A stretch of DNA of 64,000 nucleotides from Deltaproteobacteria bacterium (GTDB lineage Bacteria; Desulfobacterota; Syntrophobacteria; BM002): the NCBI GenBank assembly GCA_019309045.1, contig JAFDGZ010000001.1, positions 1-64,000 of the forward strand. Direction: 5' to 3'. The notes under the pieces are model-generated. The model saw nothing but the letters and a program-made list of their open reading frames with translations. It was not told where the DNA came from and did not search any database. The position numbers and the translations under genes were made by a program. How positions within the stretch are numbered: the first letter of the stretch is position 1; each line of letters begins with the position of its first letter. Below are positions 1 through 64,000 of the stretch, piece by piece.

Positions 1-1
1 G

Positions 2-475
2 CAATACGACTGTTTCAGCATACTGCGGCCCACAAGCCCATTTCGGCTGCCGCAGACCATTCAGCGGGCCTGGCAGGAGTTTCTCGAGGAAGAAGGGGTT
101 GATTCTCTCAGGGCCGTGGAAAAGTGCAGCCAGCACCCAGGCAAGATGTGGGTGATTCGAGGAAAAAGGATGATGCCCCTGCTGCCGCTCAGCCCGCCTG
201 AGCAGCCCTGGCATAGCAGTCAGTATCAGTCGCTGCCCGAGGTGTATGTCCAGAATGCCAGCCTGGAGATTGCCTGGTCGCGGGTGGTCTTTGAGGAGGG
301 AACCATTGCCGGCAATGTCTTGATGCCATTTCTTACCAAGGAGTACGAGGGCTTCGACCTCAATACAGACTACGACTGGAGAATCGCCCAGGAACTGGTT
401 CGGCAAGGCAGGGCCGAGCTGCCGTTCATAGAGCGATCCCCTTATCCCCTCGAGGAGCTGTCGAATAAATGCTAG
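2..475 (+). CDS. Acylneuraminate (CMP-sugar) cytidylyltransferase, 3' part
   Basis: The reading frame is open from the first bases of the window, so the 5' end lies outside it; an in-frame ATG at 116 is internal. The visible 157 residues begin with FSILRPTSPFR, the central segment of the NeuA/acylneuraminate cytidylyltransferase family, which transfers CMP from CTP to a nonulosonic acid. They continue with the typical C-terminal half (KMWVI, YVQNASLEIAW, the FDLNTDYDW end motif). The family is about 230 residues long, so roughly the first third is missing. The stop overlaps the start of the transketolase gene by 7 nt, indicating translational coupling. The product would supply an activated sugar for the glycan locus that follows. 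The exact sugar cannot be read from this fragment. Confidence 0.85.
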   Translation, partial: QYDCFSILRPTSPFRLPQTIQRAWQEFLEEEGVDSLRAVEKCSQHPGKMWVIRGKRMMPLLPLSPPEQPWHSSQYQSLPEVYVQNASLEIAWSRVVFEEGTIAGNVLMPFLTKEYEGFDLNTDYDWRIAQELVRQGRAELPFIERSPYPLEELSNKC

Positions 476-2406
476 AAATCAGGCTTATTCCCAGAAAAGA
501 ATTTCAAAGAATTCAGCAGGCAGGCATCGACAACTATGACAAACTGGCACTTCTTGCCGATATGTGCAGGGCAAATGCACTGGCCACGGTGAAAAAGGCA
601 GGCTCCGGTCATCTTGGCTCCAGCTTCAGTTCTCTTGATATCGTCACCCTGCTCTACTACTCGGTAATGAACACCGTGGAACTGGGTCTGGACCACCCAG
701 ACCGGGACATCTACTTCTCTTCAAAAGGCCATGACGTCCCCGGCCACTATGCCGTTCTCTATGCCCTCGGCATCCTGCCGGAGGAGCAGTTCATAAAGCT
801 GCGGCGTCTCGGGGGCACCCACGGCCATCCGGATGTGAGTGTGCCGGGCATAGAAGCGAATTCCGGCTCCCTGGGCATGGGCATCTCCAAGGCCAAAGGC
901 ATGGCCCTGGCCAAGCACTACCAGGGCGCTGGCGGCCGGGTGTTCGTCATGACAGGAGACGGGGAACTCCAGGAAGGTCAGATATGGGAGTCACTGCAGA
1001 CTGCAGTGCATCAAAAAGTTAGCAACATCAATGTTATCATCGACTTCAACAAGATTCAGACGGACAAACCCGTTGAGGAAATTGTCGAACTTGGCGATCT
1101 GGAGAAGAAGTTTGCCACCTTCGGCTGGCACGTGGAGCGCTGCAGCGGACACGATTTTGCAGCACTCCAGGCAGCATTCGCAGCATTGCAACAAATTGGA
1201 GACAGGCCAAAGGTTCTCATTGCAGATACCATAAAGGGCAAGGGCGTTTCTTTTATGGAAGGACCAACCGCCTTGAGAGAGGGCAAAGGTCTTTACAGCT
1301 GGCATGCGGGAGCACCGGATGATGAGGCCTTTGAAGCGGGCTATCAAGAGATGTTGCAGCGGTTGCAGGAAAGATTACAGAGGCTTGGTCTGGCGCCTTT
1401 GGCGACCCGGGTCATAGAAAGGAGAGAAAAACACAGAACCAGGCTGAAGGATACCGCTGAAAAAGTAGTCAACGCTTACGGGGAGGCCCTGGTAGAGTTG
1501 GGTGGCCGCAGGAAAGACCTGGTGGTTCTGGATGCCGACCTGTCTGCCGACTGTGGCTTGCGCGCCTTTGAAACCACCTTTCCTGAACGGTTCATCGAAA
1601 ACGGCATCGCCGAGCAGGACATGGTCTCTACTGCTGGCGGCCTGGCGCTCCAGGGACTGCTGCCCATAGTGAACTCATTCGGCGTATTCCTCGCCTCACG
1701 CGCCAATGAGCAAATCTATAACAATGCTACCGAACACACCAAGATCATCTACGTTTGCCATTACGCCGGGCTCATCCCCGCCGGCCCCGGCAAATCCCAC
1801 CAGAGTCTGCGCGATGTCTCCCTGTTCGGCGCCCTGCCCAACTGCACTATAATAGAGCCGTGCAATGCAGTGGAGACCAAACAAGCTCTGGAGTGGTGCG
1901 TCATGGAAGCAGCAGAGAACTGCATGCTGCGGCTGGTGATTTCGCCTTCACCCAGAACCATTGCTCTGCCAGAAAATTATCGCTTTTTCTACGGCAGGGG
2001 GACTGTACTACGGGACGGCAGCGACGCTGTACTTTTCGGCTATGGGCCCGTGCTCCTCCACGAGGCACTGGTTGCCAGTGAGATCCTGGCAGAACAGGGC
2101 ATCCATCTGAAAGTGATTGACATGCCCTGGTTGAACCGACTGGACAGGGACTGGTTCCAAGAAGTGACCTGGGGATGCAGCAAGGTCTTCGTCCTTGACA
2201 ACCATGCTCCCTACGGCGGCCTGGGAGACTGCCTGCTCAAGGGGGCTGCTGCTGCAGGCCTCTTGCTGGACAAGCATCTGGTCAATTTTGCTGTCGACGA
2301 CTTTCCTGCTTGTGGAACACCACCAGAAGTTCTACAACACCATGGTCTGGATGGCGCATCCCTGTCGCGGCGGATTGCCGGCATACTGCAAAATGCCAGC
2401 AAATGA
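469..2406 (+). CDS. tkt: Transketolase, full-length single chain
   Basis: This 645-residue protein has both halves of a transketolase in one chain. The N-terminal half carries the thiamine-diphosphate motif starting GDGELQEG (about 163-170), with the Asn partners near NINVIIDFN (186-194), and SSKGHDVPGHY (84-94). The pyrimidine domain has NGIAEQDM (about residue 385), with the catalytic Glu. It moves two-carbon ketol units between sugar phosphates in the cytoplasm. The ATG overlaps the stop of the cytidylyltransferase gene, so the two are co-translated. Position at the head of a surface-glycan locus suggests a dedicated role in making an unusual sugar precursor rather than central metabolism, but that is inference. 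Length and motifs are complete. Confidence 0.88.
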   Translation: MLEIRLIPRKEFQRIQQAGIDNYDKLALLADMCRANALATVKKAGSGHLGSSFSSLDIVTLLYYSVMNTVELGLDHPDRDIYFSSKGHDVPGHYAVLYALGILPEEQFIKLRRLGGTHGHPDVSVPGIEANSGSLGMGISKAKGMALAKHYQGAGGRVFVMTGDGELQEGQIWESLQTAVHQKVSNINVIIDFNKIQTDKPVEEIVELGDLEKKFATFGWHVERCSGHDFAALQAAFAALQQIGDRPKVLIADTIKGKGVSFMEGPTALREGKGLYSWHAGAPDDEAFEAGYQEMLQRLQERLQRLGLAPLATRVIERREKHRTRLKDTAEKVVNAYGEALVELGGRRKDLVVLDADLSADCGLRAFETTFPERFIENGIAEQDMVSTAGGLALQGLLPIVNSFGVFLASRANEQIYNNATEHTKIIYVCHYAGLIPAGPGKSHQSLRDVSLFGALPNCTIIEPCNAVETKQALEWCVMEAAENCMLRLVISPSPRTIALPENYRFFYGRGTVLRDGSDAVLFGYGPVLLHEALVASEILAEQGIHLKVIDMPWLNRLDRDWFQEVTWGCSKVFVLDNHAPYGGLGDCLLKGAAAAGLLLDKHLVNFAVDDFPACGTPPEVLQHHGLDGASLSRRIAGILQNASK

Positions 2407-2448
2407 TGCTAAGATTCTCTACTCGAATTCCGGGAGTATGGTAGATCC

Positions 2449-3843
2449 ATGGCAGTAAACAAGGCCCTGTTGCTCATACCGGTGGAAAACCAGGTGCGCG
2501 AACTGGACCCCAAGCTGCTGCTGGCCTGCGTGGCAGCCAGAAGAGGTTATTCCTCGGTTGTGGGCTCCCGCCGGGAGATGGAGTTTCACATCGATTCCTT
2601 CCCTCCCAGCATATATCTTTCCAAGAGCATGACCGTACGCAGCCTGTTGTTTTTCCGGGCTGCCAGAAAGCTGGGGCATGAAATCGTTGCCTGGGACGAA
2701 GAAGCACTGGTACACCTGCCCCCGGAAATCTACTATTCCCGCAGGCTGGATCCCAGGGCCATCAGGTACGTCTCTCGTCTGTTCGCCTGGGGTAAGGACA
2801 ATGCTGAGCTGTGGGAACATTATCCTCATCTGCCTGCAGACCTGCCGATTCACATTACCGGCAATCCGCGCAGCGACATGCTGCGCTCCGATATCTGCGG
2901 CTTCTACCAGCAAGAAGTCGACAATCTACAGAAAAGATACGGTGATTTCATCCTGGTCAACACCAATTTTAACCATGTCAATGCCTTTGGACCGGATCTC
3001 AACCTGTTCAAGCCGGCCAAACTGCCTACAGGCAAGCCTCGATTCGGCCGGGCAGCGCGGGGCATGACTCGAGAATATGCCGAGGGGCTGCGAGATCACA
3101 AGCAGGCGGTCTTCGAGGACTTCCAGAGATTGATACCAATGTTGGACCTCGCTTTTCCAGATTTCAACATCGTGGTCCGCCCCCATCCCACTGAAAGTCA
3201 CGAGATTTACCGCACGATCGCTGCCAGCTGCAAGCGGGTGGAGGTTACCAATGACGGCAATGTGGTGCCCTGGCTGATGGCCGCCCGGGCCCTGGTGCAC
3301 AACGGCTGTACTACAGGAGTGGAGGCCTACCTTATGGGCGTACCGGCCCTGAGCTACCGGGCCACCATTGACGAACGCTATGACCTGGGTTTTTACCGAT
3401 TGCCCAATCTGCTCAGCCATCAGTGTTTCAGCTTCGAACAGCTGCGGGACACCCTGGAAAAGGCGCTGGCTGGCCAACTCGAAGTTGCCGGCGACGACGA
3501 TCGCCAGGCCATCATCGCCCATTACCTGGCGGCCCGCCATGGGCCCCTGGGCTGTGAACGTATGCTGGATGTGATCGAAGAAATGCTGGCTGCAGGGTTG
3601 GACTCGAATAGCAGCAACACCCTGGTGCGCCGCACTGTCTCCGCCGGGTTGCAGGTGGCCCGCAACCTGAAGTATCACCTGCCCGGTTCGCACAATCGGC
3701 CGGAATTCCAGCAGCATCGCTACCCGGGGATCTCTATGGCAGAGTTGCAGCAGAGGATTTCCCGCTTCCAGGAACTGCTGGGCGATGATCGGCAGTTGAC
3801 AGTGGAGACGATTTCCCCAGTCCTTTTTCTAATCAGCCCCTGA
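2449..3843 (+). CDS. Surface carbohydrate biosynthesis protein, paralogue 1 (putative GT-B transferase)
   Basis: This 464-residue soluble protein is the first of five paralogues in the window (others start at 5049, 12240, 22404 and 26565). Shared blocks are LLIPVENQVREL (8-19), AWDEEALVHLP (81-91), LFAWGKDNAELW (111-122), ITGNPR (136-141), NTNFNHVNAF (171-180), VRPHP (243-247) and HNGCTTGVEAY (284-294). I recognise the family as a surface-carbohydrate biosynthesis protein. The HP pair and the later Ser/Thr-rich turn resemble nucleotide-binding motifs of CMP-sugar-using GT-B enzymes such as bacterial sialyl- and Kdo-transferases, but that likeness is inferred. It sits 42 nt after the transketolase gene. 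Its weaker C-terminus (about 400-464) is basic and ends in a conserved helix. Substrate unknown. Confidence 0.8.
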   Translation: MAVNKALLLIPVENQVRELDPKLLLACVAARRGYSSVVGSRREMEFHIDSFPPSIYLSKSMTVRSLLFFRAARKLGHEIVAWDEEALVHLPPEIYYSRRLDPRAIRYVSRLFAWGKDNAELWEHYPHLPADLPIHITGNPRSDMLRSDICGFYQQEVDNLQKRYGDFILVNTNFNHVNAFGPDLNLFKPAKLPTGKPRFGRAARGMTREYAEGLRDHKQAVFEDFQRLIPMLDLAFPDFNIVVRPHPTESHEIYRTIAASCKRVEVTNDGNVVPWLMAARALVHNGCTTGVEAYLMGVPALSYRATIDERYDLGFYRLPNLLSHQCFSFEQLRDTLEKALAGQLEVAGDDDRQAIIAHYLAARHGPLGCERMLDVIEEMLAAGLDSNSSNTLVRRTVSAGLQVARNLKYHLPGSHNRPEFQQHRYPGISMAELQQRISRFQELLGDDRQLTVETISPVLFLISP

Positions 3844-3876
3844 GAAAGAGCCTGCAAAATCCCGGAGCTCAAACGC

Positions 3877-4935
3877 ATGAAAAAAAGAACTGCACTCAAG
3901 TCAAAGGAATCATACGAAGACACCTGGAATGATGCTTTAAAGATTATGCAAAGCGATATAATCAACAAAGATAAGCATCTGATCGATATTTTAGATAATC
4001 TACTTAAGAATAAGGTGCATAAACGTTTCGAGAAAAAATTCTTTCGTGATTTTCACAAGAAATTAGGGATTCCTATGAAAAGGAATCAACTGCCTAGAGA
4101 ACGTCTGGTAGTCCAAAATGGTGAATACAGGATTGTGCCTTTAAATACAATCCTAGACTATAATTTTATCGATATATTGGCAGAGTTTGTCCAGGAAAAA
4201 GAAAATCAACTTGATTATGTAATTGAACTCGGCAGCGGTATTGGCATAAATCTATTTTTGCTTGCCTATAAACTTGAACCCGCTCTGAGAAAACGGCTAA
4301 GATTTTTTTCGTGTGAGTTTACCGATTCAGGGAGGAAAGCCTGTCAAGAATTACTAAAATTAAGAGATGAATTCCCAATGTCAATAGAATATTTTGACTA
4401 CTATAAGCCTGATTTCTCATTCCTTTCACCCAAGAAAAATGTGCTGTTTATTACCGCTCATTCGATTGAACAGATTCCTCAAATAGACAGGGCTGTCTTT
4501 ACAGAAATGTTAGAGGTGTCGAACCAATGTTATTGCTATCATGCTGAACCTGTCGGTTGGCAATATGATGAAGCCGTAGCGAGTCAACGACTTCATTTGA
4601 AGCCCAGTCACTGGAAAGAAAATAGATCCAAATTTAGGCATAGACTGGAAAAAATTGATAGATGGACATTCTCACGATTTGGTATTGGTGTGGTAAATAT
4701 AGGCGGAAAATTTGGAATCGACATAGAGAAAAGTGATATTGGCAGGAGTGATAAAGTCTCAACCAATGCTGCAATGTATTCATTTGCCAAAGACTATAAT
4801 GCCAATCTGGTAGCAGTATTAAAAGAGATGCAGAGCGAAGGTTTAATTAAAATCGACACGGAAATGATAAATCTGTATGGCAAGAACCCGTTTAATCCAA
4901 CCTCGTTAATTTCATGGCATAAAATTGGTGTTTGA
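3877..4935 (+). CDS. Putative SAM-dependent methyltransferase, low-G+C gene
   Basis: This 352-residue protein contains YVIELGSGIGINLFLLAYKL (about 111-130), a glycine-rich motif I of class I SAM methyltransferases, followed by an acidic residue (CEF) at the place expected after strand beta-2. No other domain was recognised. The start ATG has a GGAG about nine bases upstream. The gene is visibly A/T-rich compared with the flanking genes and uses many AAA, ATA and TTA codons, suggesting acquisition from a lower-G+C donor. It sits between surface-carbohydrate paralogues 1 and 2, so O- or N-methylation of a sugar is a reasonable guess, but the sequence gives no substrate. It could also be a non-methylating Rossmann protein. 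Confidence 0.6.
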   Translation: MKKRTALKSKESYEDTWNDALKIMQSDIINKDKHLIDILDNLLKNKVHKRFEKKFFRDFHKKLGIPMKRNQLPRERLVVQNGEYRIVPLNTILDYNFIDILAEFVQEKENQLDYVIELGSGIGINLFLLAYKLEPALRKRLRFFSCEFTDSGRKACQELLKLRDEFPMSIEYFDYYKPDFSFLSPKKNVLFITAHSIEQIPQIDRAVFTEMLEVSNQCYCYHAEPVGWQYDEAVASQRLHLKPSHWKENRSKFRHRLEKIDRWTFSRFGIGVVNIGGKFGIDIEKSDIGRSDKVSTNAAMYSFAKDYNANLVAVLKEMQSEGLIKIDTEMINLYGKNPFNPTSLISWHKIGV

Positions 4936-5048
4936 ATATAGTTCAGCAGGATTTACTGGAGTAGCCAAGAATAAAGTTAACCGCTAATCACTCGATCGCA
5001 TTGATGACATGATATCAAGTAGACAGTGAACTGAGCTGAAGGGCAACA

Positions 5049-6434
5049 GTGAAAAGGATCCATAAAAAAGTTTCCCTGATTATTCCCGTTGAGAGCCAGT
5101 GGCGTGAATTTGATGCCAAGATGCTCCTTGCCTGTATTGCAGCTGCACGGGGATTTTCTGCTTACATAGGGCCTAATACGGAAATCGAATCGCAGATTTC
5201 TTCTTTTCCAAAGGGGTTTTATCTTGCTTATCGGCTGAAATCTGGAAATGCGAGATTCTTTAGAATTCTATGCAAGCTCGGCTTTGAAATAGTTGCCTGG
5301 GACGAGGAAGCCCTGGTGCGCTTACCTTCTGCAATGTACTATTCACGAAGGCTTTCTCCCAAGGCATTTCGCTGGGTTTCGCACCTGTTTGCCTGGGGAA
5401 AGGATAATTTTCACTTGTGGCGCCGCTATCCTCACCTGTCGTCCGATACGCCAATTCAAATCACAGGCAATCCGCGCTTCGACCTGTTGAGATCAGAATT
5501 GCGAGCTTTCTATGAACAGGAAGCTGCTGCTCTGCAGGAGAAATACGGCAACTACATACTGCTCAATACCAACTTCAAACATGTGAATGCCTTTTACCCC
5601 TTTCTGAATATATTGCAGCCCTCACAAGATGAAGCAGCAGCACCGATACTCGGCAGGGGGGGCAGCGGCATGACGTTGGAGTATGCAGTGGGGCTTCACG
5701 AACATAAAAAGAAGCTTTTCCACGCTTTCCAGGAAGCCATTCCTTTACTGGAGCAGGCTTTCCCAGATTACACCATCATCGTCAGACCACATCCGGTTGA
5801 AGATCAGCGAATTTATCATAACATCGCCGCCAGATGCAAACGGATCATTGTGACCAATGATGGTAATGTTGTTCTCTGGATGCTGGCGGCCAAAGCGCTC
5901 ATTCATAATGGTTGTACTACAGCTGTTGAGGCGCACTCGATGGGACTGCCAGCAATCAGCTATTGTCCCGTTTTGAACGAGCTTTATGACGCTGGTTTTT
6001 ACCATCTACCAAATTCCCTCAGTCACCAGTGTCTCAACTTCGAGCAGCTGTGCCAGACGCTGAGTAGAATACTTGCCGGCGAATTGGGACCGCCAGATGG
6101 AGCAAAAATAAGAGAACTCCTTGATCACTACCTGGCTGCTCAGGACGGCCCTCTAGCCAGTCATCGCATAGTTGACGTTCTGGAAAAGACTGTCGAAAGC
6201 CGGCCAAACTTCTCCAGGGCGGGGATTCGCGACAGGTTACATGGTCGGTACCTGGCCGTCAACCATCGTCTGAAGAAGAAGCATCGAAAAACTGAACTCC
6301 GCCGGCATCGCTATCCGGGCATAGCACTAGAGGAATTACAGAAGCAAGTTGACAAGATGCTGGAAGTATTGAAGATCGACAGTAACATAAGGGTAAAGCA
6401 GCTGGCCGAACAAATCTTCCAAATCAGCTCCTAG
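5049..6434 (+). CDS. Surface carbohydrate biosynthesis protein, paralogue 2 (most divergent)
   Basis: This 461-residue member of the same family begins with GTG, preceded by AAGGG at a suitable distance. It keeps AWDEEALVRLP, LFAWGKDN, ITGNPR, NTNFKHVNAF, VRPHP and IHNGCTTAVEA, but the N-terminal block reads LIIPVESQWREFDAKML, and the central GRAARGM/REYAEGL block of the other copies is GRGGSGM/LEYAVGL. It is therefore the most divergent of the five paralogues and may recognise a different acceptor or donor. The upstream neighbour is the low-G+C methyltransferase gene and the downstream neighbour is an ABC exporter. No signal peptide or membrane segment is visible; the protein should act in the cytoplasm or at the inner face of the membrane. 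Confidence 0.78.
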   Translation: MKRIHKKVSLIIPVESQWREFDAKMLLACIAAARGFSAYIGPNTEIESQISSFPKGFYLAYRLKSGNARFFRILCKLGFEIVAWDEEALVRLPSAMYYSRRLSPKAFRWVSHLFAWGKDNFHLWRRYPHLSSDTPIQITGNPRFDLLRSELRAFYEQEAAALQEKYGNYILLNTNFKHVNAFYPFLNILQPSQDEAAAPILGRGGSGMTLEYAVGLHEHKKKLFHAFQEAIPLLEQAFPDYTIIVRPHPVEDQRIYHNIAARCKRIIVTNDGNVVLWMLAAKALIHNGCTTAVEAHSMGLPAISYCPVLNELYDAGFYHLPNSLSHQCLNFEQLCQTLSRILAGELGPPDGAKIRELLDHYLAAQDGPLASHRIVDVLEKTVESRPNFSRAGIRDRLHGRYLAVNHRLKKKHRKTELRRHRYPGIALEELQKQVDKMLEVLKIDSNIRVKQLAEQIFQISS

Positions 6435-6554
6435 AATTGTCACCTCATATAGCAGCAGTAGATAACAGTCCCAAAAATTGGAAAATGTGCTAATCTGGGG
6501 GTCGGGCCGTATTAGGTCACTGCTGATTTTTAGACACTATCAAGATTAGAGAAG

Positions 6555-8345
6555 ATGCGCTTTTTACTTATCATCTTTCGGCGGTATCCTGGGCAGACCA
6601 TCATGCTGCTGATAGCTCTCCTCTTTGCCGGCATTGCCGAGGGTATTGGTATATCGGCGATGCTGCCGCTGCTTACCATTACACTGGGCGGCTCCGGAGC
6701 AGCAGCCGGGAAAAAGGCCACGCAGGCCGAGCAGATGATCCAGCATATTTTTGACTGGCTCGGCTTTACGCCAACGCTGGAATTTTTGCTCATCCTCATC
6801 TTTTTTACCTTCCTGATCAAAACCCTGCTGGTGTTGTTCGCTAACAAACGCGTCGGCTATACAGTGGCACAGTTAACCACTGATTTGCGCCACCAGGCGT
6901 TAAAGGCCTTCATTATGGCGGGGTGGGAGTTTCATCTGTCCCAGCCAATCGGCAGGCTATCGTCAGCCATGGGCGGCGAGACAGCTCAGACAGCCAAAGC
7001 ATACGCAGCCGGCGTTTCCATGATTGTTGTCGTCATCCACACAATGATCTATATAGGTGTGGCCATGATGGTTTCCTGGAAGGCAACATTGGTCGCCCTG
7101 GCTGCCGGCGTCCTGATCTGGTATCCCCTGAACCACTTCGTCAAGAAAGCCAGAAAAGCCGGCCGCCGTCAGGTGAAGCTGAGGCGATCTCTGTCGTCTT
7201 TTTTTGTGGACACAATTCAATCCATGAAACCACTCAAAGCCATGGCGCGCGAGGACCGGGCGGAAGCTGTTCTCATTTCCAAGACCAACAAACTGAAAAA
7301 GGCTTTGCAGAGGGAAATTATAAGCAAAGAGTCTTTGTCAGCCTATCAGGAAATAATGCTGGTAACCTTTCTGCTCATTGCCATTTACGTGGCAATCGCT
7401 GTCTGGCATATGGCAGCGAGCACCGTGTTGATCTTGATAGTGCTGTTGCGCCGCATCCTGAGCAAGTTGGGCAAGATTCAGAAGCAGTACCAGCTGATGA
7501 GCATCCAGGAAGTCGGTTACTGGACAATGACCAAAACCATTGAGACGGCCCGTAATATGCGAGAGAAGAACCTCGGCCAGCAGAAGCCAGTGCTGAGGCA
7601 TGCCATTCGGTTGCAGGAGGTGACATTTGCCTACGGTGAACACAACATCCTCGACAATGCCTCCCTTACCTTCCCGGCTGGAAAGATCACCGCAATTGTT
7701 GGGCCGTCGGGAGCTGGAAAAACCACCATTGTGGATCTGGTGATCGGGCTCTTGCGTCCACAGAAAGGTGAGATCTGGATAGACGACCTGCCGCTGGCCG
7801 AAGTGGACATTCGCCAGTGGCGGCGCATGATCGGTTATGTGTCCCAGGAGCCTATTCTGCTGCACGATTCCATTTTCATCAACGTCACTCTCGGAGATCC
7901 GAACGTCACTGAAAAAGAGGTGCGTGAAGCCTTGAAGAAGGCCGAGGTCTGGGACTTCGTTGCCACGATGCCCAAGGGGATGTACAGTTCCGTGGGACAG
8001 CGTGGCCTGAGATTGTCCGGAGGCCAGCGGCAGCGCGTTGCTATAGCCCGGGCACTCGTACACCAGCCCGAGTTGCTCATTTTGGACGAGGCCACCACCG
8101 CCCTCGATCCGAAAAGTGAAGCGGCCATCTGTGCTACCCTGCGAAGGCTCCGGGGTGATCTTACGATCCTGGCAATCTCCCACCAGCCTGCTGTACTGGA
8201 GGTTGCCGACCAGGCCTACCGGGTGCAGAACGGCACAGTGGTCCCTGTAAGCATAATTGCCAAGAGCGATGCTGTCTTGCAAGAAGTCAATGTTAGCTCT
8301 GACGAGAAACCGCAGACAGGCTGTGCAGTCAAGAAAACACCTTGA
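6555..8345 (+). CDS. ABC exporter, fused permease and ATPase
   Basis: This 596-residue half-transporter has an N-terminal membrane domain (hydrophobic segments near 13-42, 74-97, 152-190 and 265-300) and a C-terminal ATPase. Walker A is GPSGAGKTT (383-391), the signature LSGGQRQR (487-494), Walker B LLILDEATTALD (507-518) and the H-loop AISHQ (540-544). The architecture matches MsbA/PglK-type exporters that act as homodimers and flip lipid-linked glycans or lipids. It is the only exporter in the 29-kb glycan locus; no Wzx, Wzy, Wzm or Wzt was seen. It may therefore flip the lipid-linked product of this locus, though the substrate is inferred from context. The C-terminal about 40 residues are an extra unstructured-looking tail. 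Confidence 0.88.
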   Translation: MRFLLIIFRRYPGQTIMLLIALLFAGIAEGIGISAMLPLLTITLGGSGAAAGKKATQAEQMIQHIFDWLGFTPTLEFLLILIFFTFLIKTLLVLFANKRVGYTVAQLTTDLRHQALKAFIMAGWEFHLSQPIGRLSSAMGGETAQTAKAYAAGVSMIVVVIHTMIYIGVAMMVSWKATLVALAAGVLIWYPLNHFVKKARKAGRRQVKLRRSLSSFFVDTIQSMKPLKAMAREDRAEAVLISKTNKLKKALQREIISKESLSAYQEIMLVTFLLIAIYVAIAVWHMAASTVLILIVLLRRILSKLGKIQKQYQLMSIQEVGYWTMTKTIETARNMREKNLGQQKPVLRHAIRLQEVTFAYGEHNILDNASLTFPAGKITAIVGPSGAGKTTIVDLVIGLLRPQKGEIWIDDLPLAEVDIRQWRRMIGYVSQEPILLHDSIFINVTLGDPNVTEKEVREALKKAEVWDFVATMPKGMYSSVGQRGLRLSGGQRQRVAIARALVHQPELLILDEATTALDPKSEAAICATLRRLRGDLTILAISHQPAVLEVADQAYRVQNGTVVPVSIIAKSDAVLQEVNVSSDEKPQTGCAVKKTP

Positions 8346-8451
8346 GAACAATCAAAATCCAGCTCCAGGGGTGCTGGTATAATTTCCCACCTGGAATGAC
8401 TTCATGCCAAGACGTTACCTGCATAAATCAATACTATTATCACCATAGTAT

Positions 8452-9366
8452 CTAGCCGTGCAATTTGGAAAACAATCTCTTTCTCTCTCTCTGGGAGAAC
8501 AAGTTCGGTATATCCCGCAGAAGGCCGCCGCAGGCAAGAATATAACTGGGCCGCACGTCATAGCCAAATTGCCTGGCATAATTCCTCGTGATAGAGCTTA
8601 CCAGATGAGCCTGGTCGACAGTAAGCGCCGCCTGCCATTTGTCGGGATCATTTCTGACGATTTCATTCAGCTCAATGTTTTTTCTTTTCCAGAATTCATG
8701 TTCCTGGACAATCTTCTCCGGGGCGGCAATATCAGGAACTCCCTGGCCGCCAAACGGGATATCCAAGAACTGCCATAGATTGTGAACAACTTTTTCTGTT
8801 TCAGAAGTTAAATCTTCATACCTAACTAGAAATACATTGTTTTCATTTTTGATTTGTATTATAGCTGCGGCAATTTTGTTATATAGAAGGGCTAGCCGTG
8901 TTATTGATTTCCTTTCAATCTTGGTCCTAGTTTTTTGTGAACTGACCACATTTTTCGGCTCACGAATCATGCAGATAAATTTAGCCGTCGGGTAATAATG
9001 AAGTATCTTTGAATAAAAAAATACATGCCTGGGGGTTTTCTCTAGGAAAGTATTCTTGTTCTCTTCATTAAATATATCAATAATATATTCAAATATTTCT
9101 TTTTGCGACTCTAGACTGCAGATAATTTCTTCATCTACTTCGATTCTTGCTTTTTTCTTTAAAAGATGCTGTATTTTCTTCCTGTTTTTTTCATCTAACT
9201 GTTCAGGCAAGCCATACCCCACCCGCGAAAAAAAGTGGGTCTCGGGCACTGGGAAATAATATCCTGTGTTGCACAGGATTCCCTGGATCAATGTGGTGCC
9301 GGACCTGGGCATCCCCACGACAAACACAGGATCTCGATAAGGCCTTTTGGCTTCTATTCGGCTCAT
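8452..9366 (-). CDS. Sulfotransferase family protein
   Basis: This 304-residue protein begins with a PAPS-binding 5'-phosphosulfate loop, VVGMPRSGTTLIQG (about 16-29), and has the 3'-phosphate segment FICMIREPKNVVSSQ, with the Arg and Ser used by sulfotransferases. It probably transfers sulfate from PAPS to a sugar hydroxyl in the cytoplasm. It is the last gene of a three-gene minus-strand run (GT-B-like, large sulfotransferase, this gene), 21 nt after its upstream neighbour, with no clear ribosome-binding site. It is a different subfamily from the four RSGGT-type and two GKSGTT-type sulfotransferases nearby. The central third is A/T-rich and Lys/Ile-rich, hinting at a separate origin. Confidence 0.78.
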   Translation of the reverse strand: MSRIEAKRPYRDPVFVVGMPRSGTTLIQGILCNTGYYFPVPETHFFSRVGYGLPEQLDEKNRKKIQHLLKKKARIEVDEEIICSLESQKEIFEYIIDIFNEENKNTFLEKTPRHVFFYSKILHYYPTAKFICMIREPKNVVSSQKTRTKIERKSITRLALLYNKIAAAIIQIKNENNVFLVRYEDLTSETEKVVHNLWQFLDIPFGGQGVPDIAAPEKIVQEHEFWKRKNIELNEIVRNDPDKWQAALTVDQAHLVSSITRNYARQFGYDVRPSYILACGGLLRDIPNLFSQRERKRLFSKLHG

Positions 9367-9387
9367 GGCAGGGTAGCTTGCTGAAAT

Positions 9388-10515
9388 TCACGATATTTTC
9401 GAACAGATCTTCAATACTTCTCTATACAGCCCAGTCGTCATATCTGCAATAATTTGTAACTGTTCCTGCGTCAATGTCTTGTATCTGTTTAGTGTGCTTT
9501 CGATGATCCCGGCTTGCTGGTCTTTGAACGAGGTGTTGGCCCTGATAGGGAATTTGTTGAATGAAGGAATCAACAGGCAATCATCAAAAGCAATCTGCAA
9601 AAAGTCGGCTAAAAAACGCATGACTGCTTCAGTGTGTAGTATTAAATCTTCGAACGTCAGAACACAGACGCGCTCGCCATACAGTGCTTTGTTGCGGAGC
9701 ATTGCCTCGGCATTCTCTCTCCACAACTGCAATGATTCCCTGATATTGCCATAAATCGAAGGCTTGTGCCTTGCTGCTGAAGGATACCAGTTCTTGGGAT
9801 CTCTGATGATGGATATCAGCCGACCGTCAGGGTAGATTTCGAAGAACGATTTTACATTGCTCTCATCCATGGCCAGCCTGGCAGTGAAAGCAATGATGAA
9901 TTTTTTCTGGCCAGCACTGTTCTGGTTGTTGAGCCAGGCCCCGAAATAGGAGGTCATGTAAGCATTGAACACATCCCGTTGGGTAACTGAAGCCAGTTCG
10001 CCCAGATGTCGCAAAAAGAGCTCCTTTTGAACAGCTGGCAGGAACAGAAACAGAAACGTTTCATCCATGTTTTTCTGCTTTTTGTAGCCGCTTTTGAAAT
10101 GCTTCAGAACAACCGGCTCGAACAGGACTTGCAGCCACCGTTCTGGTTCTTCATCAAGATGAAATTCAGGCCACACGTATTTTGTTGGAAAACCAATTTT
10201 CAGCTCGTGGGGGTGGGCATGAACTTCAGGATGACCATCGAAGAGCTGGCTCAACAGCGTGCCACCGGAACGCTGGAGCTGAGAGATAAGGACAAGAGGC
10301 GACTCCACAGTTTGCATGTGTGCTGCGCACGACCGCTGCAAGGCCTTTAACTGATCACTGCGACAGCGAAATTCCCTTTTCAGTTCATTGAGGCGGCGCC
10401 TCTGCTTGCGAAAACGCTTGAAAGTAATTTTGCCGTCTCTGGCAATCATGGCGTCTGTAGCACTGCGCCCCAATGTCTTCTGCGAAATTTTTGTCAAAAA
10501 TTCTTGATAAATCAT
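9388..10515 (-). CDS. Sulfotransferase-like protein, RSGGT type, copy 1
   Basis: This 375-residue protein is one of four paralogues (others at 13662, 16135 and 24881). It has a P-loop-like segment, LVLISQLQRSGGTLLSQLFD (about 75-94), then HAHPHELKIG, and a 3'-phosphate-like segment LISIIRDPKNWYPSA. Between them YMTSYFGAWLNNQN is strongly conserved among the four. These are the two binding elements of PAPS-dependent sulfotransferases. The N-terminal 60 residues form a basic helix-rich region shared with copies 3 and 4. It follows the GT-B-like gene at 11886-10579 on the same strand (63 nt gap), so a glycan substrate is likely. The precise acceptor is unknown. Confidence 0.72.
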   Translation of the reverse strand: MIYQEFLTKISQKTLGRSATDAMIARDGKITFKRFRKQRRRLNELKREFRCRSDQLKALQRSCAAHMQTVESPLVLISQLQRSGGTLLSQLFDGHPEVHAHPHELKIGFPTKYVWPEFHLDEEPERWLQVLFEPVVLKHFKSGYKKQKNMDETFLFLFLPAVQKELFLRHLGELASVTQRDVFNAYMTSYFGAWLNNQNSAGQKKFIIAFTARLAMDESNVKSFFEIYPDGRLISIIRDPKNWYPSAARHKPSIYGNIRESLQLWRENAEAMLRNKALYGERVCVLTFEDLILHTEAVMRFLADFLQIAFDDCLLIPSFNKFPIRANTSFKDQQAGIIESTLNRYKTLTQEQLQIIADMTTGLYREVLKICSKIS

Positions 10516-10578
10516 AGCATTTATGCCGGCTGTCTCTTATTAAAGCCGACTCTGTCACCTGACCACCTCTTTAATGGG

Positions 10579-11886
10579 CTACAGCACATCAGAGTGTGCA
10601 GTTGTTGAAAACGACCTATCTGCCGCCATGTTCACGATGAAAGCCTGGTAATCTCCGAGCACGTCTCTTTCCTCTGCGCCCCCATAAATGATCTCCGAGA
10701 GGAATCTAGCCACATTCTCCTCAGTATAGGGCAGGGCAGCCCTGTCTTTCTGCAATGACGCCAGGGCGTTCTGCAATTCAACCTCATCATGGATAATCCA
10801 GCAGGCCCCCAGTTCCTCGTACTGGGTAATGTTTTCATGGAGGTATTTTAGATAGAGAACTGGTTTATGCTGGACCAGAGATTCGATGAGGATACTCGAG
10901 CCAATAACCAGCATAACATCCGCCCATTCACATAACTCCACAGAGGAAATCTCGGCAACATTGGCAAGCGGCATCTCTTCATAAACAATTGCCTCCTTGC
11001 CGGTGCGAGTGTGAGGCTTGACCACCACGTCAATCCCCTCGATCCCTGCCAGGATGTCGAATGTTTTCAGCATCCTGTCCACATCGATTCGGTATGCAAA
11101 TCTAGTTGTCATGAAAACAACTTTTAATCCTTGTCGGTCCTCTGTTGGCAATTTCGCAGTCCTCGGGAGGATGCTTTTGTTCTGTCTCATCCACTCCTTA
11201 CAATAACGGGTACTGCCCAGCACAAAAATCTTATCTCTGTCAACTCCTGCTCGAGCCAATACTTCTTTGCGCAGATTATTTTGCGTAACAATAGCATCAA
11301 AGCGATTGAATTTATCGTATCTACTGTCCTCTGTCGAACCTATTCTAACGAAATTATTGGTATATATAAAGACACCGTGAGGAAGGGCAATTGTAGGCAC
11401 CTTTTTTTCTCTTGCCGCTTTCAAGAGCACTTTGACTACAAATCTCTTTGGTTTTACATGGTCGAAACACATGACCTTTGTCCCTGTTTGTTCAATGATG
11501 CTGCGGGCCCAGGAAACATCATAAAATTTTCTTCTCGAATATCTGTATATTTTCTTGCCGATTTTCCGAAGACGGTTTCTTGATATGGAAAACAGGGGAG
11601 TTAAAACGTGAGATTTATTGTCCGCTCTGTTGACAACTGCAAAGCAGGTTCTGCTGAGCAGTCGCAGTAAACGGTGCACTGGACCCAAACCCTGGGCAAA
11701 CTCGTCAAAGATATAATTGACGTTGACTCCGCTCTTTCTCAAGAATTCCAAACGATAATCACCTCGGATGTCATATTCTGGATTCAGACAGTAGACGGCA
11801 ACCGGAAAATTATCCAAATTCATTTTCCACACCACAGGTGTGATGTGATCAATATCATTGAATTCTCTTACAAAAAACATATACAT
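10579..11886 (-). CDS. GT-B / CDP-glycerol-transferase-like protein, copy 1
   Basis: This 435-residue protein starts MYMFFVREFNDIDHI and is a paralogue of the gene at 14767. The second half shows the layout of a GT-B or CDP-glycerol glycerophosphotransferase-like fold: ALPHGVFIYTNN, a linker FVLGSTRYCKEW, VVVKPHTRTG (HP-like KPH motif), then CEWADVMLVIGSSILIESL and KPVLYLKYLH near the C-terminus. Such proteins transfer sugars or polyol phosphates in wall or capsule synthesis. A GAGGG ribosome-binding site precedes the ATG. The gene leads a minus-strand run with two sulfotransferase genes, a unit repeated at 17259-13662. I cannot tell whether it transfers a sugar or a phosphopolyol. Confidence 0.65.
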   Translation of the reverse strand: MYMFFVREFNDIDHITPVVWKMNLDNFPVAVYCLNPEYDIRGDYRLEFLRKSGVNVNYIFDEFAQGLGPVHRLLRLLSRTCFAVVNRADNKSHVLTPLFSISRNRLRKIGKKIYRYSRRKFYDVSWARSIIEQTGTKVMCFDHVKPKRFVVKVLLKAAREKKVPTIALPHGVFIYTNNFVRIGSTEDSRYDKFNRFDAIVTQNNLRKEVLARAGVDRDKIFVLGSTRYCKEWMRQNKSILPRTAKLPTEDRQGLKVVFMTTRFAYRIDVDRMLKTFDILAGIEGIDVVVKPHTRTGKEAIVYEEMPLANVAEISSVELCEWADVMLVIGSSILIESLVQHKPVLYLKYLHENITQYEELGACWIIHDEVELQNALASLQKDRAALPYTEENVARFLSEIIYGGAEERDVLGDYQAFIVNMAADRSFSTTAHSDVL

Positions 11887-12239
11887 GTTAACCCTCTGAC
11901 AACTCTTCTCAAAGTGTAGCCACGGACGGTTGGAATCTCTTGGAATGCCCTACATCATAGGAAGGGACCGATTTTTTTTCAATACCTGTGTGAGCTGCCA
12001 GTGGTACTGAAACTCAGCAATTTGTTTGAAAACGGCTGTAGAAGCTGATTGTGAACATGGATAGCAGCTATAAGCCAACGAAATCATGTTCTGCTTCTCT
12101 GGACATATTTCTTCTCACCTTTCCTTGAAATGCGGCTGAATCTTGTGGTAAATGAATTTTCTCTATCAATTAGGAAAGATGTAGGTAAAATACAGATGTC
12201 TCCAGCAGAGTAAAAAAGTAGAAGGAGAACAAGCAAGGC
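11887..12239. other. Divergent intergenic region, 353 bases
   Basis: It separates the minus-strand gene at 11886 from the plus-strand gene at 12240. It must hold promoters for both directions, but I found no hexamer pair good enough to report. The last 20 bases contain an AAGGAG that serves the gene at 12240. No coding potential was seen. Confidence 0.5.
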
Positions 12240-13643
12240 ATGACGTCGAAGAGACCGTTTTTGTTGATTCCGGTGGAAAACCAGGTACGTGAACTGGATG
12301 CCAAACTCTTGCTGGCTTGCATTGCTGCCAACCGCGGCCTTTCCTCTATTATCGGCTCCAAGCGGGAGCTGGAAGCTCGCATTGCAACTTACCCGAAAAG
12401 CATCTATCTCGCCAAATCACTGCTGCACGGCCACAGCAAGTTTCTGCGCATTGCCCGTCAGCTCGGCCATGAAATCACTGCCTGGGACGAAGACGCCCTG
12501 GTCCATCTGCCGGCCGAGATTTACTTTTCTCGGCGGCTCTCGCCTGACTCCATTGCCTGCGTGTCTCAGCTGTTCGCCTGGGGCAAGGACAACGCCGAGC
12601 TCTGGCGCCAGTATCCCGCCATGCCGGCGCACATGCCTATTCATGTTACGGGAAACCCTCGCAATGATCTGCTGCGCCCTGAAATCCAGCCGTTTTATGA
12701 CAAGGCGGTCAGTGAAATCAGGGACCAATTTGGCGATTTCATCCTCATCAACACCAATTTCAATCACGTCAATGCCTTTTCGCCCATCCGCAAGCTGTTC
12801 CTACCCCCGGACAAACCTGGTGAGGCCCCCAGGTTCGGCCGCGCCGCCAGGGGCATGCCGCGAGAATATGCCGAAGGGTTGCAGCTGCACAAGCAGGCTG
12901 TCTTCGAACAATTTCAGAAAATGATCCCTGCTCTGGACAGGGCCTTTCCAGATACCACCATCATTGTTCGTCCTCACCCGGTGGAAAGCCAGGAAATATA
13001 TCACCGCATCGCCAGAGAATGCAAAAGGGTGCAGGTGACCAACCAGGGCAACGTGGTGCCCTGGCTGCTGGCCTGCAGGGCGCTCATTCACAATGGCTGC
13101 ACCACCAGCGTCGAGGCCTATGTCATCGGCGTTCCCGCCATCAGCTATCGAGCAGTCACCAACGAAGTCTACGACTACGGTTTCTATCGCTTGCCGAACA
13201 CACTCAGCCATCAGTGTTTCAATTTCGATGAATTGCAGCAGACTCTACAAAAGATCCTGGCTGGGGAGCTCGGCATCGTAGAGGGCCAGGAAGCCAGGGC
13301 AATGATGGAGCATCATCTGGCAGCTTATCATGGGCCGCTCGCTGGTGAGAGGATCGTCGATGTACTCGAAAAAATGGTGCACTCCCTGCCAGAGTCGCCC
13401 AAACCCCCCGCGGCAGCTCGCCTGGAGGGTTGGTATCGAGCGAACAAACGCCGCTTACGGCGCTGGACCAAGTCGGTGCGCAAGGATGCTAGCAGGTCCC
13501 TCGAACACCAGCGCAAAAAAAATCCGGCTGTTCCCCTGCCAGAGTTGCACGAGCGGATTGCCAGATTTCAGAAAGTGCTGGGGGAGAGCCGCCAACTCCA
13601 GGTAGAACAGCTTCACCCCACCCTCTTCCGTATCACTCCTTGA
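12240..13643 (+). CDS. Surface carbohydrate biosynthesis protein, paralogue 3
   Basis: This 467-residue member of the five-copy family keeps LLIPVENQVRELDAKLL, AWDEDALVHLP (one Glu to Asp change), LFAWGKDNAELW, VTGNPRNDLLR, NTNFNHVNAF, VRPHP and IHNGCTTSVEAY. The start ATG is preceded by AAGGAG about 12 bases away. It is the only plus-strand gene between two minus-strand sulfotransferase/GT modules and converges on the sulfotransferase gene ending at 13662 with an 18-nt gap. A closely similar surface-protein plus opposing sulfotransferase arrangement recurs at 22404-26023, suggesting module duplication. The C-terminal 70 residues are basic. Cytoplasmic, substrate unknown. Confidence 0.8.
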   Translation: MTSKRPFLLIPVENQVRELDAKLLLACIAANRGLSSIIGSKRELEARIATYPKSIYLAKSLLHGHSKFLRIARQLGHEITAWDEDALVHLPAEIYFSRRLSPDSIACVSQLFAWGKDNAELWRQYPAMPAHMPIHVTGNPRNDLLRPEIQPFYDKAVSEIRDQFGDFILINTNFNHVNAFSPIRKLFLPPDKPGEAPRFGRAARGMPREYAEGLQLHKQAVFEQFQKMIPALDRAFPDTTIIVRPHPVESQEIYHRIARECKRVQVTNQGNVVPWLLACRALIHNGCTTSVEAYVIGVPAISYRAVTNEVYDYGFYRLPNTLSHQCFNFDELQQTLQKILAGELGIVEGQEARAMMEHHLAAYHGPLAGERIVDVLEKMVHSLPESPKPPAAARLEGWYRANKRRLRRWTKSVRKDASRSLEHQRKKNPAVPLPELHERIARFQKVLGESRQLQVEQLHPTLFRITP

Positions 13644-13661
13644 GGTTGCTGTTTTTCTGCT

Positions 13662-14660
13662 TCAATCAAAGACCGCCGCTAGAGCCATGACCTCTGCATA
13701 GGTCTCCGCCGTCATGCCTTCAATGGCCCGCAACTGTTGTCCTGTCAGTGTTTCGTACCTGGACAGCGGACCGGACAAGATACCAGCCCTGGTCGCTTCG
13801 AAGCTCGTGTGGGCTTTGATCGGAAACTTGTTAAAGGTTGGCAGCAAGAGAATATCAGCAAATTCTATATCCAGGAACTCGGCCAGATGATGCATCACAG
13901 CCTCAGCCTTGGCGAGCAGGTCTTCAAAGGCAATGATGCACATGCGCTCGCCATAGTGCTTCTTGTTCAAAATTGCTGCCCGGGTGTTGTTGTTCCACTG
14001 GCTGACGGCCTGCTTGAGGTCTCCGTATTTTTCTGGCACGTGTCGCAGGGCAGACGGATACCAGTTCTTGGGATCCCGGACAATGGTGATCAAGCGGCCA
14101 TCTGGATAGACGTCAAAAAAGCGAGCCACGTTGTCCCTGTGCTCAGACAGTCTGGGGGTAAAAGCGGTCACAATCTTCTTGCGGCCGTGCATGTTCTGAT
14201 TGTTTATCCAGGCACCAAAATAAGAGGTCATATAGGCATCGAAGACCTGACGCAATGTTCGAGTTCCCCTGGACTTGAGGCACGCCAAGAAGATTTCCTT
14301 CTGCAGAGAGGGCACAAAAAAGAAGGCAAAGGCTTCCTTGTCCCGCCGTCCTTTCTTGTAGCCCTTCTGGGAATGTTCCAGGACCATCCTTTCAAAGAGA
14401 ACTGTAAACCAGCGCTCAGGTGAATCGTTGAGATCAATTCTTGGCCAGATGTACTTTTTCTTATAGCCCAGCATCAGCTCGTGTGGATGAGCGTGTATCT
14501 GCGGATGTCCATCAAATAGTTGACTCAGGAGCGAGCCGCCCGAGCGCTGGATCTGAGAAATGAGAACGAGCGGTTCAGTAACGGCTAAAATGTGCTGCAG
14601 GCAGGTTTGCTGCAAGTACTCCAATTGCAGTTCCTTGTCATTACAAAGCTTCCTGATCAT
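13662..14660 (-). CDS. Sulfotransferase-like protein, RSGGT type, copy 2
   Basis: With an ATG at 14660 this is a 332-residue protein with LVLISQIQRSGGSLLSQLFD, HAHPHELMLGY, YMTSYFGAWINNQN and LITIVRDPKNWYPSA, the paired PAPS-binding elements of the family. The open frame reaches back to 14792, overlapping the upstream gene by 26 nt, but those extra 44 residues do not resemble the N-termini of copies 1, 3 and 4. Alignment to the paralogues starts near the ATG at 14660, so I prefer that start. Compared with the other copies it lacks the N-terminal helical region, so it may be N-terminally shortened. It is the last gene of the minus-strand trio 17259-13662. Confidence 0.68.
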   Translation of the reverse strand: MIRKLCNDKELQLEYLQQTCLQHILAVTEPLVLISQIQRSGGSLLSQLFDGHPQIHAHPHELMLGYKKKYIWPRIDLNDSPERWFTVLFERMVLEHSQKGYKKGRRDKEAFAFFFVPSLQKEIFLACLKSRGTRTLRQVFDAYMTSYFGAWINNQNMHGRKKIVTAFTPRLSEHRDNVARFFDVYPDGRLITIVRDPKNWYPSALRHVPEKYGDLKQAVSQWNNNTRAAILNKKHYGERMCIIAFEDLLAKAEAVMHHLAEFLDIEFADILLLPTFNKFPIKAHTSFEATRAGILSGPLSRYETLTGQQLRAIEGMTAETYAEVMALAAVFD

Positions 14661-14766
14661 TTTGGACCTGGAGTGACCCGGCAAATACGCCCTGCCTTTT
14701 TCCCTATTTTCTGCAGCACCCGGGGAGAGCACTTTTTCTGCCCTGTTCTTTCCGCAACTATCCTTG

Positions 14767-16098
14767 TCAGCCTGCCTGCCGCTTGCCTGCACATACGCTT
14801 GCAGGAGTTATGACCTTCTGGCGCGGCCTGGAACCGCAAGCAACAATGAATTGTAGATAACTGCCGAGCACATCCTTGTTGCTGCTGCCGCCATAGACCA
14901 CCTCTTTCAGGTATGCCGCCACGTTCTTCTCACCATATGGCAGGTCCTGTTTGTCCTTGTGCAGCTTGCGCAATGCTCTCTGCAGTTCCACTTCGTCTGT
15001 TATGAGCCAACAGGCTCCCAGCTCTTCAAACAAAGTTGTGTTCTTGTGGAGATACTTGAGGTAAAGAGCTGGCTTTCCCTGCATGAGGGCCTCGGTAACA
15101 ACGCTTGAGCCCACCACCAGCAGAACATCGGCCCATTCACACAACTCGGCGGTCAGGATGGTGGAGGCATCCAACAAATGGCTTTCATCTAGTTGTCGAT
15201 TGTGATCGCCGCTTCTGGTATGGGGTTTGACCATCGTCTGGATGTCGGCAAGGTGGGCCAGGACGTCAAAGGTGGTAGCCATTCTTTGCAAATCAATTCT
15301 GCATTGCGGCTTTGACTGCATAAACACTACCTTCAATTTCCCAGAATCACTCTGGGCCGCTCCTAGTGATCTGGGCAGAATCCTGCTGTTCTGCTGCAAC
15401 CATTCTTTGCAATAGCGGGCGCTGCCGAGTACGAATATTTTGTTCTCTGGAATGCCGGCCTCTAGCAAAAGTTCTTTGCGCAAGCGATTGGGAACCAGGA
15501 TATAGTCGAATCTGGCGAACTTGGCCCTTCTTCTCCTGCGGGTTGACTTTGGTTTGCTATTCTTATTGGTATACAGCATGACCCCGTGCGGCAGCGACAC
15601 CGTAGGTATGCACATCTCTCGGGCAGCTTTCAAGAACGAGCTGACCACATAACGCCGCGGCATGACGTAGTCGAAGCAAATCGCCTGCGCGCCGGTCTGT
15701 ACCAGTATGCTATGCGCCCATGTCTTGTTGTAGTACAAGAGGCGCGTTATCTTGTAGAACAGTGTGCCCAGAAGAGCAAAAAAGGTTATTAGCAGACGGC
15801 TCGAGGCATCAGCAGTCCCAGGTTTCAGGGAAGCAAGCCTTTTTTCCCTGCCGTAGCTGGCATGCGTCAGAGTGCTCAAGAGCTTGTGAAGACGCCCTCG
15901 GTTTTGATCAAACTCGTTGTGGAGATAATTGACAGTAACGCCCAGCTGCTGCAAGAAACGGAGCCGATAATCCTCGGAGATATCATATCTGGGGTTCATA
16001 CAGTATACGGCAACCGGATAGTTTTCCTTATGCATCTTCCAGACAACAGGCACGGTGTGGTCTATATCATTGAAGTGCCTCACAAAAAAAAGGTACAT
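14767..16098 (-). CDS. GT-B / CDP-glycerol-transferase-like protein, copy 2
   Basis: This 443-residue paralogue of the protein encoded at 10579-11886 shares MYLFFVRHFNDIDHTVPVVW, CFDYVMPRRYVV, SLPHGVMLYTN, FVLGSARYCKEW, MVKPHTRSGD, CEWADVLLVVGSSVVTEAL and LYLKYLHKNTTLFEELGACW. The invariant ELGACW(I/L)I segment and KPH motif mark a subfamily duplicated here. It lies between a sulfotransferase gene upstream (36 nt) and another downstream. The arrangement implies that a sugar or polyol phosphate transferred by this enzyme is sulfated by its neighbours. The chemistry is inferred only from fold-level resemblance. Confidence 0.65.
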   Translation of the reverse strand: MYLFFVRHFNDIDHTVPVVWKMHKENYPVAVYCMNPRYDISEDYRLRFLQQLGVTVNYLHNEFDQNRGRLHKLLSTLTHASYGREKRLASLKPGTADASSRLLITFFALLGTLFYKITRLLYYNKTWAHSILVQTGAQAICFDYVMPRRYVVSSFLKAAREMCIPTVSLPHGVMLYTNKNSKPKSTRRRRRAKFARFDYILVPNRLRKELLLEAGIPENKIFVLGSARYCKEWLQQNSRILPRSLGAAQSDSGKLKVVFMQSKPQCRIDLQRMATTFDVLAHLADIQTMVKPHTRSGDHNRQLDESHLLDASTILTAELCEWADVLLVVGSSVVTEALMQGKPALYLKYLHKNTTLFEELGACWLITDEVELQRALRKLHKDKQDLPYGEKNVAAYLKEVVYGGSSNKDVLGSYLQFIVACGSRPRQKVITPASVCAGKRQAG

Positions 16099-16134
16099 CC
16101 TGGCAACCCCTCTCTCCGCTCTAGCTGCCCGCCG

Positions 16135-17259
16135 CTAAGCACCGGAGATGGCAGCGGCCTGCTCGAGCACTTTCTTATACACCTCTCCTGTCATTTCTTC
16201 AATGATGCCAGAGTCTTCTGGAGCGATATCCCTTATTTTGGACTCTCCATGTCCAAAATTACTGGTCTCTTTTAAAGGATTCTTGTTAAAAGTGGGCGTC
16301 AACAGAATATCGTCAAAACAGACTCCCAGAAATTCTGCCAGATACCTCATGACGACCTCGGTGCGCTCGAGCAGGTCTTCAAATAGTATCAGGCACACCC
16401 TCTGGCCATATTTTTGTCGATTTCTCAGCACGGCCGCAGCACTCTTGTTCCATTGACTCAGGGCTTGGCGGAGATCTGCAAATTTGTCATGGCAGCAGTC
16501 CCTGGCCGAAAAATACCAATCTTGTGGCTCCCGAATTACCGAGATCAACCGACCTTCAGGATAAATTTCGAAATATGACTCCATATTTTCATCAGTGTGA
16601 GCCAGCTCTGAGGCAAGAGCCGTAATGAATCTTTTCTCACCGACCATATTCTGATTGTTGACCCAGGCGCCGAAGTAGGAGGTCATATAGGCGTCGAAAA
16701 CATCACGAAGTGTGATGGAGTCCAATGTCGGCAGGTATTTCACAAAAAGATCTCTCTGCAGAGGCGGCAGAAAGATAAAGAGGAAGCTATCCTGGCAGCT
16801 TTCCAACTTCCCAAAACCGTCACGAAAATAGTCCACAACACTGTCTTCGAACAGAATCTCGAACCATTCAAGAGGAGTCTTGTCGAGGTCAATCTTGGGC
16901 CAGGTATCTCTTTCCGGATAGCCGATCTGCAATTCACCTGGATGGACGTGCAACTCGGGATGGCCGTCCAGGAGCTGCGTCAGAAGTGCTCCTCCTGAGC
17001 ACTCTAGCTGGGAGATCAACACGAGCGGTGCCGCAAGCGGCGATATCTGCTGCTGATAGGCACGAAGAGAGCGCTCCAGCCAGCCGACTCCGTGCTTGAA
17101 CTCCCTGTCCAGCCTCGAGAAGCGCCATCTGAGCTTGCAGCTTCTTCTCAGGCCAATCTTGCCGCCCTCGGCAATGATCGAATCCGTTACACTGTTGCCG
17201 AGCAACCTTCTCGCCACTTTTTCCTGCAACTCTTTATAAGTCAAATTGCCAAGCCTCAC
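16135..17259 (-). CDS. Sulfotransferase-like protein, RSGGT type, copy 3
   Basis: This 374-residue protein has LVLISQLECSGGALLTQLLD, so the loop Arg of the other copies (QRSGG) is replaced by Cys (ECSGG). That change falls in the presumed PAPS 5'-phosphate loop and could weaken binding or alter donor use. HVHPGELQIGY, YMTSYFGAWVNNQN and LISVIREPQDWYFSA are retained, although the last has REPQD instead of RDPKN. The GTG at 17259 is used here; a TTG at 17244 with GAGG nine bases upstream aligns exactly with the Met of copy 1 and is a real alternative. It heads the minus-strand trio with the GT-B-like gene and copy 2. Confidence 0.7.
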   Translation of the reverse strand: MRLGNLTYKELQEKVARRLLGNSVTDSIIAEGGKIGLRRSCKLRWRFSRLDREFKHGVGWLERSLRAYQQQISPLAAPLVLISQLECSGGALLTQLLDGHPELHVHPGELQIGYPERDTWPKIDLDKTPLEWFEILFEDSVVDYFRDGFGKLESCQDSFLFIFLPPLQRDLFVKYLPTLDSITLRDVFDAYMTSYFGAWVNNQNMVGEKRFITALASELAHTDENMESYFEIYPEGRLISVIREPQDWYFSARDCCHDKFADLRQALSQWNKSAAAVLRNRQKYGQRVCLILFEDLLERTEVVMRYLAEFLGVCFDDILLTPTFNKNPLKETSNFGHGESKIRDIAPEDSGIIEEMTGEVYKKVLEQAAAISGA

Positions 17260-17479
17260 ATCTGTCGAGACCTTGATTTGCTGTGGAGGCCCCCCACCTG
17301 AATGCTGGGGCCCCAGGTCGCCTCATATCATACCGCCAATAACCAACTCTGTCATCAAGCGCTGTCGTTGCCATATGGCGCTTGCCGTTGGAATCTCATA
17401 TCCGCAAGGCAAACGGTTGCCTCTCACCTGCACGGCTGCGACAGCAGTGCAGCCTTGAAGGCTGTCACCAGTTGTAATT

Positions 17480-19399
17480 CTAGCTTATCTCCAGAATAAC
17501 TTTCAGATATTTTTGGGACCTGGCCAGTTGCCAGGCCTGGGCGTAGTCAGAGAGGGGCAATATTTTCTCGGTAAAGCAACTGGTGTCGATTTGCGGCAAG
17601 AGCTCGATAGCCAGGTCGAAATGCTTGGCAGCACTACCGACAGAGCCCACAATCATCTTGTCATAGGCCACAATATTTTCAAATGTATACTGCCTGCGCG
17701 CATAAGGCAAACCGAGCAGAAGAATCTTGGCACCCGCAGGACTGTCGTGCAGCAGGACATCTAGCGCCTCTGGATTACCTGTCACTTCCACCAGATTTTC
17801 AAAATCAGCCAAACCGGAGAGGTTCTCTGCTACTTCGATGCCAGAGCCTCTGAGGTAGTCCAATCTTTTCGGGTTGCGGTCTATCACCGTTACCTGATGG
17901 CCCCAGAGTTGTAATACTCGGGCACAGAGGTGGCCGAGTGAGCCGGCGCCAACCACGGCACACTTCTTTGGCGCTTTTCTTTCCCGCCAGGTTCGCCGCA
18001 GCCGCTTGAGGCCTTTCAGGGCAACCGCCAGAGGCTCACAAAGACAGGCTTTCAACAAATCGAACTCTGCCGGCAGGGCATGGACATATTTCCCGGGCAC
18101 GGCCACATATTCTGCGTAACCGCCGTTTCTGCCGATGACGCCCAGCTCAACCCTCTGGTTGCAGGCGATCCAGTTTTCTCGCTGACAGGCCTCGCAGGTG
18201 CCGCAGCTCTGAATGCACTCCACCACAACGGCATGACCGACCTTCAGGTGGTTGACATTGGGCCCAATGTCAACCACCCGGCCACTGAACTCATGTCCAG
18301 GGATAATGGGATATTTTGCCGTCCCTTGCCTGTAATACCCCAGGGTTCCCTCATAGACTTCGATGTCAGTAGCACAGACTGCCTCATAGGCAACCCGAAT
18401 CAGGACATCTCCAGGTTTGACTCTGGGAATGTCAATTTCCTCGAGTCTGGCTTCGCCCGCGCCATGAATGACCACAGCTCTACAGGTACGGTCGAAAAGT
18501 ATCTCCTCCCTGGCATTTGGATTTTCCATAATACCACCATCCAGCAACCCTTTTATGGTGCCTATGCTCTTGTTGGCCCGAAAGCGCGTAGTCTCGCCAA
18601 CCATCTGCCAGAAGCGCAGCGATCCTGCTCGTCTGTCGTCAGCTGAACATAGAAAGCGTCCCCAGTCAAAGACGAGCCGTGTTGCTTCCTGGAGCGGTGT
18701 AGCCACAGCATGCTTGCTCCCTTTGATGCCAATCCAGCGGGCAGCAACTGCCTCGCGATAGTAGCGTCTGCGAACCTGCCGCCAGTTCTCCTCGTGTATA
18801 TGGTAAAGGGCGGCCTCTGGTTCATAAACAACCTGGTAGTTGCGCTCCATCCAGTATTTGGCCCATTCAATATCTTCCAACCCCAACAGACTTTCGTCAA
18901 ATGGGTGTTCCAGCCACAGGTCTCTGCGGATGGCAGAATTGGCGTTGTTGGCAAAAAAACGAGGCGGCCGCATAATCCTGGGTCTGGGACCAAAGGTTCG
19001 CCGCATGTCCTGGATTTCACTGAACTTGGAAGATCGCCCTCCCATCTGCCGGCCATAAACCATGGCTGTGCTGGGATCACGCAGCGGCTCTACCAACCTG
19101 CCCAGCCAATGTTCATCAACTGGCAGGGTATGGGCCGAGACAATGGCGATGAACTTCCCAGAACTGTTGCGAATACCCACGTTCAACGAATAGCCGAAAG
19201 TAAAATCATGGCTCTGCACGTGAAGCAGCTTGTCTGCCTCCCTGCGAGCGATATCGCAAGTTTTGTCCAGCGATCCTGAATCGACGACAATGGTCTCATA
19301 ATCCCTGTAAGCCTGCTTGGCCAACGCCGCCAGCAGAGCCGGCAAGAACTTCTCTTCATTGAATGTGCGGATAACTACAGTTGTTTCTGGCTGACCCAT
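17480..19399 (-). CDS. Fusion: GT2 glycosyltransferase plus zinc-type alcohol dehydrogenase
   Basis: This 639-residue chain joins two enzymes. Residues 1 to about 270 are a family-2 glycosyltransferase: VVIRTFNEEKFLPALL, YETIVVDSGSLDKT, VSAHTLPVD and a GLEDIEWAKYW acid segment. Residues about 305-639 are a medium-chain dehydrogenase with AVCATDIEVYEG (catalytic Zn Cys), PGHEFSGRV, the four structural-zinc cysteines in CGTCEACQRENWIAC, and the NAD-binding GAGSLGHLCARVL followed by an acidic residue (VIDRN) favouring NAD over NADP. No stop or frameshift separates them. AAGGATAG directly precedes the ATG. It is the last gene of the operon starting at 22039 (273 nt after the hydroxyacid dehydrogenase gene). 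It could oxidise a sugar and transfer it, but substrates are unknown. Confidence 0.82.
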   Translation of the reverse strand: MGQPETTVVIRTFNEEKFLPALLAALAKQAYRDYETIVVDSGSLDKTCDIARREADKLLHVQSHDFTFGYSLNVGIRNSSGKFIAIVSAHTLPVDEHWLGRLVEPLRDPSTAMVYGRQMGGRSSKFSEIQDMRRTFGPRPRIMRPPRFFANNANSAIRRDLWLEHPFDESLLGLEDIEWAKYWMERNYQVVYEPEAALYHIHEENWRQVRRRYYREAVAARWIGIKGSKHAVATPLQEATRLVFDWGRFLCSADDRRAGSLRFWQMVGETTRFRANKSIGTIKGLLDGGIMENPNAREEILFDRTCRAVVIHGAGEARLEEIDIPRVKPGDVLIRVAYEAVCATDIEVYEGTLGYYRQGTAKYPIIPGHEFSGRVVDIGPNVNHLKVGHAVVVECIQSCGTCEACQRENWIACNQRVELGVIGRNGGYAEYVAVPGKYVHALPAEFDLLKACLCEPLAVALKGLKRLRRTWRERKAPKKCAVVGAGSLGHLCARVLQLWGHQVTVIDRNPKRLDYLRGSGIEVAENLSGLADFENLVEVTGNPEALDVLLHDSPAGAKILLLGLPYARRQYTFENIVAYDKMIVGSVGSAAKHFDLAIELLPQIDTSCFTEKILPLSDYAQAWQLARSQKYLKVILEIS

Positions 19400-19672
19400 C
19401 TATCCTTGACCTGAACTAAGCCCAAGTCTTTCAACTCATAACTTCAACAATGAACTTGTTTATTCAGGGCTTAGCGCTGAGTGAGCAATTGCTTCGAGGT
19501 AAGTCAACTAAGTACGTCACCATATTTGCGAATCTAAGTACCTGGTGAAGCTAAAGCAAAATGCCTGCAGTTTACTCCTGCGCCGACGTCCCGAAGAGGC
19601 TGCAGTATTATTGCTTGCGCCAGGCAGCAATCAATACAACAGGGGCCCATTATTCAGTGCCCACCGAAATAA

Positions 19673-20620
19673 TCAGGCGAGCGCTGCCTGGCGCAGTCCG
19701 GCGAGCAAGTTTCGCACCGTACTTTCATGCACCCGCTTCCAGGCTCGCGGGCTGCTGTTCGCAGTGTGCGGAGCCAGCAGGCAGTTGTCCAGGCTCCGCA
19801 GTGGACTGTCCGCCGGCAGGGGCTCCTCTTCAAACACGTCCAGGGCAGCACCGGCAATAAGGCGCTGGCGCAAGGCTTCTATCAAAGCAGCTTCATCCAC
19901 CACCGGCCCCCGAGAGGTGTTGATCAGATAAGCGCCCGGCTTCATCTGCTCCAGTTCCGCTCTGCCAATCAGGTGGTAGGATGTGGGGTTGAGATCGGGG
20001 TTGAGACTGACAAAATCAGCTGTGGCCAGAAGTTCTTCCAGGGAAACCACCTCTAGGCCGGTCTCAGCTATGAATTCATCTGGCAGTTCCACGATATCGT
20101 TGCCAAGGACGCGCATGCCGAAACTGACCGCCCGCCGCACAACTGCTTTGCCGCAGTCCCCCACTCCCACGACGCCCAGGACGCATTCTCCCAGAGAGAG
20201 CAGGCTCGGCTTCTCCCATTTGCCATTACGGATGTCCCGGTCCAACCACGGCAGCTTGCGGGCGAATGTCAGGATATAGCCGAGAACTGTATCAGCCACC
20301 GGCTCGGAGAAGGCATTCGGGGTTCGGTAAACCGGGATTCCCCGACGGGCCGCGGCTTCAGCATCAATTGAGTCGATGCCGGTGCCCCACTTGGAAATCA
20401 CTTTGAGGCGTGGAGCAGCCGCCAACACACGTTCAGTAATTTTGTCGTCGCCGCAGATGATTCCGTCAATGTCCCCAATAACTCCCAGCAGTTCCTCTTC
20501 GCTCAATCTCTCCCTCACCCGAGCGCCAATGAGTTCCACGCCTTCTCCAGCAAGGCGCTCCCGGTAATCTTCCATTACGGGCAGAAAGTACGGCGCTGAC
20601 ACCAAAACTCTCCAGGTCAT
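19673..20620 (-). CDS. D-2-hydroxyacid dehydrogenase (SerA-like)
   Basis: The protein (315 residues from the ATG at 20620) is a D-isomer-specific 2-hydroxyacid dehydrogenase. It has the dinucleotide-binding GVVGVGDCGKAV, the catalytic Arg in NTSRGPVVDE, the Glu in DVFEEEPL and the His in APHTANSS. A GTG at 20632 also opens the frame, but it overlaps the AAGGAG at 20632-20637, so the ATG at 20620 with 11-nt spacing is the start. That AAGGAG overlaps the stop codon of kdsB, so translation is coupled. Relatives reduce or oxidise 2-keto/2-hydroxy acids such as 3-phosphoglycerate. Beside kdsB it may act on a ulosonic-acid precursor, which is inference. Confidence 0.85.
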   Translation of the reverse strand: MTWRVLVSAPYFLPVMEDYRERLAGEGVELIGARVRERLSEEELLGVIGDIDGIICGDDKITERVLAAAPRLKVISKWGTGIDSIDAEAAARRGIPVYRTPNAFSEPVADTVLGYILTFARKLPWLDRDIRNGKWEKPSLLSLGECVLGVVGVGDCGKAVVRRAVSFGMRVLGNDIVELPDEFIAETGLEVVSLEELLATADFVSLNPDLNPTSYHLIGRAELEQMKPGAYLINTSRGPVVDEAALIEALRQRLIAGAALDVFEEEPLPADSPLRSLDNCLLAPHTANSSPRAWKRVHESTVRNLLAGLRQAALA

Positions 20621-20635
20621 TTTTCCCTTCACTCC

Positions 20636-21397
20636 TTATTGTACTATATATTTCTTGGTCAATGGATCTTCTTGCAACAATGCTTCTACGAGATGCAGAT
20701 CTTCAGGGGTGTCAACGGGATGCGTGGCGTAGGTAGTTTCCACCATCTTCACTTTGCGGCCGTGCTCGATAAAGCGCAGCATGTCTATGGACTCAGCCAC
20801 CTCCAGAGGTGTTGGCGGCAGCCGGCTGAACTCCTGCAGGGATTCGGTAGTAAAGGGAATGATGCATACCTGTCTGTAAACAGGCAGCTGAGCGAAAGGT
20901 TGCAGATGGCGGCTCGGTATCGGTTCCCGGGACATGTACACCGCAAACCCCTCCAGATCCATAACCACCTTGATGGTGTTTGGATCGACAAACTCTTCTT
21001 CCGATTGAATGCGGCCTGCCAGATTGACGCAGGCAATTCGTCTGTCGCCGCTGCGCAAAGGGGCCGTAGAAGTCGCAATCATCTCTGGATAGGTCATGGG
21101 CTCGTCGCCTTGCACCATAACAACAATATCTGCGCTGAGTTTGCTGGCCGCCTCAGCTACCCGGTCACTGGCTCGCTGGTGAGATGCTGAGGTCATCACA
21201 GCCTTGCCGCCGAAGGCCTCCACAGCCGCCATAATCTCCTGATCACAGGTGGCCACAAGAACCTCGTCCAGTATGTCGCACATGGCAGTACGGCGGTATA
21301 CATGCTCTATCATTGGCAGACCCAGGATGGGAGCCAGGGGTTTCCCCGGAAAGCGGCTCGAACCCATGCGAGCTGGTATTATAGCTATTATTTTCAT
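20636..21397 (-). CDS. kdsB: 3-deoxy-manno-octulosonate cytidylyltransferase (CMP-Kdo synthetase)
   Basis: This 253-residue protein has the family N-terminus IIAIIPARMGSSRFPGKPLA, with the CTP-binding PAR and GKPL segments. EVLVATCD, HQRASDRVAEA and VMVQGDEPM are further KdsB marks. It forms CMP-Kdo, or CMP of a Kdo-like sugar, from CTP. Length is normal for KdsB (about 245-255). The ATG has AAGGA, which spans the end of the upstream cyclase-like gene (3-nt gap). Being inside a glycan locus rather than next to other lipopolysaccharide core genes, it may be a second copy dedicated to surface polysaccharide and could use a modified Kdo. Confidence 0.9.
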   Translation of the reverse strand: MKIIAIIPARMGSSRFPGKPLAPILGLPMIEHVYRRTAMCDILDEVLVATCDQEIMAAVEAFGGKAVMTSASHQRASDRVAEAASKLSADIVVMVQGDEPMTYPEMIATSTAPLRSGDRRIACVNLAGRIQSEEEFVDPNTIKVVMDLEGFAVYMSREPIPSRHLQPFAQLPVYRQVCIIPFTTESLQEFSRLPPTPLEVAESIDMLRFIEHGRKVKMVETTYATHPVDTPEDLHLVEALLQEDPLTKKYIVQ

Positions 21398-21400
21398 AAG

Positions 21401-22039
21401 CTATCCTTCAATAAGCACTGCCCGGGCCGGGGCGCCGTCGCAGCCCACCAGCTTGAGCGGCAGGCAAACGAGCTGGTAGGCTCCTGGGCTGACGTGCCGC
21501 AGGTTGAGCCCTTCGATGATAACAACGCCAGCCTGCAACAGGATGCAGTGGGTCAATGGCTTGGAGTCGGTGAAAAGCTGCACCGACAAGTAATCAATGC
21601 CTACAAGGCGAATGCCTCTGGCTACGATCCAGCTGGCAGCTTCCTGGGTGAGGGCAACGTATTCAGTCTGAAAGCTGTGCTCCGCCTGGCGCCACAAGTT
21701 CGAATTGCGGGTCTTGAAAAGCAGCCGTTCGGTGCCAGCGGGCAAGGAGAGGCTGTCCAGAAACTCTGGTTCAATCCTGGTGTCCACTTGCGGCACTTCC
21801 ACAATAAGGACCGGCCCAATGAGTGCCTCCAGCGGCAGCTCGTCAATCGCCGGAGCCTTGTCGATAAAGTGGCTGGGAGCATCAACGTGGGTACCCGAGT
21901 GCACACTGCACGAGAGTCTGGAGACGTTGCATTCGTCGCCTGTTGCTATGGATCGATAGCGCTCCACCTTGACAGGCGAGTCACCTGGCCACACCGGCAG
22001 TGCCGGGCTGACCGGCAGCGAAATGTCTAAAATTTTCAA
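21401..22039 (-). CDS. Cyclase / kynurenine-formamidase-like hydrolase
   Basis: This 212-residue protein carries HSGTHVDAPSHF (about 47-58), the metal-binding motif of the cyclase/arylformamidase (KynB-like) family, and starts with ILDISLPVSPALPVWPGD, also typical. Members hydrolyse amides or lactones using a bound metal. It is the first gene of the operon with kdsB, the hydroxyacid dehydrogenase and the GT2-dehydrogenase fusion, and it follows a good sigma-70-type promoter at 22112-22140. Its presence beside CMP-Kdo synthesis suggests lactone opening or amide hydrolysis of a sugar acid; tryptophan catabolism is unlikely because no other kyn genes are present. Confidence 0.8.
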   Translation of the reverse strand: MKILDISLPVSPALPVWPGDSPVKVERYRSIATGDECNVSRLSCSVHSGTHVDAPSHFIDKAPAIDELPLEALIGPVLIVEVPQVDTRIEPEFLDSLSLPAGTERLLFKTRNSNLWRQAEHSFQTEYVALTQEAASWIVARGIRLVGIDYLSVQLFTDSKPLTHCILLQAGVVIIEGLNLRHVSPGAYQLVCLPLKLVGCDGAPARAVLIEG

Positions 22040-22111
22040 GAGCTCATATCCCTTCAGGCTACACCCAAGAAACTGTCAACAGCGAGAACACTTTCCTGGA
22101 GAATGCGGAGC

Positions 22112-22140
22112 AATATAACTTTCGACTATAATTTTGTCAA
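22112..22140 (-). promoter_or_regulatory. Sigma-70-type promoter of the cyclase-kdsB operon
   Basis: Read on the minus strand, TTGACA (22140-22135) is followed after 17 bases by TATATT (22117-22112). The -35 box is perfect. The expected start of transcription is near 22105, about 66 bases before the ATG at 22039. Confidence 0.65.
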
Positions 22141-22334
22141 GATTTTGATATCTTAACACCTTCCTGAAATATGGACAATTGCGGGCCCCGAGAGTAGCGT
22201 TAGACGAGCCGTCAAAACATGATAGAATAAAACTCAGTATATTCCTGAAGCGCAGAGCCAGATTTTCTTGCAATGCCAGGGACTCCTGTGATACATGCGC
22301 TGCAATCAGAACATTTATCTGGCTGCAGCGGTAC

Positions 22335-22362
22335 TTGCACTTTGCAGGCTTGCCAATATAAT
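22335..22362 (+). promoter_or_regulatory. Sigma-70-type promoter of surface-carbohydrate paralogue 4
   Basis: TTGCAC (22335-22340), a 16-base spacer and a perfect TATAAT (22357-22362) precede the gene start at 22404 by about 40 bases. This places transcription start near 22370 and the GGAG ribosome-binding site just upstream of the ATG. Confidence 0.6.
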
Positions 22363-22403
22363 ACCACCCTGCCTCGACCGCATGAAGTGGAGAGCCGTGG
22401 TCT

Positions 22404-23831
22404 ATGAGCGCCCCTATCTGGAAAAAAACAGCTTTACTGATCCCGGTAGAAAACCAGGTGCGTGAGCTGGATGCCAAGCTGCTGCTTGCTTGCGTTGCTG
22501 CTAGGCGCGGCATGCAGTCCGTTATCGGCTTCAAGCGGGACATAGAGTTTGGCATTGCCTCCTTTCCACCCAGCATCTTTCTTGCCAAATCCCTAAGGAT
22601 CGGCAAGCGCAAGATTTTTCCACTGAGCCGCAGACTGGGCCACAAGATCGTCGCCTGGGATGAAGAAGCCCTGGTGCATTTGCCGGCGGACATTTATTAT
22701 TCGCGGAGATTATCGGCTCGGGGAATGAAATACGTATCGCATTTGTTTGCCTGGGGCGATGATAATGCCGAGCTGTGGCGGCGGTATCCTGCATTGCCCG
22801 GCGCCACCCGGATTCACGTAACGGGCAATCCCCGAGGCGACCTGCTGCGGCGCGACATGAGGATCTTTTATCAGGAAGAAGCAGCAAGAATCAGACAATC
22901 TTATGGACAGTTTATACTCGTTAACACCAATTTCAACCATGTGAATGCCTTTTATCCAGCACAGAACCTGTTTCAACCCATAAAAAGATCAGGTGAAGAA
23001 CCGGAGTTCGGTCAGGCGGCCCGGGGAATGCCGCGCAAGTATGCCGAAGGGTTGCGGGATCACAAGCAGACCATTTTCGAGCATTTTCAAAGACTTATTC
23101 CTGTCCTGGACGAGTCTTTTCCGGAATACACCATCGTGGTGCGGCCTCACCCCACAGAAAACCAGAAGATTTACCAGGAGATCGCCGCCAGGTGCCGTCG
23201 GGTCCGGGTCACCAATCAGGGCAACGTGGTGCCATGGTTGCTGGCCACTTGCGCCCTGATTCATAACGGCTGTACCACAGGGGTGGAAGCCTATGCCATG
23301 CGGGTGCCCAGCATTTCCTACATGCCGGAAACAAATGAATACTACGACTATGGTTTTTATCAGTTGCCGAATCGACTGAGCTACCAGTGTTTCAACCTCA
23401 GCGACCTGCAAGATACCCTGGCGCGGATCCTGGAGGGACAGCTGGCTGCCCTCCATGGTGAAGAGGGCGAGGCCCTTGTCAAGCGTCACCTGGCAGCCCA
23501 GAGCGGACCTCTGGCCTGCGAGCGGATCGTGGACATTCTGCAGAAGGTCGCTCAAGACCTGATCCGATGTCCTTCACCATCCTGGCGCCACAGGCTGGCT
23601 GGCCGGCTGCAGACAACCAGCCGCCGCCTGAGACAAAATGTAAAAGCCAAACTGCCGGGTGCAACCAAGACCAAGGAGTTCCAACAGCACCGCTATCCAC
23701 CGGTTGCCCTGCAGGACATCAGCTCGCGAATTGACAAATTCCAGGAGATTCTGGGCGGCGACGAACAGGTAGAGGTAAGTCAGGTATCCAGAAATATTTT
23801 CCGGGTGGCGCCGGCAGCGAGGCATATCTGA
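22404..23831 (+). CDS. Surface carbohydrate biosynthesis protein, paralogue 4
   Basis: This 475-residue protein of the five-copy family has LLIPVENQVRELDAKLLLAC, AWDEEALVHLP, LFAWGDDNAELW, VTGNPRGDLLR, NTNFNHVNAF, VRPHP and IHNGCTTGVEAY. Where the other copies read LSHQCF it reads LSYQCF. It has its own promoter and is followed after 71 nt by a small sulfotransferase gene on the same strand, with a large sulfotransferase gene opposing. The surface-gene plus small-sulfotransferase pair is repeated at 26565-29004. Soluble; no membrane segment seen. Likely a glycosyl- or related transferase of glycan synthesis. Confidence 0.8.
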   Translation: MSAPIWKKTALLIPVENQVRELDAKLLLACVAARRGMQSVIGFKRDIEFGIASFPPSIFLAKSLRIGKRKIFPLSRRLGHKIVAWDEEALVHLPADIYYSRRLSARGMKYVSHLFAWGDDNAELWRRYPALPGATRIHVTGNPRGDLLRRDMRIFYQEEAARIRQSYGQFILVNTNFNHVNAFYPAQNLFQPIKRSGEEPEFGQAARGMPRKYAEGLRDHKQTIFEHFQRLIPVLDESFPEYTIVVRPHPTENQKIYQEIAARCRRVRVTNQGNVVPWLLATCALIHNGCTTGVEAYAMRVPSISYMPETNEYYDYGFYQLPNRLSYQCFNLSDLQDTLARILEGQLAALHGEEGEALVKRHLAAQSGPLACERIVDILQKVAQDLIRCPSPSWRHRLAGRLQTTSRRLRQNVKAKLPGATKTKEFQQHRYPPVALQDISSRIDKFQEILGGDEQVEVSQVSRNIFRVAPAARHI

Positions 23832-23902
23832 GGTAATGCTGCCAACACTGTTGTTTGCAATGCTCAACTGGAAGCTTTGTTGATATTCAACCGGGAGATT
23901 AT

Positions 23903-24775
23903 ATGAAAATTCTCATCCTCGGACGCGGAAAATCTGGAACAACCGCCCTGTTATTCAAAATGGCGGCCGGGCTTGCAGACTGCCAGGCCTTTTCCGGTGG
24001 ATATCCTGCCAGACATCAAAGCCTGCATGGCAATGCCATTTTCAAATATACTTATAGCGAAAGAAAAGGCAAGACCTTCGAGCTCTATCAGCAACACCTG
24101 GCAGAGCAACCGTATGATCGGAAAATCTGGATGGCGCGTGATCCTCGGGATGCCGCCGTGAGCAAGATGCTCTATCGTTGGCACAAGGGACCAAAAGGAA
24201 GCTGGAGACAGTTCTGGCAGCACCTGCGGCTGGTGGAGCAAAAAGAGCGCCAGCCCCACTCGATTCCTTTCCATGTCCTTTGCAGCTATGCTGGCCACGG
24301 CCCCTGGCCTCTGGCAACTGAGGCGTTGATCGAGGGCGAACGGTTTCGCAGCCAGCGAATGGCCGAGTTCGTAAAGAACCTTGGTGATGATTGGTTTGTC
24401 TTTACCTACGAAGACATGGTGCGCGGCAATTTCAAGGCCTTGAATCACTATCTCGGTTTCGAGGTCCACCTGGAGGCAGAGGTGCCGCAAACCACCAAGA
24501 AATCAAAGGTGGCTCGCAAGAAGGCCTTTGGCGATTGGCGCAACTGGTTTACACCGGAAGACGTCCAGCTGTTCAAAGCAGCCTACCTGCCGTATATGGA
24601 AGTCATTGGCTATGACTGCCGCGACTGGCAGATCAACCCCAGGCCCGTCATAGAGCCGCAATTTGCCTCTCTCTATATGAAAAGCCTGGTGCGCAAGAAT
24701 GCCCTGAACAAAATCCGCAAATTCTGCACCAAGATATTTGCTGGTACAACTCACAGTAGTCGGCCGCAGCAGTGA
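23903..24775 (+). CDS. Sulfotransferase-like protein, GKSGTT type, copy 1
   Basis: This 290-residue protein begins KILILGRGKSGTTALLFKMA, a PAPS-binding loop at the extreme N-terminus, and has KIWMARDPRDAAVSKMLYRW with the Arg and Ser of the 3'-phosphate site. The GGGAG at 23893-23897 fixes the start at the ATG at 23903 rather than an in-frame upstream codon at 23855. Its paralogue is at 28150-29004. Both share KIWMARDPRD, MLYRWH, FTYE.MV, a ..GDWR.WFTPEDV segment and a YLPYMEVIGYDC block near the C-terminus. It is probably co-transcribed with the surface-carbohydrate gene upstream and may sulfate its product. Confidence 0.75.
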   Translation: MKILILGRGKSGTTALLFKMAAGLADCQAFSGGYPARHQSLHGNAIFKYTYSERKGKTFELYQQHLAEQPYDRKIWMARDPRDAAVSKMLYRWHKGPKGSWRQFWQHLRLVEQKERQPHSIPFHVLCSYAGHGPWPLATEALIEGERFRSQRMAEFVKNLGDDWFVFTYEDMVRGNFKALNHYLGFEVHLEAEVPQTTKKSKVARKKAFGDWRNWFTPEDVQLFKAAYLPYMEVIGYDCRDWQINPRPVIEPQFASLYMKSLVRKNALNKIRKFCTKIFAGTTHSSRPQQ

Positions 24776-24880
24776 TCTCAATGCCCCCGGGACAGAACAC
24801 CGTGATCAGTTGGCGCAGTCGGCCGCCTCCTGGAAGCCTCGGCAGGAACAGGCCGACAATGCTGGCCCGGACGGCAGTTT

Positions 24881-26023
24881 TCACAAGTCAACTGCTTCGT
24901 CGAGCAGGGCCTGGTAGATTTCCCCTGTTTCCGTGTCAATTTTTCGCAATACTTCCGGGCTGAGAGTCTGGTACCGGTAAAGAGTACTCCGCAAGATCTT
25001 CTCTTTTTCCGGACCGAAGCTGGTGTTTGCACTGATCTGGTTGCAATTGAAGGTGGGGATCAACAGGATATCATTGAAGTCGATATCTAAAAATTCACAT
25101 AAGTACTGCATGACGTCTGCGGTTCGGCTTACCAGATCTTCAAAGCGAATGATGCAGACTCGGTCGGCAAACATCTCTTTGTTTCTCAGCATGGCGGCAC
25201 CATTTTCTTGCCACTGAGCCAGGGCGTTATCGATGTCACCGTACTTGTTATGCTTTTTCTGGGGAGCATGCCGCAAGGCCGATGGATACCAGTTCTTGGG
25301 GTCCCTGACGATGGATATCAGGCGCCCATCCGGATAGACATGGAAAAACGCCTTCATGTTGGAAACTTTCATTGACAGCCTGGGTGTAAAGCCAGTGACG
25401 AACTTTTTTGACCCCAGCACATTATAGTTGTTGAGCCAGGCTCCAAAAAAAGAAGTCATGTAAGCATCGAAAATGTCACGCTGGCTGATCCGGCTGATGC
25501 CCGCAAGGTATTTGCAGAATATTTCCTTTTGCAGAGCAGGCAGAAAGATGAAGGGAAATGTCTCATCAGAGCGCTCTTTGTGATAGCCTTCTTTGAAGAG
25601 ACGGACAACGATATCTTCGAAAAGGATCTCAAACCAGGCCTCTGGACTGTCGCGCAGATCGAGTACTGGCCAGAAGTACTTCTTGGGGTAACCAATTTTC
25701 AGCTCATAAGGATGCGCATGCAGCTGGTGGTGGCCGTCAAAGAGCCTGCTCAGCAGTGTTCCCCCTGAACGTTGGATCTGAGATATGAGAGCCAGGGGTT
25801 CGGTTACTGGAATCAAATGCTTGAGGCAGGTGCGGCTGAGATCATGGAGTATGGATTTGCTGCCATTCAGCTCACTCTTCAGAATTTTTCTTCTGGTCAG
25901 GCTCTTGCGAAGTCTGTGCAAGCTGACGCGCCCCTCTGCGGCCATGATGGCCTCGGTCATTCTTTCTCCCAGGATCTGCCTGGCTGCAAGAAACAAGAAT
26001 CTTTCATAGTATTTTTTCAACAT
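24881..26023 (-). CDS. Sulfotransferase-like protein, RSGGT type, copy 4
   Basis: This protein has LALISQIQRSGGTLLSRLFD, HAHPYELKIGY, YMTSFFGAWLNNYN and LISIVRDPKNWYPSA, the same order as copies 1-3. The open frame runs back to a TTG at 26083, but alignment with copy 1 starts at the MLKKYYERF Met, whose ATG at 26023 has a GGA seven bases upstream, giving 380 residues. It stands alone on the minus strand between two plus-strand surface-carbohydrate/small-sulfotransferase pairs and converges on the gene ending at 24775 with a 105-nt gap. A PAPS-dependent sulfotransferase acting on the surface glycan is the likely role. Confidence 0.7.
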   Translation of the reverse strand: MLKKYYERFLFLAARQILGERMTEAIMAAEGRVSLHRLRKSLTRRKILKSELNGSKSILHDLSRTCLKHLIPVTEPLALISQIQRSGGTLLSRLFDGHHQLHAHPYELKIGYPKKYFWPVLDLRDSPEAWFEILFEDIVVRLFKEGYHKERSDETFPFIFLPALQKEIFCKYLAGISRISQRDIFDAYMTSFFGAWLNNYNVLGSKKFVTGFTPRLSMKVSNMKAFFHVYPDGRLISIVRDPKNWYPSALRHAPQKKHNKYGDIDNALAQWQENGAAMLRNKEMFADRVCIIRFEDLVSRTADVMQYLCEFLDIDFNDILLIPTFNCNQISANTSFGPEKEKILRSTLYRYQTLSPEVLRKIDTETGEIYQALLDEAVDL

Positions 26024-26460
26024 GTTGTTTTCCATAAATCGCCAGCAAACCAACCGCCTGTTTGTTAGCCTGGCTGCCTGCAAGGAGCATACTACCCGGC
26101 AACCCTGCAGCTCCAGGGCAGTTTAGAGCCTGCAACGCTCTGAAAAAAACACCATCTCTCTGCTCAAGAAATGGAGTTTGTCTGAGGTTGCCGCTATGTT
26201 CAAGACTGTTCCGTCAACTCCCGATAATTTGCTGCATCTTAAAGCAATTTACGCTCACCCTGCTGTGATTGTCAAGATATCCTCCCCTGTTGCGGCAATT
26301 GTCCTCGGCAGTGCTGCGCAGCTGCTTCACTGCCAAGAGTGCCAGAGCCTCGCAAAGGATCACTGTCAGCAGCAACACTCAGACCAGGCTGCATACCATT
26401 GTATCTGCAAGCGGCGCCATGGACCTTCTCAAGTTTTGTCCGAGTCAGGATAATCCGTAC

Positions 26461-26490
26461 TTGACACTTGCTTCCTCCTTGGCCTAACAT
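26461..26490 (+). promoter_or_regulatory. Sigma-70-type promoter of surface-carbohydrate paralogue 5
   Basis: A perfect TTGACA (26461-26466), an 18-base spacer and TAACAT (26485-26490) point to a transcription start near 26497. The mRNA would begin just before the leader hairpin, about 68 bases upstream of the ATG at 26565. Confidence 0.55.
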
Positions 26491-26505
26491 TTTTTGGACA
26501 ACTGA

Positions 26506-26535
26506 AGAGCCCCTCGGGCGAAGGCGCCGGGCTCT
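26506..26535 (+). promoter_or_regulatory. Leader hairpin before surface-carbohydrate paralogue 5
   Basis: AGAGCCC (26506-26512) pairs with GGGCTCT (26529-26535) around a G/C-rich 16-base loop. No T-tract follows, so it is not an ordinary terminator. It lies in the predicted 5' leader, 29 bases before the start codon, and could stabilise the mRNA or influence translation. Confidence 0.4.
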
Positions 26536-26564
26536 AGCAGTGACTGCCATTGAGAGTTAACTAT

Positions 26565-27962
26565 ATGTCAATAAAATCCTTGCTTATTCCCGTTGAGAAC
26601 CAGGTCCGCGAATTCGATCCCAAACTCTTGCTCGCCTATGTTGCTGCCAAGCATGGTTTCACCTCCATTATCGGGCCTCGCCGAGAAATTCATTTTCGTA
26701 TCGCCTCATACCCTCCAAGCATTTATCTTTCCAAGAGTATCACTGTACACAGCGACATGATGTTCAAGATCATGCACAATCTCGGCCACGGCATCGTGGC
26801 CTGGGACGAGGAGGCCCTGGTTCACCTGCCCCCAGAGATTTACTTCTCGCGCCGGCTGTCGCCGGTGGCCCTGTCATATGTTTCTCATCTGTTCGCCTGG
26901 GGGGAGGACAATGCAGCACTGTGGCGCCAGTATGATCAACTACCAGCCGGGGCCAAAATCCATGTTACTGGAAACCCCCGAGGGGATCTATTACGGCCGG
27001 AAATGCGGCCTTTCTTTGAGCAAGAGGTGGCTAAACTTCGGGGAAAATATGGGGACTTCATACTCATCAACACCAACTTCAATCATGTGAACAGTTTTTC
27101 TCCTGTGCAGAATCTGTTTCAACCCACTAAAAAAGCCGGCGAAAAACCTAGATTCGGCCGAGCAGCCAGAGGCATGACCAGGGAATACGCCGAAGGACTG
27201 CGTGATCACAAACAGGCCATCTTCGCTGCTTTTCAGCGCCTCATTCCCTGGTTGGCGAAAACTTTTCCTGACTACAACGTAGTGGTGCGGCCTCACCCCA
27301 CTGAGAATCCCGGTATTTACCAACAGATTGCCTCTAAATGCCAGCGGGTGTACGTAACCAACAAGGGCAATGTGGTTCCCTGGCTGTGGGCTACCAGGCT
27401 GGTGATTCACAACGGCTGCACTACCGGCGTAGAGGCTTACGTAATGGGTGTTCCTGCTGTCAGCTATCGAGCCAAAATCAATGAATACTATGACTACGGC
27501 TTTTATCGCTTGCCGAATCTCTTGAGTCACCAGTGTTTCGACTTTGATGAATTGCAAGAAACCTTGGCAGGAATTCTTGCTGGCAAGCTTGGCCCTGCAG
27601 AAGGGGCCGAGCGTCAGGCGCTGATTGAACACTATCTGGCCTCCAGGCAAGGACCTCTGGCCTGTGAACGGATGGTAGCAGTGCTGGAACAGATGGCAGC
27701 AGGTGAATCTGAATTGCCGCAGCCTTCCAGGCGTCAGCGTCTTGAAGGCAGAGCCGTTGCAGCTGGACGAATGATCGTCAAGCGCTGCAAATCCCGCCTG
27801 CCCGGGTCTCATAACAAGCCTGCCTTTCAACGCTATCGCTATCCAGGGGTAACACTGCCAGAGGTGCGCGCCAAGATCGCCAGGTTTCGCCGAGTGCTGG
27901 GGGATGCCAGAGAAGTACAGGCAGAACAGATAGCCGAGCAGTTCTTCCGAATCAGCTCGTGA
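26565..27962 (+). CDS. Surface carbohydrate biosynthesis protein, paralogue 5
   Basis: Starting from the ATG at 26565 the protein has 465 residues; a TTG at 26550 is in frame but not needed to match the paralogues (MSIKSLLIPVENQ aligns with paralogue 1). Conserved blocks are LLIPVENQVREFDPKLLLA, AWDEEALVHLP, LFAWGEDNAALW, VTGNPRGDLLR, NTNFNHVNSF, VRPHP and IHNGCTTGVEAY. By eye it is closest to paralogue 1 (HIVAWDEE/PPSIYLSKS region, GSHNKPAFQ tail). It has its own promoter. The next gene, a GKSGTT-type sulfotransferase, also has its own promoter. Function as for the other copies: putative transferase in surface glycan synthesis. Confidence 0.8.
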   Translation: MSIKSLLIPVENQVREFDPKLLLAYVAAKHGFTSIIGPRREIHFRIASYPPSIYLSKSITVHSDMMFKIMHNLGHGIVAWDEEALVHLPPEIYFSRRLSPVALSYVSHLFAWGEDNAALWRQYDQLPAGAKIHVTGNPRGDLLRPEMRPFFEQEVAKLRGKYGDFILINTNFNHVNSFSPVQNLFQPTKKAGEKPRFGRAARGMTREYAEGLRDHKQAIFAAFQRLIPWLAKTFPDYNVVVRPHPTENPGIYQQIASKCQRVYVTNKGNVVPWLWATRLVIHNGCTTGVEAYVMGVPAVSYRAKINEYYDYGFYRLPNLLSHQCFDFDELQETLAGILAGKLGPAEGAERQALIEHYLASRQGPLACERMVAVLEQMAAGESELPQPSRRQRLEGRAVAAGRMIVKRCKSRLPGSHNKPAFQRYRYPGVTLPEVRAKIARFRRVLGDAREVQAEQIAEQFFRISS

Positions 27963-28002
27963 AAGATTCGCCGCTGACCGCAGGCTCTGGGGACTATTGC
28001 TC

Positions 28003-28031
28003 TTGACAGCCTGTTGCCTTCCATCTATACT
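28003..28031 (+). promoter_or_regulatory. Strong sigma-70-type promoter of the sulfotransferase at 28150
   Basis: TTGACA (28003-28008) is perfect, the spacer is exactly 17 bases and the -10 is TATACT (28026-28031). Transcription would start near 28038, leaving a leader of about 110 bases before the ATG at 28150. It begins only 40 bases after the upstream stop codon. Confidence 0.7.
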
Positions 28032-28149
28032 CCGGCCGCTTTCAGGGATTCATGCCACTGTTGCCGAGCAATGCCGGAAGGCGTCTTGCTTGCTCAGGCA
28101 TTGAGCCTGCCGACTTTCGAGTTTAGAGGCGTTTTGCTGAGGGACTCTC

Positions 28150-29004
28150 ATGAAGATTTTCATCTTGGGCACAGGCAAGTCAGGGACTACAGCCCTGCTC
28201 TACAAGGTTGCAGGAGGACTGCCCAACTGCCAGGCTTTCTCTGGCGGCCGTCCGGGCAAATATGTGGGCGACTACCAGAATGCTGTATACAAGCATACCT
28301 ATGAGGAAAGAAAAGGGAAAACCTTTGATCTCTATCTGGCGCACCTGCAAAAGGAAGCTTATGATCGCAAAATCTGGATGGCCCGCGATCCCCGGGACGT
28401 TGCGGTCAGCCGGATGCTCTACCGCTGGCATCGCGGCTATCTAGGCAGCAAAAAGCAGTACCAGGCGCATCTCGATCTGGTCCTGAAAAAGGAGCAGGAT
28501 CCTGCCTCTGTTCCTTTTCATGTCATCTGCCGGTATTCGGGTCACAATGGTTGGCCGCGAACAACTGAGGAAGTGGTGGCCGAGGAGGAGCGCCGTTATA
28601 AGCGCATGTCCAAGTTTGTCAGGGAACTTGACCAGGATTGGTTTATCTTCACCTATGAACAGATGGTTGCCAAAAATTTTGACGACTTGAACAGTTATCT
28701 TGGCTTCCAGGTAAAAGTGGACACTGAAGTCCCCAGGTCAACAGGCAAGGCCAAGGTGGTCCGCAAGAAGGCTACTGGTGACTGGCGGCACTGGTTTACC
28801 CCAGAGGATGTGGAACTGTTCAAACCAGTGTACCTGCCTTATATGGAAGTTATCGGCTATGATTGTGAAGATTGGGCCCTCAGCCAGCAGCCAGTGATCG
28901 AGCCGGAATTTTCTTCCCAATACATGCAAAGCCTGCCCAGGAGAAAATCTCTGAATTCCTTGATGACCTTCAAAGACCTCCTGATTCGCCGCTTGCGCAA
29001 ATGA
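28150..29004 (+). CDS. Sulfotransferase-like protein, GKSGTT type, copy 2
   Basis: This 284-residue paralogue of the gene at 23903 starts KIFILGTGKSGTTALLYKVA and keeps KIWMARDPRDVAVSRMLYRW, the two PAPS-binding elements. The C-terminal half shares RKKATGDWRHWFTPEDVELF and YLPYMEVIGYDCEDW with copy 1. GAGGG lies six bases before the ATG. Unlike copy 1 it has a separate strong promoter, so it can be expressed independently of the surface-carbohydrate gene upstream. It closes the glycan locus; the next gene is on the other strand. Sulfation of a surface sugar is the likely role. Confidence 0.75.
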   Translation: MKIFILGTGKSGTTALLYKVAGGLPNCQAFSGGRPGKYVGDYQNAVYKHTYEERKGKTFDLYLAHLQKEAYDRKIWMARDPRDVAVSRMLYRWHRGYLGSKKQYQAHLDLVLKKEQDPASVPFHVICRYSGHNGWPRTTEEVVAEEERRYKRMSKFVRELDQDWFIFTYEQMVAKNFDDLNSYLGFQVKVDTEVPRSTGKAKVVRKKATGDWRHWFTPEDVELFKPVYLPYMEVIGYDCEDWALSQQPVIEPEFSSQYMQSLPRRKSLNSLMTFKDLLIRRLRK

Positions 29005-29120
29005 AGTAAGTTGCTGGAAGTTGTGCAGGCGTCAACCTGCCGATGATGCCCAAGAACTCGAATATTCAGCGTACCATAGTGTTCTCAGAATGTCAGGCAG
29101 ATATCCAGACTGGTATTCAT

Positions 29121-29663
29121 TCACATGATGAGCCTGCCAACTTCTGACGGTGTGAAATGGAGGTGGGCAAAGAGCTTTCTCTCTACGGCTCGGCAGGTGG
29201 CAAAATTGCTGATAATCCATTGACGGCGGAGGGGATTGTCCCGACCGTAGCGCTCGAGAATGTAGCGCAGCCGCTCGTCAAGACTCACCACCGAACTGTG
29301 ATTCACCCTCTTGTCGGCATAATAGACGATTTCCTTCTCTGAAATGCCGTCTTGGGGATCAAAAGTTTGCAATATTACATGCTCGCCAATAATGTCAGCA
29401 ATCTCGTCAAATTTGTGGCGCAGGCATATTACCCTGCCAAGGGCAGCATGATCACCACCGTTTCTTAGGCACAGGGTCTTGCCTATATCGTGCAGCAAGG
29501 CAGCAGCAAGAGTAGCTTCCACTGAGACCCTGGCCCCAGCAGTCGAAAGGGTTTCGGCTATCAGATGAGCAATCTTGGCCACCACAATGCTGTGCTCCCT
29601 GATATTGTCCAGCATGCGGTAGTCATCCATTAAACTGTAGCATTGAGCTATAGTAGGTATCAC
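29121..29663 (-). CDS. HD-domain phosphohydrolase
   Basis: This 180-residue protein has the HD signature in order: REHSIVVAKIAHLIAE (first His), AAALLHDIGKT (His-Asp), HAALGRVICLRHKFDEIADII, and YYADKRVNHS (last Asp). HD proteins use a metal pair to cleave phosphoester bonds in nucleotides or related compounds. GTG is the start codon (29663), with GAGG ten bases upstream. An inverted repeat ACGTTC/GAACGT (29669-29691) sits immediately upstream and might be an operator. No partner domain is present. The gene is not obviously part of the glycan locus it follows. The substrate is unknown. Confidence 0.8.
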   Translation of the reverse strand: MIPTIAQCYSLMDDYRMLDNIREHSIVVAKIAHLIAETLSTAGARVSVEATLAAALLHDIGKTLCLRNGGDHAALGRVICLRHKFDEIADIIGEHVILQTFDPQDGISEKEIVYYADKRVNHSSVVSLDERLRYILERYGRDNPLRRQWIISNFATCRAVERKLFAHLHFTPSEVGRLIM

Positions 29664-29730
29664 CTGTCACGTTCCTCTCGAAGTCGAACGTTTCATTTCG
29701 GAAGCGCCGCTGATAACATAAATGTATAAC

Positions 29731-31260
29731 TTACCCTTGCTTTTTGTGCAATCCCTGCGGCGGCAAAGCAGGAAGCATTGCGCAGACTATCAAGCTGACC
29801 AGACAGACAGCCAGGGCCAGCCAGAAAACTGCCTCCACTCCCTGGGCAATTGCCTGTTGTACTGCCTGCCGAGCTGCTTCAGGAAATTGCCCCTGCAACT
29901 CCGGTCTGAGGAATTTTTGCATGTTCCTGGAAATCTCTGCCGCCATCTCTGCAGAAAGCCTCGCACTGTCCTGCTGGGTGAATGCCACCAGGCTGTTGTG
30001 AAGCTTATAAAAAAGCACACCACCGCTCATGCCAATGCCGATAGTGCCGCCCAATGTGCGGGCAAACTGTTGCGACGAGGTGGCAAGGCCCAGATCACTT
30101 TCTGACAGGCTGTTCTGTACTGTAAGGAGCGTGGCCACTGAGACGAAGCCCATGCCCGTGCCAATGGCACAGGTGACGATGCTGAAGTAGACTATGCCAG
30201 TGGCAGCGCTGAAAGTAAGAGTCATAAGGGTGGTTAGCAACATGAGCATGGCACCGCCTACACTGGCCCGCTTCTCTCCTATCCAGCTCACCATCTGGCC
30301 ACAAAAGAGAGCACCAGCCGACCAGCCAAGGCTCAAGGGAACCATGATGGCCCCAACTTCAGCCGGTCTTTTTCCCATGGAAACCTGGATAAAGAGGGGC
30401 AGGAAGGCGATGAGAGAAAATATGGCAAAACTGCTGAAAAAGGCAGCGCCATTGGCGAGAACAAAACTGCGGATGGTGAGAAACTGCAGGGGAAGCAGGG
30501 GTTCTTTGGCCCGCTTTTCAGCCAGGTAAAACAACAGGCCAGCAAGAAAGACCACCACGGAGAGGCCGACAATTTCAGGAGAATGCCAGCTGGCCGCACC
30601 ACTGGCGCGGAGAAAAATGAACAGCACAGACAGGATACAGACAGACAGGGCAAAGGAGCCAAGGTAGTCAATACTAGCTTCACTCTTTTTCTGGCGGGTT
30701 TCGTGGAAATAGGTCAGAATGGCAAGCATGGCCAGACCCCCTATAGGTAAATTGATGTAGAATACCCAGGGCCAGGCCAGATAGGTCACAATAAATCCTC
30801 CCAGAATGGGACCCAGCACACTGGCCACTCCCCAGACAAAGCTAATGAGCCCCATCATTTTGCCCCGGGTCTCGGGCGGCGACACTTCTGCCACTACCGT
30901 ATAGGCCACGGCAAAATTGCCGCCAGCGCCGAAACCTTGAATTGCCCGGGTGGCTATGAGTTGAGGCATATTGCTTGCCAGGCCGGCACCGGCTGAGCCC
31001 AGCAGAAAAATGGACACTGCTGCCAAAAAGAGCTTCTTGCTGCCATACAGATCGGATAGTTTGCCAAACAAAGGCAGGGAGATTGTCCGGGTCAGCATGT
31101 AGCCAGAAAAAACCCAGCTGTAGAGCTCCAGGCCGCCAAGATCGGCCACTATGGTGGGCATAGCCGTGCCGATAACAAGGGCATCGAGGGCGCCGAGGAA
31201 CACAGCGAGCAGGGCAGCGATCAGAACGAATAGCTTGGTTCTAGGTGATAGCTGCTGCAT
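29731..31260 (-). CDS. MFS drug/proton exporter, DHA2 (14-TM, EmrB/QacA) family
   Basis: From the ATG at 31260 (MQQLSPRTKLF) the protein has 509 residues and about 14 hydrophobic segments. Characteristic motifs are LDALVIGTAMPTIVADLGG after TM1, the motif A-like GKLSDLYGSKKLF, ATRAIQGFGAGG and a long C-terminal loop. The open frame extends upstream to 31353, but those residues are non-hydrophobic and overlap a promoter region, so I reject them. It exports drugs or other small molecules using the proton gradient. The C-terminal region (Asn/Gln-rich loop, then a last membrane helix) is typical. It is divergent from the radical SAM gene. Confidence 0.85.
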   Translation of the reverse strand: MQQLSPRTKLFVLIAALLAVFLGALDALVIGTAMPTIVADLGGLELYSWVFSGYMLTRTISLPLFGKLSDLYGSKKLFLAAVSIFLLGSAGAGLASNMPQLIATRAIQGFGAGGNFAVAYTVVAEVSPPETRGKMMGLISFVWGVASVLGPILGGFIVTYLAWPWVFYINLPIGGLAMLAILTYFHETRQKKSEASIDYLGSFALSVCILSVLFIFLRASGAASWHSPEIVGLSVVVFLAGLLFYLAEKRAKEPLLPLQFLTIRSFVLANGAAFFSSFAIFSLIAFLPLFIQVSMGKRPAEVGAIMVPLSLGWSAGALFCGQMVSWIGEKRASVGGAMLMLLTTLMTLTFSAATGIVYFSIVTCAIGTGMGFVSVATLLTVQNSLSESDLGLATSSQQFARTLGGTIGIGMSGGVLFYKLHNSLVAFTQQDSARLSAEMAAEISRNMQKFLRPELQGQFPEAARQAVQQAIAQGVEAVFWLALAVCLVSLIVCAMLPALPPQGLHKKQG

Positions 31261-31340
31261 ATCAAAAGATTCTTTCAGCCAGTGGCTTCTGCCCACAGCA
31301 GTAACAGTCCAGGTGAAACAATTGCCGGGCTGTGGCAAAA

Positions 31341-31359
31341 AGGGTTTTGCCAAAACCCT
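31341..31359. promoter_or_regulatory. Palindromic operator candidate over the radical SAM/dinB promoter
   Basis: AGGGTTTTGCCAAAACCCT is a perfect inverted repeat with 8-base arms and a GCC centre. It covers the whole -35 hexamer of the plus-strand promoter at 31347-31376. Such a position suits a repressor that blocks RNA polymerase. The protein is unknown; the repeat does not match the E. coli LexA consensus. Confidence 0.5.
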
Positions 31360-31376
31360 GAAGGACCTACTATACT
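31347..31376 (+). promoter_or_regulatory. Sigma-70-type promoter of the radical SAM - dinB operon
   Basis: TTGCCA (31347-31352), an 18-base spacer and TATACT (31371-31376) give an expected transcription start near 31383, about 58 bases before the ATG at 31441. Confidence 0.6.
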
Positions 31377-31440
31377 TGGTGAAAGACCATTAGGGAACTG
31401 CCCTTTTTCAGAATCATTTGCTTCTGGATTTGAGGAAGCT

Positions 31441-32328
31441 ATGAATGAGCCAGAGGAGATGCATTACCAAGGTGTCATCATTCGGCCGCCCAGCGAAGCG
31501 TTCAGTATCCTTTTGCAGGTAACCCTGGGCTGCTCCCATAACAGATGCACTTTTTGCGGCACTTACAAGGGCAAACGGTTCACCATCAAGGATGACCACA
31601 CCATTCTCAACGATATTCTCTATGCCGCCAGGTACATGCGGCAGCAGCATCGTCTGTTTCTCCTGGACGGAGATGCGCTCATTGTGCCGCAAAAAAAACT
31701 GCTGTGGATCCTGCAAGAAATACGGCGACATCTGCCCTGGGTGCGCCGGGTTGGGGCCTATGCCAATGCCAAGAGTATCATGATGAAAAGTGATGCAGAC
31801 CTGCAGCAATTGAGAGATAACGGCCTGGGTATTCTTTATGTGGGGGTGGAAAGCGGCGACGACGAAACGCTGAAGCAGATCCACAAGGGAACCACAGCGG
31901 CAAACCTCATCAACCAGGCAAAGCGGGTGAAGCAGGCAGGAATCAAATTGTCGGTCACCGTACTGCTGGGCATCGCCGGACGGCAGCGCTCCCTGGTGCA
32001 TGCCAGGGCTACGGGAGAGGTCCTCACTGCCATGGATCCAGACTATGTGGGGGCACTTACCGTAATGCTGCTGCCCAACACGCCACTCGTTGAGGACTAC
32101 GCTGCAGGAGAGTTCGACCTCCCCGACAGGCAAGGGCTCTTGATGGAACTGCGGGAAATGTTTGTCCATACGCAGATGAGCAAAGGGCTGTTTTTCGCCA
32201 ACCATGCTTCCAATTATCTGCCGATCAAGGCGAGACTTCCCAGAGACCGCCAAAGCACCATGGAATTGCTCGATGCCGCCCTGAGAGGAGAAGTTGCCTT
32301 GAAGCCGGAGTGGTTGAGGAGGCTGTAG
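31441..32328 (+). CDS. Radical SAM protein
   Basis: Beginning at the ATG at 31441 (GAGGAAG just upstream), this 295-residue protein has LGCSHNRCTFCGTYKG, a C-x4-C-x2-C cluster motif used by a known radical SAM subgroup with this spacing instead of C-x3-C-x2-C. FLLDGDALIV, GLGILYVGVESGDDETLKQI and GIKLSVTVLLGIAG follow at expected places of the partial TIM barrel. Such enzymes cleave S-adenosylmethionine to form a 5'-deoxyadenosyl radical. The substrate is unknown. dinB begins 8 nt after the stop, so the two are co-transcribed and perhaps translationally coupled, which is an unusual partner for a polymerase. Confidence 0.85.
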   Translation: MNEPEEMHYQGVIIRPPSEAFSILLQVTLGCSHNRCTFCGTYKGKRFTIKDDHTILNDILYAARYMRQQHRLFLLDGDALIVPQKKLLWILQEIRRHLPWVRRVGAYANAKSIMMKSDADLQQLRDNGLGILYVGVESGDDETLKQIHKGTTAANLINQAKRVKQAGIKLSVTVLLGIAGRQRSLVHARATGEVLTAMDPDYVGALTVMLLPNTPLVEDYAAGEFDLPDRQGLLMELREMFVHTQMSKGLFFANHASNYLPIKARLPRDRQSTMELLDAALRGEVALKPEWLRRL

Positions 32329-32336
32329 ATCGCCCC

Positions 32337-33524
32337 ATGCCAGCCGACAAAAAGAAAAGAGCTATACTGCACCTGGACATGGATGCCTTTTACGCCTCGG
32401 TTGAGGTGCTGGATGAGCCTATGCTGCGCGGCAAGCCAGTAATCGTTGGCGGCAGCAGCAAGAGAGGGGTGGTCTCATCCGCCTCCTATGTAGCGCGCCA
32501 ATACGGCATCCACTCAGCTCAACCGCTAGCCACGGCTCGACACCTCTGTCCCCACGGTATTTTCCTGCCTGTAAGAATGGCGCGCTACAAGGAAGTATCA
32601 CGAAGAATCTTTACAATCTTCTCCCAGTATACACCTCTGGTTGAGCCCGTATCCATTGATGAAGCTTTTCTAGATGTGACCGCCTCGAGAAGATTGTTCG
32701 GCTCGGCAGTTGAAATTGCCCAGATGATCAAAAAGCGAGTGCGGCAAGAAATTGGTCTGACCTTGTCAGCAGGAATTGCCCCTTGCAAGCTGGCAGCAAA
32801 GATCGCTTCGGATTTGCAAAAACCTGACGGCCTCACCATTGTTCCCCATGATGGTGTGCGGGAATTCCTTAGACCGCTTCCCATCGATAAACTCTGGGGT
32901 GTGGGCAGGGAAACCAGCAGGACCCTGGCTGCCCTTGGCGTCTCCACCATTGGCGACCTGGCTCTGCTGCCTCGCAAGCTCCTGTGCAGCAAGCTGGGAG
33001 CTCACGGCCTGCAGCTCCACCAGCTGGCCAACGGAGTGGATGACAGAGAGGTGAAGCCCGGGAGCAGAGCCAAGTCCGTGGGCCGTGAAAAGACTTATGA
33101 TACTGATATTACGGATGTGCAGAGCGCAAGAAAAGAATTGCTTTCCCTCGCTTACATGGTAGCCAGGAAACTACGGCAACAGCATGTGTGGGGCAGCACC
33201 ATCACCCTCAAGGTGAAATATGGCAATTTTCAACAGATCACCCGCTCGCTCACTCTGGAGAAGCCCACAGATGATGGCAGGGAAATCTTCCGAAACTGTT
33301 GCCTCCTGATGGACAGGTGCGACATCGGCAGCAGACCGGTCAGACTGCTCGGCGTTTCAGTATCACAACTGCGCCAGGCAGGAGGCCAGGAACAACTTCC
33401 ACTTTTCCATACGGAATGCGACTCAGAGAAGCGGCAAAGACTGAATCGAGCCCTCGATAAGATATCTGAGAAATACGGCGACCAAGCGATCCTTCCGGCA
33501 ACCTTGACCGACTCCCGCCGCTGA
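32337..33524 (+). CDS. dinB: DNA polymerase IV (Y-family translesion polymerase)
   Basis: This 395-residue protein has the Y-family catalytic residues in AILHLDMDAFYASVE (start) and SIDEAFLDVT, the GVVSSASYVAR finger segment, a helix-hairpin-helix region (LWGVGRETSRTLAALG) and a little-finger domain. QLPLF near the C-terminus is a sliding-clamp-binding motif. It copies past damaged template bases. I chose the ATG at 32337 because it aligns with the usual short N-terminus; a GTG at 32310 within the upstream gene is an alternative. Co-transcription with a radical SAM gene and a palindrome over their shared promoter suggest damage- or stress-linked control. Confidence 0.92.
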   Translation: MPADKKKRAILHLDMDAFYASVEVLDEPMLRGKPVIVGGSSKRGVVSSASYVARQYGIHSAQPLATARHLCPHGIFLPVRMARYKEVSRRIFTIFSQYTPLVEPVSIDEAFLDVTASRRLFGSAVEIAQMIKKRVRQEIGLTLSAGIAPCKLAAKIASDLQKPDGLTIVPHDGVREFLRPLPIDKLWGVGRETSRTLAALGVSTIGDLALLPRKLLCSKLGAHGLQLHQLANGVDDREVKPGSRAKSVGREKTYDTDITDVQSARKELLSLAYMVARKLRQQHVWGSTITLKVKYGNFQQITRSLTLEKPTDDGREIFRNCCLLMDRCDIGSRPVRLLGVSVSQLRQAGGQEQLPLFHTECDSEKRQRLNRALDKISEKYGDQAILPATLTDSRR

Positions 33525-33694
33525 ATTCGTACTCTATCCCCCCGGAGACCATCAGGAGCTTTTCGCGGATAGCCGCCCCGGCAACATTCCTGCCCTGCCA
33601 GAAGCTCCATCCCTCTAACGCCCTTCCGCAGCCCAGGAAATAGCTACCATCTGGTGAAATTGTGGGCCTTCTCCCACAGCAACGGCCGGATGGT

Positions 33695-34132
33695 TCAGGT
33701 GATGGGATGCACTTCCAGGATCTTTACCCGATAGTTGAGGGTCTTGCCGGCCAGGGGGTGGTTGAAGTCCAACAGAAAATGGTCTCGTCGAATATCGCCC
33801 ACGAAGCAGAGGCTCTCCTCGCCATCTTTTGTTTCTATTTTCAAAACGGTGCCCTTTTTCAACTTTTTCCCTTTGGGAAATTCTTCCAGCGGAACCTTGA
33901 TCACCTTGGATTCATCAAAAGGACCAAAGGCCTCTTCTGGACGAAGCACGAACTCGCGAGTATCACCCGGATTCAAGCCGGCAATTTCCTGCTCCAGTTT
34001 GGGAAATACTTCACCGGAGCCAAAGCGAAACACCAATGGCGGGTCGTTGTTGGTGCCAAGCACCTTGGTGCCGGAATCTAGAAATGCCTCATATTCGATG
34101 GTGACAAATGTACCTGGACCTACTTGAGCCAT
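33695..34132 (-). CDS. FKBP-type peptidyl-prolyl cis-trans isomerase, SlyD-like
   Basis: This 145-residue protein (ATG 34132, with GAGAAG just upstream) begins AQVGPGTFVTIEYEAFLDSGTKV and has the FKBP core LVFRFGSGEVFPKLEQEIAGLNPGD, the inserted-flap region (EEAFGPFDESKVIKVPLEEF) and the closing LDFNHPLAGKTLNYRVKILEV. This is the SlyD/FkpA-like layout with an insert-in-flap chaperone domain. It lacks the His-rich metal-binding tail of E. coli SlyD. It catalyses proline isomerisation and aids folding in the cytoplasm. A longer frame to 34177 is rejected because the added residues do not match the family. Confidence 0.9.
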   Translation of the reverse strand: MAQVGPGTFVTIEYEAFLDSGTKVLGTNNDPPLVFRFGSGEVFPKLEQEIAGLNPGDTREFVLRPEEAFGPFDESKVIKVPLEEFPKGKKLKKGTVLKIETKDGEESLCFVGDIRRDHFLLDFNHPLAGKTLNYRVKILEVHPIT

Positions 34133-34203
34133 TTTCTTCTCGCTGCTAGTACAAGGTTTGTTCAAACACCTCACCAAGGGAGAGAATCCCTGACCAATTT
34201 TTT

Positions 34204-34231
34204 AGTATAGCCGAAAAGATTCCTTTGGCAA
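34204..34231 (-). promoter_or_regulatory. Sigma-70-type promoter of the SlyD-like gene
   Basis: On the minus strand TTGCCA (34231-34226) precedes TATACT (34209-34204) with a 16-base spacer. Transcription would start near 34197, about 65 bases before the ATG at 34132. Confidence 0.5.
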
Positions 34232-34297
34232 GCGCTCAATCTCCAGGATCTTTTCAATGGTTGACCCAGGCATATTTCTCTCGCACTGTTGGCTGGT

Positions 34298-34349
34298 TGT
34301 CACAGACCTTGCATATATGTTATGTTTGCAATACAAACAATATGCATAT
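34298..34349 (+). promoter_or_regulatory. Promoter/operator candidate of the Hdr-Fwd cluster
   Basis: TGTCAC-N5-TTGCA (34298-34313) resembles a sigma-54 promoter, but its -24 element has GT instead of GG. An overlapping TTGTCA-N17-TTATGT is a weak sigma-70 match. Downstream are two perfect palindromes: TGTTTGCAATACAAACA (34323-34339, 6-base arms) and ATATGCATAT (34340-34349). The arrangement suggests a regulated start before the gene at 34405, but which sigma factor is used is unclear. Confidence 0.35.
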
Positions 34350-34404
34350 TATTTCTGTCATCTAACCTTACACTAAATAGAGTCAACTGATATAGGCACT
34401 GCGA

Positions 34405-35334
34405 ATGCGTCCACGCCTGCACAAGCGAGAAACTCCCACGAGCATTCAACTTTCCCTCTGCTTTTACTCAGACTGTATAGCTCTCCACCTGGACAAAGAG
34501 ACCTGCATCAAGTGTGACATTTGTCAGACAGTATGCCCCAAGGAGGCAATCAAGGTTCACATAGTGGACGAGCAACCACACATCTCAGTGGACCCGGACC
34601 TCTGCGTGCTCTGTGAACTCTGCTCACATTTTTGTCCGCTCTCCTGTATCCAACTTTTCTTCAATGGCGAGCCCAAAAAGATTCTTGCCGACCAGCAGGC
34701 ACTGCCTCGGTTTCCCGAGAAGCTCAGGGTAGACACCAGTAAATGTCCGCAACCATGCTCCTTGGCAGAGGAGGAAAAAGAAGAACGCTGGTGTCGCCAG
34801 CAGCGACAGTGGATAGAAAATCACCAGGAAGCATGCCCGAAACATTGTCACACCTGTCTGGAAAACTGTCCCAGGGAAGCCTTCTGCCTCGAGGAAGGGC
34901 TTGTCAAGCCGCTGGCAGAGAATTGTCTGCGCTGTACCCTCTGCATGACAGGATGCGACTACGATGCAATTGTGGTACAACCGATCTTCACAGGAGTGGT
35001 GGAAATTGCCGACTACAGATGCCCTGCTGACTGCACCCTGTGCATCGACCTGTGTCCAACCAATTGCATTGTCAGGGAAGAAGAGCACGTCAGGGTGGTG
35101 CGTCAACATTGTGCTTATTGCGGTGTTTGCGTTAACATCTGCCCGGAGCAGGCGATCACTTTGCGTCGGCAACGCATTTACGCTCAGGAGGAAACTTTTT
35201 CACATGCATGGACCACTGCAGTGACGAAACTAAAGCAGAAATCACCTTCTGAAGCCTCAGCAAAGGCTACCAACAGCTATAGTATACAGAAAGGTCAGGG
35301 CAGCGACCGCCTCTCTTCTTTACCGCGGCGCTGA
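34405..35334 (+). CDS. Polyferredoxin with six 4Fe-4S motifs (FwdF-like)
   Basis: This 309-residue soluble protein contains six four-cysteine cluster motifs: CIKCDICQTVCP, CVLCELCSHFCP, CPKHCHTCLENCP, CLRCTLCMTGCD, CPADCTLCIDLCP and CAYCGVCVNICP. Two have C-x3-C spacing at the first pair. The serial arrangement resembles FwdF/polyferredoxins, which wire electrons between redox modules. An extra CPQPC lies near residue 113. The last 45 residues are a low-complexity basic tail. It is the first gene of the plus-strand redox cluster with HdrA, FwdB-, FwdA- and HdrC-like genes, so it probably acts as their electron conduit. The cytoplasm is expected; no signal peptide or twin-Arg motif was seen. 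Confidence 0.82.
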   Translation: MRPRLHKRETPTSIQLSLCFYSDCIALHLDKETCIKCDICQTVCPKEAIKVHIVDEQPHISVDPDLCVLCELCSHFCPLSCIQLFFNGEPKKILADQQALPRFPEKLRVDTSKCPQPCSLAEEEKEERWCRQQRQWIENHQEACPKHCHTCLENCPREAFCLEEGLVKPLAENCLRCTLCMTGCDYDAIVVQPIFTGVVEIADYRCPADCTLCIDLCPTNCIVREEEHVRVVRQHCAYCGVCVNICPEQAITLRRQRIYAQEETFSHAWTTAVTKLKQKSPSEASAKATNSYSIQKGQGSDRLSSLPRR

Positions 35335-35483
35335 TAAGGCTTGCTGGTGGCACGAATTTGCGGAGTTTACACATCGCCAGGCACTGATTGACTCGCAGAT
35401 TGCATCACCTTTTCAGGAGGTGAAGTCAAGCCTTTTTCTGGCATGTTTTTCCTGCGCTTTGCCCCGGGGGTGGTCAGTTAGCC

Positions 35484-37829
35484 ATGTCAAAGATGCAGCC
35501 ATATTCTTTGCCACGCATTGGAGTCTATGTCTGCCACTGCGGCCACAACATAGCAGGGGCTGTGGATGTGGCAGCTGTGAGAGAGTTTGCCGCAGGATTG
35601 AAAAATGTGCATGTGGCGCGCGACCATGTGTTCTGCTGCGCGGAACCAGGACAGCTGGAAATCCAAGACGATATTCGTCAACACGGCTTGAACCGCATTG
35701 TAGTGGCAGCCTGTTCACCACGTCTTCACGAGCCAACCTTCCGGCGTACTATCAAAGAAGCCGGTCTCAATCCTTACCTCCTCGAGATGGCCAACATCCG
35801 TGAGCATTGCTCCTGGGTGCATTTTTTCCAGGGCCAACAGGCCACTGCCAAGGCAAAGGATCTGGTGGCCATGGCCGTGGCCAGGGTCACCATGATTTTT
35901 CCCCTGACAGACAGGCGGGTTCCTGTGCTCAAGAGAGCTCTGGTGGTGGGTGGAGGTCCGGCCGGTCTGCAGGCGGCGCTCGATCTGGCGGACACGGGTT
36001 ATCCGGTATTACTGGTGGAACGCTCCCCATTTCTGGGAGGAATGCTGAACGATTACTGGCGAATTTTTCCCCAGGGTGAAATGGCAACTTGCCTCATCAC
36101 GCCACTGAAAAGCCGTGTACTGTTCCACCCGCTTGTAGAGGTGGCCACATCGAGCGAAGTGGTGAGTGTCTCCGGACACATAGGAAACTACCAGGTAGAG
36201 ATTCACACAGAACCGCGATATGTGGACAGCAGTTGCGATCTGTGTGGCAAATGCAGTGAAGTCTGTACGACCCAGCGTGACAAGGGTGGAGACAAAGCCA
36301 TCTACCTCCCCAATCGCCTGGCATCCCCGCCCCTCTATGCCATTGATGGCCAAGCGTGCAGCCGCTGCGGCGACTGCGTCGAGGCGTGTCCAAGGGGTGC
36401 CATAGATTTACAAATGAAGCCTATTGACAAACGTATGGAAGTCGGCACCATCATTCTAGCCACAGGTTTTCAACCATATGATCCTCTGAAAACGGACCGG
36501 TATCCATATGCGGGCTTGCCCAACGTGGTGACCTCGGTGGAATTGGAACGAATGCTTGACCCTGAAGGAAGCACTGGCGGCTGCCTGCGCCGACCTTCGG
36601 ACGGCAAACCCGTGGAAAGAGTAGCTTTTTTGCAGTGCGTGGGTTCACGTGAGCAAGATGGCAACCGCTACTGTTCGCGAGTATGCTGCATGGTAACCCT
36701 CAAGCAGGCTCACATCCTGAAAGCAGAAAGGCAAGTGGACGTCACTGTTTACTATAGCGACATCAGGGCTCTCAAGAAAACCTATGAAGACCTTTACGCG
36801 GCAGTGCGCTCCAGTGGAGTGTTGTTCTATCGCGGCAGAATAGACAGAGTGGTATCGCCGAGTAACGGCGCCTTGCAACTGCATGGCTACAATGAACTGC
36901 TGCAGACAGCCACCCTGCAGGAGGTAGATCTGCTGGTGCTGGCGCTTGGCATGGAAGCAAATGGCAATGCCGGGCCGCTCAAAGAGGTCCTGAAGCTGTC
37001 TGTGGGAGACGATGGTTTTTTTCTGGAGGCTCATCCCAAGCTGCGTCCACTGGAGACGGCCCTGGATGGCATATTCCTGGCGGGCACTTGCCAGGGGCCG
37101 AAAGACATCAGCGAAACCATCGCCCATGCAAGTGGTGCTGCTGCCAAGGCTGGCACTCTTCTAGCTCATGAACAGATTACTCTGGACGGCATAATAGCCA
37201 GAATTGATCTCGACGAATGTGTGGGCTGCCAGAAATGTGTGCAAAAGTGTCCTTTTCACGCTGTGCACCTGGTGGAAGTAGAAGGAGAAAAGAAAGCTGC
37301 CGTGATAGCAGCGGCCTGCAAAGGATGTGGAGTCTGTGCTGGCGAATGTCCTACTGGGGCAGCGCAGCTGCTCGGCTATACTGATGAACAGCTGGTAGCC
37401 CAAGTCCAGGCAGCACTTAGAGAGGAGGCCGACCGTAAAGTTGTCGTCTTTGCCTGCAATTGGTGCTCCTATGCTGGCGCAGATTTTGCCGGTGTATCCC
37501 GACTTCAATATCCGGAAAATGTGCGCATTATTCGCGTCCCCTGCTCCGGGCGGGTAAGCGAGCGGCTGATTATGGAGGCACTTCGTCTGGGCGCCGCAAG
37601 CGTCCTTGTTTCAGGCTGTCATCCGCCAGGAGACTGCCATTACATATCCGGCAATTTGCGGGCGCTGGCACGGGTGCAACGGTTGCGCAGCAAGCTGCCC
37701 AAAAAAAATATCGATCCACAAAGGCTGCAGCTCGAGTGGATATCAGCTACCGAGGGAAACAAGTTTCAGGCTGTTGTAGAACGACTTTGCCAGCAAGCCA
37801 GGGGAAATCAGCGGCAATCGCCTGGTTAA
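35484..37829 (+). CDS. hdrA: HdrA-like flavoprotein fused to an MvhD domain
   Basis: This 781-residue protein has an HdrA N-terminal domain (IGVYVCHCGHNIAGAVDV at 12-29; NIREHCSWVH), an FAD-binding GGGPAGLQAAL (156-166), inserted cluster motifs CDLCGKCSEVC and CSRCGDCVEACP, the GTCQGPKDISET segment, and two C-terminal ferredoxin motifs (CVGCQKCVQKCP, CKGCGVCAGECP). From about 650 on it has an MvhD domain: ACNWCSYAGAD, PCSGR and GCHPPGDCHY. HdrA bifurcates electrons at FAD; MvhD links it to hydrogenase or formate dehydrogenase. QmoB has a similar layout, but no QmoC is present and the N-terminus is HdrA-like. It is the likely electron-entry subunit of the cluster. Confidence 0.85.
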   Translation: MSKMQPYSLPRIGVYVCHCGHNIAGAVDVAAVREFAAGLKNVHVARDHVFCCAEPGQLEIQDDIRQHGLNRIVVAACSPRLHEPTFRRTIKEAGLNPYLLEMANIREHCSWVHFFQGQQATAKAKDLVAMAVARVTMIFPLTDRRVPVLKRALVVGGGPAGLQAALDLADTGYPVLLVERSPFLGGMLNDYWRIFPQGEMATCLITPLKSRVLFHPLVEVATSSEVVSVSGHIGNYQVEIHTEPRYVDSSCDLCGKCSEVCTTQRDKGGDKAIYLPNRLASPPLYAIDGQACSRCGDCVEACPRGAIDLQMKPIDKRMEVGTIILATGFQPYDPLKTDRYPYAGLPNVVTSVELERMLDPEGSTGGCLRRPSDGKPVERVAFLQCVGSREQDGNRYCSRVCCMVTLKQAHILKAERQVDVTVYYSDIRALKKTYEDLYAAVRSSGVLFYRGRIDRVVSPSNGALQLHGYNELLQTATLQEVDLLVLALGMEANGNAGPLKEVLKLSVGDDGFFLEAHPKLRPLETALDGIFLAGTCQGPKDISETIAHASGAAAKAGTLLAHEQITLDGIIARIDLDECVGCQKCVQKCPFHAVHLVEVEGEKKAAVIAAACKGCGVCAGECPTGAAQLLGYTDEQLVAQVQAALREEADRKVVVFACNWCSYAGADFAGVSRLQYPENVRIIRVPCSGRVSERLIMEALRLGAASVLVSGCHPPGDCHYISGNLRALARVQRLRSKLPKKNIDPQRLQLEWISATEGNKFQAVVERLCQQARGNQRQSPG

Positions 37830-37847
37830 CTGCCCAGAGAAGGCAGG

Positions 37848-39557
37848 GTGTCCAGAGCAGTCATGGCTGCAGATAGGCAACAAAGGAGTCAGGTGAAGGT
37901 GAACGACATACTGGTAGCTCTCTGTCAGAATCCCACCTGCAGATTATCTCCGGGACTACTTGAGTCTATTACACGAGAAGGTTGGCGGGTGTGGCCTTGT
38001 GATTCTCTCTGTGCTCCCTGGGGATTGCAGCAACTCCGCAGGAAGTGCAGGATTGAAAAACCCGCGCACCTGGTGGTTGGCGTCTGCCAAGAAGTAATTC
38101 GTCAGGGTCTCATTGAGCAAGCGCTGGGCAGATTGATCGGCAAACGGCGTCTGCACCTGTTGGAGTTGGGAGGCAGCGACGCTCTTTGCCAGGATCTGCC
38201 AGCACTGATTCGGGCATTGCTGCAAAGCAAGCCTGCCAGACGGCCGCCACTCAAACACAAGAGAGTTCTGGTTGTCGGCGGCGGGGTTGGCGGCTGTCAG
38301 GCGGCCCTGGACATAGCCAACAGTGGCATCCCGGTAACCCTGTTGGAAAGCGAACTGTCTATAGGCGGCTTGATGGCCAAACTGGACAAGACCTTTCCTA
38401 CCCTGGATTGCTCTATCTGTATCCTGGGTCCTAAACTGGTGGAGGTGGCAAATCATCCGGAGATCCAATTGCTCACCAATGCTGAAGTGGTTAGTTTGGC
38501 AGGCCGGCAGGGAAACTTCTCTGTCGAGGTACAGCTGAAGCCACGTTATGTGGACATGGCCAAATGTTCCGGTTGCGGCAAGTGCATGGAAGTCTGTCCA
38601 GTAATAGTTCCCAGTGACTGGAACGTCAATATGAAACCGACAAAGTGCATTCACATCAGCTTTGAGCAGGCGATCCCTTTGCGCTCCGCCATAGACCGTC
38701 GCTATTGTATCGAATGCAAGCTCTGTGAAGTGGCCTGTGAACGGCAGGCTATCGACTTCGATGATCAGGGCCAGCAACTGCTACTGCGAGTGGGCGCCAT
38801 TGTCCTGGCAACAGGCGTAGATCTCTTTGATCCTTCCAGAATAGGGTCCTACGGCTACGGTACGGTTCCCGGGGTTATCAGCAACATTGAGTTCGAACGG
38901 CTAGTGGCGGCTACCGGGCCCACTGCGGGCAGGTTGTTGACTCCTGACGGCAGGCAGGTTCGCTCACTGGCCTTCGTGCAGTGCGTGGGTTCACGCAACG
39001 CAAGATATCTGCCCAACTGTTCGGGATACTGCTGCACAGCCAGCATAAAGGAAGCCATGCTCGCTATTGAACACGTACCTGATGCAGAGGTAAGCATATT
39101 CTACAATGACATCCGTACAGCTGGCAAAGGATTTGAAGAATTGTATCAACGGGCAGTCACGGCGGGTATCCACTTTATAAAGGGATTGCCAGCGGCAGTC
39201 GAAATGCAACACGGCAGGCCTTCTCTGGTCTATGACAATATGGTAGGTGGCAGCCAGCAGCGACTGACCGTGGATCTGGTAGTGCTGGCTGTGGGAATGG
39301 AGCCAAGAAAGGACGGCTTGCTCTGGCAGCTCGATGAAGAACCTGCGAGAGACAGCTACGGTTTTTATCAGGAGAAAAACCCTGTTCTCCATCCCCTGGA
39401 ATCCACAGTTGCCGGGGTATATCTGCTCGGCACCTGCAGAGGGCCGCGGGATATTGGTGAAACCGTAGCCGATGCTAGCGGGGTAGCAGCAAAGGTGGCA
39501 GCCCAGTTCCGCCTAGGCCAGCTCAAACAGAGGGCAACAAAGTACAAGGCCAACTAG
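37848..39557 (+). CDS. hdrA: HdrA-like flavoprotein with an atypical N-terminal domain
   Basis: This 569-residue protein carries the HdrA FAD core: VVGGGVGGCQAALDIA, GGLMAKLDKTFPTLDCSICILGPKL, cluster motifs CSGCGKCMEVCP and CIECKLCEVACE, FVQCVGSR, and GTCRGPRDIGET. The usual N-terminal domain (CxCGGNI, NIRE..SWVH) is replaced by about 130 residues with scattered cysteines (CQNPTC, CDSLCAPWG, GVCQEV) that look like a diverged remnant. It has no C-terminal ferredoxin pair or MvhD. The GTG at 37848 has GAGAAGG close by; the ATG at 37863 is an alternative start. It lies 18 nt after the HdrA-MvhD gene and should form part of the same complex. Confidence 0.8.
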   Translation: MSRAVMAADRQQRSQVKVNDILVALCQNPTCRLSPGLLESITREGWRVWPCDSLCAPWGLQQLRRKCRIEKPAHLVVGVCQEVIRQGLIEQALGRLIGKRRLHLLELGGSDALCQDLPALIRALLQSKPARRPPLKHKRVLVVGGGVGGCQAALDIANSGIPVTLLESELSIGGLMAKLDKTFPTLDCSICILGPKLVEVANHPEIQLLTNAEVVSLAGRQGNFSVEVQLKPRYVDMAKCSGCGKCMEVCPVIVPSDWNVNMKPTKCIHISFEQAIPLRSAIDRRYCIECKLCEVACERQAIDFDDQGQQLLLRVGAIVLATGVDLFDPSRIGSYGYGTVPGVISNIEFERLVAATGPTAGRLLTPDGRQVRSLAFVQCVGSRNARYLPNCSGYCCTASIKEAMLAIEHVPDAEVSIFYNDIRTAGKGFEELYQRAVTAGIHFIKGLPAAVEMQHGRPSLVYDNMVGGSQQRLTVDLVVLAVGMEPRKDGLLWQLDEEPARDSYGFYQEKNPVLHPLESTVAGVYLLGTCRGPRDIGETVADASGVAAKVAAQFRLGQLKQRATKYKAN

Positions 39558-39701
39558 CTCACAATGCAGCTCGCCTGTGACATCCCCGGGCGGCATGTGG
39601 CAGCGGTATTTTCGACAATGAACGGCTGCCCTTGCCAGCAGCAAAGCGGCCTGCAGTTGGCAAGGTATCAAACTTCAATGCCTTATGAGTAGGATGTACC
39701 A

Positions 39702-40973
39702 GTGAGCAAGACCACGTATGAGTCGGTTGTCTGTCCAGGATGCGCCTGCTTGTGTGACGATATCGATATGGTGGTGGAAGACAATCGAGTGACATCCATC
39801 AGCAACATCTGCACCTGGGGCATGAGCAAGTTCTTCGTGGGCAAGAAGTTTCACCACCGCAAAACACGGTATCGCTTGCAGCGGCCAGTAGTAAGAGGTA
39901 CAGCTGGTAGCCGAGAAACATCCTACCGCGCAGCTGCCAGACAGGCAGCCGAGATCCTGGCCCGCTCACAGCGCATATTGCTTTATGGCTTCAGCCATTG
40001 CAGCTACGCAGCCCAGGAAATTGGAGTGCAGCTGGCTGCCCGTCTGCACGGTATCCTGGCGCCGGGAGACGGGGGCTTGCTATATCACTTTGGAAAGGCG
40101 CTGCTCAAATATCACCCCCTCCTGGTAACTTTTGAAGAAATCAGGGATCAGGCCGACCTGGCTATCTTCTGGGGCGGCAATCCCATGCACTCCTGCCCTC
40201 GGCTGGTATCGCGCTACTGCATTTTTGCCCGCGGTAGATTCACCGAACGGGGATATGAAGACAGACAAACCTTCACCGTTGACTTCCGTGCTACGGAAAT
40301 GGACAGCATGTCGAATATGGTGGTCCTGCCGGAGAGCGGCGGTGACCTGGAAACACTGGAAGCCTTGCGCCTGCTTCTGCAGCAAGAAAAGCCCCGGTCA
40401 TACAAAGGTAGATTGTCAGCACTCAGCAAGCTCGTTCAGGCTGCTGAACAAGCCTCCTACGGGGTGATCTTCTGCGGCAGGGGCATCTTGTATTCGGGTC
40501 AGGCAGAGCTGGTCTTTGACAGACTGTGCCAAATAGCCGCTGCTCTGCACGGACAACCTTCTCTGGCTATCATACCCATGGCCACAGACTTTAATGCCAA
40601 CGGCCTCTATCAGGCAATATTGCGGCAAAACGGCTTTGGCACCAGGCCAACAATCATCACCACTGATCTGCTCTCTTGGGACCTTGCTGGCATAGATGCT
40701 GTACTGGCCGTTGGTGGGGATCTCTGGTGGTTCTTGACAGAGGAGCAGCGCCACATCATAAGGGAGCATGACATCCCCATCATTACAATTGCCGCCTTTG
40801 CAGATCACACCACGGTGAGGTCACAAATCTCCTTTCCCTGCGGTATTGTGGGCGTGGAAAAGGAGGGAGTCGCCTATAGAATGGACAGCCTTCCCCTGTC
40901 GCTCGGCAAGGTCATTGACAGCAACCTACCTGACGATCATGAGATCCTCGCTGACATAGGAGCATTTCTGTGA
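39702..40973 (+). CDS. fwdB: FwdB-like protein lacking the metal-ligand cysteine
   Basis: This 423-residue homologue of formylmethanofuran dehydrogenase subunit B keeps the N-terminal 4Fe-4S cysteines (CPGCACLCDDI, NICTWGMSKF), GGNPMHSCPRLVSR, ARGRFTERG and GVEKEGVAYRMDSLPL. In methanogen FwdB the W/Mo ligand is the Cys or Sec of a (C/U)HGP motif near residue 118. Here the aligned segment, PGDGGLLYHFG (121-131), has Leu and no CHGP. FwdD, which completes the pterin site, is also missing from the cluster. The protein may bind only an Fe-S cluster and serve as a scaffold or electron carrier. A GTG start with AGGA upstream is used. The stop overlaps the next gene by four bases. Confidence 0.8.
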   Translation: MSKTTYESVVCPGCACLCDDIDMVVEDNRVTSISNICTWGMSKFFVGKKFHHRKTRYRLQRPVVRGTAGSRETSYRAAARQAAEILARSQRILLYGFSHCSYAAQEIGVQLAARLHGILAPGDGGLLYHFGKALLKYHPLLVTFEEIRDQADLAIFWGGNPMHSCPRLVSRYCIFARGRFTERGYEDRQTFTVDFRATEMDSMSNMVVLPESGGDLETLEALRLLLQQEKPRSYKGRLSALSKLVQAAEQASYGVIFCGRGILYSGQAELVFDRLCQIAAALHGQPSLAIIPMATDFNANGLYQAILRQNGFGTRPTIITTDLLSWDLAGIDAVLAVGGDLWWFLTEEQRHIIREHDIPIITIAAFADHTTVRSQISFPCGIVGVEKEGVAYRMDSLPLSLGKVIDSNLPDDHEILADIGAFL

Positions 40974-42343
40974 AGATCAAGATTGAAGCAGGAAATCTCT
41001 ATGATCCCAGAAACAACTGTGAGGGAGAGGTTGCCGACCTCTATCTGGAAAACGGCCGAGTAGTTGACTATATCAGCAGACCCGATGTGGTGATCAAGGC
41101 GCGCAACATGGCAGTGATGCCCGGCGGCATTGACATCCATTCCCATGTGGCAGCATTCGGGATGAACAACCTTCGCCTGCAGCGCCTCTTTCCTACTCCC
41201 CGCGAAATCGGCCGCTTTTATGGCGAGATGGGCTTCACTCATATTCATGAACCTCTCATGACCATCACCACTGCCCCCTTTGTTCATCACGAGCTGCTGA
41301 GCATTCCATTTGTCGACACTTCTGCCTCTCTTGTGCTGCCACTTCGAGATCTAGGAGAACTAATCCGGGAAGACAGGGTGGCAGATGGAGCAGCAGTGGT
41401 GGCCTACCTGCTCCATTCCACCAAAGCAATGAATATCAAACTCTTCGAGCCTGAACTGCGTTATCGACAAGAGATCTACGCCCATCTCAATGTAGACCCC
41501 CAAACAGTGGTTGACTTTTGCAGCCGGGTGGCTGCGGCGTGTAACCTTCGCTTGTTTCTGCGTGCTTCCGGAGAGTTGCTCGCCTGCTCCTTCCACAATC
41601 CGCAGCTCCTCTACTTTACGCATCTGGGCGCGGCTCTGGCGGGAGATAAAGAACAACGTCGAGCAGTAGCTCTCCTGCAGGCAGGGGCTGCTGGCGATAT
41701 GGGCTTGTCTTATCCGGGCAAGAGGATGCACCTTGTCCTGGGCAGCAAGAAGGTGGGCAGGGAACTGCTCCAAGTTGATTATGGCTTTTCCCTGCCAGTC
41801 TGTCTGGTTGACCTCGAAACTTACCATGAACCGCAAAAGGATCGCGCCTTCCAGCTGGCCCTCACCGAAGGACGGCAAAGGTTAGCCTTTTCTCTCGATT
41901 GCGCCACCCCGGCCTGGCCCCTGGCCTTTGCGGCACTCTTTGCACGTCTGCTCAGAGGAGAGACTGGAGACGGCTATTCCTTGACGGAGCTGGTGAGATG
42001 CACTCGCCAACTGCCAGCCGAGTTCCTCGGCCTCAGGGGAAAGGGTCACCTGGGAGCGGGGGCTGCTGCTGATGTAGCAATCTATGAAGTGGATGAAACA
42101 ATGTCTGCTGATGACATGGCAGAAAGACTGCGACGCTGCCGGATATTGATCAAAGCAGGCACTATCGTCATTCAAGACTACAAATGGACAGGCAATAGCC
42201 CGGAGAAATATACCTGCTGGCGAGATCTGGGCCAGGTCAGCTCAGAGCTTGCCTGGAGACTGCTGGACAGGACGACCTTCAGGGCGGAGTCCCTCAAGGT
42301 GTCACCGCAGCTCACAGGCGCTCTGCTGGCAGTAGGGAATTGA
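40970..42343 (+). CDS. fwdA: FwdA-like amidohydrolase-fold protein with an incomplete metal site
   Basis: This 457-residue protein is an FwdA (formylmethanofuran dehydrogenase subunit A) homologue: MPGGIDIHSHVA (metal HxH), STKAMNIKLFEP (carboxylated-Lys position), a C-terminal GKGHLGAGAAADVAIYEV. FwdA is normally about 570 residues, so about 110 are missing. Where methanogen FwdA has the metal-ligand segment HxHCNxLG this protein has LFLRASGELL, losing that His. TTDxPN is changed to SLDCATP, keeping Asp. Formyl-transfer hydrolysis is therefore doubtful. GTG starts the gene in a four-base overlap with fwdB, showing tight coupling. It could keep a structural role or act on a different substrate. 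Confidence 0.75.
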   Translation: MKIKIEAGNLYDPRNNCEGEVADLYLENGRVVDYISRPDVVIKARNMAVMPGGIDIHSHVAAFGMNNLRLQRLFPTPREIGRFYGEMGFTHIHEPLMTITTAPFVHHELLSIPFVDTSASLVLPLRDLGELIREDRVADGAAVVAYLLHSTKAMNIKLFEPELRYRQEIYAHLNVDPQTVVDFCSRVAAACNLRLFLRASGELLACSFHNPQLLYFTHLGAALAGDKEQRRAVALLQAGAAGDMGLSYPGKRMHLVLGSKKVGRELLQVDYGFSLPVCLVDLETYHEPQKDRAFQLALTEGRQRLAFSLDCATPAWPLAFAALFARLLRGETGDGYSLTELVRCTRQLPAEFLGLRGKGHLGAGAAADVAIYEVDETMSADDMAERLRRCRILIKAGTIVIQDYKWTGNSPEKYTCWRDLGQVSSELAWRLLDRTTFRAESLKVSPQLTGALLAVGN

Positions 42344-42387
42344 GCGGCAGCAGTATTTCGAGACCCAGCATACGGGTGAACAGCCAG

Positions 42388-42846
42388 ATGGCAGCAAACA
42401 AAGAAAACATCCTAGAGTTCCTGCCCCGTACCGATTGTGAAATGTGCGGTATGACATGCAGTGATTTTGCCGATTATTTGCTCTCCGGTGACCTGTCTCC
42501 CACCGACTGCCCTGTGCTGCATGAGGAGCAATATGCTGGACACATAGAGGCCCTGGAGGAGATTCTCGCCACTCTAGCTGAAAAGGCTGCCACTGGCCTG
42601 CTCATTGAAGCCGAAAAGTGCAACGGCTGCGGCATCTGTGTGGCCGTATGCGAGTACAATGCAGCCAACAGTGAATCTGGCAGAATGGGAAGAGGTCCGA
42701 GAGTTGGAGAAAAAGTAGCGCTTCGCGTCGACGATGGCTGCATAAAGCTTGTTGACGAAAGTCTATGCACTCGTCTCATTCAAGCTGCAGATAAATGCAG
42801 CAAGTGTGTGGACCACTGTCCAACAAAAGCCATCAGCCTAATATAG
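42388..42846 (+). CDS. Small iron-sulfur protein with an N-terminal 4Fe-4S (PF04060-type) domain
   Basis: This 152-residue protein starts with ILEFLPRTDCEMCGMTCSDFADYLLSG-type sequence, the pattern of the Fe-S domain found in corrinoid-protein large subunits and related reductases, followed by two further cluster segments, CNGCGICVAVCEY and CSKCVDHCP. The ATG at 42388 has GGGTGA nine bases upstream; a TTG at 42340 overlapping the previous stop is possible but gives an unmatched extension. Placed between the FwdA- and HdrC-like genes it may replace the FwdG-type electron carrier. The last motif has three visible Cys in canonical spacing, with a fourth (CTRLI) further upstream. Confidence 0.7.
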   Translation: MAANKENILEFLPRTDCEMCGMTCSDFADYLLSGDLSPTDCPVLHEEQYAGHIEALEEILATLAEKAATGLLIEAEKCNGCGICVAVCEYNAANSESGRMGRGPRVGEKVALRVDDGCIKLVDESLCTRLIQAADKCSKCVDHCPTKAISLI

Positions 42847-42975
42847 CACCGGGGTTCTAGTCAGAATGGACAGCAGCCATTCAGCAGGCAAAAGGCAGTA
42901 CCACTACTGGTAGATCATGCAGCAGTAAACACCTGCTGTCTTGGCCGCCCTACATCGTATCAGAGGGATAAATTC

Positions 42976-43515
42976 TTGAAGAACAAGGCTGAACAAGTGC
43001 ACAACTCGCAGGCAAAAGGCAGAGAGGCAGAACTGCAGACCATAGACATGCGGCTTTTGGACAGCCATTTTCGCATTACCGTCGCAGCGCAGCCTGGTGC
43101 AGAGGAGCTGCAACGATGCTTCTCTTGTGGGATCTGTACAGGAAGCTGCCCAGTAAGTGAAATCAATGCTCGCTTCAGCCCCAGCAGGATAATGCGCATG
43201 ATCATGTTGGGAATGCGGCAGGCGGTTCTCGCAGGCGATGAGATCTGGTACTGCGTCCAATGTTTCAGCTGCTCTTTCCACTGTCCACAGGAGGTCCACT
43301 TTGCCGAGGTAATCAAAGGCTTGCGTCGGCTGTCTGTTGCTGACGGCCATGTGACCTCATCGTTTGCGGAGGCAGTCGACAACGCAGGACGGCTGCTGCA
43401 GAAGTTGAGAGTGCGACTGCTGGAAAAGCTTCTTGAAGCGAAACAGAGCGAAGAAATGCCGGAGCTCGACTCTCTCCTGCGGCAGATTGTTGATGCAGAC
43501 CTCCACATCAAATGA
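42976..43515 (+). CDS. hdrC: HdrC-like iron-sulfur protein
   Basis: This 179-residue protein has the two HdrC cluster motifs CFSCGICTGSCPVSE (about 48-62) and CVQCFSCSFHCPQEV (about 93-107), with the intervening ARFSPSRIMRMIMLG typical of HdrC. HdrC carries electrons from HdrA to HdrB. The start is TTG at 42976, chosen because AGAGGGA lies seven bases upstream and no ATG fits. No HdrB (CCG-domain) gene occurs in this cluster, so its electron acceptor is unknown; it may connect HdrA to the FwdAB-like proteins instead. The C-terminal 50 residues are charged and helical. Confidence 0.85.
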   Translation: MKNKAEQVHNSQAKGREAELQTIDMRLLDSHFRITVAAQPGAEELQRCFSCGICTGSCPVSEINARFSPSRIMRMIMLGMRQAVLAGDEIWYCVQCFSCSFHCPQEVHFAEVIKGLRRLSVADGHVTSSFAEAVDNAGRLLQKLRVRLLEKLLEAKQSEEMPELDSLLRQIVDADLHIK

Positions 43516-43669
43516 AGCAGTTGAGGCGCATTTAGTTCATCCGCCGCTCACTGCTGCTCATAGGGCAAGCCATATAGAATTTGCTTGGCTGCTTTGTAAG
43601 TTGTCAAGCTGACGCTGTCAGGCTGCTTGTGTTGCCAGGCCAGAATTCACTATAGGAAAACAGGGTGAC

Positions 43670-46600
43670 ATGGCCACAGAAAGTAGAAAAAATAATGCCA
43701 TAGGGGCGGTCCTGGTTATAGGTGGCGGCATCAGTGGCGTGCAGGCGGCTCTCGATCTAGCCACCTCCGGTTTCAAGACTTATCTCGTTGAATATTCGCC
43801 CACGGTCGGTGGCAAAATGGCCCAACTGGACAAGACCTTCCCTACCAATGACTGTTCTACTTGCATCCTCGCTCCCAAGCTGGGGGATCTGGCGAGACAC
43901 CCGGATATCCACTTGCTCACCATGTGTGAAGTAATAAGGGTTAGCGGCCAAGTGGGCAATTTCTCTGTAAGCCTGCTCAAGAGACCTCGCTTCGTGGATC
44001 TGGAGCGCTGTACAGCCTGCGGCACCTGTGCCAGCAAATGTCCAAAAAAGACGGTGGATACTTACAACCAGGGATTGTCTGAACGAAAAGCAATCTACCT
44101 GCCATATCCTCAGGCGGTGCCGCAAAAATATGTCATTGATGCCAGCCAGTGCCTCTATTTCACCAAAGGCAAGTGTCGTGTCTGTGAAAAGGTCTGTCCG
44201 GCACAGGCCATTAGTTTTTCACAGCAGCCAGAGGTGCTCGAACTGCAGGTGGGAGCAATTATTGCCGCACCTGGTTTTGCGCCCTTCGATCCTCTCAGCG
44301 CCTCAGATACCTATGGCTATGGCAAGTTCGCCAATGTCATCACCTCCCTGCAATTCGAACGAATTCTCTCAGCCTCGGGGCCATACCAGGGGGAACTCAG
44401 GCGACCTTCGGATGGCAAACCGCCCGAGCAGATTGCCTTTATCCAATGCGTAGGATCAAGGGATCTGCTCTGTGGTCGTGGCTACTGCTCCGCAGTCTGC
44501 TGTATGGCTGCAGTGAAAGAGGCCGTGGTTGCCCATGAACATCTGACAGAGGGTGTGGTTACCACCATTTTTTTTATGGATATAAGGGCTCAGGGCAAGG
44601 GCTACGAGCAATATGTGGCTGCAGCAAAGCAGCAGTACGACGTCAAGTGTCTCTTTGGCAAGGTTGCTGCTGTAGAAGAGCTGGACAACTGCCGCCTCCG
44701 GCTGCACCATACGAACGAACACGGCCAGCACAGCTACCATGACTTTGACCTAGTGATTCTGTCGGTGGGCATGGGATTGTCGCCGCAGGCAGACAGGCTT
44801 GCTGCCGTCCTCGGGTTACCACTGGAAAACAACGGTTTTTGCAGGACATCTCTCAGCGCGCCAACCGCCACCACTAGGGAGGGCATTCTCGCTTGCGGAG
44901 CCTTTCTCGGGCCAAGGGACATTGCCGACTCGGTGCTCTCGGCTGGTGCCGCAGCCTGCCAAGCATCAGCTCACCTTGGAGCGCAACGATATAGCCTCAC
45001 TGAGCAGCGCAGTTATCCTGAAGAACGACATGTTAGTGGCAGTGAGCTCAGAGTGGGGGTCTTCGTCTGCCGCTGCGGTTTCAACATTGCTCAAAATGTG
45101 GATGTGGCTGAAGTGGCCAGCTACGCTCGCTCCCTTGCCTCTGTGATACATGCAGAAGAAACCCTCTTTGCCTGCGCCGCTGACTCCTGCGACAACATGG
45201 TTGCCATAATTGTCCAGAGGAACTTGAACAGGGTTGTTGTAGCCTCGTGTACGCCTCGAACGCATGCCCCCCTGTTTCGGGAGACCATACGGCAGGCAGG
45301 CCTGAATGATGCATATCTGGAAATGGCCAACATTCGTGAGCAGTGCTCCTGGGTGCATCAACAGAACCCGGAGGTGGCCACCACCAAAGCCAAGGCTCTA
45401 GTGCGTATGGCGGTGGCAAGAGTATCCCGGGCCAGTCCTCTTCATGTGGAAAGTGTTGTTGTGCAGCCAAGGGCTCTGGTGATTGGCGGAGGTCTTGCTG
45501 GCATGCGGGCCTGCCTGGCTGTAGCGGAACAGGGCTACCAGTGCTTCCTGGTGGAAAAGACACAGCAGCTGGGAGGCAGTCTTCGTCACTTGCGGCACAC
45601 TCTCGAAGGTGAAGATCCTGCAAGAATTCTGCGAACAAGCATCAGCAAGATCAAGAGACATCCTCTGATCAAGACATATCTGGGAGCTGAAATTCGCAGT
45701 GTCCATGGTCAGGTGGGTGATTTCCATACCACCATTGTCCAGCAAGCCCCTAGTGGTGGGAAGACTCAAGTCCTGCGACACGGGGCAATCGTGGTTGCTA
45801 CCGGGGCCCGGGAATTCAAACCAGATGGTCTGTTTTTCTACGGCGAAGACCCACGCGTAGTTACCCAGCTGGAACTGGAGTCTCTCATTGCTGAGAACCA
45901 TTCTCTACTCCAGAGGGTAGGGGCAGTGGTGATGCTGCAGTGCGTCGGTTCTAGAACTGAAGAAAGACCTTACTGTAGTCGACTATGCTGTAATGAAGCC
46001 GTCAAGAATGCACTCCTTCTGAAGGAGAAGTATCCCGGCGTGGAAGTCTGCATCCTGCACCGCGACATAAGAACTTATGGGCTACGGGAAGAATATTACC
46101 AGCGCGCCAGAGAACTGGGTGTCCTTTTCAGCCGCTACCAGGAGGACAACCCACCCGTAGTTCGGCTGCTGCATGACAGGTATGGGGCCCATATCGTAGT
46201 TGAGGTCATAGAGCCGCTCCTGGGCAGCGTGCTTTCCCTGCGCCCCGATCTGCTGGTACTCAGTACCGCCATCGTTCCTCCTGCAACAAATGAAGACCTT
46301 GCCAGCATTCTGAAGATTCCACTCGATGCCGACGGCTTTTTTCTCGAGGCGCATGCCAAGCTGCGGCCTGCTGATTTTGCCTCTGAAGGCATTTTTCTCT
46401 GTGGCATGGCCCATTACCCGAAACCAATCGATGAAGCAATCCTGCAGGCAGAGGCCGCGGCTCTCCGGACGGTCTCCATTCTGGCTCGAGAAAAGATACC
46501 TGCTGGCCGAGAAGTGGCTCAGGTGGATGAAAGCCGCTGCCAGAGCTGCCTCACTTGCCTGCGCGTCTGTCCATTTCAAGTGCCGATTATTGGAAATTCG

Positions 46601-46735
46601 GGCAAGGCAACGATAAACGCGGTGGCCTGTCAGGGGTGTGGTGTATGCGTGGCTGAATGCCCCGCAGCTGCAATCAAGATGGAGTCTTGCAGCGATTCGC
46701 AGTTGCTGGAAACACTCGGCGCCCTCTACTCGTAG
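43670..46735 (+). CDS. hdrA: Tandem HdrA-HdrA flavoprotein
   Basis: This 1021-residue protein contains two HdrA modules. The first (1 to about 450) has VIGGGISGVQAALDLA, GGKMAQLDKTFPTNDCSTCILAPKL, cluster motifs CTACGTCASKCP and CRVCEKVCP, FIQCVGSRD and GAFLGPRDIADSV. The second starts with a full HdrA N-terminal domain (VFVCRCGFNIAQNVDV; NIREQCSWVH), then VIGGGLAGMRACLAVA, LQCVGSRTEERPYCSR, and ends with ferredoxin motifs CQSCLTCLRVCP and CQGCGVCVAECP. The second module lacks the internal cysteines and has GMAHYPKPIDEA instead of the GxxxGPKDI segment. Two FADs are expected. AGGGTGAC precedes the ATG. It closes the cluster and is a plausible bifurcating hub. Confidence 0.85.
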   Translation: MATESRKNNAIGAVLVIGGGISGVQAALDLATSGFKTYLVEYSPTVGGKMAQLDKTFPTNDCSTCILAPKLGDLARHPDIHLLTMCEVIRVSGQVGNFSVSLLKRPRFVDLERCTACGTCASKCPKKTVDTYNQGLSERKAIYLPYPQAVPQKYVIDASQCLYFTKGKCRVCEKVCPAQAISFSQQPEVLELQVGAIIAAPGFAPFDPLSASDTYGYGKFANVITSLQFERILSASGPYQGELRRPSDGKPPEQIAFIQCVGSRDLLCGRGYCSAVCCMAAVKEAVVAHEHLTEGVVTTIFFMDIRAQGKGYEQYVAAAKQQYDVKCLFGKVAAVEELDNCRLRLHHTNEHGQHSYHDFDLVILSVGMGLSPQADRLAAVLGLPLENNGFCRTSLSAPTATTREGILACGAFLGPRDIADSVLSAGAAACQASAHLGAQRYSLTEQRSYPEERHVSGSELRVGVFVCRCGFNIAQNVDVAEVASYARSLASVIHAEETLFACAADSCDNMVAIIVQRNLNRVVVASCTPRTHAPLFRETIRQAGLNDAYLEMANIREQCSWVHQQNPEVATTKAKALVRMAVARVSRASPLHVESVVVQPRALVIGGGLAGMRACLAVAEQGYQCFLVEKTQQLGGSLRHLRHTLEGEDPARILRTSISKIKRHPLIKTYLGAEIRSVHGQVGDFHTTIVQQAPSGGKTQVLRHGAIVVATGAREFKPDGLFFYGEDPRVVTQLELESLIAENHSLLQRVGAVVMLQCVGSRTEERPYCSRLCCNEAVKNALLLKEKYPGVEVCILHRDIRTYGLREEYYQRARELGVLFSRYQEDNPPVVRLLHDRYGAHIVVEVIEPLLGSVLSLRPDLLVLSTAIVPPATNEDLASILKIPLDADGFFLEAHAKLRPADFASEGIFLCGMAHYPKPIDEAILQAEAAALRTVSILAREKIPAGREVAQVDESRCQSCLTCLRVCPFQVPIIGNSGKATINAVACQGCGVCVAECPAAAIKMESCSDSQLLETLGALYS

Positions 46736-46821
46736 CCGAATGGGCTTGCTGCTGTCCCGGCTTTCCTTGCCAGAATAGTGCTCGCAACACGGGCCGCCCT
46801 TGGCTGTTGCTGGCGCCTCTA

Positions 46822-47643
46822 TTATTGTTCCTCTTCTCCCTTTCTCAGCTTGAGCACCACCTCATTGGTTACCAGACGATTTTCAATGGGATCGCGCCTG
46901 TACTCTTCCACCACGATTCTATCCGGAAGAATTTTCTTGACCACGCCGTCATTCTGGCCCACATAGGTTCCCACCGCAAGCACATATCCCTTGCCGGTGG
47001 CATCCTGCACCAGGGCCTTGCTGCCCATCTCTCCCCACACTATGGCCTTGAGGCCGCTCTGAATCTCGCTCAAGGGCATTTTCTGCAAGGGAGTCAGTGG
47101 CCTCTTCTTGACTTTCGGTGCCACTGCAGTTTCAGCTCGTCGGGCAACAATGAACGGTTTGAATGGATCAGGACGCCCCTTGGGGCTGTACTGCCAGCCA
47201 GTCTGAATTGTCGTCAGAGAACCGCTGCCCAGGCTGGTGGCGGCGGCTCCTGAAGACTTGCCTGCTTTCGCTACGGCAACCGATTTTTTTGCCGCCAGCC
47301 TCACCGGAGGTTTGCCGCGCTCGGGATACCGCAGTCGATATGTCTTTTGATCCAGGGCCACATACCGCAGTTTCTTTGCCACAGCCTGGTTATATGTGGC
47401 CTCGTCGAGGTATTTTCCCTTGAGTTCAGCAAGACCCTGGGGTACTTTGCCATGCTTTTTCAGATAGCGATGAACCGCCTTGCCCACCTTGGCCTTCAGC
47501 GCCAGGTTCGGGTCCAGTTTGGCAATATCCAGGGGCTTGCCCGTGGGCCTGCTCTCATTGGCAATCTTGGCGGAATGCCAGATGTACACACCCACCAGAC
47601 CCAGGAGAATGACAGCGAGTACGACGACCCTTTTCTCTTTCAT
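46822..47643 (-). CDS. PilP-like protein with an N-terminal membrane anchor
   Basis: This 273-residue protein has an N-terminal hydrophobic segment (VVVLAVILLGLVGVYIW, 6-22), a basic Ala/Lys-rich linker and a C-terminal domain with RPDPFKPF, LTPLQKMPLSEIQSGLKAIVWG, GYVLAVGTYVG and the IENRLVTNEVVLKL end. That domain matches type IV pilus PilP (or the related GspC homology region). PilP is normally a lipoprotein of about 170-180 residues, but here a transmembrane anchor replaces the lipobox and the linker is longer. It may connect inner and outer membrane parts of a pilus or secretion machine. A pilin gene lies upstream on the same strand. GGGGGAC precedes the ATG. Confidence 0.7.
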   Translation of the reverse strand: MKEKRVVVLAVILLGLVGVYIWHSAKIANESRPTGKPLDIAKLDPNLALKAKVGKAVHRYLKKHGKVPQGLAELKGKYLDEATYNQAVAKKLRYVALDQKTYRLRYPERGKPPVRLAAKKSVAVAKAGKSSGAAATSLGSGSLTTIQTGWQYSPKGRPDPFKPFIVARRAETAVAPKVKKRPLTPLQKMPLSEIQSGLKAIVWGEMGSKALVQDATGKGYVLAVGTYVGQNDGVVKKILPDRIVVEEYRRDPIENRLVTNEVVLKLRKGEEEQ

Positions 47644-47707
47644 CCCGTCCCCCTATTTTTGGGTGGAAGCAGAGCCTGAATTGCATTTACTTCAATTACA
47701 AATTACA

Positions 47708-47736
47708 TCTATAGCGGATTAGCAAAATTTATGCAA
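47708..47736 (-). promoter_or_regulatory. Sigma-70-type promoter of the PilP-like gene
   Basis: On the minus strand TTGCAT (47736-47731) is followed by TATAGA (47713-47708) after a 17-base spacer. Transcription would start near 47701, about 58 bases before the ATG at 47643. The PilP-like gene can thus be expressed separately from the pilin gene upstream. Confidence 0.45.
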
Positions 47737-47886
47737 CATGCTTAAAAAAAGAAAGAAATGCGCGCGAGGTGTATTGCTGCTCACGGCTTTTGCAAGTGCA
47801 GAAGCAATGAACCTAACTCTTGGGCACAGTTCACAAGCTAAGGAAAGGGTATTCTTCTTGCCAAGCTCTTTACCGAGGTAGTTGTA

Positions 47887-48351
47887 CTATAGGCCAACAG
47901 TCCCCCTGTATGCCGGATTATCCAATATCATATCAGACGGGTTGCCTGCACCGTCAGTGGTAAAGGCACACGATTCTCCCGGTACCCAGAAGTAATAACC
48001 GGTATCTCCTGCTTCATGGGCAAAGAAGAAGAGCCACCTGTCGTTGCCATCATTGCTCACATCAAAAAATATGGTACTGTCCAGCTCGAAGTCTCCATAA
48101 CCGGGGCCAAGACTGCCTAAATTGCCCCCGTTGCCGCTGTCTCCCGCACTTGGCTCGTCTGTGGAAGCCTTGGTAAGCACATTTCGTGTCAAGGTAAGGA
48201 CGCTGGCGTTGAACGCTTTGGCCCGATTATATTTATAGGCTTGCATACCTATGGTGGCCAGAATGGCTATGATGCCAATGACGATGATGAGTTCAACGAG
48301 AGTAAAGCCGGCCTCCCTGCTGGCTTCTTGGGTCAACTGCCCGATTCTCAT
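47887..48351 (-). CDS. Type IV pilin / pseudopilin
   Basis: This 154-residue protein has a 15-residue basic leader ending in Gly, then FTLVELIIVIGIIAILATI: the prepilin-peptidase site (Gly before Phe), Glu at +5 and the N-terminal helix of type IV pilins. The remainder is a short Gly/Asp-rich globular domain with two possible Cys. It is processed and assembled by a pilus or type II secretion machinery, no other part of which is in the window except the PilP-like protein. The start at 48351 is fixed by a GAGGAGG eight bases upstream; a longer frame from a TTG at 48453 would overlap the sigma-54-like promoter. Confidence 0.88.
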   Translation of the reverse strand: MRIGQLTQEASREAGFTLVELIIVIGIIAILATIGMQAYKYNRAKAFNASVLTLTRNVLTKASTDEPSAGDSGNGGNLGSLGPGYGDFELDSTIFFDVSNDGNDRWLFFFAHEAGDTGYYFWVPGESCAFTTDGAGNPSDMILDNPAYRGTVGL

Positions 48352-48751
48352 TTGCTTTTCCTCCTCTCGCCCCAAACGCGAATGTGCCCTGCTTTCTAAG
48401 TGCAGTTTCATGTCCTGTACACTACTTGGGCTGCATTTGCAAAAGGTTAGCAATCAAGATGCCAAAAAAGACCTCTCGGGCAATATATACCGTTTCTGCT
48501 TGAAATGACGCATCATTACAGTTGCTTTTAGATCGTACGGTTGTTCGCGACTGAGAACAAGAGCTCAGCGTACTCACCTTCAGCGGACACTTTTTGTCAG
48601 AGAGTACTCAAATGTGTCGCACTCCCCGTTTCCACATGGGCCCAGGTGTAATACGCAGATTCTTCGCCTCTTTGCCTCAAAGTGAAAGGAAAGAGCTGTC
48701 AGATATAAAGCCGCTCAGCTTCGTCCCTCTTGCTTGCCGCCAGGACACACT
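48352..48751. other. Intergenic region with a sigma-54-type promoter, 400 bases
   Basis: It lies between the pilin gene (minus) and the small Cys-rich gene (minus). The part next to the pilin contains the sigma-54-type promoter described separately. The remaining about 290 bases (48465-48751) show no gene, hairpin or promoter that I can support. Confidence 0.5.
48449..48464 (-). promoter_or_regulatory. Sigma-54-type promoter of the pilin gene
   Basis: On the minus strand the sequence is TGGCATCTTGATTGCT: TGGCAT-N5-TTGCT, with exactly ten bases between the invariant GG and GC. It differs from the consensus TGGCAC-N5-TTGCA/T at one position. Transcription would start near 48438, about 87 bases before the ATG at 48351. 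Sigma-54 control of pilin genes through PilR-type activators is well known in proteobacteria. Confidence 0.7.
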
Positions 48752-48946
48752 TCAGCGGCCTTTCTTGCCACCCTTCATTTTCTTGTATTTCTTGAACTCT
48801 GGGCAATTCCTACAAGAAAAACTGATCCAGTAATTCCTGACCGCCTCCTCCAAGCATTTCTGGTAGTGCGGGCAGTCAAAGTAGCGATGGGCATTTACGT
48901 TGCCGTACCTCAGTTCTTTCTGCAGTTCCTTTGCGGGGACGGCCAT
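48752..48946 (-). CDS. Small Cys-rich protein (zinc-ribbon-like), unknown function
   Basis: This 64-residue protein contains FDCPHYQKCLEEAVRNYW and SFSCRNCPEFKKY, i.e. four cysteines as C-x5-C and C-x2-C that could hold a metal, then a Lys/Gly-rich tail. It begins with ATG, with GAGG five bases upstream, and a promoter-like pair lies at 49053-49081. These features and the conserved-looking C-P-x-Y-x-x-C pattern make it more than a chance frame. I do not recognise its function. It stands alone between the pilin gene and the glucan phosphorylase gene. Confidence 0.6.
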   Translation of the reverse strand: MAVPAKELQKELRYGNVNAHRYFDCPHYQKCLEEAVRNYWISFSCRNCPEFKKYKKMKGGKKGR

Positions 48947-49298
48947 GTATTCCTCGCCTCCTCCATGTTCCGGGTTTTGCTGCCTCGGGGCAGCCCACCC
49001 TTTTGCTGTTCAGGGCACTGCCTGGATCTCACTGGGATCCTTTTTGTGTATTTTTATAACATATTTAGAACCTTCTGGAAAGCATTATCTACACGCCAAG
49101 CGGTTCACTTTCTTGGGCCTCTTTGTTTGCATTGTCCTTGTGTTCTGCCCGGTTTTGCGCTTAAATGAAATGCTCGTCTAGGAGAAACCACTGGGTCTAC
49201 CAGCCCGCAGGTCTGCTGAGCCTGGATGTTTTCTGCAATGGTCTGAGGCAAAGGAGATGAGCACTCACCCGGGAATGTATTGAGGGTTGGAGAGAGAG
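48947..49298. other. Divergent intergenic region, 352 bases
   Basis: It separates the small Cys-rich gene from the glucan phosphorylase gene. It holds the minus-strand promoter candidate at 49053-49081 and a five-base hairpin GGATC/GATCC followed by TTTTT (49024-49045), too short to call a terminator. No coding potential was seen. Confidence 0.45.
49053..49081 (-). promoter_or_regulatory. Promoter candidate of the small Cys-rich gene
   Basis: On the minus strand TTTCCA (49081-49076), a 17-base spacer and TATAAA (49058-49053) suggest transcription from near 49046, giving a leader of about 100 bases. Confidence 0.4.
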
Positions 49299-50915
49299 AT
49301 GAAAATTGCTTATTTGACCATGGAGATCGGCTTGAATGAAAACATCCCTACCTACAGCGGCGGTCTCGGTATTCTCGCGGGCGACCACATAAAATCTGCA
49401 GCAGACCTGGGGGTGCCACTGGTGGCCGTGACGCTTCTCTACAAGCGCGGCTATTTTGTTCAGAATATCAGTCCCATGGGTTGGCAGGAGGAATTGTATC
49501 CGTATTTTGATCCTCGGGCCTTTATGGAGCCCCTTCCGCTGAAAGTCAAGGTTCCCATAAACGGCAGACAGGTGAAGGTGGGAGTCTGGAAATATAGCTA
49601 TCACGGCCTCAAAGGCAAGGTTCCCATATATTTTCTGGATGCAGACCTCGAAGACAACACTCCTGACGATAGACTTATCACCCAGTATCTCTATGGCGGC
49701 GACCAGCACACCCGCATCTGTCAGGAGGCGATCCTCGGTATCGGCGGCTACCAGGCGCTGAAGCGGCTGGAAGACAACATCACCACCTACCATATCAATG
49801 AAGGCCACTCGGCTTTTGTAACCCTTTCCCTCTACCACGACTGCAGGGGAGAGCTGGAGCGGGTTAAAGAAATGTGTGTCTTTACTACGCACACGCCAGT
49901 ACCTGCAGGTCACGATGTCTTTGCCTATGATCTGGCAGAGGATGTTCTCGGAACGTTCCTGCCGAAGGAAATTCGTGAGCTAGCTGGCAAAGAGGGCCTC
50001 AACATGACCAGACTGGCTCTCAACTTGAGCCGCGCCTGTAATGGAGTGAGCGAGCTTCATGGGCAGGTCACCCGCCAGATGTTTCCAGGCTACGACATAG
50101 GCCACATAACCAACGGAGTGCACCACCTCACCTGGACCGGCCCTGAATATGCCTCTCTGTACGACCAATTTCTCCCTCACTGGAGGAGTTATCCGGAGGT
50201 ACTTGGCAGTGCCTTTCAGATACCAGATGAACTGCTTGTGGAGGCGAAATTGTCTGCCAAGAGCCGCCTCATTCGCTACGTCAATGCAACCACCAATGCT
50301 GGCTTTTCTGAAGAATTCCTTACGGTAGGATTTGCGCGGCGGGCAGCCAGCTACAAAAGAGCAACTCTCTTTTTTACCGACATGGAAAGGCTGTTCAATC
50401 TCACCAGGAACCGGGTGCAGTTCATCTTTGCCGGCAAAGCGCACCCGCAAGATGAAGCCGGCAAGAAGCTCATTCAGGACATCGTTCGTACAACCCAACG
50501 CTACGAGGGTAGACTCCGCCTGGTGTATCTGATGAACTACAACATGTGGCAGGCGGCCTTTCTGACCCAAGGAGTGGATCTCTGGCTGAACAATCCGCGT
50601 CGGCCCAGAGAGGCCTCAGGCACCAGCGGCATGAAAGTGACTTTCAATGGCGGTATAAACATGAGTGTACTGGACGGCTGGTGGAGGGAGGCCTGCAGAA
50701 ACCGGGTCAATGGCTGGGCCATTGGCGACGATGAGGAAACCTCGGACGAGGAGACAGCAGCAGATTTCTATGCAGTCCTGGAAGAGGCAGTGACAACCTA
50801 CTATGCCAATCGGCGCCAGTGGGTTCGCATGATGAAGGCCTCCATTTCTGACTGCGCCTCTCGCTTCAATACCCAGAGGATGGTGCAGGAGTACCTGGAC
50901 AAATACTACCGTTGA
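49299..50915 (+). CDS. glgP: Alpha-glucan (glycogen) phosphorylase, short GT35 type
   Basis: This 538-residue protein starts KIAYLTMEIGLNENIPTYSGGLG and has GDHIKSAADLGVPL, FTTHTPVPAGHDVF and, near the end, REASGTSGMKVTFNGG, in which the Lys binds pyridoxal phosphate. It is the compact phosphorylase type, shorter than the about 800-residue muscle/E. coli enzymes. It splits glucose-1-phosphate from glycogen or maltodextrins by phosphorolysis. The ATG at 49299 has GGAG six bases upstream; a TTG at 49287 is rejected. No other glycogen gene is adjacent. The enzyme is cytoplasmic. Confidence 0.92.
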   Translation: MKIAYLTMEIGLNENIPTYSGGLGILAGDHIKSAADLGVPLVAVTLLYKRGYFVQNISPMGWQEELYPYFDPRAFMEPLPLKVKVPINGRQVKVGVWKYSYHGLKGKVPIYFLDADLEDNTPDDRLITQYLYGGDQHTRICQEAILGIGGYQALKRLEDNITTYHINEGHSAFVTLSLYHDCRGELERVKEMCVFTTHTPVPAGHDVFAYDLAEDVLGTFLPKEIRELAGKEGLNMTRLALNLSRACNGVSELHGQVTRQMFPGYDIGHITNGVHHLTWTGPEYASLYDQFLPHWRSYPEVLGSAFQIPDELLVEAKLSAKSRLIRYVNATTNAGFSEEFLTVGFARRAASYKRATLFFTDMERLFNLTRNRVQFIFAGKAHPQDEAGKKLIQDIVRTTQRYEGRLRLVYLMNYNMWQAAFLTQGVDLWLNNPRRPREASGTSGMKVTFNGGINMSVLDGWWREACRNRVNGWAIGDDEETSDEETAADFYAVLEEAVTTYYANRRQWVRMMKASISDCASRFNTQRMVQEYLDKYYR

Positions 50916-51015
50916 CCGAGATGGCCGTGCAGAGCTTTTTTGGAACTGCTGGCGGCCTGCATATCTTTCAGCTGCTCGAGGCCCCTGACAGCCTGGGTGG
51001 CCGCTGGGGTGAGCA

Positions 51016-51792
51016 ATGGCCCAATATGACTTCGAAGCCTGTGTGATCGGCTCGGGAACCGGCATACCCTCGGCAAGGCGGAGATCCCCGGCCCTGCTGG
51101 TGCGCTGGGCCAACCAGCTGCATCTCTTCGACTGCGGCGCTGGAACCAGCAGAGCTATGGCTGAAGCCAATCTCGATGTCCACCAGGTAGATTGGCTGTG
51201 GCTCACTCATTTCCATCCGGATCACACTGGGGACCTGGGTCCGCTGCTCTTTGCTGCCAGATCCCCTCTCTACGGCAGGCGGAAGACCCTCCATATTGGA
51301 GGTGCAGTCGGCCTGCGAAGTTTCTACAGAAAACTCAAGGACCTGTACGGCCGCTGGGTGCAATTGGCTCCAGGCCTCTTGCAGTTCTACGAGATTGAGC
51401 CGAGCACGCCAGCCACCCTCAATCTGGGGCCAGGCAAAATTACCTTTTTTGCCATGAATCACACCGAGGCAAGCATAGGCTATCGCCTGGAAACAGCCAA
51501 CGGCAAGATATTATGCTACTCAGGTGACACCGACTACTGTGCCAATGCAGTTCAGCTGGCCAGCAATGCTGACCTCTTTTTCTGTGAGTGCTCTTTCCCG
51601 GAGCACCACAGGGTGGAGGGGCATCTCACTCCAAGGCTGGCAGGACGAATCGCCCGCGAGGCAAACTGCAAGAGGCTCGTCCTGCTCCATTGCTATCCCA
51701 TCTGTGATGAGACAGACATTGCTGGCAGTTGCCGCCTGGAATATGAGGGGCCGGTAACCGTGGCTGAAGACCTCACGTGGTTTCTGCTTTGA
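51016..51792 (+). CDS. Metallo-beta-lactamase-fold hydrolase (RNase Z-like)
   Basis: This 258-residue protein has the metal-binding motif THFHPDHTGD (about 64-73), a further His in MNHTEAS, the bridging Asp in CYSGDTDYC and later HxTP and LLHCYP. Its layout (opening GSGTGIPSARRRSPALLV, DCGAGTSRAM) is that of RNase Z/ElaC-related hydrolases. It lacks the long exosite arm of tRNA-processing RNase Z, so a phosphoesterase acting on another substrate is equally likely. GGTGAG precedes the ATG. The 3' end overlaps the opposing small membrane-protein gene by 20 nt. Confidence 0.82.
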   Translation: MAQYDFEACVIGSGTGIPSARRRSPALLVRWANQLHLFDCGAGTSRAMAEANLDVHQVDWLWLTHFHPDHTGDLGPLLFAARSPLYGRRKTLHIGGAVGLRSFYRKLKDLYGRWVQLAPGLLQFYEIEPSTPATLNLGPGKITFFAMNHTEASIGYRLETANGKILCYSGDTDYCANAVQLASNADLFFCECSFPEHHRVEGHLTPRLAGRIAREANCKRLVLLHCYPICDETDIAGSCRLEYEGPVTVAEDLTWFLL

Positions 51793-52075
51793 GTCGGCTC
51801 TGCCTTCGTTGCCAGGGCACTGTCTTCCAGCGTACAGTACGACAGAGAAGCGGCAGGAGGCTGACTATGGCAACAAGCCAACAGAGCATGCCGAGGGCAA
51901 TCAGCAGCTTGCCCAGGGCGGTATATGTCTGCACTTCCACAAAAGGCGCCATTTTCAAGGAGAGCATCTCTTTTTGGAAGGCATAATTGCGCAGGGCATG
52001 ACCGAGATACCCAGACAGAGCACTGACAAGCAGAAACCCTAGCTCCTTATTTGCTCTTATGTGTGGAGACTGCAT
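51773..52075 (-). CDS. Small membrane protein, unknown function
   Basis: This 100-residue protein has two hydrophobic stretches, LGFLLVSALSGYLGHALR (about 12-29) and LGKLLIALGMLCWLVAIVSL (about 54-73), and a basic C-terminal tail. AAGGAG lies seven bases before the ATG, which supports translation. No family was recognised. It converges on the metallo-hydrolase gene and overlaps its last 20 bases. Probably an inner-membrane protein with two helices. Confidence 0.55.
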   Translation of the reverse strand: MQSPHIRANKELGFLLVSALSGYLGHALRNYAFQKEMLSLKMAPFVEVQTYTALGKLLIALGMLCWLVAIVSLLPLLCRTVRWKTVPWQRRQSRLKAETT

Positions 52076-52320
52076 GACTCTGCTCCTTGTAACTCAGGGT
52101 CCAGGTACTGCGTGTATTTCTCAGAGATGCAACCGGGGGGCCATGGCGTCGATTTCTCGAACTCTATTGTCAGAGCAAGGCTATCTCTTGGTAATTACGA
52201 TGATTGCTATGGGATGCAAAGGGAAAGTGGAATGTCTCTTGGGCCTTGAGGGTAACAACTGGTAGTATACTAAAATCTACTTGAAGTATCCACAACTGGA
52301 GAAAAGTAGTCATTTATATA

Positions 52321-52431
52321 CTAATGTGGCGGCTCTTTTCTCTTGCCATGACTGGTAGAGAAGTAAAAAGCCACAATGGCAATAAGCACATAGGCACTTA
52401 TGACAAGAATAGCAATGAACATCCACACCAT
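52321..52431 (-). CDS. 36-residue single-pass membrane protein
   Basis: The peptide starting at the ATG at 52431 has one long hydrophobic helix (about 2-27, VWMFIAILVISAYVLIAIV) and a basic tail ending KRKEPPH. GAGG sits seven bases upstream of this ATG. A longer frame to 52506 exists, but its start has no ribosome-binding site and would overlap the neighbouring plus-strand gene. The product is unrecognised; peptides of this kind are often membrane-complex accessories. Confidence 0.4.
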   Translation of the reverse strand: MVWMFIAILVISAYVLIAIVAFYFSTSHGKRKEPPH

Positions 52432-52468
52432 GACAATACCTCGCAACCATAGGAAATAAGCAAGCGCT

Positions 52469-53482
52469 ATGCCGGAGAGCACCACACAATATGTCCTGAG
52501 CCCCATGGAGAAGAAAGCGGCTGCCCTAGCTCTTCAGGATATGCCGGCAGAGCTGGTTGTGAAAGTAAAGAAAAGTGAACATCCACTTTCAGATGCGCTT
52601 GCTGCTTTCATGAGGGAACTTGCTGCGGCAACCCATAACTGCAAGCCCTTGTACCTAACGAGCAGTGGCCGCCAACCACCAAGCATTGAACTCAAGGCTA
52701 ATCTTCATTTTTTTGTCATCCCTGTAGGTGCTGAGCTTGAGCCATTCCTCCAGACCCTGGTAATGGTTGCCTCTGGCGAGTATCCACTTTCAAAGAAAAG
52801 CGCCAGAGATCTGCAAAATTTTATGCGTCCAACACAGATCGAAGCTCTGATCAGTAGTCAGTGTCCACACTGTCCGCAAGTGGTCAAAGTTGTTGGTCGT
52901 CTGGCTGTGGCAAGCAACTATTTTCTGGTACGGGTTATCGACGTTCAGCTTTTCCCCGAACTTGTTGGCCGGTACAATATTCGTTCTTTGCCCACTGTGA
53001 TAATCGATGGCGAGGAACAACTACTGGGGACAGTGTCCGAAGATGTACTCCTGGACAGAGTGCTCGGTTCTTCTCCCTCTATCTGGAGCGCTGGGACTTT
53101 CAAATATGCCCTGAAACAGGGCGATGCCGACAAGCTTGCCCGAGTCCTGCTCGCTGAGGGAGAAATTCCACCAGATGCCCTGCAATTACTTGGTGATCCC
53201 GAGTGGCCTGTGCGGCTTGGCATGATGGTGGTACTGGAAGAAATTGCCGCACGCGACATTGAACTTGGCCGCAGAGCAGTGCCATATCTTCTGGAACTTG
53301 TCAGCCATCGCGATTCGAATCTCAGAGGTGACGCGGCCTATCTTCTGGGCTTGATCGGTGACCGGAGCGTGTCGGCGAAGCTTGCAGAAGTAGCGCTCGA
53401 TGAGAATGAAGAGGTAGCTGCTGCGGCGCGAGAGGCATTGAAGCGCATCAGCCTGAGGGGGGAGAAAGAGGCTTCTTGTTAG
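52469..53482 (+). CDS. Two thioredoxin-fold domains plus HEAT-like repeats
   Basis: This 337-residue protein has a first thioredoxin-like domain without a CxxC pair (about 28-115) and a second with SSQCPHCPQVVKVV (CPHC, about 131) and the cis-Pro segment IRSLPTVIIDG. This double arrangement is that of AhpF N-terminal/protein-disulfide-oxidoreductase domains. Residues about 245-332 contain two HEAT-like repeats (WPVRLGMMVVLEEIA, LRGDAAYLLGLIG). The active site suggests thiol-disulfide exchange and the repeats suggest docking on a partner. The ATG at 52469 is used; 52505 is an alternative. The end overlaps the opposing sensor kinase gene by 35 nt. The cytoplasm is expected. Confidence 0.72.
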   Translation: MPESTTQYVLSPMEKKAAALALQDMPAELVVKVKKSEHPLSDALAAFMRELAAATHNCKPLYLTSSGRQPPSIELKANLHFFVIPVGAELEPFLQTLVMVASGEYPLSKKSARDLQNFMRPTQIEALISSQCPHCPQVVKVVGRLAVASNYFLVRVIDVQLFPELVGRYNIRSLPTVIIDGEEQLLGTVSEDVLLDRVLGSSPSIWSAGTFKYALKQGDADKLARVLLAEGEIPPDALQLLGDPEWPVRLGMMVVLEEIAARDIELGRRAVPYLLELVSHRDSNLRGDAAYLLGLIGDRSVSAKLAEVALDENEEVAAAAREALKRISLRGEKEASC

Positions 53483-55130
53483 GAGCCACTGGTAGCCAGA
53501 TAGTGAAGCGGCTTCCTTGGCCCGGACTCGATTCAACTTCCAGGCGGCCGCCGTGTTCGTCCACCACCTTCTTGGTTACAGCCAGACCCAGACCTGTTCC
53601 CTTGTTTCCCTTGGTGCTGAAGAAGACGTCAAAAATGCGCCTTTTTGTCTCCTCTGACATGCCGTGGCCGTTGTCCGCAACTGAGATCTCTATTGCCTTG
53701 TCAGCATGTCTTTTTGTGCTCAGAGTCACCCGTCCACCACTTTCATCAATGGCGTCCATGGCATTGCTGAGCAGATTGAGCAGACAGCGGTGCAGTCCCT
53801 GTGGATCAGCCTGGATCTGTCGAACGTCTGGGTCCAGATTGACAACGAGTTCCGCGTTCTTGGCCTGAAAACGATCCTCACACAGTTCAACTATTTCGCC
53901 ACAGATCTCGTTGACCAGGCAAGGTTGCGGCTCAACCTTTCTCTCCTTCGAGTAGGTGAGCATGTCGAGGACCAGATTGCTGATGCGCTGGTTGCTGCGG
54001 CGCAAGATCTGCCAGACTCTCGCTATAGTCTCCAGATCTTCGGCGTCCAGCCCCCTTTCCATGACCGAGGCTGAAACTTCCATGGAGGCAAGGATGTTCT
54101 TGATGTAATGCGACAGCCCTGAAATGGCCTGCCCCACGGCAGCCAGCCGTTCGTTCTGAAGTTTCTCTCTGTAGAGCAGAACATTTTCTACGGCAATACC
54201 AGCGGCATTGCCTATGGCATCGAGCAGCTGCAATTGCTCCTGACTGAACTCTGCCACGCTGGTGCTGGTATCCACATGAATGATGCCGACTATTCTGTCG
54301 CGGCCGCGCAGGGGGGAACACATGGCCGAGCGAATCTTATGAAGCACCACGCTTTTGGCCAGGCCGAACTGGGCATCGGACATGGCATCTGCAATCAGAA
54401 CCGACTCCCTCTTGCTGAGCACATGATCGATGATATGCTTGCTGATGCTCACCTTGCGCTCCAGGCCGCGCTTGTTTTGCCAGCGGGAAGCCTTTATCTC
54501 CAGCTGCTCACTGTCAGGCTCGAACAGGAGAATATGGGCCCGCTCGGGTCGAATAGTGGCAAAGACCTCATCGAGAATGTTGGCGAGAAGCTGGTCTAGA
54601 TCAACAGTGGAACTCGCCAGGCGAATGACCCGATACATGGCTCGCAGGCTTGCATGGCTCTGAGCGATGGTCTGGTTGAAGTCTGCCGCACTCAACGTTG
54701 TGGTTATGCTCATCATGGAGGTGAGATGCTTGTCCTGTTGCAGGGGTGAGTTCTGTTCATAAAGAGATATGGCAGGGGTTGGCTGGCATGTGGAGAGAAC
54801 GGCCGCCGGGGAAGTAGTTTTCCTTTGTTGCGGTGGCGCTGCCCGACGAAGAGTGAGTTCGGTTTGCCCCAGCACCAGCAGGTCACCCACTCGGAGAACC
54901 TGGGTCGTGATTTTCTCTTTGTTCACAAATGTGCCATTACGACTGTCAAGGTCTTCGAGAAGAAAAGAATCTTTGTGCAATACTATTCGGGCATGCAGCC
55001 TGGAGATTTCTTTGTCGTCAAGAGTAATGTGACAGGAAGGGTCGCGGCCAATGACAACTCTGGCCTCCTGAAGTGGAAAAACTCTCCCCTTTTCGACTCC
55101 AGAAAGAACTAGCAACTCACAGTCTGCCAT
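53448..55130 (-). CDS. Soluble FHA-GAF sensor histidine kinase
   Basis: From the ATG at 55130 this 560-residue protein has an N-terminal FHA domain (VIGRDPSCHITLDD, ISRLHARI, LEDLDSRNGTFVN; about 1-95), a linker, a GAF domain (about 170-335, INPERAHILLFEPDSEQ-like, MCSPLRGRDRIVGIIHVD) and a kinase core. The phosphoacceptor His is in ISGLSHYIKN, the N box in LLSNAMDAIDE, then SVADNGHGM and GTGLGLAVTKKVVDEHGG. No membrane helix is visible, so it senses something in the cytoplasm, perhaps a phosphoprotein through FHA. No response regulator gene is adjacent. A longer start at 55181 is possible. Confidence 0.88.
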   Translation of the reverse strand: MADCELLVLSGVEKGRVFPLQEARVVIGRDPSCHITLDDKEISRLHARIVLHKDSFLLEDLDSRNGTFVNKEKITTQVLRVGDLLVLGQTELTLRRAAPPQQRKTTSPAAVLSTCQPTPAISLYEQNSPLQQDKHLTSMMSITTTLSAADFNQTIAQSHASLRAMYRVIRLASSTVDLDQLLANILDEVFATIRPERAHILLFEPDSEQLEIKASRWQNKRGLERKVSISKHIIDHVLSKRESVLIADAMSDAQFGLAKSVVLHKIRSAMCSPLRGRDRIVGIIHVDTSTSVAEFSQEQLQLLDAIGNAAGIAVENVLLYREKLQNERLAAVGQAISGLSHYIKNILASMEVSASVMERGLDAEDLETIARVWQILRRSNQRISNLVLDMLTYSKERKVEPQPCLVNEICGEIVELCEDRFQAKNAELVVNLDPDVRQIQADPQGLHRCLLNLLSNAMDAIDESGGRVTLSTKRHADKAIEISVADNGHGMSEETKRRIFDVFFSTKGNKGTGLGLAVTKKVVDEHGGRLEVESSPGQGSRFTIWLPVAPNKKPLSPPSG

Positions 55131-55725
55131 TTTACAGGGAGCCCTCCGACTTTTTCTCTTTTTCTGGCGGCCACCAACCATTTATCCAACAGGTAGCCTC
55201 TATTACAGGCATGAGCCCCACGGCAGTTCAATAGAGCAAACGATGTGTCAAAACTAACAATCAAGCAAGTCGAAGCCACAGCACACAACCACTGCGTGAG
55301 AAGCCGGTGTCATACCAGTGGGCAGTGGATCATATAACAGAACTGAATCTTAGTATTGATGCCCCTTGCAGAAAAACGGTTCACAATGTCGCCGTAGCAA
55401 CTGGGCAGCTGCCGTTTACTTCTCGTGCAGTTTCTGTTAAATATGTGGAGTAGCGGCCGCAAAGCAAAGCTGCGTGTTGTCTGAACTAATATCGAGACGC
55501 CGCCATTTCCTGCAGCCAAAGATCACTGTACAGAAGGGCCTACTTTGCTGCCCTTCTGCCGGTGCCTTTTAATGAATTGCCGCACAGCGTATTTTATTTC
55601 ATGAATCGTGCCATAACTGGTATGGTCTGCAGGCAATTGTGCCAATACATGTAGGAAAGGGACCAGCAGAGGCAACAACTTACAATGTGTCCAGGCATAC
55701 ATCCCGGGGAGACAGGAGGGCGAAC
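55131..55725. other. Intergenic region, 595 bases
   Basis: It lies between the divergent sensor-kinase and nitroreductase genes. The only structure I note is a 9-base inverted repeat, CAGAAGGGC (55531-55539) and GCCCTTCTG (55550-55558), around a 10-base loop, without a following T-tract. Short frames here lack ribosome-binding sites and recognisable products. Confidence 0.5.
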
Positions 55726-56265
55726 ATGGAGCTTCTTGCACTGATCAAAGCACGAAGGAGTATACGGCGTTTTCAAAGTAAAGAGATTCCGCAGGATGAT
55801 CTACAGCACATATTGGAAGCCGTGCAGTGGGCGCCATCCTGGGCCAATACCCAGTGCTGGGAAATCATTGTGGTACAAAAACCTGAACTCAAACAGCAGC
55901 TCAGAGAAACCCTCGGCAAAGGAAATCCAGCTGCCAAAGGTATGGTGGAGGCGCCGCTGGTGCTCGTCCTGTGTGCCAGGTTGAAAACATCCGGCTACTA
56001 CAAGGGGGAGGTAACCACCAAGTTCGGCGACTGGTTCATGTACGACCTCGGCATCGCCACCCAGAATCTCTGCCTTATGGCTCACAGTGTTGGCCTGGGT
56101 ACGGTAGTAGTGGGCCTCTTCGACCACGACAAGGCTGCAAGTCTGCTGGATGTGCCTGCAGGATACGAGGTGGTAACCATGATTCCCCTGGGTTATCCTG
56201 CTGCGGAATCCAAAGCGCCCAAGCGTCGCGAGATCAGCGACTTTGTGCACCACGAGAGGTTCTGA
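55726..56265 (+). CDS. Nitroreductase-family flavoprotein
   Basis: This 179-residue protein starts LLALIKARRSIRRFQSKEIP, the FMN-binding start of the nitroreductase family, with APSWANTQCWEIIVV, MYDLGIATQNLCLMAHSVGLGT and the C-terminal IPLGYPA. GGAGGG lies about five bases before the ATG at 55726; an upstream in-frame start at 55639 is rejected. Members reduce nitro compounds, quinones or other substrates using NAD(P)H through FMN, usually as dimers. It is shorter than E. coli NfsB (217). The gene stands alone. Confidence 0.88.
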   Translation: MELLALIKARRSIRRFQSKEIPQDDLQHILEAVQWAPSWANTQCWEIIVVQKPELKQQLRETLGKGNPAAKGMVEAPLVLVLCARLKTSGYYKGEVTTKFGDWFMYDLGIATQNLCLMAHSVGLGTVVVGLFDHDKAASLLDVPAGYEVVTMIPLGYPAAESKAPKRREISDFVHHERF

Positions 56266-56343
56266 GCTAGAAGGGCGCGGCCGTCGGCAACAGCCACCAA
56301 GAGCGCTCGCATCTTTGACGCAGCTCAGCGCCCGCTAGGAACA

Positions 56344-56976
56344 CTACCTGACAAAGGGGTTATATCTCCTCTCCTCGCCTATGGTAGAGGTGGGCGCAGG
56401 GCCATAATTGTGGCCGGGCAGCACCACGGTCTCCTCTGGCAAGGTCATGAGCTTCTCCTTGATAGAGTTGATGAGCAGCTCCATTGAGCCGCCGGGCAGA
56501 TCAGTGCGGCCGATGCCTCCCACAAACAGAGTATCACCGGTAAAAACCCGGCCGTCTGTCAGGAGACACATGCCGCCGGGGGTGTGCCCCGGGGTGTGCA
56601 GCACCGAGAGTTGTTGCTCGCCGAACTCAATAGTTTCTCCTTCTTCCACGGTCCTGTCAGGAGGCGGCGAAGCCTCGCAGCGAAACATCTGGAGTATGAA
56701 GGGTGACGGATTGGCCAACCGTTGCGCATCTGCCGAGTGGATGACTATGCGAGCCCCAGTGAGCTCTTTCATCAACCGGTTGCCGCCGGTATGGTCGGCG
56801 TGGCAGTGAGTATTGACAATGTATTTTATCTTTTTGATTCCTCTGTCTTTTGCTATCTCCAGAAGGCGTTGCACCTCGTCAGCTGGATCGACAACAATTC
56901 CCTCGCCACTCTTTTCGCAGCCCACAATATAGGCAAAAACTGCAAAATTTCCCACCTGTACCTGTTCAATGATCAT
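56344..56976 (-). CDS. Metallo-beta-lactamase-fold hydrolase (glyoxalase II-like)
   Basis: This 210-residue protein has NTHCHADHTGGN, HTPGHTPGGMCLL and FTGDTLFVGGIGRTDLPGG, plus the final His in VLPGHNYGPAPT: the full set of two-metal ligands of the glyoxalase II/YcbL group. It probably hydrolyses a thioester or related ester. The ATG at 56976 (IIEQVQVGNFAVFAYIVG) is chosen with GGGA upstream. It is divergent from the AIR-synthase-like gene at 57347; a TATAAT-type -10 on the minus strand at 57050-57045 may drive it. Confidence 0.88.
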   Translation of the reverse strand: MIIEQVQVGNFAVFAYIVGCEKSGEGIVVDPADEVQRLLEIAKDRGIKKIKYIVNTHCHADHTGGNRLMKELTGARIVIHSADAQRLANPSPFILQMFRCEASPPPDRTVEEGETIEFGEQQLSVLHTPGHTPGGMCLLTDGRVFTGDTLFVGGIGRTDLPGGSMELLINSIKEKLMTLPEETVVLPGHNYGPAPTSTIGEERRYNPFVR

Positions 56977-57346
56977 CTCTGTTTCCCTTTCGCTTTCTTT
57001 GTTTGTAATTCGAACGCTGCCCAAATTATCGAGCATAAATTTTTATTATAACTGTGCAGCAATTAAAATTGTAGAGCAAACCCAGCCCTTCATCTGAAAA
57101 GTTCACCTCTGATCTGCAATTCACTCAGCTGAAAAAGCTGCCGCACTCTCTTTACTCTCTCTCGTTGAGCCGAATATGCAGGCTTTTCTGACATCAGAGC
57201 CCATGCTGCTGTTCTGAGAGCAAAGCTTGACTTCCGGTCCTTGCGGGCTAGAATGGGCAAGACTCTCACAACAATTCCTGACAGTGTCTTCGGATGTTGG
57301 GCGATCTTGATTGCCTCCTGGATCAAGACTGTTCATTGGAGCAAGT
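56977..57346. other. Divergent intergenic region, 370 bases
   Basis: It lies between the glyoxalase II-like gene and the AIR-synthase-like gene. The minus strand has a perfect TATAAT (57050-57045) with only a weak -35. The short frames between 57090 and 57336 on the minus strand have no support. Confidence 0.45.
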
Positions 57347-58360
57347 ATGACCTCTCAGACCCTTCCCGCAGGAAAACTCAGAGCAGAGACCTTGGACGAG
57401 CTGTTGCAACATACCTCTTCTGATCCTAACATCCTGCTGGGCCCGGCAATTGGAGAAGACGCGGCCGTGGTCGACTTCCATGGCCGCTATCTGGTGGTCA
57501 GTACGGATCCCATCACCTTTGCCACGGACCAGTGTGGCTGGTATGCGGTCTGGGTAAACGCCAATGATATAGCAGCATGCGGGGGGACGCCTCGTTACTT
57601 TTCTGCCTCTGTTGTCCTGCCGCATGGCCCCACGAGCCTGGACGATATAAAAAAGCTCTTTATGGAAATTGAACAGGCCTGCCAGCAGCTGGGCATCTTG
57701 TGGATTGGCGGTCATACTGAAATAAGTCCCACGGTGACCACTCCCCTGGTGGCCGGTCAGATGATTGGCGAGGTGGCCCCAGAAGAGTTGTGCCGCTCCG
57801 CGGATGCTCAGCCCGGAGATGCCCTCGTCCTGGTCAAGACAGCAGCCATAGAAGCAACAGCTATTATTGCCAGGGAAAAGGCCAGGCAAGTAACAGCTGC
57901 CTTTGGCAGAGAAACCACAGAAAGGTGCCAGAGATTTCTCTTCGAGCCCGGCATCAGCATTGTGGCCCAGGCAGCCATGGCCCGCGGCTTTGCCGTCCAT
58001 GCAATGCACGATCCCACAGAAGGAGGGGTCATTACGGCAATTCGAGAGATTTGCCTGGCCTCCCGCTGTGGCGTGGTGGTGGACGAGAAGGCGATCCAGA
58101 TACTGCCGGAGACGGCTGCCCTCTGCAGGCATTTCAACATAGACCCTCTGGGCGCCATATCTTCCGGCGCACTCCTGCTTACTCTTGCAGAGGAGAATGC
58201 TGCGCGCCTCCTCAGTCACTACCAGAAGCACACCGTTCCTGCAGCAGTGATCGGCACGATGGTGCCCAGAGAAAATGGCATGACCTTGCGAAAACAAGAC
58301 GGCAAAATCACACCCCTGCCTTTGTTCGACGTGGATGAAATTGTCAAACTCTTTGCCTGA
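57347..58360 (+). CDS. AIR synthase-related protein (HypE/PurM-like fold)
   Basis: This 337-residue protein has GPAIGEDAAVVDFHGRYLVV and DPITFATDQCGWYAVWVNANDIAACGG, the ATP-binding N-terminal pattern of the PurM/HypE/ThiL superfamily, and DPTEGGVITAIREI in the C-terminal domain. HypE activates a carbamoyl group in hydrogenase maturation, PurM closes the imidazole ring. Here there is no HypE C-terminal PRIC(Cys) end, so HypE activity is unlikely. GGAG is close to the ATG at 57347. The true substrate is unknown; such archaeal/bacterial AIR-synthase-related proteins are common in anaerobes. Confidence 0.8.
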   Translation: MTSQTLPAGKLRAETLDELLQHTSSDPNILLGPAIGEDAAVVDFHGRYLVVSTDPITFATDQCGWYAVWVNANDIAACGGTPRYFSASVVLPHGPTSLDDIKKLFMEIEQACQQLGILWIGGHTEISPTVTTPLVAGQMIGEVAPEELCRSADAQPGDALVLVKTAAIEATAIIAREKARQVTAAFGRETTERCQRFLFEPGISIVAQAAMARGFAVHAMHDPTEGGVITAIREICLASRCGVVVDEKAIQILPETAALCRHFNIDPLGAISSGALLLTLAEENAARLLSHYQKHTVPAAVIGTMVPRENGMTLRKQDGKITPLPLFDVDEIVKLFA

Positions 58361-58740
58361 AATGATGCCGGCCATGTATCCCCAGATTGCCACTTTTTTC
58401 CGGCAGAATCCTTGCTTGCACCTCCTGGAAAAGTTTCTCCCCATGGGCATTAGCAGCAATCTGCTTTCTTGTGCGCCGTTGTCTGGGACTGCAGCCACTG
58501 CTCAGCAACAATTCTGTATCCAACAGAGCACTTTCTTCTCAACGTTCCCCTCTATGGTATACTTTTATATATCATTCATTTTCTCGATTTCCCTGCAGTT
58601 TCAAGCAGTTACAATCTGGCATTTCTCTTGCTCTTCTTGTTGCCGTCATGTCACAGGAAACAAGCTGAATTCAATATTCACTCAGGCAGAGCACTAGCAA
58701 GATCGAAGTGGTTTCTGCGCACCACAGAGGGGAGAGAACC
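58361..58740. other. Intergenic region, 380 bases
   Basis: It lies between the AIR-synthase-like and PilZ-like genes on the same strand. An A/T-rich part (about 58550-58590) could hold a promoter for the PilZ-like gene, but I see no hexamer pair good enough to report. Confidence 0.4.
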
Positions 58741-59142
58741 ATGGATGATAGAAAAGCAATACAGCTGCCGGTCTTCTACAACAAAGGGGGAAAGAAGATA
58801 AAAGCCCTCGGCAGCCGCTTTTCAGAGAAAGGTTGCTTTGTGGTCACCAAAGTTCCCCACATCTCGGGCACCACGTTTTCCCTGAAAATCACCAATCCTC
58901 GGACAAAACAGGATATATGCCTGGACAGTTCAGTGGTCATGCGCACTCGAAACAAATATGACAACAGTTGGGGCATGGTCCTGCGTTTCATGAACGTGGG
59001 CAGCAGCCACAAAGACAAGATCCAGGAGGTATTGGCTGAAAACAGCACCTCAGGCAACTCAAACCGGCAGGCAGGCTACCTGAAGACCCATGTGGGTCAG
59101 GCAATTCTCAAATATTTCAGCTATAAGAAAAATACCCTGTAG
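58741..59142 (+). CDS. PilZ-like domain protein
   Basis: This 133-residue protein, whose ATG is preceded by GGGGAG, begins DDRKAIQLPVFYNKGGKKIKALGSRFSEKGCFVVT and continues with beta-strand-like sequence. The order basic stretch, then x-F-S-x-x-G resembles a PilZ domain, which binds cyclic di-GMP through RxxxR and (D/N)xSxxG. Here the second motif reads RFSEKG, with Arg for the usual Asp/Asn, and the first motif is not clear, so binding is doubtful. The C-terminal 40 residues are basic. It may be a degenerate PilZ effector. Confidence 0.5.
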   Translation: MDDRKAIQLPVFYNKGGKKIKALGSRFSEKGCFVVTKVPHISGTTFSLKITNPRTKQDICLDSSVVMRTRNKYDNSWGMVLRFMNVGSSHKDKIQEVLAENSTSGNSNRQAGYLKTHVGQAILKYFSYKKNTL

Positions 59143-59629
59143 TAAGAAGTCTCGTCAAAGCTGTCGCTGGCAGTTGCCGCTCTGAGGACTATTGCTGCCA
59201 GGGATTCTCTGTATAGTGCGGCCATCTAATCATGGCACTCTTGGCCGCCCCGGTGCAGCAGAGACCATTCGGTGGATGCTCCCTGCTGATTGGCAGCAAG
59301 CTATGCTGAAAATGACAGCGGCACTGATATCTGCCCATGTGTCTCGAAAGGTTTCTATTTTCTGCCACTACTCATCGATCTCTCGCTCTGCTGTTTTGCA
59401 ACAGGCAGATGCCCAGCCAGGTAGCATACTACTATACTCTGCTATAGCAGCCTTCCTGGCAAAAGCCTTGCCGGTCTTTTCGGTAGAGAAACACGAGCCC
59501 TCCTCTCCACCCACAGTTCATGATATGATGGCAGACGCCGATTAGCAGGCGTCAGTCCACTTCATATGAGCCATGCCAGGCAAGACCGGGACAGGAGTCA
59601 AAAGGAGACGTGCTCCTTTTGTCAGCGAC
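59143..59629. other. Intergenic region, 487 bases
   Basis: A 117-residue frame at 59192-59545 lies here but has no good ribosome-binding site, no recognisable motif and irregular composition, so I do not call it. The right end carries an 8-base hairpin described separately. Confidence 0.4.
59600..59620 (+). promoter_or_regulatory. Hairpin before the PagL-like gene
   Basis: AAAAGGAG (59600-59607) and CTCCTTTT (59613-59620) form a perfect 8-base stem with a 5-base loop, ending in TTTT. It contains an AAGGAG sequence, ten bases before the ATG at 59630. It may be a weak terminator/attenuator or hide a ribosome-binding site. Confidence 0.4.
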
Positions 59630-60211
59630 ATGAATAAGAAACAACCACTGCTCTGGCTCCTCTGGATCTTGAGCATTTTTCTGAGCTGCAGTGACAGGGC
59701 GAGTGCTGGTGACTGGGCCTTAGCTCTCTATGGAGGCGTATTGCTGGAAGGCGAGCTTAACAATGCCACCATTGCCCACCAGGGATTTGAGGACTCTTAT
59801 CTGCTGGCCCTGGCACTTACCAGAAAAGTCGCAACCTGGGAAAATATGATCGATTGGGAGGTTGAGGGGCAGAGTGTCAAACATTTTGCTGCTCAAAGCA
59901 ACTGGGAATTCAATGGTCTTGTCGCAGTTCGCTGGCTGCTGTTTCCCTGGGATAGCTACCTCGATACCAGTTTTGCCTTTGGCGGCGGATTGTCTTATGC
60001 CACTGAGACTCCCAAAGTAGAAAAAGAAAATCATGACCCTGCAGCCAAATTTCTAAAATATCTGATGCTCGAACTGGCTTTTTCTCTGCCTGACTCCGAA
60101 CGCTGGAGCCTGCTTGTCCGCATTCATCATCGTTCAGGGGCCTTTGGCCTGTTTCACGGCGTAACCGGGGCCTCGAATGCCCTGGCCTTTGGCGTCCGGT
60201 ATTCATTCTAG
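59630..60211 (+). CDS. PagL-like outer-membrane protein (lipid A deacylase-like)
   Basis: From the ATG at 59630 this 193-residue protein has a signal peptide (KKQPLLWLLWILSIFLS, then Cys and an ASA|GDWAL cleavage-type end near residue 26) and alternating beta-strand sequence ending in ALAFGVRYSF, the aromatic C-terminus of an outer-membrane barrel. LLVRIHHRSGAFGLFHG resembles the His-Ser active site region of the PagL/acyloxyacyl-hydrolase family, which removes an acyl chain from lipid A. A Cys at the end of the hydrophobic part could alternatively be a lipobox. No good ribosome-binding site precedes the ATG. Confidence 0.6.
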   Translation: MNKKQPLLWLLWILSIFLSCSDRASAGDWALALYGGVLLEGELNNATIAHQGFEDSYLLALALTRKVATWENMIDWEVEGQSVKHFAAQSNWEFNGLVAVRWLLFPWDSYLDTSFAFGGGLSYATETPKVEKENHDPAAKFLKYLMLELAFSLPDSERWSLLVRIHHRSGAFGLFHGVTGASNALAFGVRYSF

Positions 60212-60595
60212 TGCCCTGCTTTTACTGTCCATCTGGGAAAACGGGGCCAGATTAACCTTTGGCCTCTGTCAATCTGGAGAGCAATGTTACAGGGTTTCTC
60301 TGTAAAGTTGGCTTCTTGCTTCATCCTGGCTTTGGGCGTGCCAGCGGTTTGCCAGCCGATGCCAGAGAAAGGCCAGAACAAGGCCCCGGCCGATCCTGAC
60401 TGACTGTAGTTATCCGCCCCTTGCGCCTGAAGGAGCAACTAGAACACGAGCGAGGGCGAGCAGTTGACAGCTGGCATGCCTGCTGCTAGAAGACAAAAGG
60501 CCATTTGCGCAGCAGTTATATTCGATATACCAGTAAAGCATCAGATTCCATGAGCTGGAGAAAAGAGGGTGGACTCGAACAAGGAGAAAGGAAAG
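60212..60595. other. Intergenic region, 384 bases
   Basis: It contains an inverted repeat CCAGATT (60247-60253)/AATCTGG (60271-60277), a small hairpin TTACAG/CTGTAA (60287-60305) and the sigma-54-like sequence at 60472-60487. A minus-strand frame here looks like chance. Confidence 0.45.
60472..60487 (+). promoter_or_regulatory. Sigma-54-like promoter candidate
   Basis: TGGCAT-N5-CTGCT has ten bases between GG and GC, as in sigma-54 promoters, with one mismatch in each element. It would start transcription near 60499, about 97 bases before the secreted-protein gene at 60596. Confidence 0.35.
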
Positions 60596-61303
60596 ATGAA
60601 AAGATGGCTATTTTGTGCTGTATACATTGTCTGCTTCCAATTTTTGTCTTTGAGTTCAGCTTTTGCTTTTCAGATGGCGGACTACTGGCCGATAACAGCT
60701 GGCAACCTACTGATTTTTGATAATGAGATCATGACCTTCAGTTCAAGTATGCAGAAATTTGGCCAATATAATGCTCGCAAGACGATACTGGGGGCTACTT
60801 TCTGTGAGGATCTTTGTGGGAACCACCTTTATCTTTATCTCGGCCCTGAGGGCCTTTTGGCCGTCGCCCTGTACAATGATGGCGGCACTATAGATGTTTC
60901 CGCAACTCCGGTTAAATTATTTTCGGCGGAAATGCAAATTGGCGACTCTGTGGTTTCCACTGTTCCGGCTGGAGTGATCGATTCAGATCAAATAACTTTC
61001 ACAGCAACTCTATCCGGCAAAGAGACAGTAGCAGTCCCTGCCGGGACCTTCAAGGACACCCTGGTTCTGGTGTTACTGGTGGAAGATAGTCCCAGTTCCC
61101 ATTACACTGAAAAACTATGGTTGGCTAAAGGCGTCGGGCCGGTAAAGATAGAAAGGGTCGATGAACCCTCGGCAGATAATGAAGGATGTCTTTTTACCTG
61201 CGGCTGTTTTAACAGGGATACAGAGCACATCGTCCAAAGAGAAATCAAACTGGAGGATTTTTTCAGTCAAAAAAAGGGAGTTGTTGTCGTTCCATTATTT
61301 TGA
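60596..61303 (+). CDS. Secreted protein of unknown function
   Basis: This 235-residue protein starts with a signal peptide (KRWLFCAVYIVCFQFLSLSS, cleavage probably after AFA near residue 24). The mature part is beta-rich (QMADYWPITAGNLLIFDNE, LYLGPEGLLAVALYNDGG, AVPAGTFKDTLVLVLLVE, HYTEKLWLAKGVGPVKI). This pattern, with WPLxxGNxWxY-like start and YYAKGVGLVK-like end, is common in secreted bacterial proteins of unknown role. Four to five Cys, including CLFTCGC, occur late. GGAG precedes the ATG at 60596. Periplasm or cell surface is expected. Confidence 0.6.
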   Translation: MKRWLFCAVYIVCFQFLSLSSAFAFQMADYWPITAGNLLIFDNEIMTFSSSMQKFGQYNARKTILGATFCEDLCGNHLYLYLGPEGLLAVALYNDGGTIDVSATPVKLFSAEMQIGDSVVSTVPAGVIDSDQITFTATLSGKETVAVPAGTFKDTLVLVLLVEDSPSSHYTEKLWLAKGVGPVKIERVDEPSADNEGCLFTCGCFNRDTEHIVQREIKLEDFFSQKKGVVVVPLF

Positions 61304-61308
61304 GGCAG

Positions 61309-61330
61309 AGAGGCGCCGGGACGCTCTTTT
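61309..61330 (+). terminator. Weak intrinsic terminator candidate
   Basis: AGAGGCG (61309-61315) pairs with CGCTCT (61322-61327), one bulged G, loop CCGGGA, followed by TTT. It begins 6 bases after the secreted-protein gene stop codon. Confidence 0.4.
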
Positions 61331-61350
61331 ATAATTCAATAACTCAATCC

Positions 61351-61366
61351 ATCAATACGTATTGAT
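61351..61366. promoter_or_regulatory. Perfect 16-base palindrome
   Basis: ATCAATACGTATTGAT is a perfect inverted repeat with no spacer. It lies 300 bases before the TATAAT -10 of the FHA gene and just after the terminator-like hairpin. It could bind a dimeric regulator. It does not match the FNR order (TTGAT-N4-ATCAA). Confidence 0.4.
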
Positions 61367-61659
61367 CATCTCTATAGTAGGGGATATTAGTCACAAGAGA
61401 TATTTATTGCTTCTCAATATCTGCCAGTCCTGCCGCAGGCGGCACTCATGCCCGCAGGTCTTCTTGCGCAAGAAAGTGTTATTTATCGCCCTGCGCCCTA
61501 AAACCGGCGCCTCGTCCCCGCAGACAGCAGCAAGAACAGTTTGAGACAAAACCTCGGCAGGCTCGATATCTACTGCCCTGAGAAGAATCTTATAATTTTA
61601 TGGTTATGGATGTCCCGTTTTCGCTCGAATAATACGGTTCCATTTTCGCATTTTTGACC

Positions 61660-61665
61660 TATAAT
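61660..61665 (+). promoter_or_regulatory. -10 box candidate of the FHA gene
   Basis: A perfect TATAAT lies 65 bases before the ATG at 61730. No good -35 is at the correct distance (GTTCCA at 17), so the promoter may need an activator. Confidence 0.35.
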
Positions 61666-61729
61666 AGATGGATGGCTAGCGCATGCAGGGGTAAATTTGT
61701 CTGAGTGGTGTGGAAGAGAGCAGCTTTCA

Positions 61730-62272
61730 ATGGAACAGAGTGAAAAGACAATTGCCGAATATGTGGAGCTGGCTAGCGGTATGAGCGGACGGGAATTTAT
61801 TGCGCACCACAACCACCCGGTACTTGTTGAAAAAGTTGGGGTTTTCCCCCACCAGTCCGACTCCCTCATGTCCGGCACAATGGTTCTGGAGGCGGACGCC
61901 CCCGTAGGCAAGCTGGTAGAAGATCTTGCTGCCCTGGACATGGGCGGCGCCAAGGTATTCCCCCTGAAGAAAAAACCGGGGTCTTTGGGCGAAGACATTT
62001 TTGTGGGCAGAGCACCCACTAATGACATTGTGCTGCCCAGTTCTTCGGTGTCGAAGTCGCATGCCAATTTTACCCCCACTTCGGAGGAGAGAGACTACGA
62101 ACTGGTGGACATGTTTTCTTCAAATGGCACTTTTGTAAATGGAGAAAAAATCCACCCCTTCGAAAAACATCCGGTAAAGGACCACGACGAAATCAGCTTC
62201 GGCCCCGATTATGTGCTGATTTACTACTCTCCCAGAGGCTTTTATGAACTCCTGAGGAGTCTGCGAATGTGA
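61730..62272 (+). CDS. FHA domain protein
   Basis: This 180-residue protein has a C-terminal FHA domain: FVGRAPTNDIVLPSSSVSKSHANF (Arg, Ser and His that bind phosphothreonine), VDMFSSNGTFVNGEKI and the closing DEISFG segment, about 95-165. The N-terminal 90 residues are a unique helix-containing region (EQSEKTIAEYVELASGMSG). It should read phosphorylated partners in the cytoplasm. The start ATG at 61730 is preferred over a TTG at 61697. It is one of two FHA proteins in the window, the other being the sensor kinase. Confidence 0.85.
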   Translation: MEQSEKTIAEYVELASGMSGREFIAHHNHPVLVEKVGVFPHQSDSLMSGTMVLEADAPVGKLVEDLAALDMGGAKVFPLKKKPGSLGEDIFVGRAPTNDIVLPSSSVSKSHANFTPTSEERDYELVDMFSSNGTFVNGEKIHPFEKHPVKDHDEISFGPDYVLIYYSPRGFYELLRSLRM

Positions 62273-62398
62273 GGGGGGGGCATCATAGCGTTTCGCAAGC
62301 AGAAACTTCATCCGGCTGCCAGCAATGTGGCAGCGGCGGTGGCCGCTTGTGCCGGGCCAGCAGCAGACGCAAGTGAAGTTGGATTTGAGAGGACCACC

Positions 62399-62812
62399 AT
62401 GAAAACCGAAAAACAGATGAATGCCAGGAATATTTTGCAACTTTTGATTGTAGCCTGCAGCATCCTGGCTGCAGGCATGTGGTGTGTGGCGGTCCCGGCC
62501 CACGCTGCCGAAAACAACAGCTACCGGGCCGGCTATGTCATGGGGTACCAGGAGGAACCCGCAGCCAGGGCTGCAGACCCCACACTCACCTACGGCAAGT
62601 ATGCGGTTCAGAGGCGGGAGGCCCTCAAGAAAGAAGGCAAAGTGCCCATCAGCTTCTACCGGGGGCTGAAAGACGGCTACCGGCATGCCATCAGAAAAAG
62701 AACTCCCAAGTTCACCATCGAAGACGTCCATCTGGATCAGCTGCCTCCATATCTCCGGCCCACGACAAGTACAGCCGAACCAGTCAAGGAGAAGAAATCC
62801 TCAACTGAATAA
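62399..62812 (+). CDS. Small secreted protein of unknown function
   Basis: This 137-residue protein has a signal peptide (ARNILQLLIVACSILAAGMW, cleavage likely after AHA near residue 37). The mature part is short and charged (YRAGYVMGYQEEP, RGLKDGYRHAIRKR). A Cys at position 19 inside the hydrophobic segment is not in a clear lipobox. GAGG precedes the ATG. No family was recognised. It follows the FHA gene by 126 nt and may be exported to the periplasm. Confidence 0.55.
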   Translation: MKTEKQMNARNILQLLIVACSILAAGMWCVAVPAHAAENNSYRAGYVMGYQEEPAARAADPTLTYGKYAVQRREALKKEGKVPISFYRGLKDGYRHAIRKRTPKFTIEDVHLDQLPPYLRPTTSTAEPVKEKKSSTE

Positions 62813-62873
62813 GCTCTTTTCTCATTCTAATCCTCGATAGTATTTGCCCATATTGCAAAAGGAGGGATACGTC

Positions 62874-63107
62874 ATGGCCAAAGCATTCGTGCTCATTACT
62901 GCCGAACCCGGAGCAGACCGGGAGGTCGCCACCAAGGTCAAGGAAATCGCTGGAGTGGGAAATGTCTACCTGGTGGCTGGACTCTATGACATAGTTGCCG
63001 AGGTCGACGCTGCCGACGACAGCGCTCTGCTGGCGCTCGTCTATGACAAGATCAGGGTCATCGACGACATTCGAGAAACCCAGACCATGTTTTGTCTGCC
63101 AGTATGA
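62874..63107 (+). CDS. Stand-alone Lrp/AsnC ligand-binding domain
   Basis: This 77-residue protein matches only the C-terminal ligand-sensing (RAM) domain of Lrp/AsnC regulators: AFVLITAEPGADREVATKVKEI, GVGNVYLVAGLYDIVAEVDA, and TQTMFCL at the end. There is no DNA-binding helix-turn-helix. Such single domains form rings and bind amino acids or other effectors to tune partners. AAAGGAGG before the ATG is a strong ribosome-binding site. The Asp/Asn-rich turn GxxDI is typical. Neighbours give no clue to the ligand. Confidence 0.85.
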   Translation: MAKAFVLITAEPGADREVATKVKEIAGVGNVYLVAGLYDIVAEVDAADDSALLALVYDKIRVIDDIRETQTMFCLPV

Positions 63108-63355
63108 TGTAGCTGTTCACAGGGCGTTGCAGGTTGCTCCGAGAGCAAGCCACCCCAATCAGAGCAATGGGCCAGCATCAGGTTGGCCTGAGAAGCTGCT
63201 CCCAGCTGCAGCCCCGGCCTGACACAGACCTGCGAGCCGCTGCCTGGAAAACTTCCTGGCAGCGGCAGGGCAACTCTGGCGGGGCCGTTTGTCGATGGGT
63301 CATATTAAATGGTTTGCGCCCGGAGAGGCGACTTTGACTCCTGTGGAGGAGCGCC

Positions 63356-63835
63356 TCACTGCAGCTGCTTTGCCAGTGCAGCCACCCGCGCCCCCAGTTT
63401 CTCTCCGTTCTGCCGAGCGCTTGCGTCCGGGGCGCCCAGGCAGGCCACCCCATAATGGCCGGTGGCACTCATGGGGTCGCCCACGATTATCATGCCGTAG
63501 ATGAGCATGGCCTGAATGATGGAAAGCATGGTGGTCTCCTTGCCTCCCGAGGCGTCCCCACCGGTGGCAAAGGCAGCACCTACCTTGTTCTCCATCTTCT
63601 TGCGCACGCCTACAAAATCATCAAAGATTTTTTTGAGTTCAGCAGCCATCACGCCAAAATACACGGGAGAGCCGGCAATCACCCCGGCTGAACCCACAAA
63701 ATCGTCCTCGCTGACCTCCTCGGTGGATCTCAGCAAAGGCTGCACGCCATCAACAGAGGCCACCCCCTCGGCAATGGCCTCGGCCAGCTTCCTGGTATTG
63801 CCGCTTCGCGAGTAGTACAGGACCAGTATCTGCAT
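63356..63835 (-). CDS. Flavodoxin-fold protein (WrbA/NADPH:quinone-reductase-like)
   Basis: The protein starting from the ATG at 63835 (159 residues) begins QILVLYYSRSGNTRKLAEAI, the FMN phosphate-binding loop of flavodoxins, then GVIAGSPVYFGVMAAELKKIFDDF and AAFATGGDASGGKETTMLSII, the pattern of WrbA-like flavoproteins. AAGGAG is immediately next to an ATG at 63841, but six bases from 63835, which decides the start. It is shorter than WrbA (198) by the C-terminus. It should carry one FMN and transfer electrons in the cytoplasm. Confidence 0.88.
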   Translation of the reverse strand: MQILVLYYSRSGNTRKLAEAIAEGVASVDGVQPLLRSTEEVSEDDFVGSAGVIAGSPVYFGVMAAELKKIFDDFVGVRKKMENKVGAAFATGGDASGGKETTMLSIIQAMLIYGMIIVGDPMSATGHYGVACLGAPDASARQNGEKLGARVAALAKQLQ

Positions 63836-63932
63836 ATCCATCTCCTTCCCTAGCCTCAGTTGGGCAGTTGGCTTATCTGAGCACTCTTTCCGTCAACCGC
63901 CTGCAAGAATATCCCCCCCAGCCGCTGCCGCC

Positions 63933-63961
63933 AATATAAAATACTGCGCCCCGCCTTTCAA
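63933..63961 (-). promoter_or_regulatory. Sigma-70-type promoter of the flavodoxin-like gene
   Basis: On the minus strand TTGAAA (63961-63956) and TATATT (63938-63933) are separated by 17 bases. Transcription would start near 63926, about 91 bases before the ATG at 63835. Confidence 0.55.
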
Positions 63962-64000
63962 CCGGCAAGCATCCGGCTGCCAACAAGAAAAACACTGGTG

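Follow-up and report, generated by a model that had tools for sequence, protein, structure and literature searches.

A gene locus with five TIGR04396 genes and seven sulfotransferase-family genes, proposed to build a sulfated, ulosonic acid-containing glycan

The window, the whole 64,000-nucleotide stretch analysed here, comes from a sulfate-reducing deltaproteobacterium and contains a locus that probably assembles and sulfates a surface glycan containing CMP-activated ulosonic acids, which could be nonulosonic, sialic-acid-like and perhaps Kdo-like. Judging from gene content, homology, conserved gene order, co-grouping of partner genes, predicted fold class, motifs and linkage to CMP-ulosonate genes, we infer that proteins of the family TIGR04396 transfer the activated ulosonic acids, while partner sulfotransferases would sulfate the glycan.

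The TIGR04396 genes and their conserved neighborhood

Profile searches revealed five genes in the window, all on the forward strand, whose products match the NCBIfam family TIGR04396 over their whole length with e-values of about 1e-110 and scores of 365-380 bits, against a curated cut-off of 125 bits. We numbered these copies along the window as SP1 (2449-3843; 6e-112), SP2 (5049-6434; 8.7e-109), which is the most diverged, SP3 (12240-13643; 3.3e-111), SP4 (22404-23831; 1.8e-110) and SP5 (26550-27962; 1.5e-113), with the true start of SP5 likely to be the ATG at 26565. The profiles thus bear out the view of the initial annotation that these are five paralogues of one carbohydrate family, rather than members of unrelated families. 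Pfam offered no usable name for them, returning a single weak Epimerase_2 match, and NCBIfam was therefore used. The window proteins also show a weaker full-length match, below the cut-off, to NF046086 (1e-13 to 1e-18), the BFO_1060 family, whose name we take to be a Tannerella forsythia locus tag. An open reading frame antisense to SP4 (22076-22693, reverse strand) matched nothing in Pfam and is unlikely to be a real gene. A search of the 3.9-Mb assembly recovered five TIGR04396 copies in total, all of them in the window, and the confinement of 5/5 genomic copies to 0.7% of the genome is not a chance occurrence. No 16S rRNA gene was detected in this assembly.

Comparison of related loci uncovered a recurring gene set in Desulfobacterota and Gammaproteobacteria, which comprises a NeuB-like synthase, an SDR, an aldehyde dehydrogenase, a NeuA-like CMP-sugar synthetase, a transketolase, two TIGR04396 genes and a sulfotransferase, in the conserved order NeuB-SDR-ALDH-NeuA-TKT-SP1-SP5-STk, and which is often joined by a KdsC-like phosphatase. 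This set extends the feature to the left of position 2449, where the initial annotation began it without the CMP-ulosonate biosynthesis context. Here lie the transketolase (469-2406, forward; PF00456, PF02779 and PF02780), with 56-79% identical homologues in the same place at 18 loci, and the 3' part of the gene for a CMP-ulosonate synthetase of the NeuA/PseF-like type (CTP_transf_3; 2-475, forward), whose product is 64-78% identical to full-length homologues of 250 residues from 19 loci. Because the contig starts within the NeuA-like gene, the rest of the core donor set is not visible, and in this assembly the core is represented by these two genes, with NeuB off the contig.

The NeuB, NeuA and KdsC assignments were made from profiles and PDB relatives. 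A full-length NeuA-like homologue (L032, 5254-6009) matches PseF with an e-value of 1.1e-41, which is below the cut-off, and also matches CMP-Neu5Ac synthetases in the PDB. Known Neu, Leg and Pse clusters combine a synthase and a CMP-synthetase with enzymes dedicated to the precursor, either NeuC or the Leg or Pse enzymes, whereas in the set described here the NeuB-like and PseF-like proteins score below the equivalog cut-offs and the conserved neighbors are the SDR, the aldehyde dehydrogenase and the transketolase; precursor genes may lie elsewhere in the genome. The KdsC-like HAD protein of the related loci scores 88 bits against NF058599, used as a test for KDN-9-phosphate phosphatase (cut-off 180), with KdsC models scoring higher, and no KDN-9-phosphate phosphatase-type gene was seen in the window. 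In our literature searches, which covered TIGR04396, BFO_1060 and nonulosonic acids together with transketolase, the recurring set was not described.

Predicted activity and ancestry of the TIGR04396 copies

Genes for NeuB, NeuA or KdsB were detected in 17 of the 27 regions surrounding TIGR04396 genes of the phylum, as against one of 20 control regions centered on ordinary GT4 genes, taken mostly from the same genomes (Fisher p=4.8e-5). Against this, the other 10 TIGR04396 regions are without NeuA, NeuB or KdsB within the retrieved DNA, and several of them adjoin an ABC exporter instead. Distant relatives (about 25% identical) in two further genomes (L130, L131) also adjoin the transketolase-aldehyde dehydrogenase-SDR set, together with NeuA or NeuB/KdsB. 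The AF2 model of SP5 (pLDDT 91.6) adopts a GT-B fold in Foldseek searches, with remote matches (TM 0.5-0.6, 10-14% identity) that include UDP-GlcNAc 2-epimerases and are led by TagF (E 9.5e-9), an enzyme that uses CDP-glycerol and releases CMP. Neither the TIGR04396 alignment nor that of the GT-B-like enzymes encoded in the same locus found anything significant in profile searches of PDB sequences, and profile-profile comparison of the two groups gave a probability of 0.4% and showed no homology beyond the fold.

As TagF is the best single structural match, TIGR04396 proteins could be GT-B transferases for another donor, such as a TagF-like polyol-phosphate or an ordinary nucleotide hexose, that are merely located in ulosonate loci, and the genes of L120 and L122-L124, which adjoin an ABC exporter with no NeuA or NeuB nearby, would fit this proposal. 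However, all four genomes behind L120, L122, L123 and L124 carry another copy beside NeuA and/or NeuB, which, along with the enrichment over same-phylum GT4 controls, argues against a different donor, and we consider one unlikely.

Transfer of ulosonic acids is in turn consistent with some of the conserved motifs. The TIGR04396 alignment has nearly invariant RPHP and GCTT signatures, with RPH invariant and the final P nearly so, and the HP motif of bacterial sialyltransferases binds CMP-Neu5Ac (PMC2169525). GT-B proteins of T. forsythia with HP and D/E-D/E-G motifs are nonulosonic acid transferases as supported by knockouts (PMC6388019). The D/E-D/E-G motif, by contrast, speaks against such an activity: it reads DEEA in the window clade (acidic residues D81-E83 in SP5), and the glycine is seen in the sister lineages L119-L125 and a single close copy, which have DEEG; because of this difference we did not file the window proteins in GT38, GT52 or GT80. 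In a Neisseria polysialyltransferase the corresponding Gly-to-Ala change abolished activity (PMC2169525). That these proteins are instead sugar epimerases of the non-hydrolysing UDP-GlcNAc 2-epimerase type, supplying a precursor rather than transferring sugars, is very improbable, as the many epimerases among the fold matches and the Epimerase_2 match of SP3 (E 1.5e-4, C-terminal half, below cut-off) stand against the RPHP/GCTT signature and the occurrence of five copies in this cluster and five in another genome, which a role in precursor supply would not readily explain.

The initial annotation described an expansion of the family, a term that is misleading if taken to mean recent duplication in place. 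The five copies are 50-61% identical to each other, and in the tree SP1 falls inside an SP1-type clade of Gammaproteobacteria and Desulfobacterota, SP3 clusters with L060_5, L061_2 and L070_1 (support 100/99) and SP5 with L026_8, L029_10, L030_2 and L039_12 (100/99). SP4 is nearest to L029_9 and L060_2 with modest support (93/60), and SP2 sits on a long branch of unsure placement. Three sequences drawn into the TIGR04396 cluster (L026_9, L036_5 and L039_7), with branch lengths above 5, were omitted from alignments and models and retained in the tree. By this tree at least three of the copies represent older lineages whose orthologues occur in other genomes. A quite improbable alternative is that recent duplication within the locus gave rise to the five copies and the seven sulfotransferases, which would vary one antigen through phase or strain variation, with several copies performing the same reaction; gene types repeated in similar arrangement and a decayed-looking sulfotransferase copy (STr3, below) would agree with it, but the identity among copies points to older divergence, as does the tree, in which SP1, SP3 and SP5 stand apart from one another, each beside genes from other genomes, and on the tree we rejected local duplication as the main origin.

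Sulfotransferases and the accessory block

All seven sulfotransferase-family genes proposed initially score above the cut-off for PF13469 or PF00685. The PRSGTT-type gene STp (8452-9366, reverse; PF13469 2.2e-28) and the two GKSGTT-type genes, STk1 (23855-24775, forward; PF00685 7.7e-7) and STk2 (28150-29004, forward; PF00685 8.5e-8), have the motifs ascribed to them, but the supposed four RSGGT genes need revision: STr1 (9388-10515, reverse; PF13469 2.5e-14), which groups with L044_14 at 98/93, and STr4 (24881-26083, reverse; 7.1e-17) do have RSGGT, whereas STr2 (13662-14792, reverse; 2.4e-14) has RSGGS and STr3 (16135-17259, reverse; 2.7e-9, C-terminal half only) has CSGGA. The 5'-phosphosulfate-binding loop (K/R-SG-x-T/S) and the 3'-phosphate motif (R-D/E-P..S) are present in six of the seven, the exception being STr3, in which the alignment shows that the Arg and Ser/Thr of the PAPS loop are lost, and which is probably inactive.

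The repeated pairing noted initially recurs well beyond this genome. Among 73 TIGR04396 genes with a readable neighbor, from 51 named loci, 30 have a GKSGTT-type sulfotransferase gene as their immediate downstream neighbor in the same orientation. STk2 is the conserved partner found 3' of the second TIGR04396 gene of the core, and about 30 loci have 60-75% identical homologues of it following TIGR04396 genes. STk1, the partner of SP4, groups with L029_8, L060_3 and L061_3, which adjoin SP4/SP3-type genes, and both window pairs (SP4 with STk1, SP5 with STk2) cluster with the corresponding pairs of other genomes. Given this conserved pairing and co-grouping, it is reasonable that different transferases act on different residues of one glycan.

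SP1 and SP5, the copies of the core lineages, enclose an accessory block some 22 kb long with the three remaining TIGR04396 genes and six of the sulfotransferase-family genes; its base composition suggests that it was acquired piecewise. It includes a weakly assigned methyltransferase-like gene (3877-4935, forward; MnmC2-type model at E 0.003 only, GC 36%), whose 69% identical homologue L043_7 adjoins a TIGR04396/sulfotransferase cluster. An MsbA/PglK-like ABC exporter (6555-8345, forward; PF00005 and PF00664, with HepA, MsbA and PglK models below cut-off) is a candidate lipid-linked glycan flippase. The duplicated pair of GT-B-like genes reported initially is also upheld: GTB1 (10579-11886, reverse) models as a GT-B/UDP-GlcNAc 2-epimerase fold (pLDDT 86, Foldseek) and groups with L061_5 at 99/96, and GTB2 (14767-16098, reverse; weak PF13439) is 50% identical to it. 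Further along on the reverse strand are a fusion of a family-2 glycosyltransferase with a Zn-dependent sugar dehydrogenase (17480-19399; PF00535 6e-20, PF08240 7.7e-29; 77% identical homologue L043_8), a D-2-hydroxyacid dehydrogenase-family gene of the accessory sugar module (19673-20632; PF02826 2.8e-56), a second CMP-sugar activator in the form of a KdsB-like CMP-ulosonate synthetase (20636-21397; PF02348 2.7e-47, PRK13368 9.6e-89, over cut-off) and a cyclase/arylformamidase-like gene of the same KdsB block (21401-22039; PF04199 1.8e-23). The D-2-hydroxyacid dehydrogenase and KdsB-like proteins each have an 80% identical homologue in L061, the former encoded beside KdsB.

A proposed working of the locus and its relation to known systems

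We propose that the core enzymes, from the NeuB-like synthase to the transketolase and often the KdsC-like phosphatase, would make the sugar donor, that SP1 and SP5 would move this sugar onto the growing glycan, and that STk2 would add sulfate from PAPS. The accessory block would supply three more TIGR04396 lineages, the two GT-B enzymes, the GT2-dehydrogenase fusion, the exporter, the KdsB-like synthetase with its own dehydrogenases, and six sulfotransferase-family proteins, of which STr3 is probably inactive. The additional transferases probably extend the same glycan with more ulosonic acids, or with other kinds, and the partner sulfotransferases may serve individual residues or linkages. 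The genome carries dsrA and ATP sulfurylase, and APS can therefore be made. A point against the proposal is that the assembly, which is 97% complete, yielded no APS kinase; the sole hit is, to judge from its sequence, an unrelated phosphotransferase/P-loop (kinase) fusion.

A bolder extension, which we offer tentatively as a doubtful possibility, is that TIGR04396 represents a novel family of glycosyltransferases for CMP-ulosonic acids and that the NeuB-SDR-ALDH-NeuA-transketolase set makes an undescribed ulosonic acid, which is subsequently sulfated, so that sulfate-reducing and sulfur-oxidising bacteria would have a sulfated nonulosonate glycan in common. The widespread TIGR04396, named only "surface carbohydrate biosynthesis protein", gains a testable activity in CMP-ulosonate transfer, and its pairs with sulfotransferases could reveal residue-by-residue targeting of sulfation in a bacterial glycan. 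By bringing sulfotransferases together with synthesis of the nonulosonate type and a transketolase/aldehyde dehydrogenase pair, the recurring set would offer a genetic handle on sulfated and sialylated polymers known from environmental biofilms.

A close parallel is with GtfS (Tanf_01245) and TFUB4_00887 of the T. forsythia protein O-glycosylation cluster, which like the window proteins are GT-B-like, of about 445-470 residues, with HP and acidic motifs, and whose genes likewise adjoin those for CMP-nonulosonate biosynthesis (PMC6388019, PMC6120980); at the profile level the likeness is a sub-cut-off similarity to NF046086, the model presumed to represent this group. In T. forsythia, however, a single copy adjoins a full Pse or Leg pathway with no sulfotransferase reported, and the motif is D/E-D/E-G rather than DEEA. 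The sialyltransferases of GT38, GT52 and GT80 share with the window proteins the HP and acidic motifs, the GT-B fold and, as proposed here, a CMP-sugar donor (PMC2169525), but in the window proteins alanine replaces the motif glycine, and their profile matched none of the solved structures significantly. The beta-Kdo transferases KpsC and WbbB (GT107, GT99) similarly have an HP motif and the CMP-ulosonate donor proposed here (PMC10148158), but are absent from the best 50 fold matches, and the window protein is single-module. At the level of the polymer, nonulosonic acids and sulfated groups co-occur in the extracellular polymers of granular sludge, an environmental biofilm, as proposed for the glycan of this locus (PMC10483923). 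That study combined chemistry with BLAST hits in reference genomes and reported no such cluster, and the window locus, from a different organism, is a candidate genetic basis for sialylated and sulfated polymers.

The TIGR04396 genes and their history

The initial annotation described a five-copy surface-carbohydrate family expanded among seven sulfotransferases. Its five genes, all on the forward strand (SP1 to SP5: 2449-3843, 5049-6434, 12240-13643, 22404-23831 and 26550-27962), are indeed complete and of one family, scoring 365-380 bits against NCBIfam TIGR04396, whose cut-off of 125 bits was our membership threshold; the model itself assigns no function. They are 50-61% identical pairwise, and no sixth copy was found in the assembly (3.9 Mb, 97% complete, 211 contigs). 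Other genomes have two to five copies each, and one Desulfobacterales chromosome also carries five, spread over two sites.

A local, recent expansion is disfavored by the phylogeny. In a TIGR04396 tree of 84 rows, SP3 and SP5 each grouped with genes of other genomes at 100/99, and SP1 joined a gammaproteobacterial group at 90/77 within an SP1-type clade of 100/98; SP4 is placed with moderate support (93/60), and SP2, on a long branch, has an unsure position. The sulfotransferase adjoining SP4 (23855-24775) clusters with those next to SP4- or SP3-type genes in three other loci (L029, L060 and L061; SH-aLRT 97-98), and that adjoining SP5 (28150-29004) with L030_3, the neighbor of an SP5-type gene (SH-aLRT 88). 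The cluster thus seems to have been put together from older lineages, in part pairwise, and not by recent expansion in place. The tree of RSGG-type sulfotransferases is poorly resolved, except for the union of 9388-10515 with L044_14 (98/93).

A recurring gene order and an accessory block

Comparison of 51 loci in named genomes, mostly of Desulfobacterota plus Gammaproteobacteria (Thiogranum, Thiohalobacter, Sedimenticola), revealed a recurring order of NeuB-like synthase, SDR, aldehyde dehydrogenase, NeuA-like protein, transketolase, two TIGR04396 proteins and GKSGTT sulfotransferase, often accompanied by a KdsC-like phosphatase. Given this order, SP1, SP5 and the sulfotransferase at 28150 are the counterpart of the 3' half of the core, and 3877-26083 forms an accessory block between SP1 and SP5. 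The first base of the window, which is also that of the contig, lies inside a gene with full-length NeuA/PseF-like CMP-sugar synthetase homologues, directly followed by a transketolase gene; the predicted 5' half would be hidden beyond the assembly edge.

Pieces of the block, namely KdsB with 2-hydroxyacid dehydrogenase, GT-B with RSGG sulfotransferase, and SP3/SP4 with GKSGTT sulfotransferase, recur in L029/L044, L043, L060, L061 and L070. The low GC of part of it (36-49% at 3877-6434 and 42-47% at 8452-11886, versus 50-59% in the other genes of the locus) suggests separate acquisition. A family-2 glycosyltransferase and a Zn-dependent dehydrogenase (threonine/inosose dehydrogenase-like) are fused in a single ORF at 17480-19399, and L043 contains a 77% identical fusion near a sulfotransferase gene of the same type. 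Downstream of the glycan locus, 34405-46735 is an anaerobic electron-transfer cluster, with HdrA-like FAD/Fe-S proteins bearing an MvhD/FlpD domain.

Sulfotransferases and sulfate supply

All seven partner genes gave a Pfam sulfotransferase domain, with PAPS motifs intact in six. Among the four described as RSGGT, this loop is present in 9388-10515 and 24881-26083; 13662-14792 has RSGGS and 16135-17259 CSGGA. The last of these, whose profile match is also incomplete, is therefore unlikely to be active as a PAPS enzyme. Degenerate loops were also seen in L032:14711-15835 and L070:1128-2300 (HSGGS, FSGGM); decayed or repurposed RSGG-family copies thus recur across loci. The two GT-B-like genes (10579-11886 and 14767-16098) are paralogous as claimed (50% identity), and the first has a predicted GT-B fold. 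In a second island of the same genome (L138, G000:C57:3552-13157), a glycosyltransferase gene sits amid additional sulfotransferase domains, at least four in number.

The assembly as a whole encodes about eleven sulfotransferases. The genome carries dsrA and ATP sulfurylase, so that APS can be made. APS kinase (PF01583) was not found in the whole assembly; the only match, in L077, was set aside as resembling a phosphotransferase/P-loop fusion. Since some family relatives have the kinase and others lack it, its absence would be most simply explained by a gap in the assembly.

Candidate sugar transfer by TIGR04396 proteins

Linkage, structure and motifs together point to CMP-ulosonate transfer by TIGR04396 proteins; we infer the substrates, as we do acceptor, order of addition and surface location. 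NeuA, KdsB or NeuB homologues occur in 17 of 27 same-phylum TIGR04396 regions versus 1 of 20 PF13439 glycosyltransferase regions (p=4.8e-5), a value that is a guide, because the controls, largely from the same genomes, were hand-picked from strong hits, region lengths were unequal (mean 12.9 versus 15.9 kb, to the controls' advantage) and several regions share one genome. The NeuB-like and NeuA-like proteins score under every equivalog cut-off, and Neu, Leg or Pse precursor enzymes are absent from the conserved gene set. Transketolase, aldehyde dehydrogenase and SDR could make an aldose precursor or oxidise the product, and the KdsB-like protein of the accessory block suggests that a second acid is CMP-activated as well.

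Distant TIGR04396 relatives (about 25% identical) in L130 and L131 (genomes G107 and G399) adjoin the transketolase-ALDH-SDR set with NeuA or NeuB/KdsB, which suggests a sugar pathway that predates the window's TIGR04396 clade or has been more mobile; GTB-like genes are also present in both, and an RSGG-type sulfotransferase in L130. In a second conserved setting (L120, L122, L123, L124), TIGR04396 lies one gene from an ABC exporter of MsbA type, which shares 46-49% identity with the window's exporter, and NeuA/NeuB are absent nearby.

The modelled TIGR04396 protein adopts a GT-B fold (pLDDT 91.6), best matching TagF and then UDP-GlcNAc 2-epimerases (TM 0.5-0.6), and RPHP and GCTT are nearly invariant in the alignment. 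Bacterial sialyltransferases bind CMP-Neu5Ac by an HP motif (PMC2169525), and HP and acidic motifs also occur in the nonulosonate transferases of T. forsythia, where knockouts lack the sugar (PMC6388019). Against this, the acidic motif of the window's proteins is DEEA and not DEEG, so we do not assign them to the known sialyltransferase families; by analogy we claim that they would act like members of these.
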